From Pseudoscleropodium purum (taxonomy: Eukaryota > Streptophyta > Bryopsida > Hypnales > Brachytheciaceae): a stretch of 64,000 bases of DNA. Positions 1 to 64,000 of this stretch are shown here, one piece after another. The position numbers and the translations under genes are program-made. Numbering within the stretch: position 1 is the stretch's first letter; each line of letters begins with the position of its first letter. The notes under the pieces were generated by a model. It saw only the letters and a program-made list of their open reading frames with translations. It searched no databases and had not been told where the DNA came from. The stretch covers positions 25,856,501-25,920,500 of the forward strand of contig OZ017799.1 of NCBI GenBank assembly GCA_963969395.1, in the 5' to 3' direction.

Positions 1-3000
1 AAGAATACAATCTTTATTTCAATTGATTAAAAAAAAAATTTATGCAATCCTTAGTGCAAATTTTTAATTACCAAGCAACAAAAGAAAACCACAAAAAACT
101 GGAATAAAAATAAATTTTTTTTTTTGTAGATTGTATATTTGTTTACATAGAAAGATTTGAATCATTTTATGTTTGATTAGTGATGTGAAAGTTATAGATC
201 TTCTTATTTTGTAGGTAATCATACCATTTTCTCAAGAAAATAACATGTTGGATTTGATATTAATTTGTTTTTTATAGTTCCAAAAGAAAAGTTCCACAAG
301 ATTTTGTATACAAGTATGCTTTCTAGAATATTTTCACCATTGGAATTGGCATGTTTCAATTCCATCTCAAAGCCAAGAATAATTTAGTTTTTCTTTCAAT
401 TTTGTACCTACCTATTTAATAATTTTTAAAATAAAGTCTATGACTTTTTATTTATTTGATGCTAAATTTTGTATTCGGTGCTAATTTTCTTTACATAATA
501 AAAAATTAGCACCAAACAAGGTTTCAAAATTTTTAATTCACATGTTCATAGCTTTCAAGAATTTAAAATGTTAGAATTTCAACGTTTCAAAACCCCCAAT
601 TCACTTTCATGGAGAGAAGTGTAGCTCTAATAGAATGCTAGAATAAAACATTTTAATTTAGAGATAGTCACCATTCAAGTATTATTTAACTAGCAAAAAA
701 ACTAAAGAAAATTTAGATGGATGAAACTATTCCACTTAGAAAGCAATAGGCACATTGCAACTATCAATCATCCAAATGGATTCTAGAGAATTTAAGGATT
801 GATGAATGAAGGTGACATATTTTGACTTGATAGCTAAATATTCTAGCATTAATCATGATGTGTTGGATTCTTGTACATAGCAAAGGTAAAACAAAAAGCA
901 AATATGCTTGATTGTAATCTAACTACAAAATTGATCCACACATATATATGTTTTTAAAATGTACATCTATGTAAATAACATAGCTTAGGATTGAATTTGG
1001 GTACATTTAGAATTAGTACTTCAAAAATTCATAATATATTCACAAAGCGTCCCAATAGTACACCCTAAAAGAGTTAGATTTTTTAAATTGCCAACAAATA
1101 CAAAGACAATTAAAAATGTGAATTACGCTCAAATGCTTGATCTCTAAAGTCCCAAAGCCTCCTTTTTCCTAAAATAGCCAATACTACCATTTCTATTGTA
1201 CAAAGGAAGAAACTTTAGAAATTGTTTTTTTGCACAACTAAATAGAAGATTTTGCATTAAACTACTATAAAAATGTGTAAAAGAAATTTCAAAACTTTAA
1301 CCACATAGATTGCAAGATATTTGTATTTTAGGTGAAGAAAACATTTTTTACACTTTAGATGACTAAATTATAAGACTTTGAATCTTGATAATTAGCTTAA
1401 AATTTTTGTAGTATTGACGTTACATTTGACATTGTTGTTAACATAAAAATAGGTAGATGTTTAGAAAAATCCATTAAAAAAACATAGGTTCTTTATAGTG
1501 TTGACACCTATGCCACCCTCTCTCCTTCTCTACTCCCCTAGCAAATGCCCTCAACAATAGAAAGTGAATGTTGTATTGGGCTTCAAGCTTGCACAAACAA
1601 CGCATGTGGTAGAAAGCCATTAGAGGATTTCTAGGCCCTTAGGAGGGCCATTTTAAGCAAGTGTATCACGAATTTCCCCCTTGTAGTTTTTGAAGAACAA
1701 ATGTTCTCTACAAAAAAACTAAAAAAAAGAACTAAAAAAAATTTTAATCTTGAAATGAAGAAAAAAATAATTTTTTTTTTCGAATGTGGCAATTGCTGTG
1801 CCACATCAGGGAGCTACTACGGCCCTCTTCAAGGTTGTTCCCACAAATTGGGAACTCACAGCCCTCTTGACAGCCTAGAAATCCTCTAATGATTGGATCC
1901 TCCTTTGTTGTAGACTCAATAGCCTTCCACCAACTACTCCCAATCACATACAAGAAACCAACGTCGACTACCACATCTAGAAATATGATTCTTGCACCAA
2001 TTTAGCCTTAAACCACAAAATCACTAGAGCTAGTGAAGTTTACAATCAGGAGTGCCCCCCATAACAAGGTTCATTTCAAATTTTGCAAATTTGGATTCAT
2101 TTGCCAATGTTGTTGTTGCTCAAAAATGTACTAAGAGCATTTTTTTGTTGTTGGGGGCATTGAGGGGTTAAGAACCTCCCTTGAAACACCAAACATCTAT
2201 ATGTGCATGACAAGTGTTACTATGAGTATTGCAATCAACTGCAATTTCACTAGGTGAATATAATACTAGGTGATCATAATTCTTGGTGAGTTTCCTTCAA
2301 AATTTCAAGTGTAGTTTGAAAATGTAGTATATATGGGGCTTAATTATGTGAAGGATATTTATTAATTTCACATCCAAAGAAAAATTCGTTTAATTGTTTT
2401 TTTCTCCAAAAAAAAATAAATATAGCTTCTTCTATTCATCTAAATTGTGGAAAAACCTACAATAAATTTTGTCTATCAAACACCAATCATGGTCAAATTG
2501 TTCTTTACAAATTTAATATTTCACTAAAATAAAAATCCGATTTTTGCAAAAGTTCATTGAAACTGAAAAAAAAATCCAATGGCTCCTACAAAACTAAAGT
2601 TTTTTTTTGAAGGAAATAACACTCTACCACTACAAGAGAAAGGGGTGTTTTAAGTGCATTTTAAAGTATAGTCCTAGACATAATATTACAAGTAATGGCC
2701 ATTAAGGTAGTTTTTAGCAAAATTTATCTCAAAACACATGTATTTCTAGTAAATTTTTATTGAAAATCTCCTTAAAAGTTATTACTTATAATCTTTTGTC
2801 TAGAACTATTCTTAAAAACACACTTAAAACACCCCTTTTTCTTATAGTGTACATAATTATGTGGAAGGTCAAAATTACTAGAAAGGACTTATACTAAAAC
2901 TTTACTCTAGAAATGGAGGCAACTTCTAAATTCATTTCTAGTGTACTATCTTAAGGGCAAAAATGTTTAATTTAGTATGAATCAAGCATTCACCTTTAAG

Positions 3001-5100
3001 GATATAAAATTTTTCCTAATTAGATGTATGTGAAATATTATATTGCTTAAAGGTTTGTAGACACTATAGGTAGTAGATGCAAAAATCTTGTTTTACTTCT
3101 AAAATTTGGAAAGCTATAACTAACATGATATAGGATGGGACTACAAAAGAAAATACTACATGTAGTACAAAAACTCAATTCATAAGGAATTATTGTTTGT
3201 TGATCAATTTTTTTTCAGCCTTCTAACTTCAAATGTTATAATCTTGCAATCTCTACATTCATTAGGGAAAAAATCACCTCTCAAAGGGGTTGCTTTCTTT
3301 TGAAGAGTTTCCAATAATAAAACTCATAGCCCTATGAGGAACAATGGCTAAAATTCACCATTGAAAAAATATGAAAAAATATGAAAATATAAAAAATAAT
3401 AATTTATAAATCTAAATATTTAGTATTTAAAAAAAGTTTTAAAAGTTAATTTAATATTAAAATAATAATTTGGAAAAGGACATTTTGACATGGTCACACT
3501 CATGCCACATCATATCTGAATTTTTTTGTAATTTTGTACTTCATCCATCTCAAAATGATCTTCATGTTGGCCTTAATTTTTTATCCCCAAAAGATCTTCA
3601 TGGTGTGATGTGGGAAGAATACTCCCAAAATGAATTCTTGATAATTCTATAGTAGTTATAGAAGTTGGCTAAAGTATATTAGACAATTTTATTTTAAGAC
3701 TTGAATCTCATCTTCCTTCCAAACTGGCCCTATCTTCTTCTAATTAGAACCTGTAATCTAAATTGCTTCCTAAGAGGGGTCAAATCCCACCTAATTTAAG
3801 CATGTAGTAATGACTTAGCCCCATCTATTCAAGCATCAATCAATAACAAAGTCCCATCTAATTTAGACTTTTAGACCCTAAGTAATTTTTTGCATACAGT
3901 TTCATTATTTTTTGGTGCAATTTTGTATGGTTGAATTTATAATTTTTTTTACACTATTGTTTAAGGTGACCATTTTAAACCATTCTTGCACTAAGTGCCT
4001 CATGATCCTTTAGTAAATTTTTCACATTTAATGATACCACAAACTTAATATTAATTTCTTCATTAAAAAATTTTAGCCACTATTAATTATAATTTGTGAA
4101 ACACTTCTATTTCAACATGATTGCATAGTTCTAACCAACAATTTTTAAATTGGCTAATGTTATAGTGAATCTATCCAAAAAATTGTGAACTACTTTGTTT
4201 GTATAAAGAAGGTCCTTTGAAATGGTTTGTTAGCCAAGGTGTACATATTGCTTTGTGTAGATGTAGGATTGTAGCATTTGTAGTGTCTCCATTGTACCCC
4301 CTTCATAATCATAGTAGCTCTAACTTGACAATACTCATTAAGATTTAGCTTCCTATCAAATTATCAATACTTGCCTATTAGTGCTTGCCATTTAACTCTT
4401 TGATTTTCTTTATAAAGTTTGGGTAAGATCATTTGATCTTAAATGTTAAAAAAGTTAAAAAAGAATGATTCTTCATATCCTTGCATTGAAAATCAAAGCA
4501 ACGATATTTCCATGCCCTCCGAATTTAAAACAGCTAGCCATCAATACTAATACTGACTACCAAAATCTCCAATATGTTGCAAATATTAGCTAGAATTTAA
4601 AAAAAAATAGTTTTTTATACCAAAAAAAGAGTTGTATAATTCTATGCTACCATTGGTTGTGGATATTGCCAAATTTTCTTTCCAATGAAGTAAATTAAAA
4701 TAGCCAAGACACCTTAGAGACCTCATCCTATTTTGGGATTGCTAAGAGAAACAAATGAAAATTTGCCGCTTAAAATTATGCCCAATAGAAGGTTGATAAC
4801 AAGTTATCCCAAATGATCTTTGATCCATTGGTTTGGGTTTTGGACTTCTATTTCGTTTATTGATTTTAAAAGAGGCAATTTAATGCCCAATTTTCTCAAA
4901 AGAAAAATGTGCATCTTTAAGCCTAGAAAAAAAGAGGAAAAATGTGTATAAATATGCCAAACTATAATTGAGGTCTTGCTCACCGTTACCACAATGTTTC
5001 CAAAATCTCATTTCATCCGCCATGCAAAGCCAACATATACAAAATTGCTTAAAAAATGACATATTCAAAATTGCACACTCCGAATTGGCCACCTTCAATT
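1..5100. other. AT-rich intergenic DNA, no gene seen
   Basis: I see no exon series, conserved domain or RNA gene in this stretch. Open frames are short and of low complexity on both strands. The only well-bounded element is the MITE at 2628-2849. A C-run near 5184-5195 and a change to GC-richer, CpG-bearing sequence from about 5.2 kb mark the approach to the LEO1 5' leader. Confidence 0.7.
2628..2849. mobile_element. CACTA-type MITE, 222 bp, TSD TAC
   Basis: The element begins CACTACAAGAGAAAGGGGTG and its other end, read in reverse complement, begins CACTATAAGAAAAAGGGGTG. The inverted similarity continues inward for about 70 bases per side, so almost the whole element can fold into a hairpin. 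It is flanked on both sides by TAC, the 3-bp target duplication expected of CACTA (CMC/EnSpm) transposition. There is no coding capacity, so it is a non-autonomous element. Confidence 0.85.
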
Positions 5101-5443
5101 CAAACCCCCCTAAATGAAGAAGCGATAAAACTCATAACCTTCTTGAAAGAAAAGCCTCAGAACCATTGATCCGAAAACCGAACCCCCCCCCCCACCCACT
5201 GAAGGCATGTTTCTGTCGACTATGCCATTCGTGTGTTCCTGTTGTTGTGCACCTGCCCTGCCTTCCGTTGTATTGTAAGTGAAGGGAGGCTGTCGTCGTC
5301 GATTTGCCGCCTTGCCGCTTTGCCGCTGGCCTTCATGCTCGCTCGTCTCTCTCGAGCGTCTGTCCTTCCGTCGCTGCGTCCGTGCCTGCTTGAGCTCAAG
5401 CTGCTCGACTCCTCCTGCATCTCTGCTTCTGTCTGTCGTCGCC

Positions 5444-8400
5444 ATGGGCGAGGAAAAGCGTCATGAGATGATGGAGACTTTGTTTGGCGCCGAGTCCGAG
5501 GACTCCGATGACGAGCCCGAGCAGTCGCTCCGTCCTGCGCTTTCCGGTCAAGCCTCGGATCGCTCGGTTGGTGCTCTCGGCCCCTCTCTCACTCAGACTC
5601 TTGGCCATCACTCTCCCAGCGCAAGAACATGCATTTCCTTCTCCTTCGGCTGCAATGCTAGTTTCCCCCTTTCATAATCGTGTTCATTGCAGCAGCTGAA
5701 CACGGGTCCTTCTTCGTCGATCTCGCGAGGAGGGACCCGGAGGATGACTTGCATTCCTGAAGGGAGGTGCCCGCGGGGTGGGGAGAATTAGGGTTTCAAG
5801 GATTATTTCCTGTTTTGTAATCGTTCTGTCTGTATATACAGCACATCTTCTTGGGATTTTCTAGTCTTCACAAGGGTGGTTTTGTTGAAGCTGGAAAGGT
5901 AAAGCATTAACCTCCAGGAGCTGGTATTCTGCCGGTATACTGGTAAGAGTTTCCCAAAGAAGCGTCACTGCCAGGTGTTTCTGGAAAATGGGGTTCATTC
6001 CACGATTGCATTGTCCAATTGACATCTTAGGCAATTCTTCGCATCATCCGAGAGCTGTAAGAGGGTTGAATGGTTGTGCATATGCCTCATGATTCTGGCG
6101 GCTTTCCAAAATTGGCGTTTGACTATGTTCGATGGATAGGTATCAATTTTTTAATGTGAGTAACAGCGCAGCGTGTGAGGAATTGGTTCAATCATCCGGA
6201 CGAAACTACTTCGTTGGATACTTAGGTGATTTGTCATGTTAGCATGTCGGTTCAACCACCTGCTGACGCATCGCACCCTGTAGCGGAGTGTGGTTGATGG
6301 AGACATATCTTGTCAATCTTCTCCTCTGTGCATCAATCTGAAAGTATAATATCATGAAAATGAGGACCTTGTGGGGTGTTCATTCCATTCTGCAATAGTT
6401 CTAGGGTTATCTGATTTTCTTAAAGAAATTCTTTGAAGTATATATCTGAATGCTACATCGCAGGACAAGGAAGGTAGTTACGAAGAAGTCGAAGGGGAAG
6501 ATGGAGATGGTGACGCTGAAGTAGACGTCGAGGGGGAGGCTGAGAGTGAAGGTGAAAGAGTCGAAAGTGACGTAGAGCGCGGAGCAAGTGACGAAGAAGA
6601 AAGAGCTGATAGTGACAGAGAGAGTGAGGGGGGTAGGGAGGTCGAAGTCGAGAGTGAGGGAGAACGGGAAGAAGTTGAGGTCAGCGCCAGTGGGTCTGAG
6701 CGCTCACACCGAGCGCAACCTTTGGAAGACTATGAAGACGAGGAGATGCAGGAAGAGGCTAGGGGCCAAAGGTTGTTTCTTAATCTGCAAATATTCTGGC
6801 CTTTTTACTGAGTATGTGTGTTGCAGTTGATTTGTAGTGTAAGCCCTTTCACATCTCGAGAAATGTGCTTTTTCTCTTTGTCTTCCGGTTGGTCTGACAT
6901 TCGATTACGTGCTGGGTCTTGGTAGCGAAATAGCGAGCTCTGTTTGGGCATTACCTGTAACGGCTTGTGTTGACTAGGAATTATCACCTATTACAGTCTG
7001 ACGGAGCTAGTGGAGCAGCAAAAGCATTGACAAGTCTTGTGGTATGGTTTATATGGTGAACAGTGAAGGTGAGGATGATGACCATGAAGATGACGAGCCG
7101 AGAGAGAGGGTTGAGGTGGCTGAAGCGCGTGATGTGTTTGGTGAGTCAGATGAAGAAGAGGACCAAGATGCAGAGCATGAACCAGAACCAGAAGCTTCAG
7201 AGCGTCGTAGCCCTGAGGAAAGTCTGCAGGGCAGTCCGGAGGTATAGCTGTTATTGTATTACATCTATGCATTGCCATGTAGCGGTCTTTAGTGCCAATT
7301 GTTCTAAAGTTTTTGAATATGGTTTGGATTGCATATCACGCTCATAGATCAACCTAGCCATTCAATAGTAAAAGTTACGTCTGGGCTTACTGGAAAATTG
7401 CGCTTAAACAGAGGGTTCGTTCGGATGACGAAGGAAGTGAAGGGGATGCAGCTCGGGCAGAAGAGATTGTTGGGGATGAAGATCGGGACCGTTCGGATCG
7501 GTCAGAATCTGACGATGAGCGGCATATTGAGCAGAAACCTGAAAAACCTATGGGTCCTCCAATAGAGCTTCAGGTCCCGTTGCGTCCACCACCTGGCATG
7601 CCTGACCAGGTTAGTGGACAGTACTATTCATACCCTAGCTTTGGGCTAGGATTGGTGACTGAACTTGTGGTTTTGTATGTCAATGTTTATTGTAATATCT
7701 TTCACAGACCTTGACAAATGATCTCTGTTGTGTTGGAATTTGCAGCTGAATATTATTCGAATGTCCAACATCATGAATATCGATATGAGGCCCTTTGATC
7801 CCACGACATATGAGGCAGAGGAGCCATTTACCACCGAGGTTGAGGGCAAGAAGCAACACATTAGGTTGGAGGAGAACGTTGTGCGTTGGCGTCCCGTTCA
7901 TAATCGAGATGGACATACCTCTGTGAGTGTATTTCTTGAACTCACCTTTTTTTTGTAGAAAATGCATGAGCTAATTAAAACTCAGACGTTGACTCCTTGG
8001 GCGAATTCAGTTCTGGTAGAGTCAATTTTCTTGCTACGGTTATTGTCGCTGTGAAGTAGGGTTTTGTTTGTCCAATTGGATTGCCTGTTAAGAGACACCA
8101 TGGCAGCGACTGTGTCGAAAGAACCTCAATTTCTTGTCTCTCGGTGATAATGCAATGCTCGTTTCATCGGTTCATTGAAAAACTTTATTTTGAAATACTT
8201 TTATTGGAATCTATTTTTCTGAATATTTTGGCTATCTTGAGCCAGGTCAAGATCAGCAAAGCTCTCAGCATTTTAGATGCTGCACTCTTTGTAATACGGA
8301 AATATGCTTCGCTCTTTAACTCATGTTGCAATGTGTTGACTTTGTTGGAAAAATGAGACGATTTAATTTGGTAACTGAAATCTGTATTTGGTGACTGGTG

Positions 8401-10256
8401 TTTGCAGTATGAAAGCAATGCGCGATTTGTGAAGTGGTCAGATGGCAGCATGCAGCTACTTTTGGGTAGCGAGGTGCTGGATTTGTCGGTCCAAAATGCT
8501 ACTCAGGACCAGTCTCATCTCTTTGTTCGTCATCACAAGGTTTCTCCCCAATCTCACTGAGTTACACACACTTGGTTACTTCCAGTTGGTATTTCTTGTA
8601 TGTTCTTAATTGCTCTGTATTTTTGGTTTTGGTAGAGGTCTTATACTCGGTGACTGCTTTCGCCAATTTCAAGATAATGTATAGCAGCAATATCATTGTA
8701 CGGGGTGCTTGATTGCAGAGCATTTTGCAATCTCAAGGCCAAGTTTTAAGGAAGATGAGGTTTATGCCATCGTCTTTGACTTCCAAATCACATCGTCTAC
8801 TCACTGCATTAGTGGACTCTAAGCATAAGAAGGTCTTCAAAGTTAAGACTGTCATCACTGAGACTGATCCGGAGAAGGAGAAGCATGACAGAGAAAAGGT
8901 AGGCTATGAAATTATGCTGGTTCAACGCCAGCATATATGCATGGAGAGATTTACTTAGTTTGTGTGATGGTTGTCAAGTTAGTTTCTTGAAGAGCTCCGT
9001 GTTGATGTCGTAGCCTTGGTTTTACTGTAGCCGTCTCTGATATCATCTGTGTGCGGGTGTACATTACTGCATCCGTAATCAAGTTAGACCTTGTATTGTT
9101 TCCTACTACCAGGCATTTGCTTCCACTAGACGTTCCATGTTTGCAGTTTCGGATGGTTGCTTTCATGACGGTGCTTTTCTAATTCAATTTTCGCAGCAAG
9201 TACAAGAAACTATAAGGAGCAAGGTTGACTTGCAAAGAAAACAAGAGAAAATAAACTCCAAATATCATGCTCCCAGGCCACGCGTGACAGAACGTGAGCG
9301 GGAGCTCTCTCCTGGTTATCTGGAGGGTGCTTTGGAAGAGGTATTTGTAACCTTCGCTTCCTACCTTCCTGTATACATCCCTGTATGCGCTGACCTCTTC
9401 ACAATCAAGTTTGGAACTGAATTTGGTGCTGCAACATGGTGTTCAGGAGGATGAATTAGATACTTACGACAGAGGCTCTCGTCGATATCAAGAGGAATTA
9501 GAACAAGAGCAGCGTGCTGAGAGAAGAATTTTGCATGCTAAACGAGTATGTCTTTGACCCTTCTCACAGACTACTGACTGACTCCCCTGCAATTGTTTTT
9601 TGGAAGAAACATAATCCAATTTTTGCAAGAGCACTGTTTTTCTGGTTCTTACAAGAGTGCAACTGTGACAGCAAGCACCTGCTAGACCTCCCCCGAGCAG
9701 ATCAATGAACAAACGTCGACCTGCGAAGGATGACTTTCTGGACAATTCTATGTCAGACGAAAGTGATAGAGAACCATCTGTACAGGAAAGTGATCACAAC
9801 GACGATTTGGTGGGTGGTGCTTGGGAGGAAGAGGATGACGAAGAAGAGGAGGAAGAGCGAAGGCCGTCCAGCAAGGGCAAGGGTGCTGAGCGAGAGGTCA
9901 GTATTCTTTTTTGTACTCAGAAATCTACTCCTGTAGGCTATGCGACTATCATTCAATCAGATATTTTTGTCTGACGAACTCATCGTTCACGTCGAATTTT
10001 GCTTCACTATGGATGACTGACTTTCTTGTGAACCTTATCTTCGTGAAAGCTAATCAAAATATTAGCTAGATTTGTCATTGCCTTCAATTTGAGGAGTCTC
10101 TTACACGTGCTCTTGATTCTCCAGGATAGAAGGCGCGGTGAACGTGAGGATGATGATAGAAAGAGGAAGAGGGACAGGGAAGAGCGGTCCCCATCGCCTG
10201 CAAAGAAACCAATATCTCGCAGAAGAGTTGTTGTTAGTGACAGTGACGATGACTGA
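5444..10256 (+). CDS. LEO1/VIP4 homologue, Paf1 complex subunit
   Basis: This encodes a LEO1 homologue (VIP4 in Arabidopsis), the nuclear Paf1-complex subunit that travels with RNA polymerase II and supports histone modification during elongation. Eleven exons join in frame: 5444-5566, 6464-6771, 7064-7241, 7412-7609, 7746-7922, 8408-8539, 8719-8898, 9197-9340, 9447-9545, 9672-9896 and 10125-10256, giving about 631 residues, close to plant VIP4. The N-terminal 200 residues are strongly acidic and Ser/Glu/Asp-rich. The LEO1 core spans roughly residues 255-432, with [18 protein letters not shown] and the segment [20 protein letters not shown]. The C-terminus alternates acidic and Arg/Lys-rich stretches and ends VVVSDSDDD. 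The start has the family-like [15 protein letters not shown]. Uncertain points: the exon 1 donor (TCG|GTTGGT) is weak and was chosen because it is the only phase-0 GT in that frame. Exon 3 could instead start at the in-phase acceptor about 28 bases upstream of its ATG at 7045. Confidence 0.9.
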
Positions 10257-11130
10257 CTAATTCCAAACACTAGCGAACTTTATTCCACCTTGAGGTGGTT
10301 GTATCATATGGTTATTTTGGTAGAGCTTTTGGAGAGCATAAGGTCCAATCAAACCATTTTATCTGATGATGTTTCTGGCAGAGTTTGCATGCATTCCCTT
10401 TTGAGTTCCTTTTGGGGTAGATCCTTGGCAAGTGTCTTCTCTGCAACGAGACTTGAGACTTGATGTTAGGATCACAGCAGAATTAGTCAACCAAAACTAA
10501 TTTGGATATGAGGATAACTGTGCACACTATGAAAGATTATGGATTATACTTGAAAATAATGGTGGTGACGGGGAACTTAAGTCCACATGCAATCTAAGGC
10601 GCCAACTGCATTCTTGGTCACCTTCACAGACGAGGGTAAAAGGTTCTTGGACCTACATATATGTTTGATCCAGTCTTGAATCAAAGAACTAAGAAAACTG
10701 TATGCAATTGGCATTTATGCAGCCCAAAATTTTTTAACTACCTTGATGATCTACAACAATCAAATCGTTAGAACTGATCAAAACAATTTTATAGAGCCTC
10801 ATATTTCTGCTTATCCGAAGCAGTCATGAAAGGGATCCTCGCACAAGATCTATCTTCTGAGCGCTACCAAATGCTCCTCTGTCAATCCTCTACAATAGGC
10901 AATGCTTAATACAGTCATCCATTTGGATTACAGAATTTCCTGTATTATGAAAGATTAGGGTTATACATGCATACATTTGATTTTGTTGGAGAAAAATGGT
11001 GATTTTATCGACAGCAGATAATAAAATTGGCTGCAGAATATTCTCCTGACACCAGATAAAATCAATCTTTCTGAGAAGAGAAGATTAGTCTTTCTGAGGA
11101 TTTCGCCAGGAATAATAGGGCAGCCCCTTT
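10257..11130. other. Gap between convergent genes (3' UTRs)
   Basis: This 874-base stretch lies between the stop codons of LEO1 (+) and the SELENOF-like gene (-). It must hold both 3' UTRs. No further coding exon, repeat or RNA gene is apparent. Confidence 0.6.
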
Positions 11131-12509
11131 TCAAGACCTTGCATTTGATGTCACTTTTTCATTTAAAAATTGCTCAATCTGCTCTGTCTTCCAATTATCA
11201 ATCCTGCATGTACCAGGAAGGTAAGTGAGCAACAAGTTATGTCCATCCAGTTCCAGCAAGAGTTCGATTGCACTCCTATGCTTCCGGATAAGAAGAAATA
11301 TCATGCATGCAGAACTACATCAATATTCAGCAAAGAACAATCACAGTCTTAACCCATACACGTGACAGAACAATACTAGATTAGGAAATTTGACACCAGT
11401 ACTTCAGATGTGTAGTTGAAGCTCTACCGGATCGAGTCCTTGAGGTTCCCCTTATCGTCCTTCATGATGAGCTTTGGTGGTGCACCAAAACGGTATTTCA
11501 CATCCACTTCAGGATATTCGCCCAACTTGTCGTCAATAAAGGTCTGAATGTTAGGATAAAACATCACCTTCCGCATACAAATCTCCAACACAGCTCCAGA
11601 ATACTTCATCTGCAAGCCCAGAAACGTATTATAAGTACAGCAATCAATTTCCTCCAGGAGCGCACCATTCAATTCCTTGAAGGCCCTGCAAATCCTTAAC
11701 CACTTCGACAATTAAAAAAAACCTTGAGCAACAAATCGGAACATCTGCAATGTTGTTCAATAGTCCACTTAGGCCTGCATAAAGGGGTGAGATGACAAAC
11801 CTTGCTTAGGGCATTCTCAGATTCCTCTGCACAACATTTTCGGCAATCGGCCTCCAGCTCTGCAATCCCATCCAGAATCAGACTCGCAACGACACTTGAA
11901 TACTCGCATACCACTTCCATCACTTCATCGTCAGCTTGTCCATCGAATCTAAACTTCCCTAAAACTAATTGCATTTCAATCGCCCGGGATTAAACTCGAA
12001 CCCCCCCCCCCCCCTTGGGATCGTGTTGGCACGACAAAGCCATGATCCCCCCAGGCACGATCTGAGCGACTTCAAAAAGAAATCATGAAGGTGAGGCCCC
12101 AAAACACCCTTTCCTATTCATTGAACATGTGCAAGTTGGATCCTAGAAACTACGAGCCCAATAGACTTGACTGTATTTCTTGATAACACCGTTTCCCATC
12201 ATGGATTGCTCTTCAACACACCCTCGCGGCCGTCGAGCGAGAGATAGCAACCGAAGCGTGTTCAATCAACAAGAATTCAAATACATTATAGCGGTGTAGG
12301 GCGAAACTACGGGTAATGGAATTACCTTGGTCTTTCACGTACTCTGCAAGGGAGTCGCAATCGGAGCACAGAGCGAGACCGGTAAACCCTAAGTCGCCGC
12401 AACTGGCATCAGGAAGCTCCTCGGTCAGCACCCCGTGCAAAGCCCAAAGAAGCACGAAGCTCGCTACAGCGGAAATCAGAACACGAGCACCTGCGCTCCT
12501 CCCTGTCAT
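11131..12509 (-). CDS. SELENOF (Sep15)-like ER protein, non-seleno form
   Basis: This is a homologue of the 15-kDa selenoprotein SELENOF, an ER-lumen thioredoxin-fold protein that in animals binds UDP-glucose:glycoprotein glucosyltransferase during glycoprotein quality control. Four exons join in frame (reading leftward): 12509-12326, 11859-11801, 11609-11428 and 11203-11131, 165 residues, close to plant homologues. A hydrophobic signal peptide covers about residues 1-28. The Cys-rich UGGT-binding region holds SCGDLGF, CSDCDSL and ADCRKCC. The fold domain contains YSGAVLEICMRK, with Arg94 (codon 11573-11571) where animals have selenocysteine. The last exon supplies the conserved IRIDNWK tail. 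Exon 3 also reads into a stop at 11424-11426, but splicing at the donor just before it restores the family C-terminus. An in-frame upstream ATG at 12596 would add 29 residues before the signal peptide; I prefer 12509. Confidence 0.88.
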
Positions 12510-13904
12510 CGTTTGAATCAACAACGGCACTTCCACAACGCTACAAGGATCTGCGCGTCCGAAGCTACCTAATTCAAAGATCAATGTCGAGCTCACGGCA
12601 GTCGGTTGACGAAGGAGACCAAACCACTACTATACCGAGAGCGCAGCAAAAACGAGGGACTTCCACATTAACTCGCTCCACTCGAGCTTAACATCTACAG
12701 ACGGACAGACGGAGGCAGGCGCTAACTAGAACGTAAAAATAATAATCCTAATACACTTAAGCATTCGGCAACCAATAGGGGTAGTCACAGCTTTTTCAAC
12801 TTGAGCTCACTTCTCCAAGAATTGTGATGCGACGTTTTGTGGTTGGCATTCCTAGTGCTACAGACATCACATTCTTCGATGTGGGAGTTTGTCATTTCTT
12901 CTCCTCCACAAGTGAAGAAACAACACTTCATTCTCCAACTTCACACTTCTTTTGATCTTCTGCTCCTCCATTTCACCCCTCTACCAACTAGGCACTCAAT
13001 CGCATGTTCTTCACTTCATCCTCAACCTCTTTGATTGGGCCCTTGTTTCAAGCAAAATTGCCCATTGTTTGCATTTTCATCCTCCATGCTTGCCGCACCA
13101 AAAGGAGGGTCACACCTTCTTCATGCAAAGTGGCTCTCCATTGGCTCCTTGATTTTCTCACCAACTTCTCCAACTTCGTAGAAATTTGCTTCTTGGAGGA
13201 GATGTGACTACCTCTAATAATTTTGCACATTTTCTTTGACAACTAATACCCTACTCACTAGGCACATGAAGAGTAAGCCAAATCTATGGTTATTGTTTTG
13301 CAATTTTTTTATGTTCTTTTTTTTTTTTGAAACATATAGCCTTTGAGGGCCACAATTAGACTAGCATGACACAACATCAAAGGCAACCTAGCTTGAGAAA
13401 TCCCCTCCTAGTGCACTAGAACAAAGAGCCCCCATGCTAGCAATGTCAATACAAAGAGTTGAATTGAGAACCATGTAGATTCTAATAGAAATCCCTATCA
13501 CTCGTCTATCACCTTAGGTAGTTTCGTATCATTTTGGACCTTTATATTCTTTTTTCAATGATTTGAAATTTTACAAGAAGCATGTTTTTACAAATTATTC
13601 ATACCCTCTTCTTAAAGAAGGGGGGTGTATGAAGCATTTATGTAGTTTATGTTTAACCTATAAATTAATGACATAGTGGACATTTCCTAGCCAATTAATG
13701 ATAAAGAGTCTCTCCATGCAAGTCAAAAGTGCAATTATTCATCTTTGGAATTTTGTGTAAAAAGAGAAGGTCTTCTACAATAGTTTGACTTCTAATGAGT
13801 GCTTTTGCATTTTTCTAAGCCAACAATTTACATGGTAACAAAACAAATGATTTCCAGGGTGACCAACTCAACATTTAAGGATTAATCTCTACAATTTAAC
13901 TTGT
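12510..13904. other. Upstream region of SELENOF-like gene and intergenic DNA
   Basis: The first 220 bases are GC-richer and should contain the 5' leader and promoter of the minus-strand SELENOF-like gene. From about 12.74 kb the sequence turns AT-rich. A C/T-rich stretch around 12.9-13.2 kb looks like old transposon sequence, but I cannot assign it. No gene is seen. Confidence 0.5.
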
Positions 13905-15840
13905 TAAAATAAACCCTCCTAAAATTCTAGAATAAGAAGCCTTACCAACTACAATATCAAGTTGCTAGAATTTCCAAAATAAGTATTTTCAACTCTTTCT
14001 AAATGGTTAGATTTCATCTTTCAAAATATTCACACAAAATGTAAAGATCTTACAACTTATTACCTTCCAATAGTATGTGGAAAAACTAAATTGGGAATAT
14101 ATATATAAATCTGAAACAAAAAAAATTCATATCCATGCTTGAAAAAAATACAAAATAGAAAGAAGGAGAGTATGATTTAAAATAATAAATTGTTAAAAAT
14201 TTTGCTATGGAATTAAGAAATGCAAATTCTAATGCTTATAATGTTGTAGTAAACAATCTATACCAATTCTCTAAGTGGGGGGCATTACTAATTTATTTAG
14301 ATGTAATGTGCAATCAAATGAAGGGTACTTTTAATTACCTTGGCCTAAATTTTAGACAATATTTAGAAGTAAGCTAGCATGGCTTAAATGCAATATTTTT
14401 CATTAAAAATAATGAAGGGTAGGGAATAATACACAAATTTACCAATTTTTTTTCTAAAATAACTAAGGGAAAAATATCCCTCTAAAACTTGAACTTTTAA
14501 ACATTATGGTAAGTAGAATATGAATATCCAAGGAGCTGGATCCTACGCTTTTGTAGACAATAGTTATGATTACTAATGGATGAAAACTAATAGAAGAGTT
14601 GCTATGGATGATGTTAAGTCAATTATGTTTATGATTAGCCTTCATTTTCTATTTCTATTTTTATGTACATAGACTTTAGCTTTTCACATTTTCAAAGCAT
14701 GATAGTGAAACTTCCTTTGTGTAGCCTTCAGTTCTAAATTGAATTCTTGGACTCCATCTTCAATCTATGGGTTATGTTTTTGAAAGCAAGGCTTGCATTT
14801 CTCCACAAAGCATTGTTTATTCTCAACCTAAACCCTAAATCCCTTGTGTACATGCTTTGAAAGAATATCTTACTAGATACTATGTCAACTACTTTGCCTA
14901 TGCCCTCATAAATAGTTTAAATATGTTGGAATAAAATTGTAGATATGAACTTCACTTTAAATGTGCTTGAATATATCAACTAGATGTTTTGGATTTAGAT
15001 TTCAATGTGCTAGAATGTATTGGCTGTTTTAGAATGTAGTGGACTTGAGTTCCTTTCAAAATGTTGCACTTTTTGTTGTCTACTATACGTTACATAGAGT
15101 ATCATGTATGCATGCCAAACTTTTAATAATAAACTCTTTTTTGATCCCATAAATGTTAATGAGAATCGCGCAATTCTTTGTTCAAAATCAACATAGGGTA
15201 CTAAAAAACACATGAATTTAAAAAAAAATTAAAGATAGGGTACACAAAATAAGCACAATTTAGAAATTTACATAAAGATTGCCCTATATAAATTCAATAA
15301 AATTACCTACATAGCCCCTTTACAATAGGGGCTTGAACACAAGTGATGTCTAAAGATACTATATAGTGCACCTCTCGAGCACCAATTGTTATAATTTTTT
15401 TCCCAAAATATTGAAAATTGACTTAAATAAAGGACTTCAAAGTTTATCTTAAAGTAGAGATTCTACAACTACCGGCAAACTAAAATTCTCCATATCTTTC
15501 ATTTTATTAATCAAAAGAAAATGGTTCAAAAATATCCCTGTACATATAAATCTAGAAACATAATTTTGAATTTTTATTGCTTAAAAAAGCAATTTTTTGA
15601 GCAACTTTTTGAGCTGCCTAAGTTGCATGTTGAGCAATGAAAAGTATAAATCATGAAAAAGCTTCTTAACCATAAAATCAAATTAAAGTTATAAAAAATA
15701 GTATGCCTTCAAAAGCTACTCTTTTGTCAAAAGTTGTGTGAAATTTTTAAAGATAAAAAAAATTTGTTCGTAATGAGTTGCTTCAAATCACTATGTTGCA
15801 ATAATGCATTATCTGAAACATCAAGGGTTAATTAGGATTT
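13905..15840 (+). repeat. Dispersed repeat, copy A
   Basis: This stretch aligns by eye, in order, with parts of 28.7-31.45 kb (copy B), 35.34-35.94 kb (copy C) and, in reverse orientation, the right flank at 53.78-54.71 kb (copy A'). Shared landmarks in order are CACCCTCCTAAAATT-like text, GTTAGATTTCATCTTT, the AGAAAGAAGGAGAGTATGA segment, and the block ending near AAATCACTATGTTGC. No long frame is kept, so it is non-coding or badly decayed. The outer boundary of the palindrome, near 15,031, falls inside it. Confidence 0.65.
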
Positions 15841-18800
15841 TCAAAAGAATTAAACACCTTATAACATTTTTCATCCAATCATTCTTCAAAGATAAATTAT
15901 AGATGCATTTAATGTACTATTATTCATTAATTTTTCTTCAAACTCATATTGAATTAGTTATGATGTTTTGAAGTTGGAATCAATGGTGATTTTCAAAAAG
16001 TATACATAACCTGAAATTGTCAAATTTGATATATTGAAAATTCCAATGCGTACTTGAGGGCCAAAAGACTTTTTGTGAAAAAAAGGGATTTTTTGAGCAT
16101 CCTACTATAATCAAGGAATCTCGTTGGTAAAATAAAGTATAAATTTCTTAGACATCAAAGTAAAAAACAAACCTAGAGTTGTACATTAATGCAATCTACC
16201 TGAGCTTACCTTCAACAAACATAGGCAAAATCAAGTAGGCTCTATATTCTATTAATTAGTCCTTGACCCTTTGGAAAGGTTTTCAATAGCCTCAAAGTCT
16301 AAAATCAACCTGAGTTGTAGTCCAAAACCTTTGATTAATTTCTACTTGTACGTATGGGTAAGTACAAAATTGTCATTAACCAAAAATAATCAAATTCATG
16401 CCTAGATGAAGACATGAATTTTGAAGATGTACAAGGTTTAAACATTAAAACTTTGTATCAATTAATTGTAAACTTATCACTGTATGCTAGAAATTCATAA
16501 CATGTTCTTACAATGTCTAAATAATGCATCATAAATTGTGTTGAATCTAATATTGTAAGTTTCTATAATATCCGGTTTAGAAATCTAAAGCTTAGTGAAA
16601 AGTTCCATTGCATATACTATGCTAAGTAGAATTTCTATTAGGGATACCAAATAAAAAAGCAAAATCAACCACTTTTAGAATCCTTTACAACTAGATTAAA
16701 AAAAATACTTTTTTTCAATTTATCTAATTACAAAATTTATCGGCCTCCACTTGTAGAGGTGACAAGAGTTAAAAATGTGCCCTAATTTATTTCTATCCTT
16801 TTTGGTCCTCCACATTTGTGAGTATCACTTTATCTACATTGCAGAAAATTCTAGGCCTTAGTTACGGTATTTGCTTACATGTAATTGTATAAATAAAAAA
16901 TTATTAGCCAAAACTGTCTCACAAAAAAATTGTTAGCCAAAGTCAAATTTTGTGCCCCTTCAAATTTCAATTTTTTTTTAATTTGAAAAAAAATAATATT
17001 AAAATAATTTGTTCTATAGGAGCATCCACCAAAAGTCAAACAATCCTCCACAAGGCCCAAACTTTTTGTAATGACTTTTTTATATGCAACTTATATTCTT
17101 CTTTCATTCAAGTTTATAGTTTATCTTTCAATTGGAAACTTACAACTAGACAATTAATATTTCACTAGCCAATTTGGAACTTATACCTTGAGTACTCACT
17201 AAATCACATGTTGACTTGAAATATGTCCTTACATGACAAAAATGGCATTTGTTGGCCCACATTTTGAACTTGGTTTTGAATTATTGTTTTTCTCTCATGT
17301 TTCCCTCCACACTTACTTCTCATTCATGTACTCAAATTCCAAATTGGATTATCACTAATTTGCAAACAATATCCTCAACTTTCCAACATTCATTTAATTA
17401 CTTGCTACACAAATATGACCTTCAATTCCACACTTACAAATGATTCTCCAATTCATCAAACATTCCTACAAATTAACTTTCTTATTTGATAATCTCTCAA
17501 TCACTTTGCAAACAAAACTTTCAATTGATTTAATATACAAACTCACTCATGTAAGTTGCAACAACTTTGAATATTATTCTCAATTAATCTCCAAATCACA
17601 AATCTAGGAACACACAATTAATTATCATAAAATTTTCCAACTAGTTTGTCTACAATAATACAATAGAATCAACACACAATTTGAAATTCAAACTTCCACA
17701 CAAACACAAATTTTAAACACTTCCAATTACTACACATAATGATCAATTGAAACATATACAAATACAATCACACATGCTCATCACACACCACCAATTTGAA
17801 TCTATATCCACACATAAGCCACAAACGGCATTTGATTTTAAGACAAGAAAATCACAAAACAAAACATGTCCAAAAGGATTGGACTCTCGTACTCATCTCA
17901 AAAGTGGGTGAAAAACAACTTGAATAGCTGAGTTTTAAATATCTAAATTGACATACATTATACATGTGTAAACAACTATCAAAATTACCAAATTCCTCAA
18001 ACTAAGTGCTAATAGTCTCTTTGTCCCTAAATAAATCCGGAGTTTCCAAATATACTTGTCCCAAATTAAATTTGAAATCGGCTCTTCACAACTTGATCCA
18101 CAACAATCAAAGATAGTTCAAATACCTTGAAGTAGATACCACAATGTAGTCAAAGTCTACAACTATTCAATCCTTCCAAAGGGAATTGAAATGCAACCTC
18201 TAATCAACCAAGGGTGATGAATTCAACCCACAATTGTAAAACACCCATTACTAACAAATCTCTTGTTGAGAAATTTCTTGGAGCTGAATTATGGGACATC
18301 GTTGGAATTGAATTTAGATGACACCATAGGACTTCCCTACACTGTTTAGCATTGCTCAAACAATGATCCAAATTAATAACACTGTAGCAATTCAAAAAGA
18401 GAGGAAATCTATGAATTTCAAAACATGTTTGTACTATCCACTGCTTCATTGTTGATTTCCATTCCTTCACGGCAAATAGGGTTGACTAGAAGTAATTATG
18501 CAATCTTTTGAAAATCGAAACACCCCACATGTTAATCTAGCCATATCTAGAAAATCCCAAGAATTATTTCAAGAGAGAGAGTATCAAACTAGTTTGGAAA
18601 ATGTTACCATTTACACTACCAAAATGGAACCAGAATGCCAATTTGCAATCATACCAAATCAAAAGCTTACTTACACTACAAAAAAACAAAGGTTTAAATG
18701 ACTTGTCCACAATGATTGCAGTAGTCATTTCTTCTCCACAATGGCAACCAAAGCAGTCATTTTGCAATCATTGTTGTATTGCGGTCATTGTGGACAAGTC

Positions 18801-19549
18801 ATTAATACCCTTGTTTTTTTAGTAGTGTTGGAGATTCCAAAGTCTACAAACTCACCCCAATTTTGACCTGAAAACGGCTCCACAAACATTTAATTTGTTA
18901 GCGACCCTACAAAGTTAACTCACTTTTGTTTTCACTAATTGTTCTTGCATAATCTTCTCATGTACTTCCAATTTGGCTGCCAAATCACTCGTTGTTGTGC
19001 TATGAAATAGTCTTAAATGTTTGTCCATGAAACTTTAGTAGTTGGAGTCTTTCATTACTTGAATTGAAGTCCCCCATGCATCAGCAATTAGCATTAGGAT
19101 TTCGAAGTGCACACACTCAATTGCAAAGAATTGCATTCACAATCAACTCCAAATTCTCAAGGCTGGATGAATTTTTTCACCATACGATTTAAGAAAATAA
19201 AACTACGGATAATTTCCCTAAAATTTTGACATCTATTCTTAGAATCATTTTCCGCCTGCTCTACTTTATAACTCGAACTACTGTAATGATAAGCTTTCGG
19301 CAACCCCGGCCAAGCCCAGGACGACATCCAAATTATTGAAGCCGAAGCCGGGACGCACTGCAGACCCGCCCGCCTCTGGAGGCCGATGGATGAAACCTAG
19401 AACATCATGTCACTTGGGCGTCTCAGTAAGGGGACGGACTGCGCCTCCTTTCGGTTCGTCGCCGTGGAGGATGAGAAGATCTATTAATTCATCCACGTGA
19501 ACGAATGTCGTCGACTCTGGCGCGGAAGAACGTACCGCGAGGGAGCTGG
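15841..19549. other. AT-rich intergenic DNA within left arm
   Basis: No gene is visible. The stretch includes a CACTA-like MITE at 18674-18827 and otherwise unassigned AT-rich sequence. Close to 19.2 kb composition rises toward the beta-adaptin promoter. The mirror image lies at about 49,261-52,969. Confidence 0.6.
18674..18827. mobile_element. Small CACTA-like MITE, 154 bp
   Basis: The left end CACTACAAAAAAACAAAGG pairs with the right end, whose reverse complement is CACTACTAAAAAAACAAGGG. The inverted match extends inward about 47 bases through ATGACTTGTCCACAATGA. Flanks TTA and TTG match at two of three positions, so the target duplication has decayed or the border is off by a base. It has no coding capacity. 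An identical copy sits in the right arm at 49983-50136. Confidence 0.7.
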
Positions 19550-19804
19550 CTGGACTCGTCTCTCTCCCCCCCCCCCTCTCTCTGTCTCTCCACTGGACGA
19601 CGACTGACCGAGCCGCAGACGAACTGATAATAATATCGACAGTTCCCCGATTACGGAACTTGTTGCTGCTGCTGCTGCTGCGGTGCAGCGCATTTTGGTT
19701 GCACCGATCCGTCGATCCTCGCCCGCAGTGAAACGCCCATTGTCCCTCGCGTCCTCCTTCTTCCTGCCGTGGTGCATGGTTTTTGGTACCCCCCGTGGGG
19801 CACG
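19550..19804 (+). promoter_or_regulatory. Beta-adaptin 5' leader, CT-rich with CTG run
   Basis: The sequence ahead of the beta-adaptin start is GC-rich and contains a C-run followed by CT repeats at about 19,561-19,591, and a short run of CTG triplets at about 19,665-19,682. CT-rich leaders are common in plant genes. The transcription start cannot be placed from sequence; a TTTATAA near 19,264-19,270 is a possible but unproven TATA box. The same leader is mirrored in the right arm. Confidence 0.45.
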
Positions 19805-19808
19805 ATGA
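19776..19808 (+). promoter_or_regulatory. uORF (10 codons) overlapping the main start as ATGA
   Basis: An ATG at 19776 opens a 10-codon frame out of phase with the adaptin. Its TGA (19806-19808) overlaps the main ATG (19805-19807) as ATGA. It begins only 29 bases upstream of the main start, so it lies in the mRNA unless the leader is extremely short. A stop-start overlap of this type permits termination-reinitiation or leaky scanning and could tune adaptin output. Function is inferred. Confidence 0.5.
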
Positions 19809-22800
19809 GCGGCCATGACGCCAAGTATTTCACCACCACCAAGAAGGGCGAGATCCATGAGCTCAAGGAGGAGCTCAATTCGCAATACAAGGTACGTTCC
19901 CCAGTTCGGCCATGTTCAGGGGTCTACGCCTCCTCCGTTTCGCCATTGGCGCTGCTCCCCCGGATTGTGGAACAGATTGGAGCGTGTTACGCTCCGCTGC
20001 GGAACTGCGCGCTCCAGGGTTGTAGTAAATACGCTGCTTTGGCGAAGACTTTTGCTGTGCGGATTTTGTGTTTGATTTAGGGTTAGGCGTTATGCAGCGG
20101 CAGTGGCTCTCTGGCATTCCCGCAGTGTTGGCATTCGTCGTGGCTCTGTGCTGACCCACTCCAAGCCCTGACCGCGCACATCGGTCCGCGGGGTAGCTCG
20201 AAGGGCTCTCGATCGGGACTGTGGAACAGGCAGCTGGCTTAGGTCACGGTGGGTTGACCGGGACATTTCTTCCCGTTCGAATCTCGCAGATTTCTTGGAA
20301 CGGAGATCGATGCCGATGGAATCAGTCACTCGTCTGTGATCCCCTGTTTGATCAATTCCATCCCAAGGGTGTCTTTCTGGTCGAACGTAGGTCAGGACCC
20401 CAATCAAACAGTAATGTCGTCGAAAGAGCTCGTCTGCCTCTCTTGCCAGAAGCTAATCAATGGTCCTAAGGATTGCCGTTCGACCCTTGGTTTCACAATT
20501 CAGTTTTGCGAAGGGGACCGCATTCTTAGACGCTGCCAGGGGTGTAGTACATGACCTGTCTCTTTGATGCCTGGATCCATTCATGGAGAGTGGGTCGCTC
20601 AAGAAAGTGCTCAGTAGTTACTCATTATCTCTGGGATGCCCTCGACGTCTGCGTGATCCCCTATACCTTCCAGAACTCCCCTTATCGGAGATTTTTGTGC
20701 TTCATTAGTGACGCTGATCCTATAATTCGTCAATTGTAGGACCAACTGTTCCGTCCGAACCAATAATCGAACCTTAATTGCTGCATCCAGCAATGTCGTG
20801 AGTTTGTCAGAATCGTGGTTGTCCATTTCTTAGCATTTACTCCGTGAGGATTCACACTTGCCGTCCGAACTGGTGCCTTTGGACTTCACCTCATACCCTG
20901 CTCGATATATTCCTTTTTTCATCCTCTCGCGTTCTTCTCAGCTTAGATTATGCAGTTGGTGTGGCTTGCTGCATATGTTTCTTGGTAGGAAAGCTCATCG
21001 AACTGTGCTTTATTTCCTACAGGTCTTTTGTGAATGCTTTGTTGTTTGATCGCCGACGATTTTGTTTCCAGTGAGGCTTTTTTCATCCTCTTCTACTGCA
21101 AGTGGGGTTGGTTGAGTTTGAATACCCGCGTACTCGGCGTTGGTGCTTGCTCCCTCGCGACACAGAATAACCTTTTGTGTTTGATGTGGCATACTGCAGG
21201 ACAAAAAGAAGGATGCAGTGAAGAAGGTTATTGCTGCAATGACCGTTGGTAAGGATGTGTCCATGCTGTTCACCGATGTGGTCAACTGCATGCAAACCGA
21301 AAATTTGGAGCTCAAGAAGCTTGTGTACTTGTACCTTATCAACTATGCCAAGAGCCACCCTGACTTGGCGATACTTGCCGTGAACACATTTGTGAAGGTT
21401 TGTAGTTTAAACTAACACGTTATATGCATGCCTTGATGTGTGTGTGTGTGTGTGTGTGTGTGTTTGTTTGACTACTTTAAGCGTGCAAGATGCCTCCAAG
21501 TTCTCATCCACTGATGCTCAGTAATATTTGACGGTATGGTTTATTTTGGTTATGATACCGGCGTTGATGATGACGGCGATGATGTTGAATTTCTTGCACA
21601 GGATTCTCAAGATCCAAATCCTTTGATACGAGCATTGGCTGTGAGGACAATGGGTTGTATCAGGGTCGACAAGATCACAGAGTATCTGTGTGACCCTCTT
21701 CAAAGGTGTCTGAAGGTTAGCTCTTGAGTGCCTTAATAATGTTTTATTCGTCTGAAGTCCGTTTGCTTTCATAGTTATGATTGTGATTTTTGGTATTGCA
21801 GCTATTTTGCCTGCTAGAAACGAGAGGAGGTGATACTTTTAGGCTATCCTGCGTGTTCCTTTATTATTAGGGGATGTAGAATCTGAAACAGTCACCTGCA
21901 AGATTCATGCCTCGAGAGAGCACCTTCTCGCTTTTGATTTAAATCGTTGCCCTTTTCCTATTTTATCGTCCATGTGCTTTCTTCTGGTATGGGAATTTTT
22001 CGTTTTTTCTTGCATCTTTCTCTGGTTATTCTTGGGTTTCTGAACTCGGTTGATTATGCAGGACGATGATCCTTACGTTCGAAAGACTGCAGCCGTTTGT
22101 GTAGCGAAGTTGCATGACATCAATGCAGAGCTGGTAGAGGACAGAGGGTTTCTGGAGTCCCTAAAGGACATGATATCCGATAGCAATCCCATGGTTGTTG
22201 CAAACGCCGTGGCAGCACTTGCTGAAATTCAAGAGGGTAGCAGCAAGAATATTTTTGAGATCACAAATCACACACTATTCAAGCTTTTGGCGGCTCTCAA
22301 TGAGTGCACAGAGTGCGTGTTCTCTAATTGCTTTTCTGTTTCTGGGCATGTCGGTTTAGATCACCCTAACTTTCAAATCCCTCTTACGCGAGAACAGATT
22401 ACAAGTGCAATGTTTCAGTCAAACCGCCCATGTTATTAAAGCCCTGCGAAGGATTATTTAACTCGATGGCAAACAGGCAGTACTGTTTTGAACGTAGAGT
22501 CTGATTGCAGGTGGGGCCAGGTTTTTATTTTGGATGCTTTATCTAAATACAAAGCGAAGGATATCCGTGACGCTGAGAATATTGTGGAGCGCATAACTCC
22601 TCGCCTGCAGCATGCCAATTGCGCTGTAGTTCTATCGGCCGTGAAGGTACTCTATTTGTGAATCCTCGCAGCTGTGGTGGTCCGTGTTGCCTGCTTCTTC
22701 TTCTGCCTCTTCTGGCAGACTCGACAGTCATCTGTGTCTTACTCCTCAGTTCGTGAGCAATTGTTGATGGTTGAGATCTTGTGGTGGGCAGCTGTCACCT

Positions 22801-25800
22801 AGTTGCCAAGGTTTTTTTGTAGTCACGTTAACAATCAAAGTCATACTGATTTGGGTGTTGTTATGAAGGTAATCTTGCTCCAAATGGAGCTCATTACCAG
22901 CACAGATGTTGTGCGAAACTTGTGTAAAAAGATGGCACCACCTTTGGTGACCCTTCTATCGGCCGAGCCTGAGATCCAGTATGTTGCACTTCGCAACATC
23001 AATCTTATTGTGCAGCGCCGTCCTGGAATTCTCGCACATGAGATCAAGGTTCACACTGAAAGCCCTTTCTTTGCTATTAATGCGTCTATAGCTGGGGTAT
23101 TCAGAGGAGCAATAGCAGACGCCCGTGGCCTATTTTTCGTGCATTGAACTGATGAACTAATCACGCCAGCAACGATGAATGTTTTATCGAGTCTGCCTTC
23201 TGTAACGCGATCGACACGCATAAGAGATGCTCAATCTATTTGCAGTTGAATTCGACGTTCAAAATGCAAGCTGTTTCTTTTGTTTTCGGATCAAGCCGTT
23301 CAATCTGACGCAGGTTTGTCTCATGTCCACAGGTGTTTTTCTGCAAGTACAACGATCCTATTTACGTGAAGATGGAGAAGCTGGAGATAATGATCAAACT
23401 CGCCTCTGACCGCAATATCGATCAGGTCTTGTTACCTATCTCTTCCCTCAATGTGGTGGACTTCTTTGAGATTAGCATTGTTCTCGAATGTTGATCTTGT
23501 CCCGAGTATGGGTTTGAATCTGGAGAGGTGAAGTTTTAGTACTGTGCAATGCAGGCATCCGAAGACAGAGAGATATTTGTCTGTGTAGAACCTTTAGCGT
23601 TTGGGATTCTATCAATTGATAAGCATGCTCCCTCATACAGGTTCTTTTGGAGTTCAAGGAGTATGCCACGGAAGTTGATGTCGATTTTGTGAGGAAAGCA
23701 GTTCGGGCCATAGGACGATGTGCAATCAAATTGGAGCGGGCGGCTGAGCGCTGTATTAATGTACTCTTGGATCTGATCAAGATCAAGGTCAACTACGTTG
23801 TTCAAGAAGCAATTATAGTGATCAAGGATATTTTTCGAAGATACCCTAATATGTAAGTGATCACAGCTGGATTTTGGACACTTCTCTGGAATTTGTTTTT
23901 TTAAGTGCTTTTCTCTGGTTCAGTTAAAATTGGTGTTTGCTTGTAGATGGGTTGTTGCCTTCTTTTATTGGGGCTAATGAGTATTCAATTGTCCTTTGAA
24001 CAGGTATGAGTCCATTATTGCTACACTTTGTGAAAGTTTAGATACTCTTGACGAGCCTGAAGCGAAGGTATTGCTTTGGACTTGGGGACATATATGCTCT
24101 TTTATTGCCCTGTGATCAAAGGCTTTGTGGTTGGTTTGTCTTTTTTATGCACACCGTTACATTATTCTCTTGTTATTGTTAATTTGGATTCGTTAAGGTT
24201 CCAAGGTTTTGCTTGTAATGATGTAATGTTTTGGCTCCGTATGCAGGCATCTATGATATGGATAATAGGTGAATATGCTGAGCGTATTGACAATGCAGAC
24301 GAGCTGCTTGAAAGTTTTCTTGAAACTTTCCCTGAAGAGCCTGCCCAGGTGCAGCTGCAACTTCTTACAGCTGCTGTGAAGCTTTTTCTGAAGAAGCCTA
24401 CTGAGGGTCCCCAACAGATGATTCAGGTACTTATCTTGCCTTCACCACTCTGATTTGGGCTTCCTCGTGTTTTTTAAGGACGCTCGTACACTGCTTGTGA
24501 ATGTTGTCATGTGCAGTTTCGCTGCAAGCAATGGGCGTTTTAAGTCCTTAGAAGGGCCACATGGCGCTAAGTGTGAGATATGAATAACATGCTGAACCGT
24601 ATTCTCATGTCCAGGTTGTGCTGAACAATGCTACGCAAGAAACCGATAATCCAGACTTGCGTGATCGTGCGTATGTGTATTGGCGTCTCCTTTCTACAGA
24701 CCCTGAGGTGTGTTGTTATTCGGTTTGCCAAATGTGCCCATGAATTTTAGGGGGTCCTCAGTAACAGGATGAATTGTGATGCCCCTGGCCCAAGCGTATA
24801 TCGCATCATATTTTTTTGATGGAAGTTTTTTGGCAGGATGCGAAGGTTTTAGTTCGTGTGCCGCATTGCGTTTGTATTTTTTTTGACAATGGTGTTTTCA
24901 GATTGTTGTGTATCAGAATCAGTGTTGTGTGAAAGTTTGAGATGAAACTAACCACTTGGATGTTCCTTCCAGGCTGCAAAAGACGTTGTTTTGGCTGAGA
25001 AGCCAACAATCAGTGATGATTCCAATAACTTAGACCCATCTCTTCTAGATGATTTGCTGGCTAATATCGCCACACTTGCATCTGTATATCACAAGCGCGC
25101 TGATGCATTTGTTAGTCGTGCGCGGGCAGTGGCTGCAAGAGAGGAAGACGATGAGTATGCTGATGGCCTGGATTCCGGGTCTGGCAATTCATCAGCTCCA
25201 GTTCCGGAGATGGCCACATCAAGCGCACCAGTGCCATCCACTACTGGTGCGGCTGTGCCTGCTGCTGGAAAAGGGGCAGCTGCTGCTCCAGCTCCTGTAC
25301 CTGATTTGTTAGGGGACCTAATGGGATTCGAATCAGCCTTGGTTCCAGTTGGACCTGCAACTGCTGCCGTTCCGTTAGAGTAAGCTTCCCACGCGTATTA
25401 GGCGTCCTGAATTGATTGGTTTGGGAAGTCCTCTTCAGTGCTGTTTTTTCAATTGGTTGGTGGCCGTCTGTTGCACATGGTCTGTCACAGTGTTTCAACT
25501 CCCTTTCCTACGAATATTTTTGTGTTTATATCGAGTTGGGTCATGGTTTCTGTATGGCATGCTCATATCCTGAGCGCTTTACAGATTTGATATCTTGTTC
25601 TACATACTTATAAAACACTGCTGTTTATGACTTGTATACAGGCCTCCTCTTCCTGTTCTCTTTCCAGCCACATCTGGCCAAGGTTTGCAAATATCTGGCC
25701 AACTGACAAGGCGCGAAGGAAAAGTGTTCTACAATCTCAAATTCGAGAATCATACTCAAACTCCTTTGGATAAATTCATGATCCAGTTCAACAAGAATAC

Positions 25801-26917
25801 GTTCGGTCTTGCTGCAGGAGGACCTCTTCAGGTTCATCTCTCAATTTGTTTGTTTGAATTGTTCATAATTTCTGGAGCTTTTTCTCTTGAATATGGATAT
25901 CGGGTAATGCTACGGTGATGCATGCTCTTACGTCAGTAGAAATACGGGCTCATGTTTTTGGCAGAAACTGCATCTTTGTAGTTGTCTGGCCTTGGCCCTA
26001 AACTCTGACCATCGTTCCATCATGTTTATAGGTACCTATTATTCAGCCATCTGGCTCTGCAAGCACCTTGTTGCCTATGGTTCTTTTTCAAAACGTCTCG
26101 GAGGGTCCTCCCAACTCCGCGCTTCAAGTAGCTGTTAAGAACAACCAGCAGCCTGTCTGGTACTTTACCGACAAAATTCCGTTGCAAGTACTTTTCGTTG
26201 AAGACGGCCGCATGGAAAGGGGATCGTTCTTGGAGGTACCATTCTTCCTGCAAACCCGTTGGGTTTTGTTTTAGAGCTTAGGTATTTGCGAGAGTTTGTA
26301 CGAAATTCAATGCGAGCCTGCTCTTCCTTTCAAGGATATTCTGAGCTTTGTCGGATTTTCTTGCCTGCTTTTCCTTCGCAAATCTGTTTGCTAATCTTGC
26401 CTAAACCAAAAAAATTGTACCAGACTTGGAAGGCACTGCCTGATTCTCACGAGGTTTCTAAGGACCTGCCCAATGCCGTGATTACAAACGTGGATGCCAC
26501 TTTGGAGAAACTTGCTACAACTAATCTTTTCTACATCGCACGGCGGGTGCTGAAGGACACAAACCAAGAGGTATGTCTATTTGCGTTCTAGGAGTTTTCG
26601 TTTTCTGTCGGGTGCTCATTTGGATATGAAGATCACAGCATTGTACAACGAAGTACTGAACATTGATTCATAAATTAACGAAAACTATTGTGGATATGAA
26701 TCGGTGTTGCACGAGTTTGATCAATGTTACATGGGCTTATTTGGGAGCTGTGAAATTGCAGGTTTTATATCTCTCTGGCAAAGTGCCTCCAAGCATTCCA
26801 TTCCTTGTAGAGCTCACCTGCAAAGTGGGCTCTCCAAGTGTGAAGTGTGCAGTGAAGACGCCAACCCCAGAAATGGCACCATTGTTCTTTGAAGCCATCG
26901 AGTCCCTTTTGAAGTAG
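19805..26917 (+). CDS. AP-1/AP-2 beta-adaptin, left copy
   Basis: This is the large beta subunit of the clathrin adaptor complexes AP-1/AP-2, which links cargo-bearing membranes to clathrin at the trans-Golgi/endosome and plasma membrane. Sixteen exons join in frame: 19805-19891, 21200-21397, 21602-21715, 22062-22312, 22511-22646, 22869-23048, 23333-23425, 23641-23852, 24004-24067, 24247-24426, 24615-24707, 24973-25379, 25642-25831, 26032-26235, 26424-26570 and 26762-26917. The 903 residues are close to Arabidopsis beta-adaptins (about 894). The trunk (1 to about 585) is a HEAT-like solenoid with signature stretches such as [18 protein letters not shown] and [10 protein letters not shown]. 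An Ala/Pro-rich hinge follows, with [10 protein letters not shown]. The ear domain (about 672-903) contains [15 protein letters not shown] and [12 protein letters not shown] and ends with the platform subdomain ([17 protein letters not shown]). All junctions keep phase and there is no frameshift. The exon 6 acceptor is a short AAG. The gene lies whole inside the left arm. Confidence 0.97.
21437..21462. repeat. (TG)13 microsatellite in beta-adaptin intron 2
   Basis: Thirteen TG units lie in intron 2 of the left adaptin copy. The mirrored tract in the right copy (47346-47373) has fourteen CA units. This 2-bp difference is one of the few distinctions between the arms. Confidence 0.9.
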
Positions 26918-28699
26918 AATATCAACTACGAGGTAGTCAGTATATTGTATCTATGATGTTCCGTGGCAGCAAGTATGGTCAAGGTTTCGTCTGCAGTTAA
27001 GATTTAGGTTGTTTGGTTCAGTTTAGGAAGTACAATTTTATTGTTGCTGTTGCAGCTGTTTCGATTTTTGCTGGATGAAAGAGTTATTCTCCCCGCTTCT
27101 GAGGTCTCATATCTTGACGCGAATGTTTTGACGTGAAATGAGCAAGGGTTGTACTTGAATGAACCAGGCAGTGCCAGTGTATTATTTTGATTCTTACTAC
27201 AGCAGCCATTGCCAATTATAATGTCCGTCTGAAGACCGCTCTTGTGCAATCTCTCTCCTTTGCGTGGCTTGCTGTTCTACCCATCCACTTTATTTGAACG
27301 AGGTTGTAAGGTAGGATAGCCCATTTTCGTCCCCATGGTCTTTGCACGTGTAGACAGTGGGTTCACAAATTTTATTTGCAAAAAGAACGGCATACCAGGG
27401 ATGTCACATGTATTTTGGTTATCAGAATAGAATAATCGGAATACATACATTATAGGTGGTCTAAGCAATGAGAAAAATGTACATTGTATACCTTCTCAAT
27501 ATGGACCACAATTGGACTCATCTTTGTTTTTTTTGATGCTAGAGTGGCTCTTTTAATTCCTTGCATTGTTCCAATGGTAATTTCATAGCATACCTTGAGT
27601 TTTGGAGAAATGAATGAATCTTTTGTCATGTGTATACTACATCCATTGTATTTTATGAAATTGTCATTTTGCAACCCAATTCTAGCCCTTCAGATCTCTA
27701 TCCTATGTTCACTCAATCTCTCTTACAATGCATGTGAAATTGGGTATGATTTTTGACAGTGTTAGGATAGAACAAAATGAAATTGTTTTGTGAACTTTGT
27801 CTTTTGGTTTATAGTTGTTTTGGGATGTTGTGTTTTATCCTAGTTTAGGTTGATTGCTCAATCTTAATTGTTTTCAAAATTTTGAAATGTTGAGCCGCAT
27901 TTGGATTTTCTAATGCTATTTTCAATCTCTTCCCTCGACCATTTTCATGTTGAAAATTTTGTGCACCTTTCCATTGTTTTATTGGTTACCTTAGTAGAAG
28001 AAGATGTTTTCAATTTTGAAGCCTTTTTTTTTTTTTTTTTTTTGTATTTTTCAGCTTCTATTTTTGTCTTTACTTAAGTGTGTGCTAAAAATATATGATC
28101 ATTTTTGTAAGGTGTATTGTCATTTCTTTTTATGTTGTTTTATTGTGTTTCACATTTTCACAATTTGTAAATGTGTGCTTTAATTTGTAGAAAAATTAAT
28201 TTTTTGTATGATTTCAAAAATGTCAAAAATGTTCTAACATTATTTTTGTAGACAATGTGGATGATGTGGAGGTCCTATTAATCACTTTTCCTAGAGTTAA
28301 TACTATGAAGGAGTTTATTACTTAAGCTATTGCCTGTGACAAGTGGATATTTAGAAGGTGTTTAGGAACACAACTTGGTAGTAGCGTTGTACACAAAAAT
28401 TTGATCACTATAAAGCTAAGGTTTTAAAGTATTTCTTCATTAAATGTCGAACCATGCCAATTGATGCATTAAGTTTAGAGAGTAAGCTTAAGCTTAGTAG
28501 GAGAGCTCATCCAAGAAGATTTATATTTTTATTGTCACAATGAAGACATTAACCCCTAAAGTTTTTTTGGTGTTTTTAGGCCCAAAACAACTTCAAAGTA
28601 CTCAAATCCAAAGCAAGGCTTAAATGTTCATCTTTATTTTTTTATTAACAAATAAAGATCCTTTATTTGTTAAAGACAATAGGATCCTTTATTTCACTT
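26918..28699. other. Beta-adaptin 3' UTR and AT-rich intergenic DNA
   Basis: The first few hundred bases should include the adaptin 3' UTR. The remainder is T-rich with a poly-T run near 28,026-28,043. I see no gene or bounded repeat. The mirror image is about 40,109-41,890. Confidence 0.6.
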
Positions 28700-28784
28700 A
28701 TTAGAATACACCCTCCTAAAATTTCAAACCAACAAACTTTACCAACTGTAAGATCAAGGTGCTTGAATTTAAAAAAGAAGTATT

Positions 28785-29211
<427 letters not shown>

Positions 29212-30710
29212 ATATATATTTCCAATTGTTCTCAAATTGTTAGATTTCATCTTTAAAACTTTTAACACAAAATGTGTAGACTCAAGGACAAACCATCAAT
29301 ATAGTGGAAAAGTATGTGGGATAAAAAATAGGGTCAGTTTAATTCATTTGAAATAAAATTTAGAAATCTATTAGATTTACTATAGCATAGGAAATAAGTG
29401 ACCTATACGATCATAATTATATAAAATAGGGTGGTTATAAATCCTCCATTTTAGAAACCAGTAGAAAAAAAATAGGGTTATGGATATAGGATTTGCTTTA
29501 AAGTATTTAATAGGGTTAGTAAAAAAATAATGGTTTATAGAGGTTGGATGAAGGTTTAGGGTCTTTCTATCTAATTTAAAAATCCAAAGCATGTGATTGA
29601 GGAAGGAAAAGGTGAGTTGGTTTTTTAGGTAGCAAGAATGTGATGGCGCCCCAATAGTTGTGTGTTGTGGATTTGATGATGTGTCACACGTGTTGGAAAG
29701 TTGGACTACAATTTGAGCTCCATTGACCTCCAAACGTCTACAAGCTTGTAGTCCACATTTTGAAATTTCAATGTTTTAGGATGTTGCTCCCATTTTCTCA
29801 TAGTTTTAAATGGGTCCTAAACGCTACACTAAAACAGTGAACTTGTAAATGTTTGCTCACAAGTTGGACAGTCTCAAGCCATGAATGTGTGTGTGAACAC
29901 AAATTTAGTTTTAATTTTTTTTTAGTTTGCCTTCATTGTTGTGTTGGAATTCTTGTTTGAAACTTGGGCTTTGTAGTTTTCCAGAATTGGATGTCATTTT
30001 CCAATTTTTTCTATGTGATTTCATCTTGTATCAATTGTTATGTGTTACCCATGTTTGTAGGTTGTGTTTGTACTTGGCACATTTTGTTCTTTGTTTTTTG
30101 TATGTTTTGCTATGAAGTGTATGAAGATGTAATTCATGGTCGTGTTTTGACTAGCCCTCTCAATAGTAAGCAAATATTATTGTTTCTTATGTTTAATGGT
30201 AGTTTCTAAGTTATGAAATGCTTTTGGGATTGCATACCCACTTTTCCAATGCCATTGTAGTTTGTTTCAAATAATAAAATTCTAAAATGTGTAAAAAAGA
30301 AAAGGGTGTTGAAAACTAGTCTCTCCCCCAATTAAAAAGAGAAATAGGATACTAAAAATTACCTCTTGGTAACTTTTTTTAAAAATAGGGAAGGAAAAAA
30401 TAGTTCCAAGCACATAAATATCCCCCCCAGCGTGTAGATCCTACAACTTATTATTCTCTATAATATATTGAAGAAACAAGTAGGAAATGTCAATAAAAAA
30501 TTCCAAACAAAAAATATTTTATATTCATGCTTGAAATAGTAAGTAGAAAGAAGTAGAGTATGACTTAAAATACTAAATTGTTAAGAATTAAGTTATGGAA
30601 TTGAAAAAAAATCAATCCCAATGGTTGTAATGTTGTTATAAACAATGTACACTCAAAGTTTTTGCTTTTTAACAAAAATATTGAAAATTGAGTAAAATAA
30701 AGAAACATTA

Positions 30711-31033
30711 AAGCATTAGAAGAGTTTTGGGGGGTCCAGAAGCCTGTTCCGGGTTTGGTCCTCCGTAGCTGTTCTCTGCAGCGAAGGGAACGGCCCACTG
30801 TCAAAATTTTCTTTTTCATAAATTTTTTTTAAATAAAAAAATAATAATAATAATAATAATTCAGTCTCCAAATGCAAAAATAAAAATAAAAATAATAAAA
30901 ATAATAATAATAATTGGTCAATGATGTGGTAGGGGCTCAACCACGTTAGACCACTACGTCGAACCTGTTTCTTGGGTTCGCAGGCTGTGATAACTCGCAG
31001 GCATCCAAAGGCCCCAAAAATCTTCTAATGCTT
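30711..31033. mobile_element. MITE-like element, 323 bp, 22-bp TIRs
   Basis: It starts AAGCATTAGAAGAGTTTTGG and its other end in reverse complement starts AAGCATTAGAAGATTTTTGG. GC-rich blocks lie inside each end and the centre holds TAA/AAT-type simple repeats (about 30,838-30,914). The element is absent at the same point in repeat copies A and C, which supports insertion. I could not confirm a target duplication, so the superfamily is open. It is mirrored at 37763-38085. Confidence 0.7.
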
Positions 31034-31899
31034 ATTTTAGAGTAGAAATTCCATAAGTCCATAACCACCTCCTAACTAAAACTCCTCCTAACTTTAATCT
31101 CATTAATCAAAATGGATTGATTCAAATCTTTCCACATATATATAAAACAAATTTCAAATTCTTACCTTTGAAAAAAGTGATTTTAAGAGAGATTTTCTAA
31201 GCTCCACAAGTTGCTTGTTGAGCACTTTGCCCGTTGAGCAATGAAAATTACACATTATACAATAACTTTTTAACCATGTAGTCAAATGATAAGAAAATTG
31301 TTGGACCTTGAAGCTACTCCTTCAGCACATGTGTGAAAATTACAAAAAATAAAAATAAAAATTCCATTTGTAGAGAGCTTCCCAAAATCACTATGTTGCC
31401 AAAAAATGCCATGTGGTCTTTTAGAGGTTAAAAAGAGATTGTTTGCTATCTTGGAAGAATGAAGGATACAAATCCCAAAGCATTGATGGATGTTTAAATG
31501 ATTATGAGTTTTCTAGTTAGACAAACCCCCAACCAATAGAATGCCATTGATGACTAAGTCTTTACAAAAATATAGTTTGAACATTTTAGACACCTTTTAA
31601 ATCATACAAAATTTATTTTTTTGCAAATCAAAGCACACATTTACGAGTAATTCTTTGAATTATCTAAGTTTGCGTTCATATGCTTACATGCGACTGATAA
31701 TCGCTAGCTTTTGGCATGTTTATCCAAACCTAGTTTCAAAAACTCATTAGTTCAACCTAATCATGTTTAGCAATGTCAATGCCCAACTACGTTGCGACTT
31801 GCAAGAGGTCAGATCCACGCCTTCCTCTCTTCCAAGTACTACACTGGAGTATTGTCGTCGAGTCACATTTGCTTACCTAGTAGGACCCCACTAAGCGGA

Positions 31900-34050
31900 C
31901 CACCCAAAAAGTTGGAAGGAAACTTGAGATGCAAACTTGCCTACTAGCATCTCCAGAAACCCTAAAGGCCTTTTTGTACGGGATTGTATTGAAGTCCCAA
32001 CCTCAAGCTTTGACATAGTAGCACTTAGGAGGGAGTTTGTGTACCTTAAATAGCACGTCTTCATTGTTAGGTTTGCGATTGATCTTCCATTCCTAATTGA
32101 CCATGGTATTTGGATTTGGAAACCCATGGGTTTTATTAATGCCATAGTTGCACTACATAGGATTGTAGGTGAAGGATTTTACTTCATCAAATTGGACTTG
32201 GTTGACATGGTTTGACAAGGTCTATCCCTATCACCTTGCCGTTTTCAGATCAACACTACAATATTCCAAAGACGCATTCTAGCATTTAATCCCTTGCAAC
32301 CTTTGGACATAGGTGTACCATGTTGGATTATACTCAAAAATCTTTCGCTTGATTTTCACCGGTATGAAGCTAAAAACCTTGCCGGTTTGGTTGGTATTGT
32401 CCTAAAGGAAGATTGTAACACATTCACAAAGGATGATTCTAGATTCTACATTTCCATCAATCTTGAGAAGGGATATATATTGAAACTCTCTTTTGTTAAT
32501 GTAATTGGCCATTTCTTGGTGATTACTATTGAATACAAAATTTGTTTCCCACATTGTTGTTGCTGCAATAAACTAGGCCATGTTGAATCCCAATGCCTTG
32601 ATTGCGACATACTTCCATCCCGATGAATTCAGCGAAAGAGGTGTTTATCTAGAAGAGTGGAGGTATGCCAATTTGACACTTGGCATCAACATTGTCAAGG
32701 ATGCCATAGTCACCGTTAAAGTGAAGAAACATATCAATCCTCACTTCCTCTACCTGCTTCACTAAATGAAGATGGATTTACTTTGGTTGCCCATAAACCA
32801 TCCAAGCCCTAATTGAAATCATCCAAAGTCAAGAAGAATCCATCAATCCGTCCTAAATGCGACATGAGAGATATTGGGTCTTTTGGCTTGACTGCTATGG
32901 ATGTTGAATATCCACAAGACATCATATTTGCACATGTCAAAGCCATCAATCTTCAATCTTTTCCAAGTCCCCACATTACTATGAATTTCCACACATTCCC
33001 GCTCCAACTCTCCCAAGTATCTACCCCTCCTTGCATTCCCTCTGAGACATTAATCCATCCCCATATATTCAAAGATGGCGTGACTCTCTCCTTTCCACCA
33101 CTACTCCCCCTCCTACCGTTGCTAGTCCCCTCAAACAACTCAATCCATTTATTAGATCTAATGGACAACCTTGTCTAAGAGGAGGTTATCAATATGGAAC
33201 TCTAGGTGGAGATAGAGTACTATATGCTTCATCTTGCCAATGAACAAGATGCTATTCAAGCTGATCTAACTAATCAATGTGCTTTAATGGCAATGAGAGC
33301 AGAAAACATGCCAACAAACCTACTTGGTGTTCGGCAAGAGATTGTCTCAAGCTTGTAGTTCAGGGAAGGGTCCGTGATAGTATGTTTATTAGTTTTGGTA
33401 TTATACTAGAGAACTGTATATAGTGAATTGTGTTAGGAAGATTTCTTTGGAAAAAGGTTGGAGTGATTAATGTATATGCGTGAAACAACTTCTTTGAATA
33501 TGTCTCTTATGGGAGCATTAATATTGGACTTACCATCAAGATGTCGTTGGATTTTTGCCGAGGCTTTCAATATGGTTGAAAGTGACAAAACTAAATCCAT
33601 ACAGCCACATGATTCCTACTTTGGAACATGCATTCTTCTCCTGCCTAGAGCAACAATTCAATATCGAAGACAACCTACGTTCTCCAGATAGCCTTTTTTT
33701 TTTTGGAACAATTTTAGAAATGTTGGGCACTACATCCTTGCAAGGTTTGATAGAATGTATATATATTAAAAAATAGAGTTGACTAGTCAAATTGCAAGCT
33801 TGTTGACTACATGATCCGCAGCAACAATGAGTGGTTCAATCATTCACTAATTTCTTCAATTGTCAAATTTCATGACTCTCCTACTCGACCTTCTCAATGG
33901 AAGATTAAAGGACGTTGGCTAAACTCAGCCTAGCCATTCATCAAAATAGCCTGGTTTGATTCTTCAATATGCGCCTCATTCTTTAATAAATTAAAATTGG
34001 TCTCTAGAGCCTATCAATCTTTCTGTCAAGATGAGGTACAAGATTCTAGG
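31900..34050 (+). pseudogene. LINE relic: DUF4283/zinc-knuckle ORF1 then endonuclease
   Basis: This is the decayed body of a plant LINE on the plus strand. Around 32,260-32,620 a frame reads through a DUF4283-like segment (FNPLQPLDIGVPCWIILKNL) into a zinc knuckle of CCHC_4 type (CCCCNKLGHVESQC). Further on, 33,450-33,780 retains pieces of the APE-type endonuclease, such as WIFAEAFNMVESDKTKS in place of the usual GGDFNM motif, and a stretch like ARFDRMYI. Many stops and frame changes break it. The relic crosses the inner boundary of the left arm at 32,476 without interruption, which polarises the duplication. It appears to stop near the CACTA-like start at 34,059. Confidence 0.7.
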
Positions 34051-34390
34051 GTAGAAGACACTACAAGAAATTGGGGATATAACTGACTGCAAAAATTGAC
34101 TTCAAATTGACTTCATTTCGGTTGAGAATGACAGATAAATGACTTAGAGCCTCCACTATCATTTTGTTCAAGTTGTTTTTAAATGATTGCAATGTTTATT
34201 ATCCACCATTTTTATTTTCGGTGGATGGATGTTGGATGAGAAAGTTTGAGGTGGAAAATGCTTTCAACTTGCCTTTGATGTGGATTGTAGACAGCAATGA
34301 TATGTGAGTCATTTTGCAGTTGAGTTCAGGGAGTTCAAATCTATTTTTTTTCAGATATTTGAATTTCAGATCTGGTGTTCTTCTAGATTT

Positions 34391-34580
34391 TAGAATTTCA
34401 AATCTACCTTTTTTCTTGATTTCGAAATTCCAAGTGTACCTCATTCCTAAATTTTAGAATTTCAAATCTATCTTTTCTCTAGATTTCAAAATTCTAGATG
34501 TACCTTATTCTTAGACTTTAGAATTTCAAATCTATCTTTTTCCTAGATTTCAAAATTCCAAATTTCCTAGATTTTATAAT
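34391..34580. repeat. 64-bp tandem repeat, about three units
   Basis: Units begin TAGAATTTCAAATCTA at 34,391, 34,455 and 34,519. Each continues with a T-rich stretch, GATTTC(A/G)AAATTC and, in the first two, a GTACC(T)-containing segment. Spacing is exactly 64 between the first three starts, and the third unit decays near 34,580. A partial degenerate unit may precede it from about 34,358. Confidence 0.8.
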
Positions 34581-35339
34581 TTCTTGGATTTTAAATATTT
34601 TTTATTTCTACAAATTAAAAAAATCTACAAATTGTAGTAATCTATATTCTATAGATATCTACAAATCCTAGAAATCTTAGAATTAAATAAAAAGAAATAC
34701 ACTATATAAGACTACAACAACTTACAAGTCTTATATGTTCAACCAAATGGTACTTTTTACAATTGATATGGAACAATTGATATGAGATAAATGAGAATGA
34801 ACTTTCAAAGCAACTTAGAAACAACTAAAAAACAATTAAGAAACAACTAGTGTATGACTTAAAAGCATCTAAGAAACAACTAGCTTCATGATTAGCAAAA
34901 TTTCTTTTTTTGGTTAATTTAATAGAATCACTTGGTTCACTTTTCTATTGATTTCTATCCAAATCAACAATTATTCTCTAAATTAACCCCTAAGGGTTTT
35001 TGACTATGTTCTCACTAAAAACGCTCTAAAACTACCATTTCTAGTACAAGTACCAAATTTTTGGAAAAAGACATTTTTGAACACAAGTAACTATAGGATC
35101 TTGTAGTAAACTATTTTGAGAAGATGTGTTAAAATTTTCAGAAATTTTTACCTTGTCAATTGCAAGATATTAGCGTTTGAATTCATAAAAGTCCTTTTTT
35201 CTTCCTTGCAAAAATCTGGGCAGCTGCACTTCACAAGGTCACATTTGCATGAAAAAATGTCAAAATGGTTGTTACCCCTTAAATTCACTCTTCAAAGCAA
35301 GTTGGCTACATTCTTGAAAAATTTTAGATAATTTGGAAT

Positions 35340-35940
35340 TGTACACATATAGGAAAAAAATAGTGAGTAGAATGAAGTAGAGAATGATTCAAAATACTAA
35401 GTTTTTAATAATTTCTTTATGGAATTGAAAAATGTCAATCCCAATGGTTGCAATGTTCTAATAAATAATGTACACCTAAAACTTCTTTTTTTTTAAATAT
35501 TTAAAATAGAGTAAAATAAAGGGCTTCAAATTTTATTTCAAAGTAGAGATTCCATAACTATCCACAAACTACCCCAAACTAAAACTCCTTATAACTTTTG
35601 ATTCATCAATCCAAATGGAATGATTCAAAGCTTTCCATAGAAATATAAATCTAAAGAATCAATTTCAAATTTTCATTTTTTTTTAAAATGGTTTTTGAAG
35701 AATTTTTTTTCTTGCTCGGCCTGCACGCTAAACGTTGAAAACTACATTTCAAACAATAACTTTTTAGCCATGTAGTCAAAAATTATGGAAATTGTTGGGC
35801 CTTCAAGCTACTCCTCACAAAAATGTTGTTTGAAAATAAGAAAGAAAAAAAATAAAAATTAAATCTGTAGTGAGCTGCACAAAACCGCTCTGTTGCCCAA
35901 AAAATAGGGTTTAAGGCATTACACGGTTAACAGAAAAGTG
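35340..35940 (+). repeat. Dispersed repeat, copy C
   Basis: It aligns with copy B at 30.53-31.42 kb and copy A at 14.15-15.80 kb in the same order, including AATCCCAATGGTTG, GTAGAGATTCCATAAC and TTTTTAGCCATGTAGTCAAA. It lacks the MITE inserted in copy B, so it shows the pre-insertion state. Confidence 0.65.
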
Positions 35941-36319
35941 AATCAAACCTATACAACCAAATAAATAGAAATATGACCGATTTCATTAAATAGCGGTATT
36001 TTGTTAATTTGGGGTGTTTAGCAGTTCAAATCACATAGTTTAAACTTTTCTCTATACTAGAATCTATAGTCGTATTAGATTTATGAAATCTATATATTTC
36101 CTTAATATCTGAAATCTATAGCAATTCAAGATTTCTAAAACTCCTTAGTCTTATATCTATAATTGTCTTCGATTTTTGAAATCAAAAATTGACCTAGATG
36201 ACAACAATATCTACTTGACCTAGATCTAAAGGTATGAAAATGGCACATGGAATACCGCCATTTTTACAAAATTTGACAAAAAAGCTTAAATCTCTAATAC
36301 TATAGGATATGATTATTAC

Positions 36320-36900
36320 ATATCCCTTCTCAAGATTGATGGAAATGTAGAATCTAGAATCATCCTTTGTGAATGTGTTACAATCTTCCTTTAGGACAAT
36401 ACCAACCAAACCGGCAAGGTTTTTAGCTTCATACCGGTGAAAATCAAGCGAAAGATTTTTGAGTATAATCCAACATGGTACACCTATGTCCAAAGGTTGC
36501 AAGGGATTAAATGCTAGAATGCGTCTTTGGAATATTGTAGTGTTGATCTGAAAACGGCAAGGTGATAGGGATAGACCTTGTCAAACCATGTCAACCAAGT
36601 CCAATTTGATGAAGTAAAATCCTTCACCTACAATCCTATGTAGTGCAACTATGGCATTAATAAAACCCATGGGTTTCCAAATCCAAATACCATGGTCAAT
36701 TAGGAATGGAAGATCAATCGCAAACCTAACAATGAAGACGTGCTATTTAAGGTACACAAACTCCCTCCTAAGTGCTACTATGTCAAAGCTTGAGGTTGGG
36801 ACTTCAATACAATCCCGTACAAAAAGGCCTTTAGGGTTTCTGGAGATGCTAGTAGGCAAGTTTGCATCTCAAGTTTCCTTCCAACTTTTTGGGTGGTCCG
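36320..36900 (-). pseudogene. Truncated copy of the LINE ORF1 relic
   Basis: This is the right-arm counterpart of 31.9-32.476 kb. The DUF4283-like frame (minus strand, about 36,502 leftward) matches the left arm up to the residues NLEKGY. It then switches to unrelated sequence at 36,319 and soon stops, losing the zinc knuckle. It is a breakpoint-made chimera without function. Confidence 0.8.
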
Positions 36901-37762
36901 CTTAGTGGGGTCCTACTAGGTAAGCAAATGTGACTCGACGACAATACTCCAGTGTAGTACTTGGAAGAGAGGAAGGCGTGGATCTGACCTCTTGCAAGTC
37001 GCAACGTAGTTGGGCATTGACATTGCTAAACATGATTAGGTTGAACTAATGAGTTTTTGAAACTAGGTTTGGATAAACATGCCAAAAGCTAGCGATTATC
37101 AGTCGCATGTAAGCATATGAACGCAAACTTAGATAATTCAAAGAATTACTCGTAAATGTGTGCTTTGATTTGCAAAAAAATAAATTTTGTATGATTTAAA
37201 AGGTGTCTAAAATGTTCAAACTATATTTTTGTAAAGACTTAGTCATCAATGGCATTCTATTGGTTGGGGGTTTGTCTAACTAGAAAACTCATAATCATTT
37301 AAACATCCATCAATGCTTTGGGATTTGTATCCTTCATTCTTCCAAGATAGCAAACAATCTCTTTTTAACCTCTAAAAGACCACATGGCATTTTTTGGCAA
37401 CATAGTGATTTTGGGAAGCTCTCTACAAATGGAATTTTTATTTTTATTTTTTGTAATTTTCACACATGTGCTGAAGGAGTAGCTTCAAGGTCCAACAATT
37501 TTCTTATCATTTGACTACATGGTTAAAAAGTTATTGTATAATGTGTAATTTTCATTGCTCAACGGGCAAAGTGCTCAACAAGCAACTTGTGGAGCTTAGA
37601 AAATCTCTCTTAAAATCACTTTTTTCAAAGGTAAGAATTTGAAATTTGTTTTATATATATGTGGAAAGATTTGAATCAATCCATTTTGATTAATGAGATT
37701 AAAGTTAGGAGGAGTTTTAGTTAGGAGGTGGTTATGGACTTATGGAATTTCTACTCTAAAAT

Positions 37763-38085
37763 AAGCATTAGAAGATTTTTGGGGCCTTTGGATGCCTGCG
37801 AGTTATCACAGCCTGCGAACCCAAGAAACAGGTTCGACGTAGTGGTCTAACGTGGTTGAGCCCCTACCACATCATTGACCAATTATTATTATTATTTTTA
37901 TTATTTTTATTTTTATTTTTGCATTTGGAGACTGAATTATTATTATTATTATTATTTTTTTATTTAAAAAAAATTTATGAAAAAGAAAATTTTGACAGTG
38001 GGCCGTTCCCTTCGCTGCAGAGAACAGCTACGGAGGACCAAACCCGGAACAGGCTTCTGGACCCCCCAAAACTCTTCTAATGCTT
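37763..38085. mobile_element. MITE-like element, mirrored copy
   Basis: This is the right-arm copy of the 323-bp element at 30711-31033, with the same terminal inverted repeats. It arrived by the segmental inversion-duplication, not by separate transposition, because its flanks are also duplicated. Confidence 0.7.
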
Positions 38086-39584
38086 TAATGTTTCTTTATT
38101 TTACTCAATTTTCAATATTTTTGTTAAAAAGCAAAAACTTTGAGTGTACATTGTTTATAACAACATTACAACCATTGGGATTGATTTTTTTTCAATTCCA
38201 TAACTTAATTCTTAACAATTTAGTATTTTAAGTCATACTCTACTTCTTTCTACTTACTATTTCAAGCATGAATATAAAATATTTTTTGTTTGGAATTTTT
38301 TATTGACATTTCCTACTTGTTTCTTCAATATATTATAGAGAATAATAAGTTGTAGGATCTACACGCTGGGGGGGATATTTATGTGCTTGGAACTATTTTT
38401 TCCTTCCCTATTTTTAAAAAAAGTTACCAAGAGGTAATTTTTAGTATCCTATTTCTCTTTTTAATTGGGGGAGAGACTAGTTTTCAACACCCTTTTCTTT
38501 TTTACACATTTTAGAATTTTATTATTTGAAACAAACTACAATGGCATTGGAAAAGTGGGTATGCAATCCCAAAAGCATTTCATAACTTAGAAACTACCAT
38601 TAAACATAAGAAACAATAATATTTGCTTACTATTGAGAGGGCTAGTCAAAACACGACCATGAATTACATCTTCATACACTTCATAGCAAAACATACAAAA
38701 AACAAAGAACAAAATGTGCCAAGTACAAACACAACCTACAAACATGGGTAACACATAACAATTGATACAAGATGAAATCACATAGAAAAAATTGGAAAAT
38801 GACATCCAATTCTGGAAAACTACAAAGCCCAAGTTTCAAACAAGAATTCCAACACAACAATGAAGGCAAACTAAAAAAAAATTAAAACTAAATTTGTGTT
38901 CACACACACATTCATGGCTTGAGACTGTCCAACTTGTGAGCAAACATTTACAAGTTCACTGTTTTAGTGTAGCGTTTAGGACCCATTTAAAACTATGAGA
39001 AAATGGGAGCAACATCCTAAAACATTGAAATTTCAAAATGTGGACTACAAGCTTGTAGACGTTTGGAGGTCAATGGAGCTCAAATTGTAGTCCAACTTTC
39101 CAACACGTGTGACACATCATCAAATCCACAACACACAACTATTGGGGCGCCATCACATTCTTGCTACCTAAAAAACCAACTCACCTTTTCCTTCCTCAAT
39201 CACATGCTTTGGATTTTTAAATTAGATAGAAAGACCCTAAACCTTCATCCAACCTCTATAAACCATTATTTTTTTACTAACCCTATTAAATACTTTAAAG
39301 CAAATCCTATATCCATAACCCTATTTTTTTTCTACTGGTTTCTAAAATGGAGGATTTATAACCACCCTATTTTATATAATTATGATCGTATAGGTCACTT
39401 ATTTCCTATGCTATAGTAAATCTAATAGATTTCTAAATTTTATTTCAAATGAATTAAACTGACCCTATTTTTTATCCCACATACTTTTCCACTATATTGA
39501 TGGTTTGTCCTTGAGTCTACACATTTTGTGTTAAAAGTTTTAAAGATGAAATCTAACAATTTGAGAACAATTGGAAATATATAT

Positions 39585-39703
<119 letters not shown>

Positions 39704-41890
39704 TTTTTTCTTTTTTTTTGACACAAATGAAATGGAATTTCATTGCAAAATAAAAGTACATACCAACTAGTTGTAAATAGCCTATCAGAAGAGAAAACAA
39801 ATAACCAACCCAATTCCTAGACTAACGGACATGACAAGACCCAACAAGACCCAACAAAATGGGGCACAGTGGTTGAAAAGTCGAAAGGCCTCTCTTGGCA
39901 AAGCAACCTCACAAATCCAAGAGTCCCAAGCGTGACATACAAACTCATAGTGGTTGAAAGAGAAATCCCTCAAACGGCCCAACCGTGTTCCACCTAGGTT
40001 GACCAACATCCATTTGTGCAATAAATACTTCTTTTTTAAATTCAAGCACCTTGATCTTACAGTTGGTAAAGTTTGTTGGTTTGAAATTTTAGGAGGGTGT
40101 ATTCTAATAAGTGAAATAAAGGATCCTATTGTCTTTAACAAATAAAGGATCTTTATTTGTTAATAAAAAAATAAAGATGAACATTTAAGCCTTGCTTTGG
40201 ATTTGAGTACTTTGAAGTTGTTTTGGGCCTAAAAACACCAAAAAAACTTTAGGGGTTAATGTCTTCATTGTGACAATAAAAATATAAATCTTCTTGGATG
40301 AGCTCTCCTACTAAGCTTAAGCTTACTCTCTAAACTTAATGCATCAATTGGCATGGTTCGACATTTAATGAAGAAATACTTTAAAACCTTAGCTTTATAG
40401 TGATCAAATTTTTGTGTACAACGCTACTACCAAGTTGTGTTCCTAAACACCTTCTAAATATCCACTTGTCACAGGCAATAGCTTAAGTAATAAACTCCTT
40501 CATAGTATTAACTCTAGGAAAAGTGATTAATAGGACCTCCACATCATCCACATTGTCTACAAAAATAATGTTAGAACATTTTTGACATTTTTGAAATCAT
40601 ACAAAAAATTAATTTTTCTACAAATTAAAGCACACATTTACAAATTGTGAAAATGTGAAACACAATAAAACAACATAAAAAGAAATGACAATACACCTTA
40701 CAAAAATGATCATATATTTTTAGCACACACTTAAGTAAAGACAAAAATAGAAGCTGAAAAATACAAAAAAAAAAAAAAAAAAAAGGCTTCAAAATTGAAA
40801 ACATCTTCTTCTACTAAGGTAACCAATAAAACAATGGAAAGGTGCACAAAATTTTCAACATGAAAATGGTCGAGGGAAGAGATTGAAAATAGCATTAGAA
40901 AATCCAAATGCGGCTCAACATTTCAAAATTTTGAAAACAATTAAGATTGAGCAATCAACCTAAACTAGGATAAAACACAACATCCCAAAACAACTATAAA
41001 CCAAAAGACAAAGTTCACAAAACAATTTCATTTTGTTCTATCCTAACACTGTCAAAAATCATACCCAATTTCACATGCATTGTAAGAGAGATTGAGTGAA
41101 CATAGGATAGAGATCTGAAGGGCTAGAATTGGGTTGCAAAATGACAATTTCATAAAATACAATGGATGTAGTATACACATGACAAAAGATTCATTCATTT
41201 CTCCAAAACTCAAGGTATGCTATGAAATTACCATTGGAACAATGCAAGGAATTAAAAGAGCCACTCTAGCATCAAAAAAAACAAAGATGAGTCCAATTGT
41301 GGTCCATATTGAGAAGGTATACAATGTACATTTTTCTCATTGCTTAGACCACCTATAATGTATGTATTCCGATTATTCTATTCTGATAACCAAAATACAT
41401 GTGACATCCCTGGTATGCCGTTCTTTTTGCAAATAAAATTTGTGAACCCACTGTCTACACGTGCAAAGACCATGGGGACGAAAATGGGCTATCCTACCTT
41501 ACAACCTCGTTCAAATAAAGTGGATGGGTAGAACAGCAAGCCACGCAAAGGAGAGAGATTGCACAAGAGCGGTCTTCAGACGGACATTATAATTGGCAAT
41601 GGCTGCTGTAGTAAGAATCAAAATAATACACTGGCACTGCCTGGTTCATTCAAGTACAACCCTTGCTCATTTCACGTCAAAACATTCGCGTCAAGATATG
41701 AGACCTCAGAAGCGGGGAGAATAACTCTTTCATCCAGCAAAAATCGAAACAGCTGCAACAGCAACAATAAAATTGTACTTCCTAAACTGAACCAAACAAC
41801 CTAAATCTTAACTGCAGACGAAACCTTGACCATACTTGCTGCCACGGAACATCATAGATACAATATACTGACTACCTCGTAGTTGATATT

Positions 41891-44800
41891 CTACTTCAAA
41901 AGGGACTCGATGGCTTCAAAGAACAATGGTGCCATTTCTGGGGTTGGCGTCTTCACTGCACACTTCACACTTGGAGAGCCCACTTTGCAGGTGAGCTCTA
42001 CAAGGAATGGAATGCTTGGAGGCACTTTGCCAGAGAGATATAAAACCTGCAATTTCACAGCTCCCAAATAAGCCCATGTAACATTGATCAAACTCGTGCA
42101 ACACCGATTCATATCCACAATAGTTTTCGTTAATTTATGAATCAATGTTCAGTACTTCGTTGTACAATGCTGTGATCTTCATATCCAAATGAGCACCCGA
42201 CAGAAAACGAAAACTCCTAGAACGCAAATAGACATACCTCTTGGTTTGTGTCCTTCAGCACCCGCCGTGCGATGTAGAAAAGATTAGTTGTAGCAAGTTT
42301 CTCCAAAGTGGCATCCACGTTTGTAATCACGGCATTGGGCAGGTCCTTAGAAACCTCGTGAGAATCAGGCAGTGCCTTCCAAGTCTGGTACAATTTTTTT
42401 GGTTTAGGCAAGATTAGCAAACAGATTTGCGAAGGAAAAGCAGGCAAGAAAATCCGACAAAGCTCAGAATATCCTTGAAAGGAAGAGCAGGCTCGCATTG
42501 AATTTCGTACAAACTCTCGCAAATACCTAAGCTCTAAAACAAAACCCAACGGGTTTGCAGGAAGAATGGTACCTCCAAGAACGATCCCCTTTCCATGCGG
42601 CCGTCTTCAACGAAAAGTACTTGCAACGGAATTTTGTCGGTAAAGTACCAGACAGGCTGCTGGTTGTTCTTAACAGCTACTTGAAGCGCGGAGTTGGGAG
42701 GACCCTCCGAGACGTTTTGAAAAAGAACCATAGGCAACAAGGTGCTTGCAGAGCCAGATGGCTGAATAATAGGTACCTATAAACATGATGGAACGATGGT
42801 CAGAGTTTAGGGCCAAGGCCAGACAACTACAAAGATGCAGTTTCTGCCAAAAACATGAGCCCGTATTTCTACTGACGTAAGAGCATGCATCACCGTAGCA
42901 TTACCCGATATCCATATTCAAGAGAAAAAGCTCCAGAAATTATGAACAATTCAAACAAACAAATTGAGAGATGAACCTGAAGAGGTCCTCCTGCAGCAAG
43001 ACCGAACGTATTCTTGTTGAACTGGATCATGAATTTATCCAAAGGAGTTTGAGTATGATTCTCGAATTTGAGATTGTAGAACACTTTTCCTTCGCGCCTT
43101 GTCAGTTGGCCAGATATTTGCAAACCTTGGCCAGATGTGGCTGGAAAGAGAACAGGAAGAGGAGGCCTGTATACAAGTCATAAACAGCAGTGTTTTATAA
43201 GTATGTAGAACAAGATATCAAATCTGTAAAGCGCTCAGGATATGAGCATGCCATACAGAAACCATGACCCAACTCGATATAAACACAAAAATATTCGTAG
43301 GAAAGGGAGTTGAAACACTGTGACAGACCATGTGCAACAGACGGCCACCAACCAATTGAAAAAACAGCACTGAAGAGGACTTCCCAAACCAATCAATTCA
43401 GGACGCCTAATACGCGTGGGAAGCTTACTCTAACGGAACGGCAGCAGTTGCAGGTCCAACTGGAACCAAGGCTGATTCGAATCCCATTAGGTCCCCTAAC
43501 AAATCAGGTACAGGAGCTGGAGCAGCAGCTGCCCCTTTTCCAGCAGCAGGCACAGCCGCACCAGTAGTGGATGGCACTGGTGCGCTTGATGTGGCCATCT
43601 CCGGAACTGGAGCTGATGAATTGCCAGACCCGGAATCCAGGCCATCAGCATACTCATCGTCTTCCTCTCTTGCAGCCACTGCCCGCGCACGACTAACAAA
43701 TGCATCAGCGCGCTTGTGATATACAGATGCAAGTGTGGCGATATTAGCCAGCAAATCATCTAGAAGAGATGGGTCTAAGTTATTGGAATCATCACTGATT
43801 GTTGGCTTCTCAGCCAAAACAACGTCTTTTGCAGCCTGGAAGGAACATCCAAGTGGTTAGTTTCATCTCAAACTTTCACACAACACTGATTCTGATACAC
43901 AACAATCTGAAAACACCATTGTCAAAAAAAATACAAACGCAATGCGGCACACGAACTAAAACCTTCGCATCCTGCCAAAAAACTTCCATCAAAAAAATAT
44001 GATGCGATATACGCTTGGGCCAGGGGCATCACAATTCATCCTGTTACTGAGGACCCCCTAAAATTCATGGGCACATTTGGCAAACCGAATAACAACACAC
44101 CTCAGGGTCTGTAGAAAGGAGACGCCAATACACATACGCACGATCACGCAAGTCTGGATTATCGGTTTCTTGCGTAGCATTGTTCAGCACAACCTGGACA
44201 TGAGAATACGGTTCAGCATGTTATTCATATCTCACACTTAGCGCCATGTGGCCCTTCTAAGGACTTAAAACGCCCATTGCTTGCAGCGAAACTGCACATG
44301 ACAACATTCACAAGCAGTGTACGAGCGTCCTTAAAAAACACGAGGAAGCCCAAATCAGAGTGGTGAAGGCAAGATAAGTACCTGAATCATCTGTTGGGGA
44401 CCCTCAGTAGGCTTCTTCAGAAAAAGCTTCACAGCAGCTGTAAGAAGTTGCAGCTGCACCTGGGCAGGCTCTTCAGGGAAAGTTTCAAGAAAACTTTCAA
44501 GCAGCTCGTCTGCATTGTCAATACGCTCAGCATATTCACCTATTATCCATATCATAGATGCCTGCATACGGAGCCAAAACATTACATCATTACAAGCAAA
44601 ACCTTGGAACCTTAACGAATCCAAATTAACAATAACAAGAGAATAATGTAACGGTGTGCATAAAAAAGACAAACCAACCACAAAGCCTTTGATCACAGGG
44701 CAATAAAAGAGCATATATGTCCCCAAGTCCAAAGCAATACCTTCGCTTCAGGCTCGTCAAGAGTATCTAAACTTTCACAAAGTGTAGCAATAATGGACTC

Positions 44801-47341
44801 ATACCTGTTCAAAGGACAATTGAATACTCATTAGCCCCAATAAAAGAAGGCAACAACCCATCTACAAGCAAACACCAATTTTAACTGAACCAGAGAAAAG
44901 CACTTAAAAAAACAAATTCCAGAGAAGTGTCCAAAATCCAGCTGTGATCACTTACATATTAGGGTATCTTCGAAAAATATCCTTGATCACTATAATTGCT
45001 TCTTGAACAACGTAGTTGACCTTGATCTTGATCAGATCCAAGAGTACATTAATACAGCGCTCAGCCGCCCGCTCCAATTTGATTGCACATCGTCCTATGG
45101 CCCGAACTGCTTTCCTCACAAAATCGACATCAACTTCCGTGGCATACTCCTTGAACTCCAAAAGAACCTGTATGAGGGAGCATGCTTATCAATTGATAGA
45201 ATCCCAAACGCTAAAGGTTCTACACAGACAAATATCTCTCTGTCTTCGGATGCCTGCATTGCACAGTACTAAAACTTCACCTCTCCAGATTCAAACCCAT
45301 ACTCGGGACAAGATCAACATTCGAGAACAATGCTAATCTCAAAGAAGTCCACCACATTGAGGGAAGAGATAGGTAACAAGACCTGATCGATATTGCGGTC
45401 AGAGGCGAGTTTGATCATTATCTCCAGCTTCTCCATCTTCACGTAAATAGGATCGTTGTACTTGCAGAAAAACACCTGTGGACATGAGACAAACCTGCGT
45501 CAGATTGAACGGCTTGATCCGAAAACAAAAGAAACAGCTTGCATTTTGAACGTCGAATTCAACTGCAAATAGATTGAGCATCTCTTATGCGTGTCGATCG
45601 CGTTACAGAAGGCAGACTCGATAAAACATTCATCGTTGCTGGCGTGATTAGTTCATCAGTTCAATGCACGAAAAATAGGCCACGGGCGTCTGCTATTGCT
45701 CCTCTGAATACCCCAGCTATAGACGCATTAATAGCAAAGAAAGGGCTTTCAGTGTGAACCTTGATCTCATGTGCGAGAATTCCAGGACGGCGCTGCACAA
45801 TAAGATTGATGTTGCGAAGTGCAACATACTGGATCTCAGGCTCGGCCGATAGAAGGGTCACCAAAGGTGGTGCCATCTTTTTACACAAGTTTCGCACAAC
45901 ATCTGTGCTGGTAATGAGCTCCATTTGGAGCAAGATTACCTTCATAACAACACCCAAATCAGTATGACTTTGATTGTTAACGTGACTACAAAAAAACCTT
46001 GGCAACTAGGTGACAGCTGCCCACCACAAGATCTCAACCATCAACAATTGCTCACGAACTGAGGAGTAAGACACAGATGACTGTCGAGTCTGCCAGAAGA
46101 GGCAGAAGAAGAAGCAGGCAACACGGACCACCACAGCTGCGAGGATTCACAAATAGAGTACCTTCACGGCCGATAGAACTACAGCGCAATTGGCATGCTG
46201 CAGGCGAGGAGTTATGCGCTCCACAATATTCTCAGCGTCACGGATATCCTTCGCTTTGTATTTAGATAAAGCATCCAAAATAAAAACCTGGCCCCACCTG
46301 CAATCAGACTCTACGTTCAAAACAGTACTGCCTGTTTGCCATCGAGTTAAATAATCCTTCGCAGGGCTTTAATAACATGGGCGGTTTGACTGAAACATTG
46401 CACTTGTAATCTGTTCTCGCGTAAGAGGGATTTGAAAGTTAGGGTGATCTAAACCGACATGCCCAGAAACAGAAAAGCAATTAGAGAACACGCACTCTGT
46501 GCACTCATTGAGAGCCGCCAAAAGCTTGAATAGTGTGTGATTTGTGATCTCAAAAATATTCTTGCTGCTACCCTCTTGAATTTCAGCAAGTGCTGCCACG
46601 GCGTTTGCAACAACCATGGGATTGCTATCGGATATCATGTCCTTTAGGGACTCCAGAAACCCTCTGTCCTCTACCAGCTCTGCATTGATGTCATGCAACT
46701 TCGCTACACAAACGGCTGCAGTCTTTCGAACGTAAGGATCATCGTCCTGCATAATCAACCGAGTTCAGAAACCCAAGAATAACCAGAGAAAGATGCAAGA
46801 AAAAACGAAAAATTCCCATACCAGAAGAAAGCACATGGACGATAAAATAGGAAAAGGGCAACGATTTAAATCAAAAGCGAGAAGGTGCTCTCTCGAGGCA
46901 TGAATCTTGCAGGTGACTGTTTCAGATTCTACATCCCCTAATAATAAAGGAACACGCAGGATAGCCTAAAAGTATCACCTCCTCTCGTTTCTAGCAGGCA
47001 AAATAGCTGCAATACCAAAAATCACAATCATAACTATGAAAGCAAACGGACTTCAGACGAATAAAACATTATTAAGGCACTCAAGAGCTAACCTTCAGAC
47101 ACCTTTGAAGAGGGTCACACAGATACTCTGTGATCTTGTCGACCCTGATACAACCCATTGTCCTCACAGCCAATGCTCGTATCAAAGGATTTGGATCTTG
47201 AGAATCCTGTGCAAGAAATTCAACATCATCGCCGTCATCATCAACGCCGGTATCATAACCAAAATAAACCATACCGTCAAATATTACTGAGCATCAGTGG
47301 ATGAGAACTTGGAGGCATCTTGCACGCTTAAAGTAGTCAAA

Positions 47342-47373
<32 letters not shown>

Positions 47374-49005
47374 TCAAGGCATGCATATAACGTGTTAGTT
47401 TAAACTACAAACCTTCACAAATGTGTTCACGGCAAGTATCGCCAAGTCAGGGTGGCTCTTGGCATAGTTGATAAGGTACAAGTACACAAGCTTCTTGAGC
47501 TCCAAATTTTCGGTTTGCATGCAGTTGACCACATCGGTGAACAGCATGGACACATCCTTACCAACGGTCATTGCAGCAATAACCTTCTTCACTGCATCCT
47601 TCTTTTTGTCCTGCAGTATGCCACATCAAACACAAAAGGTTATTCTGTGTCGCGAGGGAGCAAGCACCAACGCCGAGTACGCGGGTATTCAAACTCAACC
47701 AACCCCACTTGCAGTAGAAGAGGATGAAAAAAGCCTCACTGGAAACAAAATCGTCGGCGATCAAACAACAAAGCATTCACAAAAGACCTGTAGGAAATAA
47801 AGCACAGTTCGATGAGCTTTCCTACCAAGAAACATATGCAGCAAGCCACACCAACTGCATAATCTAAGCTGAGAAGAACGCGAGAGGATGAAAAAAGGAA
47901 TATATCGAGCAGGGTATGAGGTGAAGTCCAAAGGCACCAGTTCGGACGGCAAGTGTGAATCCTCACGGAGTAAATGCTAAGAAATGGACAACCACGATTC
48001 TGACAAACTCACGACATTGCTGGATGCAGCAATTAAGGTTCGATTATTGGTTCGGACGGAACAGTTGGTCCTACAATTGACGAATTATAGGATCAGCGTC
48101 ACTAATGAAGCACAAAAATCTCCGATAAGGGGAGTTCTGGAAGGTATAGGGGATCACGCAGACGTCGAGGGCATCCCAGAGATAATGAGTAACTACTGAG
48201 CACTTTCTTGAGCGACCCACTCTCCATGAATGGATCCAGGCATCAAAGAGACAGGTCATGTACTACACCCCTGGCAGCGTCTAAGAATGCGGTCCCCTTC
48301 GCAAAACTGAATTGTGAAACCAAGGGTCGAACGGCAATCCTTAGGACCATTGATTAGCTTCTGGCAAGAGAGGCAGACGAGCTCTTTCGACGACATTACT
48401 GTTTGATTGGGGTCCTGACCTACGTTCGACCAGAAAGACACCCTTGGGATGGAATTGATCAAACAGGGGATCACAGACGAGTGACTGATTCCATCGGCAT
48501 CGATCTCCGTTCCAAGAAATCTGCGAGATTCGAACGGGAAGAAATGTCCCGGTCAACCCACCGTGACCTAAGCCAGCTGCCTGTTCCACAGTCCCGATCG
48601 AGAGCCCTTCGAGCTACCCCGCGGACCGATGTGCGCGGTCAGGGCTTGGAGTGGGTCAGCACAGAGCCACGACGAATGCCAACACTGCGGGAATGCCAGA
48701 GAGCCACTGCCGCTGCATAACGCCTAACCCTAAATCAAACACAAAATCCGCACAGCAAAAGTCTTCGCCAAAGCAGCGTATTTACTACAACCCTGGAGCG
48801 CGCAGTTCCGCAGCGGAGCGTAACACGCTCCAATCTGTTCCACAATCCGGGGGAGCAGCGCCAATGGCGAAACGGAGGAGGCGTAGACCCCTGAACATGG
48901 CCGAACTGGGGAACGTACCTTGTATTGCGAATTGAGCTCCTCCTTGAGCTCATGGATCTCGCCCTTCTTGGTGGTGGTGAAATACTTGGCGTCATGGCCG
49001 CTCAT
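41891..49005 (-). CDS. AP-1/AP-2 beta-adaptin, right copy
   Basis: This is the second full beta-adaptin gene, transcribed leftward and facing the first. Exons (reading leftward): 49005-48919, 47610-47413, 47206-47093, 46746-46496, 46297-46162, 45939-45760, 45475-45383, 45167-44956, 44804-44741, 44561-44382, 44193-44101, 43835-43429, 43166-42977, 42776-42573, 42384-42238 and 42046-41891. The predicted 903-residue protein is identical to the left copy in every segment compared, with the same trunk, hinge and ear. The same splice signals, leader and uORF are kept, so nothing in the sequence marks it as a pseudogene. The only intragenic difference is one CA unit in intron 2. The stop codons of the two genes are about 15 kb apart, separated by arm and spacer repeats. 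Both copies should be transcribable if the promoter lies within the duplicated 3.8 kb upstream, which seems likely. Confidence 0.95.
47346..47373. repeat. (CA)14 microsatellite, right copy intron 2
   Basis: This is the mirrored counterpart of the (TG)13 tract at 21437-21462, one unit longer. Confidence 0.9.
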
Positions 49006-49034
49006 CGTGCCCCACGGGGGGTACCAAAAACCAT
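49002..49034 (-). promoter_or_regulatory. uORF overlapping the right adaptin start
   Basis: This is the mirror image of the 10-codon upstream frame at 19776-19808. Its TGA again overlaps the main ATG as ATGA. Confidence 0.5.
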
Positions 49035-49982
49035 GCACCACGGCAGGAAGAAGGAGGACGCGAGGGACAATGGGCGTTTCACTGCGGGCGAGGATCGACG
49101 GATCGGTGCAACCAAAATGCGCTGCACCGCAGCAGCAGCAGCAGCAACAAGTTCCGTAATCGGGGAACTGTCGATATTATTATCAGTTCGTCTGCGGCTC
49201 GGTCAGTCGTCGTCCAGTGGAGAGACAGAGAGAGGGGGGGGGGGAGAGAGACGAGTCCAGCCAGCTCCCTCGCGGTACGTTCTTCCGCGCCAGAGTCGAC
49301 GACATTCGTTCACGTGGATGAATTAATAGATCTTCTCATCCTCCACGGCGACGAACCGAAAGGAGGCGCAGTCCGTCCCCTTACTGAGACGCCCAAGTGA
49401 CATGATGTTCTAGGTTTCATCCATCGGCCTCCAGAGGCGGGCGGGTCTGCAGTGCGTCCCGGCTTCGGCTTCAATAATTTGGATGTCGTCCTGGGCTTGG
49501 CCGGGGTTGCCGAAAGCTTATCATTACAGTAGTTCGAGTTATAAAGTAGAGCAGGCGGAAAATGATTCTAAGAATAGATGTCAAAATTTTAGGGAAATTA
49601 TCCGTAGTTTTATTTTCTTAAATCGTATGGTGAAAAAATTCATCCAGCCTTGAGAATTTGGAGTTGATTGTGAATGCAATTCTTTGCAATTGAGTGTGTG
49701 CACTTCGAAATCCTAATGCTAATTGCTGATGCATGGGGGACTTCAATTCAAGTAATGAAAGACTCCAACTACTAAAGTTTCATGGACAAACATTTAAGAC
49801 TATTTCATAGCACAACAACGAGTGATTTGGCAGCCAAATTGGAAGTACATGAGAAGATTATGCAAGAACAATTAGTGAAAACAAAAGTGAGTTAACTTTG
49901 TAGGGTCGCTAACAAATTAAATGTTTGTGGAGCCGTTTTCAGGTCAAAATTGGGGTGAGTTTGTAGACTTTGGAATCTCCAA

Positions 49983-50136
49983 CACTACTAAAAAAACAAG
50001 GGTATTAATGACTTGTCCACAATGACCGCAATACAACAATGATTGCAAAATGACTGCTTTGGTTGCCATTGTGGAGAAGAAATGACTACTGCAATCATTG
50101 TGGACAAGTCATTTAAACCTTTGTTTTTTTGTAGTG
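49983..50136. mobile_element. Small CACTA-like MITE, mirrored copy
   Basis: This is the right-arm duplicate of the element at 18674-18827, with the same ends and flanks in inverted order. Confidence 0.7.
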
Positions 50137-52969
50137 TAAGTAAGCTTTTGATTTGGTATGATTGCAAATTGGCATTCTGGTTCCATTTTGGTAGTGTAAA
50201 TGGTAACATTTTCCAAACTAGTTTGATACTCTCTCTCTTGAAATAATTCTTGGGATTTTCTAGATATGGCTAGATTAACATGTGGGGTGTTTCGATTTTC
50301 AAAAGATTGCATAATTACTTCTAGTCAACCCTATTTGCCGTGAAGGAATGGAAATCAACAATGAAGCAGTGGATAGTACAAACATGTTTTGAAATTCATA
50401 GATTTCCTCTCTTTTTGAATTGCTACAGTGTTATTAATTTGGATCATTGTTTGAGCAATGCTAAACAGTGTAGGGAAGTCCTATGGTGTCATCTAAATTC
50501 AATTCCAACGATGTCCCATAATTCAGCTCCAAGAAATTTCTCAACAAGAGATTTGTTAGTAATGGGTGTTTTACAATTGTGGGTTGAATTCATCACCCTT
50601 GGTTGATTAGAGGTTGCATTTCAATTCCCTTTGGAAGGATTGAATAGTTGTAGACTTTGACTACATTGTGGTATCTACTTCAAGGTATTTGAACTATCTT
50701 TGATTGTTGTGGATCAAGTTGTGAAGAGCCGATTTCAAATTTAATTTGGGACAAGTATATTTGGAAACTCCGGATTTATTTAGGGACAAAGAGACTATTA
50801 GCACTTAGTTTGAGGAATTTGGTAATTTTGATAGTTGTTTACACATGTATAATGTATGTCAATTTAGATATTTAAAACTCAGCTATTCAAGTTGTTTTTC
50901 ACCCACTTTTGAGATGAGTACGAGAGTCCAATCCTTTTGGACATGTTTTGTTTTGTGATTTTCTTGTCTTAAAATCAAATGCCGTTTGTGGCTTATGTGT
51001 GGATATAGATTCAAATTGGTGGTGTGTGATGAGCATGTGTGATTGTATTTGTATATGTTTCAATTGATCATTATGTGTAGTAATTGGAAGTGTTTAAAAT
51101 TTGTGTTTGTGTGGAAGTTTGAATTTCAAATTGTGTGTTGATTCTATTGTATTATTGTAGACAAACTAGTTGGAAAATTTTATGATAATTAATTGTGTGT
51201 TCCTAGATTTGTGATTTGGAGATTAATTGAGAATAATATTCAAAGTTGTTGCAACTTACATGAGTGAGTTTGTATATTAAATCAATTGAAAGTTTTGTTT
51301 GCAAAGTGATTGAGAGATTATCAAATAAGAAAGTTAATTTGTAGGAATGTTTGATGAATTGGAGAATCATTTGTAAGTGTGGAATTGAAGGTCATATTTG
51401 TGTAGCAAGTAATTAAATGAATGTTGGAAAGTTGAGGATATTGTTTGCAAATTAGTGATAATCCAATTTGGAATTTGAGTACATGAATGAGAAGTAAGTG
51501 TGGAGGGAAACATGAGAGAAAAACAATAATTCAAAACCAAGTTCAAAATGTGGGCCAACAAATGCCATTTTTGTCATGTAAGGACATATTTCAAGTCAAC
51601 ATGTGATTTAGTGAGTACTCAAGGTATAAGTTCCAAATTGGCTAGTGAAATATTAATTGTCTAGTTGTAAGTTTCCAATTGAAAGATAAACTATAAACTT
51701 GAATGAAAGAAGAATATAAGTTGCATATAAAAAAGTCATTACAAAAAGTTTGGGCCTTGTGGAGGATTGTTTGACTTTTGGTGGATGCTCCTATAGAACA
51801 AATTATTTTAATATTATTTTTTTTCAAATTAAAAAAAAATTGAAATTTGAAGGGGCACAAAATTTGACTTTGGCTAACAATTTTTTTGTGAGACAGTTTT
51901 GGCTAATAATTTTTTATTTATACAATTACATGTAAGCAAATACCGTAACTAAGGCCTAGAATTTTCTGCAATGTAGATAAAGTGATACTCACAAATGTGG
52001 AGGACCAAAAAGGATAGAAATAAATTAGGGCACATTTTTAACTCTTGTCACCTCTACAAGTGGAGGCCGATAAATTTTGTAATTAGATAAATTGAAAAAG
52101 AGTATTTTTTTTAATCTAGTTGTAAAGGATTCTAAAAGTGGTTGATTTTGCTTTTTTATTTGGTATCCCTAATAGAAATTCTACTTAGCATAGTATATGC
52201 AATGGAACTTTTCACTAAGCTTTAGATTTCTAAACCGGATATTATAGAAACTTACAATATTAGATTCAACACAATTTATGATGCATTATTTAGACATTGT
52301 AAGAACATGTTATGAATTTCTAGCATACAGTGATAAGTTTACAATTAATTGATACAAAGTTTTAATGTTTAAACCTTGTACATCTTCAAAATTCATGTCT
52401 TCATCTAGGCATGAATTTGATTATTTTTGGTTAATGACAATTTTGTACTTACCCATACGTACAAGTAGAAATTAATCAAAGGTTTTGGACTACAACTCAG
52501 GTTGATTTTAGACTTTGAGGCTATTGAAAACCTTTCCAAAGGGTCAAGGACTAATTAATAGAATATAGAGCCTACTTGATTTTGCCTATGTTTGTTGAAG
52601 GTAAGCTCAGGTAGATTGCATTAATGTACAACTCTAGGTTTGTTTTTTACTTTGATGTCTAAGAAATTTATACTTTATTTTACCAACGAGATTCCTTGAT
52701 TATAGTAGGATGCTCAAAAAATCCCTTTTTTTCACAAAAAGTCTTTTGGCCCTCAAGTACGCATTGGAATTTTCAATATATCAAATTTGACAATTTCAGG
52801 TTATGTATACTTTTTGAAAATCACCATTGATTCCAACTTCAAAACATCATAACTAATTCAATATGAGTTTGAAGAAAAATTAATGAATAATAGTACATTA
52901 AATGCATCTATAATTTATCTTTGAAGAATGATTGGATGAAAAATGTTATAAGGTGTTTAATTCTTTTGA

Positions 52970-54710
52970 AAATCCTAATTAACCCTTGATGTTTCAGATA
53001 ATGCATTATTGCAACATAGTGATTTGAAGCAACTCATTACGAACAAATTTTTTTTATCTTTAAAAATTTCACACAACTTTTGACAAAAGAGTAGCTTTTG
53101 AAGGCATACTATTTTTTATAACTTTAATTTGATTTTATGGTTAAGAAGCTTTTTCATGATTTATACTTTTCATTGCTCAACATGCAACTTAGGCAGCTCA
53201 AAAAGTTGCTCAAAAAATTGCTTTTTTAAGCAATAAAAATTCAAAATTATGTTTCTAGATTTATATGTACAGGGATATTTTTGAACCATTTTCTTTTGAT
53301 TAATAAAATGAAAGATATGGAGAATTTTAGTTTGCCGGTAGTTGTAGAATCTCTACTTTAAGATAAACTTTGAAGTCCTTTATTTAAGTCAATTTTCAAT
53401 ATTTTGGGAAAAAAATTATAACAATTGGTGCTCGAGAGGTGCACTATATAGTATCTTTAGACATCACTTGTGTTCAAGCCCCTATTGTAAAGGGGCTATG
53501 TAGGTAATTTTATTGAATTTATATAGGGCAATCTTTATGTAAATTTCTAAATTGTGCTTATTTTGTGTACCCTATCTTTAATTTTTTTTTAAATTCATGT
53601 GTTTTTTAGTACCCTATATTGATTTTGAACAAAGAATTGCGCGATTCTCATTAACATTTATGGGATCAAAAAAGAGTTTATTATTAAAAGTTTGGCATGC
53701 ATACATGATACTCTATGTAACGTATAGTAGACAACAAAAAGTGCAACATTTTGAAAGGAACTCAAGTCCACTACATTCTAAGACAACCAATACATTTGAG
53801 TACATTGAAAGTGAAGTTCGGAACATTAGTTACAATCCAACACATTGAAACTGGAACTACTTATAAAGGCATGGACAAAGTAGTAGACATAGCATTCTGG
53901 AGTATATTCTTTCAATACATGTACACAAAGGGCTTAGGTTTTAGGGTGAGTGAAAACAATGTCTTGTGTAGAATTGTAAGTCTTGTGTTCACAAGCACAA
54001 TTCCTAGATTGAAGATGGAGTCGAAGAATATAATTAGAGACTAAAGGCAAAACGAAGGAACTTTCGTTGTCATCTTTTGAAAATGGGAAAAGTTAAGGTT
54101 TGTGTATATGAAAACACAATGAAAAAATGAAAACTAAATGTAAACATAATGTTTACGTAATGTCATCCATGACAATTCATCTACTAGTTTTTATCCATTG
54201 ACAGTTACTATTGTTGTCTACAAAAGCGTAGGATCCAGCTCTTTAAATACTTATATTCTACTAACCATAGTTTTTTAAAGTTCAAATTTTGGAGGGATCC
54301 TTTAGCCTAAGCTACTTTAGTAAAAGAATTGGTAAAATTGTGTATTATTCCCTACCTTTTATTATTTATAAGGAATAATATCGCATTTTAGTGATGCTAA
54401 CTTACTTCAAACTATTGTCTAAAATTTAGGCCAAGGTAATTTAAAGTATCCTTCATTTGATTGCACGTTACATCTAAATAAATTAGAAATGCCCCCCACT
54501 TAGAGAATTGGTATAGATTGTTTATTACAACATTATAAGCATTGGAATTTGTATTTCTCAATTCCATAACAAAATTCTTAACAAATTAGTATTTTAAATC
54601 ATACTCTCCTTCTTTCTTCTTAGTATTTTTTCCAAACATGAATATGAAAATAGAAATTTTTTTCCTACATTTATCCTAGAGAACATAAAATTCACCCTAC
54701 TTGTTCTACT
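52970..54710 (-). repeat. Mirrored repeat A joined to diverged copy A'
   Basis: Up to about 53,779 this is identical to the inner part of repeat copy A (15,031-15,840). Beyond that it continues as the same repeat family in the same inverted register, but clearly diverged (by eye about four bases in five match), pairing with roughly 14.1-15.03 kb. Anchors include ATTGTTGTCTACAAAAGCGT against its counterpart near 14,550-14,570, and the GCCCCCCACTTAGAGAATTGG block near 54,490. The junction between identical and diverged sequence is the outer breakpoint. Confidence 0.75.
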
Positions 54711-56900
54711 TTGAATGGAGGATATAGTGTCCTACATCAATTGGGAAACTACAGATGATTGTGTCATGCATTTAGAGCAACAGTTGCATTAAACATGTTG
54801 ATGGTAATTTGGTATATTTACAATTTGCGCCAATTTGTTATCAAGTGACTCTAATTTACTTGTTATGAATGCTTACAAATGATGTAATGTATCCCCCTAA
54901 GTGCCCCCAAGACTTTTCAAGTATGTTTTTCCTTTGAAAAAAGAGCATGGACTTACACTTATCCCCAATGAAGCACACAAGAGATGTGAGATAATAACAA
55001 GAAAAATGTACAAATTCTATTTTTAGTATGCTATTAGAAATTTGCATGTAAGAATTTTTGGATATTGGAGATGACATGAACAACTAGAAATTGTGTTAGC
55101 ATACTAAAATGCACTTCCAAAGAATTTTAATTCAAATGAAAAACTATCAAATTCATTACACCATCCACCTTGCAATTGTTAAATTGCAATATTTTTTTAT
55201 AAGTAAAAATTGCAAATAACTCCAAATCAACACTATCATGTTTAATTTTCATTATTATGAAAATACTTTATTCTTTCTATTGCTCTATAAGAAGCTTGCC
55301 TTTTAATTGATTTTATGTAATTTTTTAAAATAGATTTTAGGTGATTTCCATTGCAACAAAACCATGTTCTTATGTCAACATTGATATTATATTGAACATA
55401 TTGTTGACATAGAAACATGGATTTGTTGCATTGAATGTCACCTAATATAAGTTCAAAAAAATTATGAAACATCTCCTAAAATGTAGGTTTCTTATAGTGT
55501 TGTGACCATTTTCAAAAGAAATGAATAAGAATATCAATTTTTTAAATCTTAAATCAAATGAAATTGAACATCTCTCCCTTTCCACTCATGGTACATATAA
55601 GCCTTTGATGACTTCTGAAAAATCAAATATTTACCTTTTTAAGTGAAAAATAAAAGTTTCTAAAAGTTCATTTTCAATATTGGTTAAAAGGAATTTTAAA
55701 CAATAAAAGGAATTTAACTACCTACACCAAAACAAGCTTGAAATTTTTAATCGGTTAGGCAAATAGGAGATAAATAGGTGACATAAGCATTGAAGTTGTC
55801 CTTTTGCCCATGAATCTCATGTTTCAAGCAAAGAGTTTGTGTTTAAAAAATGGCACTATAGAAGAAATGAGGTTTGTTTCTCAGCAAAATTGTGTATCTA
55901 TTAATCTGTTTCCAATTGCCTATTTTTATATAAATATACCTCTAGTTGTCTACTTATACGTAAAAAATATTTTCACAAACTATTGACTTGAATAGAGACT
56001 TTGATACAAATATATGCAAAGAAAATAAAAAAAAGATGATGAAGAGTATACAACACACAAAGAGGAAAATAAGTAGGTTGGGATTGATTCTATGAAGGAA
56101 AGGGAAAAGAATAAAAAATAAAACATACACAACAAGGTTGTTGGGAGAATGGACTGTGAGGTTGTGAAGGAAACAATGATTGATATAAGAGGCCAAAGCA
56201 ACACTTTCAATGAGGGTAGAGCTACTTATATTCCAACACTACCCTTAAAAAAGCTTGTTCTATTCCTTCACCTGCACCTCTAAGAGAGTGAGCTAACCCT
56301 TTCTCTATTCTTCAATGTTGCTAACTTCTTTGATAGAATTCTACATGCATAGGATTGGATCACCATTGTTGTAGTAAACTTAGTGTTTTTGCAAAATTCT
56401 TCTGTCTTCCTGCCTTGAGTCCAACATCTGCAATAGTGTACTTCAAAAGCGACATGCTAAGTTGTTGTGGAAGTATATCAAGTGGGAGAAAGGGCTTGAA
56501 GTGTTATAGTCCTCCCACCAACAAACCCTAAACAAAGACAACACATTAGGAAATCCTGTGTTACAGGGTGGAAGGTTAATGAGACATTACAAGATAAAGT
56601 GTCGTGACGGATTTTAGAAGTGGCTAGCGTTGAATAATGCTAAAGACTGCAACTAATCAACGAAGATTTAACACGTTTAGAAAGTTGTAATTGGTCACAA
56701 CACTTGGATCCATCCAAAAATGGGAAATTTGAGGTACTGCCTTGTTAATAGTGGGAACATGTCAAACATATGGTGGGACATTAAAAACTCCCTAGGCATG
56801 TCAAACCATTTGTAGAGGCAATATAGTACACCCTGTAAAGATGTTCTAACATGGAAGTGGAATCTCTAGGCCTCTAATTGTCCATTTGTCAGAAGTGTCA
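54711..56900. other. AT-rich intergenic DNA, right flank
   Basis: No gene is seen. It contains the MITE at 55283-55499 and otherwise unassigned AT-rich sequence. Composition becomes GC-richer from about 56.94 kb at the start of the PHIP1-like upstream region. Confidence 0.6.
55283..55499. mobile_element. CACTA-type MITE, 217 bp, TSD TTG
   Basis: The right end in reverse complement begins CACTATAAGAAACCTACATT and the left end begins CTCTATAAGAAGCTTGCC. The inverted similarity runs through nearly the whole element, giving a long hairpin centred near 55,388. A perfect TTG target duplication flanks it (55280-55282 and 55500-55502). Its right end resembles that of the MITE at 2628-2849 (CACTATAAGAAA), but the interior differs. 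Non-coding. Confidence 0.82.
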
Positions 56901-56939
56901 CACTTTGCCTACGTTAGGTCTCTACACTCTCCAATTAAT

Positions 56940-57630
56940 GTACGGTAATCGATCGGTGTACAGACTCCAAACCTAGACGCCGGTCGTCCTGGTCCGAGGC
57001 TCAGGCTTAGGGTTGGTCCAGGTTCGGCACTTGCTTTCCACCTCTCCTCCTTCGGGAGGCGGCCCTCTCTCTGAGTATGTAAGAGAGGAACGCCCACCTT
57101 CCGTAATCGGTCTTCCTTTGCGTAGGCACTGCAAATTGATGCGCACTCGTAGAATCTTGTTCAAATTCACGGTTTCTGGGATTACTTGTGTCCATGGTAT
57201 GGAGACCTCGATTCTGCATCCCCTTTTCGATCTGTTTTGGACATGTTGATGAGCAGCAGTATTGCGGTCGTTACTACGTTCGGCTGGTCCTGTCCTCGAG
57301 GGATTGGCTCGCGCCTCACTAGGTAATCGCAAGCAGACTTCACAATATTATGGAAGCAGTTGTGTAAATGAGCCCATTCTTTTCTATTCAGGTTGTTATC
57401 TGATGTCCTTGTTTTGTATTGTTAGTTGCTGTAAATGATGAGCATTGCTTTCCTCCATTGTGGAAATCCAACGTATTGTATTCACGCTTGCTTCTGCTCA
57501 ATCAAGTCAATGGCGGTGATTGGATCCCTTGGGGTTTAGGGTTTAAGAACTTGGTAGCTCGTTGGTCTTTATGTCAAGTGCGCATCTGTGACGACCGTTC
57601 TTGGTGTGTCAGGTGAGTGCCCACGTTGCG
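56940..57630 (+). promoter_or_regulatory. Upstream region/5' leader of PHIP1-like gene
   Basis: A GC-richer block with CpG dinucleotides precedes the PHIP1-like start and probably contains its promoter and 5' UTR. The transcription start is not identifiable. A textbook splice donor (CAG|GTGAGT, donor at 57613) lies just upstream of the ATG at 57631, so the leader may be alternatively spliced. Confidence 0.4.
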
Positions 57631-60182
57631 ATGGTTCTCTCAAATACCAAGTTGAAAAGAAAGAAGCGCGAGGAAACCGCAGCTACGGCTGTGTTGATTC
57701 CCCCCCCTGACGGCAATGCAACATCCTCTTTAGCGAATGATGTAAAGGGTGACAGTCCGGCAGTTCTTTCTGCGAAGAAGAAGAACAGACGGCAGAAACT
57801 GAAGGCCGTGAATGGGGATAGAAATGCTGGTGCGTCTGGTAGTTTTCCTGAGGATATTCCAGATAGCAATTCCTTTCCGGAGGAGGGAAAGGTTTTAGAT
57901 GTTTTTCCGGTGCAGAAGTCTAAGAAGAAACGAAAGATAGCCTCAGATGTGACTCCCACGGAGGTTGATGTGGGGAAGACTTTGGATTCTTCTGAAGGTG
58001 TAGGGAATTGTGAAGAGGTCGGTAGTGGTGGTGGAGATCCTGGGACTGTCCCTATGCAGGAGGAAGCGCCCAAAACGAAGAACAGAAAGAAGCCCCGATG
58101 GGAAGTAGATGAGAATGGAAAGAAAGTAAAGCCCCAGAAAGTTGGTGAAGGTGAAGGACCTTCCAATGGTGCTGTGACTGCCACATCTTCCGACAAGGGA
58201 ACTGAAATTGGAGACGTTCTCAACGGCACAGTAGAGAAAGACGCTGGTACAGCCGTTACTGATGCTGTGAACGATGACGACCGAATTCATCAAGGGGATG
58301 AACCATGGTTGCAAAGTAAAAGAAGTAAAAAGAAAAAGAAACTAACTGATAGGTGGGGGAAGAAACTGAGCGATGCAGAAACTGTCGGTGATGACCTCAC
58401 TGCCAATCAGGAAGCCTCTCGACTCTCTTCGAGGTATGGAGTTGTTCGTTTCTTTATCCCGTCTCGTGAGAACTCGTGCTCTCTATATTTTCTTGATAAT
58501 GGCCATTACTACAAGCAAAACGTAATACCTTCTACCCTGGTGTTAGTTTCTTTCTACTGTGAATCTACGTTAGGAAATTGTTTGGCGAAGTATGGTTTTC
58601 TGATCCGAACATGTTTTGTTTTGCAGCACGGAGGAGAAGGGGGACCCCAAAAAAATAATGGTTGGGGGGATGCCATATTATATTTCCGAAGACGATATAC
58701 ATGAGTACTTCCAAGAATGTGGTACCATTGCGGAGTTGGATTGCATGACTTTTCCGGACACTGGGAAGTTTAAAGGAATTGCGTTCATCACGTTCCGGGT
58801 AAATTCTCGAGAACTATGCTTTTCTGTTAGATTCATACTGATTCATTCTCAGGCTGAGTGGTCTGCAGCAGATGTGCATTTGGATTAATGAAGCATGCAT
58901 ATGATGTTAATAAAATAGGAAGAACAGATGTCTGTTTACAGACACATGCTGTGAAAGACAATGACTGATGCATGCAATGACAATAGTACATTTGATTACC
59001 GATTTCTGTGCTTTCCTCTTCTGTGTTCTGCCGGAATTGATGTTATACTATAACATGCAAATTCAAATATGCAAATGATGGTATATTATAGGAAGAACAG
59101 ATGACTGCTTCTTGCATTCAAATGCTGTCGACACGATAATTGCTGATGCGTTTGTTGAGTTCAGAGGAAAGTCTGTTTGAGTTCAAGGTTTAAATTTTCA
59201 TTGGACCAGATTTTCTGGATATAGTTAAGTTTCCTTGTTTTAGAGTGAAGGGCATGCAAGGGATGACTCATCATACCATCTGAGAACAGAATCTATCATT
59301 TTCTGATAGATCTGCGTGTTCCACACTTCCATGACTCTGATGCCTGCCTTCTTCATACTTGCTAAGTGGCCGTGGGCAATTGACAATAGACTTATGTTTT
59401 CTTACTGTCAATGCATGACCATTGCTACTACCTTTTTCATCTCTTTTAAAATGTCCTTTGGATATAGGGTCTTGTCGTTGGTGTGGAATAAATAATTACC
59501 TTATTAATCTTCATGTATTCTGACTAGGATGCTCGCCTTATTTCATTTTGCAGACGGAGGAGGCTGCAAAAAGAGCTCTAGCACTCGATGGTGCTGACAT
59601 GTAAGCTGCCTCAAGATCTGAGTTCTTACTTTGTTGGTTTGCAATGGATGATGCATGTGGATTCGTTTCTGGTTGTGAGTGCATTTGTGTACGGTGCGTG
59701 TATTTCACTGTTTTGTAGCATAACCTTTCTGGTACTTTTGCAGGGGAGGCCGATTTTTGAAGATTGAGATTTGCAAAATCAGACCTAGAGAGCCTGTAAA
59801 GAAGGATGCGTACAAGGAGCCTCCTAAGAAATTTGAAGGTTGCTTGTCTGCCTACATAGGAAATTTATCTTGGGAGATTACTGAGAAAGAATTACGAAAG
59901 TTTTTCAAAGGATGTAAAATAGATTCAATTAGGTTCGCAGCAAATAAAGAGACCGGGGAGTTTAGAGGATTTGGCCATGTAGATTTTGCCGACGATGAGT
60001 CTTTGGAAGCTGCAATGAAAATGGATCAGGTGGTGGTTCTTGACAGGCCCTTGAAAATAGCGTATTCCGTACCTCCGAAATTCAAACCTGCAGAGGGTAG
60101 ATCATGCCAATCAGGGGATAGAAAGAAGGGATGTTTCACTTGTGGGGAGGAAGGGCATATGTCCTACAACTGCCCGAAGTAA
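57631..60182 (+). CDS. PHIP1-like protein: two RRMs and a CCHC zinc knuckle
   Basis: This resembles plant PHIP1 (phragmoplastin-interacting protein 1), an RNA-binding protein linked in Arabidopsis to mRNA at the forming cell plate. Four exons join in frame: 57631-58433, 58627-58798, 59554-59600 and 59744-60182, 486 residues. The start MVLSNTKLK matches the family N-terminus. Residues 1 to about 270 are low-complexity, with Lys-rich clusters (KRKKRE, KKKNRR, KRSKKKKK) and acidic stretches, probably nuclear/nucleolar signals. RRM1 (about 277-350) has RNP2 IMVGGMPY and RNP1 KGIAFITF. RRM2 (about 376-450) has SAYIGNLSW and RGFGHVDF. One CCHC knuckle (CFTCGEEGHMSYNC, 471-484) closes the protein. 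Arabidopsis PHIP1 has, from memory, several knuckles; this one stops after the first with PK and a stop. A nucleolin-like RRM protein is the alternative, but the N-terminus and the RRM-RRM-CCHC order favour PHIP1. Confidence 0.88.
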
Positions 60183-60400
60183 CGGTGAAGGAGTTGGTGA
60201 ATACTTCATTTTTCTGAACTAATTTTAGTTGGCTGAGACGAGAAAATCTGTTGGGTTGATTGTAGCACTAAAACAAGAACATTTGTCAATGTTTTGCACT
60301 TTGGACCACACTTGGAAATTGTGTGCAAGGTCGTCGGACATTTTTGCAAATCATTTACTTGTTTTTAGGAATAGAATACAGCGTGCCTCCCAAGCACTAT
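60183..60400 (+). other. PHIP1-like 3' UTR; edge of retrotransposon unresolved
   Basis: This short stretch after the PHIP1-like stop should hold its 3' UTR. Somewhere between about 60,350 and 60,620 the decayed gypsy sequence starts on the opposite strand. I cannot identify an LTR or a TG...CA border. Confidence 0.4.
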
Positions 60401-60599
60401 CCCCGGTAGTGCGATATGCACAGTAAACAAGCGGAATTTGGAACAGTCGAACAATGTTGAGGAAAAGTCGCCATGACACGTGCAGTATTGTAATGTTCCA
60501 ACAGCCTTCGAACCTGATCTGCCAAAAATTGCCCGAGTTTTGGACAACGAAAGAGACGTGCGTTTCTAGAACAATTGGCATTGGATAAGAACGCTGCTC

Positions 60600-63500
60600 T
60601 AAATGCACCCATACTCTAAAAGCGATCATGATACAGAGGAACAGTGGATGTTGTAGGTATAGAAAATGATAATGTTGGATAGTAACCATAAGTGGCATAA
60701 AATGGAAAAAATCTTGTTGCAGAGTGACATACGTTGTTGTAGGCAAACTCTGCTAATGGCAAGAGATCAGTTCAATTGTCTTGATGTTTTGTGGTAAACA
60801 TTTGAAGAAATTGTTCAATTACTTGGTTCACCTTCTTTGTTTGTCCATCTCCTTGGGGATGAAAAGCTGTTGTTGGTGAAGGTTGGATCTTGAGAAGTTC
60901 ACATAGCCTTCATAAACTTTGATACAAAAACAGAGCCCCTATCTGATATGACCTCATCCAACATTCCGTGATATTTCCACACATTGTTCAAATATAATGA
61001 TACAATATCATTAGAGTCAATGGTCTCCTTTGTGGGGACAAAATGAGCTAGTTTAGTATTTTTATCAACAACCACTAGGATAGAATCATACCCTTTGCTT
61101 TGGGGTAGTTTAACGATGAAGTCCGTGGAAACGTGTTTCCATAGAGCATAAGTGGCTGGAATTGGTTGTAGTAGGCCATAGCGAGGATGACGTGTTGCTT
61201 TTGACCACTGGCACAAATTGCACCCATCAACATATTGATGAACATAACGACAAATAGTTGGCCAATAAAAAATTCTAGTTACCAATTTTAAAGTTTTAGC
61301 CCGACCTTGATGTCCCACAGTAGGAGCATCATGCCTCCATCGCAATATTTGTTGCTGAAGTTCGTCATTGTTTGGTACATATATCATGTCTTTGAATCGA
61401 ATAATTCCATCTATAAGGTTATATTCTTCAAATCGACGACAGATGTCATGTGGATTCTTTTTTAATCCTCCTTTTAAAAATGCCAATATTGGTTGCAATG
61501 TGGGGTCTTCGTCAATACATAGTTTTATTTATTCTATAATATGGGCATCACTCCAGATGGGTTCACAATCCTCTAATGTTGCCAAACGCAAAAGGGGGAC
61601 GATTTTCCTCATTTCGGTCTTCCATGAGATCAACTCTTCTTGAGAGGGCATTTGCACGCCCATTTAATGAACCCAGCCGATGTTGGATATCAAAATTGAA
61701 CGCGGATAAAAATTCTGACCATCGGGCCTGTCGCCTATTTAATTGCTTTGTAGTCAAAAAATACTCCAAATTTTTATAATCCGAAATTACCCGGACTTGA
61801 TGAAGTGACCCTTCTAAATACACCCGCCAATCCTGAAAAGCTAGAATAATATTTAGGAGTTCTTTGTCATAAATGTCGTAGTTTTGTTCGGTCGGAGATA
61901 TTTTAGAACTCCTATAAGCACATGGATGTAAATGACCATCATCCCCATGCTGCGACAAAATTATACTTGTTGCTATGTCCGACGCATTTGTTTCAACTAT
62001 AAAAGGCCGTGCAAAGTCAGGATGGAGCAGTACCGGTGCTTGAAGAAATCTTAATTGGAGGTCCATGAATGCTTGACTTGCTTGTAGGTTCCATTCAAAT
62101 TGTTTATTCTTTTGGGTCAAAATAGTGAGAGGAACGGTGATCTTGGAATAATCACATATGAACTGGTAGTAAAAATTCGCAAATCCAAGGAAAGCTTGAA
62201 TCTCTTTAACAGACTTTGGAACAAGCCAATCCTTAATAGTTTGCACCTTGTTTGAACACATTTCAAGTCCTTTAGCTGAGACAATCATTCCCAAAAATTC
62301 AACGGAATGCCGATGGAATTGACATTTGGATTCTTTAGCATATAGCCCATGTTCCTGTAATCTTTGTAACACGTCCTTTACCACTTGCTAATGCTCTTCA
62401 AGATTCTTTGAAAAAATTAAGATGTCATCTAAATATATAACGACGGATATGTCCAAAAGGTCCTTAAAAATATCTTGCATTAAAGATTGGAATTGAGCTG
62501 GGGCATTAGTCAATCCAAACGGCATAACTAAATATTCAAATAACTCGTACCATGTTTTGAAAGCCGTTTTGAATTCGTGGCCCGCGACCATATGAACTCG
62601 ATGACAGGCTTATCGAATGTCCAATTTGGAGAAAATTGTAGCCCCTACCAACCGGTCAATGAGTTCGGGGATAAGGGGAAGGGGATAATGGTTTCACACA
62701 GTGACCTCATTAAGATTCTGATAATCTACACAAACCTGAATTGAACCGTCTTTTTTCCGAGCGAATACAATAGGTGCTGAAACAGGAGACTTGGATCTTC
62801 GAATCCAGCCCTTGCCTAAATTTTCGTCTAAATATCTTTGGAGTTCTTCTAATTCCACCGGAGACATTAGTCGCAACCCAATGTTACGGGGCTCTTGTCC
62901 TTTTTTAAATTCAATCTTCATATTACAAGCACCATGAGTTGGCAACTCATTTGATGCCACCTCACTAAAAGTTGCCTTTAAATCATGATATTTTTCTGGA
63001 ATGGAGGAAGATAATGGGATATCAACTTCGGAAACCTCGAGCACATAAATTTCTACTTTCTTTGCCAAAAGACAAAAAGCTGCCGCAAACACCAATGCAT
63101 GCTTTGGAGCAACTAAATTTTTTTTTCCTTCCCCTCCTTGCCATTCAAATCATATTTTTTTTGGAGGGGGCCCTTTCCCTATGGGCTACCAAACAGCCTA
63201 GCCACTGTTGCCTAGCGGGCAGGCCTTGGCAGATGCCAGGCTGGCCTTGCCAAGCGCAGCTGCTAGCATCGGGCCTGCCCCGGTAGGTTGGGATGCCAGG
63301 CATTTGCATCCAACTTCGCTCGGTAGGCTGCGTTTGGCTAGGTGCCTAGGCCGCCTGCGCCTACGGGGCTGGAAATTTTTTTTCCTCCATTTTCTCGGCA
63401 TTTTCTTCGCATTCAATAGCTTTGTCATTTTCTCTTTGTCCTTGTACCCCATGCATCATGCAAAAAGCCTAACAATATGGAGAATCAAATACCACACTTC

Positions 63501-64000
63501 ATTGAGACCACCGAATAGTCGGATCATGGTGGATCAACCATAGAATGCCTAAAATACATGGATACTTGCCTATATTTGTAACATCTGCTACCAATCTTTC
63601 ATGATGATTTCCAATTATAATTTCTACCATAGCCTCATGGGTTATAAGTCCAGAACTGATCATTCGTCAATCAATTACCCTAATTTCACGTGGCACCGGC
63701 TTTAGTTGTAGCACCGCATTACATTGTTCAACAAACTTGGGATGCATAAATATTCCCGTGGCCCCTGAATCCACTAATGTGAGGCTTGGGACAAAATTGA
63801 GCTTTGCATTCAACGTCACATGTGCACTAGGATCAATAGTGGCACGTAAATATAATGGATCTAATCCGCCTTCTACCTCCTTCGAAATCTCTACAACATT
63901 ATTTGACCATATGTTATCCCATTGCAAATTCTCCCAATGAGCCAACTCAAGGTGTTGTTCCCTCATATTGTCCACCTTCCTTGTTGCTTCCAACGCGGGT
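60600..64000 (-). mobile_element. Decayed Ty3/gypsy retrotransposon, pol region, partial
   Basis: Read leftward on the minus strand, the order is protease, reverse transcriptase, RNase H, integrase, which defines Ty3/gypsy. Protease: LVDSGATG with the DSG triad at 63771-63763. RT: the N-terminal part at 63095-62694 (ARKKDGSIQVCVDYQNLN), then [17 protein letters not shown] and the catalytic YLDD at 62435-62424. RNase H at about 62.06-61.6 kb has ETNASD where ETDASD is usual, so a catalytic Asp is Asn (codon 61988-61986). Integrase: an H2C2 finger (HDAPTVGHQG ... CNLCQ) and core Asp residues in STDFIV and ISDRGS, but the DDE Glu is Lys (about 60837-60835, GQTKKVNQ). Frame changes near 62,600-62,700 and 60,899, and stops at 62,388 and about 62,610, break the frame. 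The gag end and one LTR are outside the window. It is dead as an autonomous element. Confidence 0.88.
63115..63470. mobile_element. GC-rich insertion inside the gypsy element
   Basis: The protease frame with its C-terminal extension can be followed, with stops, to about 63,480, and RT linker sequence resumes at about 63,095. Between them lies a block rich in GCC/GGC with imperfect internal repeats (GCCTTGCCAAGC, GGCAGGCCTTGG), unlike its AT-rich surroundings. T-runs sit near both edges (63,118-63,126 and 63,378-63,385), so on the minus strand the block could end in poly(A). It is probably a nested insertion. I do not recognise the family. Confidence 0.45.

Follow-up and report, generated by a model that had tools for sequence, protein, structure and literature searches.

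A near-perfect palindrome carrying two identical beta-adaptin genes in the moss Pseudoscleropodium purum, probably an older inverted pair recently overwritten

We consider it probable that the 64,000 nucleotides of Pseudoscleropodium purum DNA analysed here (the window: positions 25,856,501-25,920,500 of a 26.45-Mb contig, in an assembly of 313 Mb and 52 contigs) contain a real inverted repeat, in which templated copying subsequently rewrote 17.4 kb of an older inverted pair. This reading is suggested by an outer flank that is diverged yet colinear on the two sides, and by a switch from divergence to near-identity that falls inside one transposon-like insert. Two layers of one inverted pair, an old one and a recent one, seem to lie next to each other here, with the switch between them at one known transposon position, and the locus thereby preserves a legible history of how DNA was copied from one inverted repeat to the other.

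Comparison of the window with itself gave one dominant inverted repeat (36320-53853 against 32476-14953) and, together with a base-by-base alignment, bore out the original prediction of a near-perfect palindrome with arms of about 17.45 kb and a spacer of 3.84 kb, whose proposed arm-spacer junctions at 32,476 and 36,320 match the last and first identical bases of the arms (Table 1). Beyond position 15100 the two arms differ at only 2 of 17,377 aligned positions, and arms of more than 99.9% identity thus enclose an unmirrored spacer; a chance origin of this similarity is excluded by the length and identity of the arms. The three coordinate sums from which a continuous duplication had been argued (68,796, 68,808 and 68,810) are real and are explained by the two microsatellite steps of 12 bp and 2 bp. 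Calling the palindrome giant was generous as to its size, since the arms of the willow palindrome W.P1 measure 19.6 and 20.1 kb. Within a contiguous 274 kb (less than 0.1% of the genome), no other inverted match among those above 400 bp was longer than 1.3 kb (97% identity). The MITEs proposed for both arms were seen as an inverted pair of repeats of about 84 bp (28167-28250 and 31563-31644, 84.5% identical) within each arm, which are possibly MITE copies. The spacer also has a tandem array of 32/64-bp units (34334-34563), and scans for tRNA genes and Rfam families gave no hits.

Arms as nearly identical as these would also suit an assembly fold-back, in which only a single arm is real. This is unlikely, as it would require two false joins, one of them falling exactly at the corresponding site of a transposon composite that is real and diverged, and as the 3.8-kb spacer is unmirrored and two bases and two microsatellites distinguish the arms. 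Moss gametophytes are haploid, and for that reason a mixing of haplotypes is less likely too, if gametophyte tissue was sequenced.

Table 1. Coordinates of the palindrome, its transposon composites and its gene copies, as positions in the window
Feature	Position	Strand	Remarks
Left composite, host element interrupted by nested insert	14045..15807	+	Genome and window searches
Diverged outer flank, left	14126..15028	+	K2P 0.19 (143 differences in 858 aligned bases); colinear with arm
Nested transposon-like insert	14277..15374	+	About 1.1 kb, dispersed family; right counterpart about 54497-53436
Left palindrome arm	15029..32476	+	17,448 bp; 2 substitutions and 2 microsatellite length changes relative to right arm
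Arm substitution	15192 (right partner 53618)	.	Base-by-base alignment
Arm substitution	16710 (right partner 52100)	.	Base-by-base alignment
Beta-adaptin CDS, left copy	19805..26917	+	16 exons, 903 aa, intact
TG/CA run	21437-21467 left, 47341-47373 right		2-bp length difference between arms
AT microsatellite	29107-29164 left, 39632-39701 right	+ for left	Left copy 12 bp shorter
Open frame of degenerate retroelement-like stretch	32216..32626	+	Crosses left inner joint unbroken
Spacer, unmirrored	32477..36319	.	3,843 bp; one copy of host-transposon family at 34982-35905
Right inner joint, read as the novel one	36319..36320	.	No useful microhomology
Right palindrome arm	36320..53781	-	17,462 bp; self-comparison and base-by-base alignment
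Beta-adaptin CDS, right copy	41891..49005	-	Identical to left copy
Right composite, same host, same outer insert-host joint	53003..54652	-	Genome and window searches
Diverged outer flank, right	53782..54648	-	Aligned partner of left flank

The outer edges had been placed at 15,031 and 53,779, and near-identity does end there (at 15029 and 53781), but mirror homology does not: overlooked until now, it continues for about 0.9 kb past both arms, at about 83% identity, to approximately 14126 and 54648. On each side it leads through a host transposon interrupted by a nested insert. The host element is a dispersed one, with eight further places and two weak partial ones in the 200 kb that adjoin the window on its right. 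The outer joint between insert and host lies at the same host base on both sides of the palindrome, and the insert has the same orientation in both composites, which are colinear up to the arm edge; of the two insert-host joints only this outer one is informative, the inner one sitting in the overwritten arm. A genome search with positions 14045-15807 gave at least 66 matches (64 besides the palindrome edges, host pieces included), and among these a host-insert-host succession was confined to the two edges of the palindrome. As 40 of 5447 first-look candidates were scored, all such counts of inserts and composites are lower bounds, and a third composite, of which there was none among the matches scored, may have been missed.

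These families are common enough to raise the alternative of a recent inverted duplication whose outer end happens to fall in two independent insertions of the same transposons, with no older duplication behind it, in which case transposon homology may still have primed the duplication. Host and insert families do meet independently, because pieces of both lie, in other arrangements, at two more places: on contig C43 (14,320,570-14,322,253) two host pieces are adjacent and uninterrupted about 0.5 kb beyond an insert copy, and on contig C48 (1,320,782-1,323,623) a host piece stands in opposite orientation between two insert pieces. By raw distance, moreover, the two inserts show no greater likeness to one another than to the majority of other copies. 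Over the part that was not homogenised (14290-15028) their K is 0.245, and among six other copies taken from the genome search, some of them partial, five are nominally closer to the left insert (K 0.206-0.243) and three to the right one (K 0.215-0.230). Even so, we give independent insertions only a small probability, since they would have had to produce an outer joint that agrees to the base, in the same orientation and colinear to the arm edge, an arrangement without a third instance among the 40 candidates scored (of 5447), and since the host parts are closer to each other (124 of 138 bases, 0.90) than to nine other host copies (0.76-0.85 for the left part and 0.77-0.87 for the right), these nine being the ten well-shown copies outside the palindrome edges less c145. 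A tree of the same un-homogenised part of the insert does pair left with right, with support of 0.79 and a stem of 0.017; descent of both composites from one older duplication is less firm, and draws on this stem, short and weakly supported as it is, on the host part and on the joint that the two sides have in common. For the outer flank, a patchwork of conversion tracts was considered and rejected: identity drops from 88-96% over the outermost 250 bp to 70-85% closer to the switch, but this gradient proves nothing, because the insert family generally matches better over its first 370 bp or so.

The switch itself, at 15028/15029, lies inside the nested insert, so that one joint of the recent layer is situated within homologous sequence. 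Across three successive parts of the insert (14290-14620, 14621-15028 and 15031-15360), K between left and right is 0.19, 0.30 and 0.003, against means of 0.21, 0.20 and 0.17 among the six other copies. Slow evolution of that part of the insert does not account for the near-identity inward of the switch, because the other copies average 0.17 there.

The other joint has a different character. Identity runs to 32476/36320 and then stops with a mismatch directly after the last identical base, and at the right inner joint no microhomology was found beyond two later bases that agree by chance. The left inner joint looks ancestral and the right one new, provided that the spacer has not flipped, a change that the identical arms would allow; this polarity is suggested by the retroelement-like open frame that runs unbroken through the left joint. 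That frame had no Pfam match, and by eye we take it to resemble plant DUF4283/zinc-knuckle ORFs. Its only match in the genome was the right-arm copy: a search with positions 31500-34300, covering the query up to its base 2547, returned besides that copy the 84-bp repeat within the arms and a pair of short, weak hits, one of about 110 bp (76% identical) and one of about 80 bp (75% identical). Dating by this relic was accordingly abandoned, as its sole match yields no age. A 7-bp hairpin motif (GGATATG, seven bases, CATATCC) lies across the right inner joint, at 36305-36325.

The order of events that we propose, from one assembly, is therefore insertion, inverted duplication soon afterwards, long divergence, and recent templated copying of 17.4 kb, an order suggested by the tree pairing, the closer host parts and the shared outer joint. 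In an old first step, an inverted duplication would have taken in a piece of the locus that included the host transposon, already carrying its insert; the composites that it left on either side have drifted apart since then, to a K of 0.19-0.25. The sharpness of the switch suggests a recent second step, in which recombination between the inverted homologous stretches would have replaced 17.4 kb of one side by a copy of the other, the copied tract ending outward inside the nested insert (15028/15029) and inward at the right joint (36319/36320); only two substitutions and two microsatellite changes would have arisen afterwards. The template was likely the left arm, unless the spacer has flipped since, because the open frame continues unbroken from that arm into the spacer. 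The divergence of the flank points to an older inverted pair, and not to a whole arm of that age. At a substitution rate near 1e-8 per site per year for mosses, the flank would date back about 10 million years and the arms some thousands, as orders of magnitude only.

Two variants of this overwriting may be distinguished. The original prediction had named a very recent event or continuing conversion between the arms, which was the right pair of options, and we give the two variants equal odds. In one variant, the first step duplicated a whole 18-kb unit (14126-32476, mirrored), and gene conversion has since kept this old palindrome identical, only its outermost 0.9 kb escaping. We regard this, taken alone, as possible but short of probable. 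It is economical, a single duplication being enough; the composite arrangement, matched only at the two palindrome edges among the 40 candidates scored (of 5447), fits it; and in Physcomitrella the high similarity noted among tandem genes suggests gene conversion (PMC3045890). It does not sit easily with an inner edge that has no eroded zone (the last identical base is 32476) where the outer edge lost 0.9 kb. The GC content of the intergenic parts of the arms (0.305 and 0.333) is also not raised above that of the spacer (0.324) and flanks (0.291, 0.315 and 0.339), unlike that of primate X palindromes (PMC8981503), although such a rise is no strict requirement. In the other variant, the first step duplicated a smaller, outer part, and the right arm was built in one recent event: a broken right end would have invaded the left composite through the older inverted homology, copied 17.4 kb, and been joined to the spacer without homology. 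One joint inside homology and another without it, identity that is perfect right up to the inner joint, and GC that is not raised in the arms are all in keeping with such an event, as are the products of homologous recombination at one end and end joining at the other that are common in moss gene targeting (PMC6521618). This variant would need the composite to have undergone an inverted duplication of its own at an earlier time, and an invasion through homology of about 80%, which is poor fuel for strand invasion, and we hold it with the same reserve as the first. The outcome of both would be two identical, intact coding regions for a clathrin-adaptor subunit.

The original prediction of two identical, convergent 16-exon beta-adaptin genes was confirmed, the coding regions being identical, intact and arranged tail to tail. 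All 16 exons of the left copy were found letter for letter in the right arm, and the coding sequence of 2,712 nt has an open reading frame throughout. Of its 15 introns, 14 are GT-AG by their borders, and the remaining one has its acceptor AG at 25640-25641, with exon 13 beginning at 25642. The protein is a full-length beta-adaptin (AP-1/AP-2 beta subunit), with the Adaptin_N trunk (PF01602, E 2e-167) followed by the appendage domains PF02883 and PF09066. Among the best 120 of 7648 protein matches, the closest are from mosses: Ceratodon purpureus (96% identity over 100% of the query), Physcomitrium patens (94% and 93%), one further protein at 91%, and Sphagnum (89%). The closest of these is recorded as M758_2G105600 of Ceratodon purpureus, a name in which "2G" can do no more than hint at a numbered chromosome in that species. 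A DNA search of the genome with positions 19300-27000 gave three matches, namely the two arms and a relic of 0.23 kb on contig C40. At the DNA level the pair thus appears to stand alone, no other full copy having been found by this search, and an expansion of the beta-adaptin family, which was also considered, is unsupported. The relic (C40:25482995-25483226) corresponds to the exon-2 region and the preceding intron, at 79% identity, and there was no further exon match in the 3.2 kb read around it. A clathrin-adaptor gene has therefore been doubled in a genome that seems to have no other full copy of it at the DNA level, and this is also a warning, as collapsed assemblies would display a single gene at the beta-adaptin locus.

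Each copy has 4.8 kb of upstream DNA within its arm, in which only two bases differ between the copies. Over the gene the CpG observed/expected ratio stands at 0.77, while intergenic parts of the arm have 0.30 and 0.38, and on that account the gene shows no long-standing methylation scar. The tail-to-tail genes need not interfere with each other, because their coding sequences end 15 kb apart (26917 and 41891). In rice Lgc1, a tail-to-tail pair of glutelin genes causes silencing by double-stranded RNA; near-identical convergent genes are common to both cases, and it is this distance of 15 kb that sets the moss pair apart.

Several other genes lie outside the arms. To the left are exons of a LEO1 (PAF1 complex) gene, at about 5.1-10.3 kb on the forward strand (limits by eye), of which 7722-7955 matches the Pfam family Leo1, and a piece of a Sep15/SelM-like gene on the reverse strand (11427-11711, Pfam Sep15_SelM), whose first exon may be the reverse-strand open frame at 12216-12626, itself without a Pfam match. 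To the right there is a forward-strand gene with RRM and zinc-knuckle domains (57592-60182; RRM_1 at 58604-58885, RRM_1 and zf-CCHC at 59724-60179), which we assume to be perhaps like plant PHIP1, and a degenerate retrotransposon on the reverse strand (60902-63149), presumably of the Ty3/gypsy type, with matches to RNase H, the end of a reverse transcriptase, an integrase zinc-binding domain and an integrase core in 60902-62387.

A palindrome millions of years old, lying outside a sex-limited region and keeping a housekeeping pair identical by gene conversion from arm to arm, is a tentative and rather doubtful proposition for this locus. If it is true, palindromes maintained by conversion would be characteristic of plants whose homologous recombination is very active, and not of sex chromosomes. 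Among known systems, human inverted duplications and triplications are primed by inverted low-copy repeats, their other joint being formed by microhomology or end joining; those are disease loci, and their priming repeats are far more alike than the approximately 80% available in the moss. No palindrome from a moss was named in the titles of the literature searched, which does not imply absence from print, and the nearest plant case found is the W palindrome of willow. The arms of Salix purpurea W.P1 are 20,071 and 19,550 bp long, with a spacer given as 3,586 bp in the table and 2.6 kb in the text, and its four arms average more than 99% identity, bear genes, and are argued to undergo gene conversion (PMC7023750). 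Arm size, spacer size and the presence of genes in the arms are alike in the two plants; the willow palindrome belongs to a female-specific region, has four related arms and draws support from comparison between species (PMC7023750), whereas the moss has two arms and a sign of its own in the diverged flank, and the parallel to sex chromosomes drawn in the original prediction is conjectural for it. Primate X palindromes likewise have long inverted arms with genes, at a median identity of 99.953%, and share with the moss long, near-identical, gene-bearing arms, but theirs are richer in GC than the flanks (PMC8981503) and those of the moss are not. A further comparison is with gene targeting in Physcomitrella, where about 50% of events combine homologous recombination at one end with end joining at the other (PMC6521618); a joint with homology and a joint without it are thus seen in both cases, both in mosses, although experimental constructs are involved in the former and a putative natural chromosomal event in the latter. 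With its outer end inside homology and its inner end without it, the moss palindrome suggests one-ended invasion followed by end joining, but an old 18-kb palindrome homogenised by conversion would give the same picture of the joints. The locus is a natural test of recombination between inverted repeats in mosses, plants known for efficient gene targeting. Large converting palindromes are already known, and this one would add another; its special value, beside the systems compared here, is a switch point that falls within a nested transposon.
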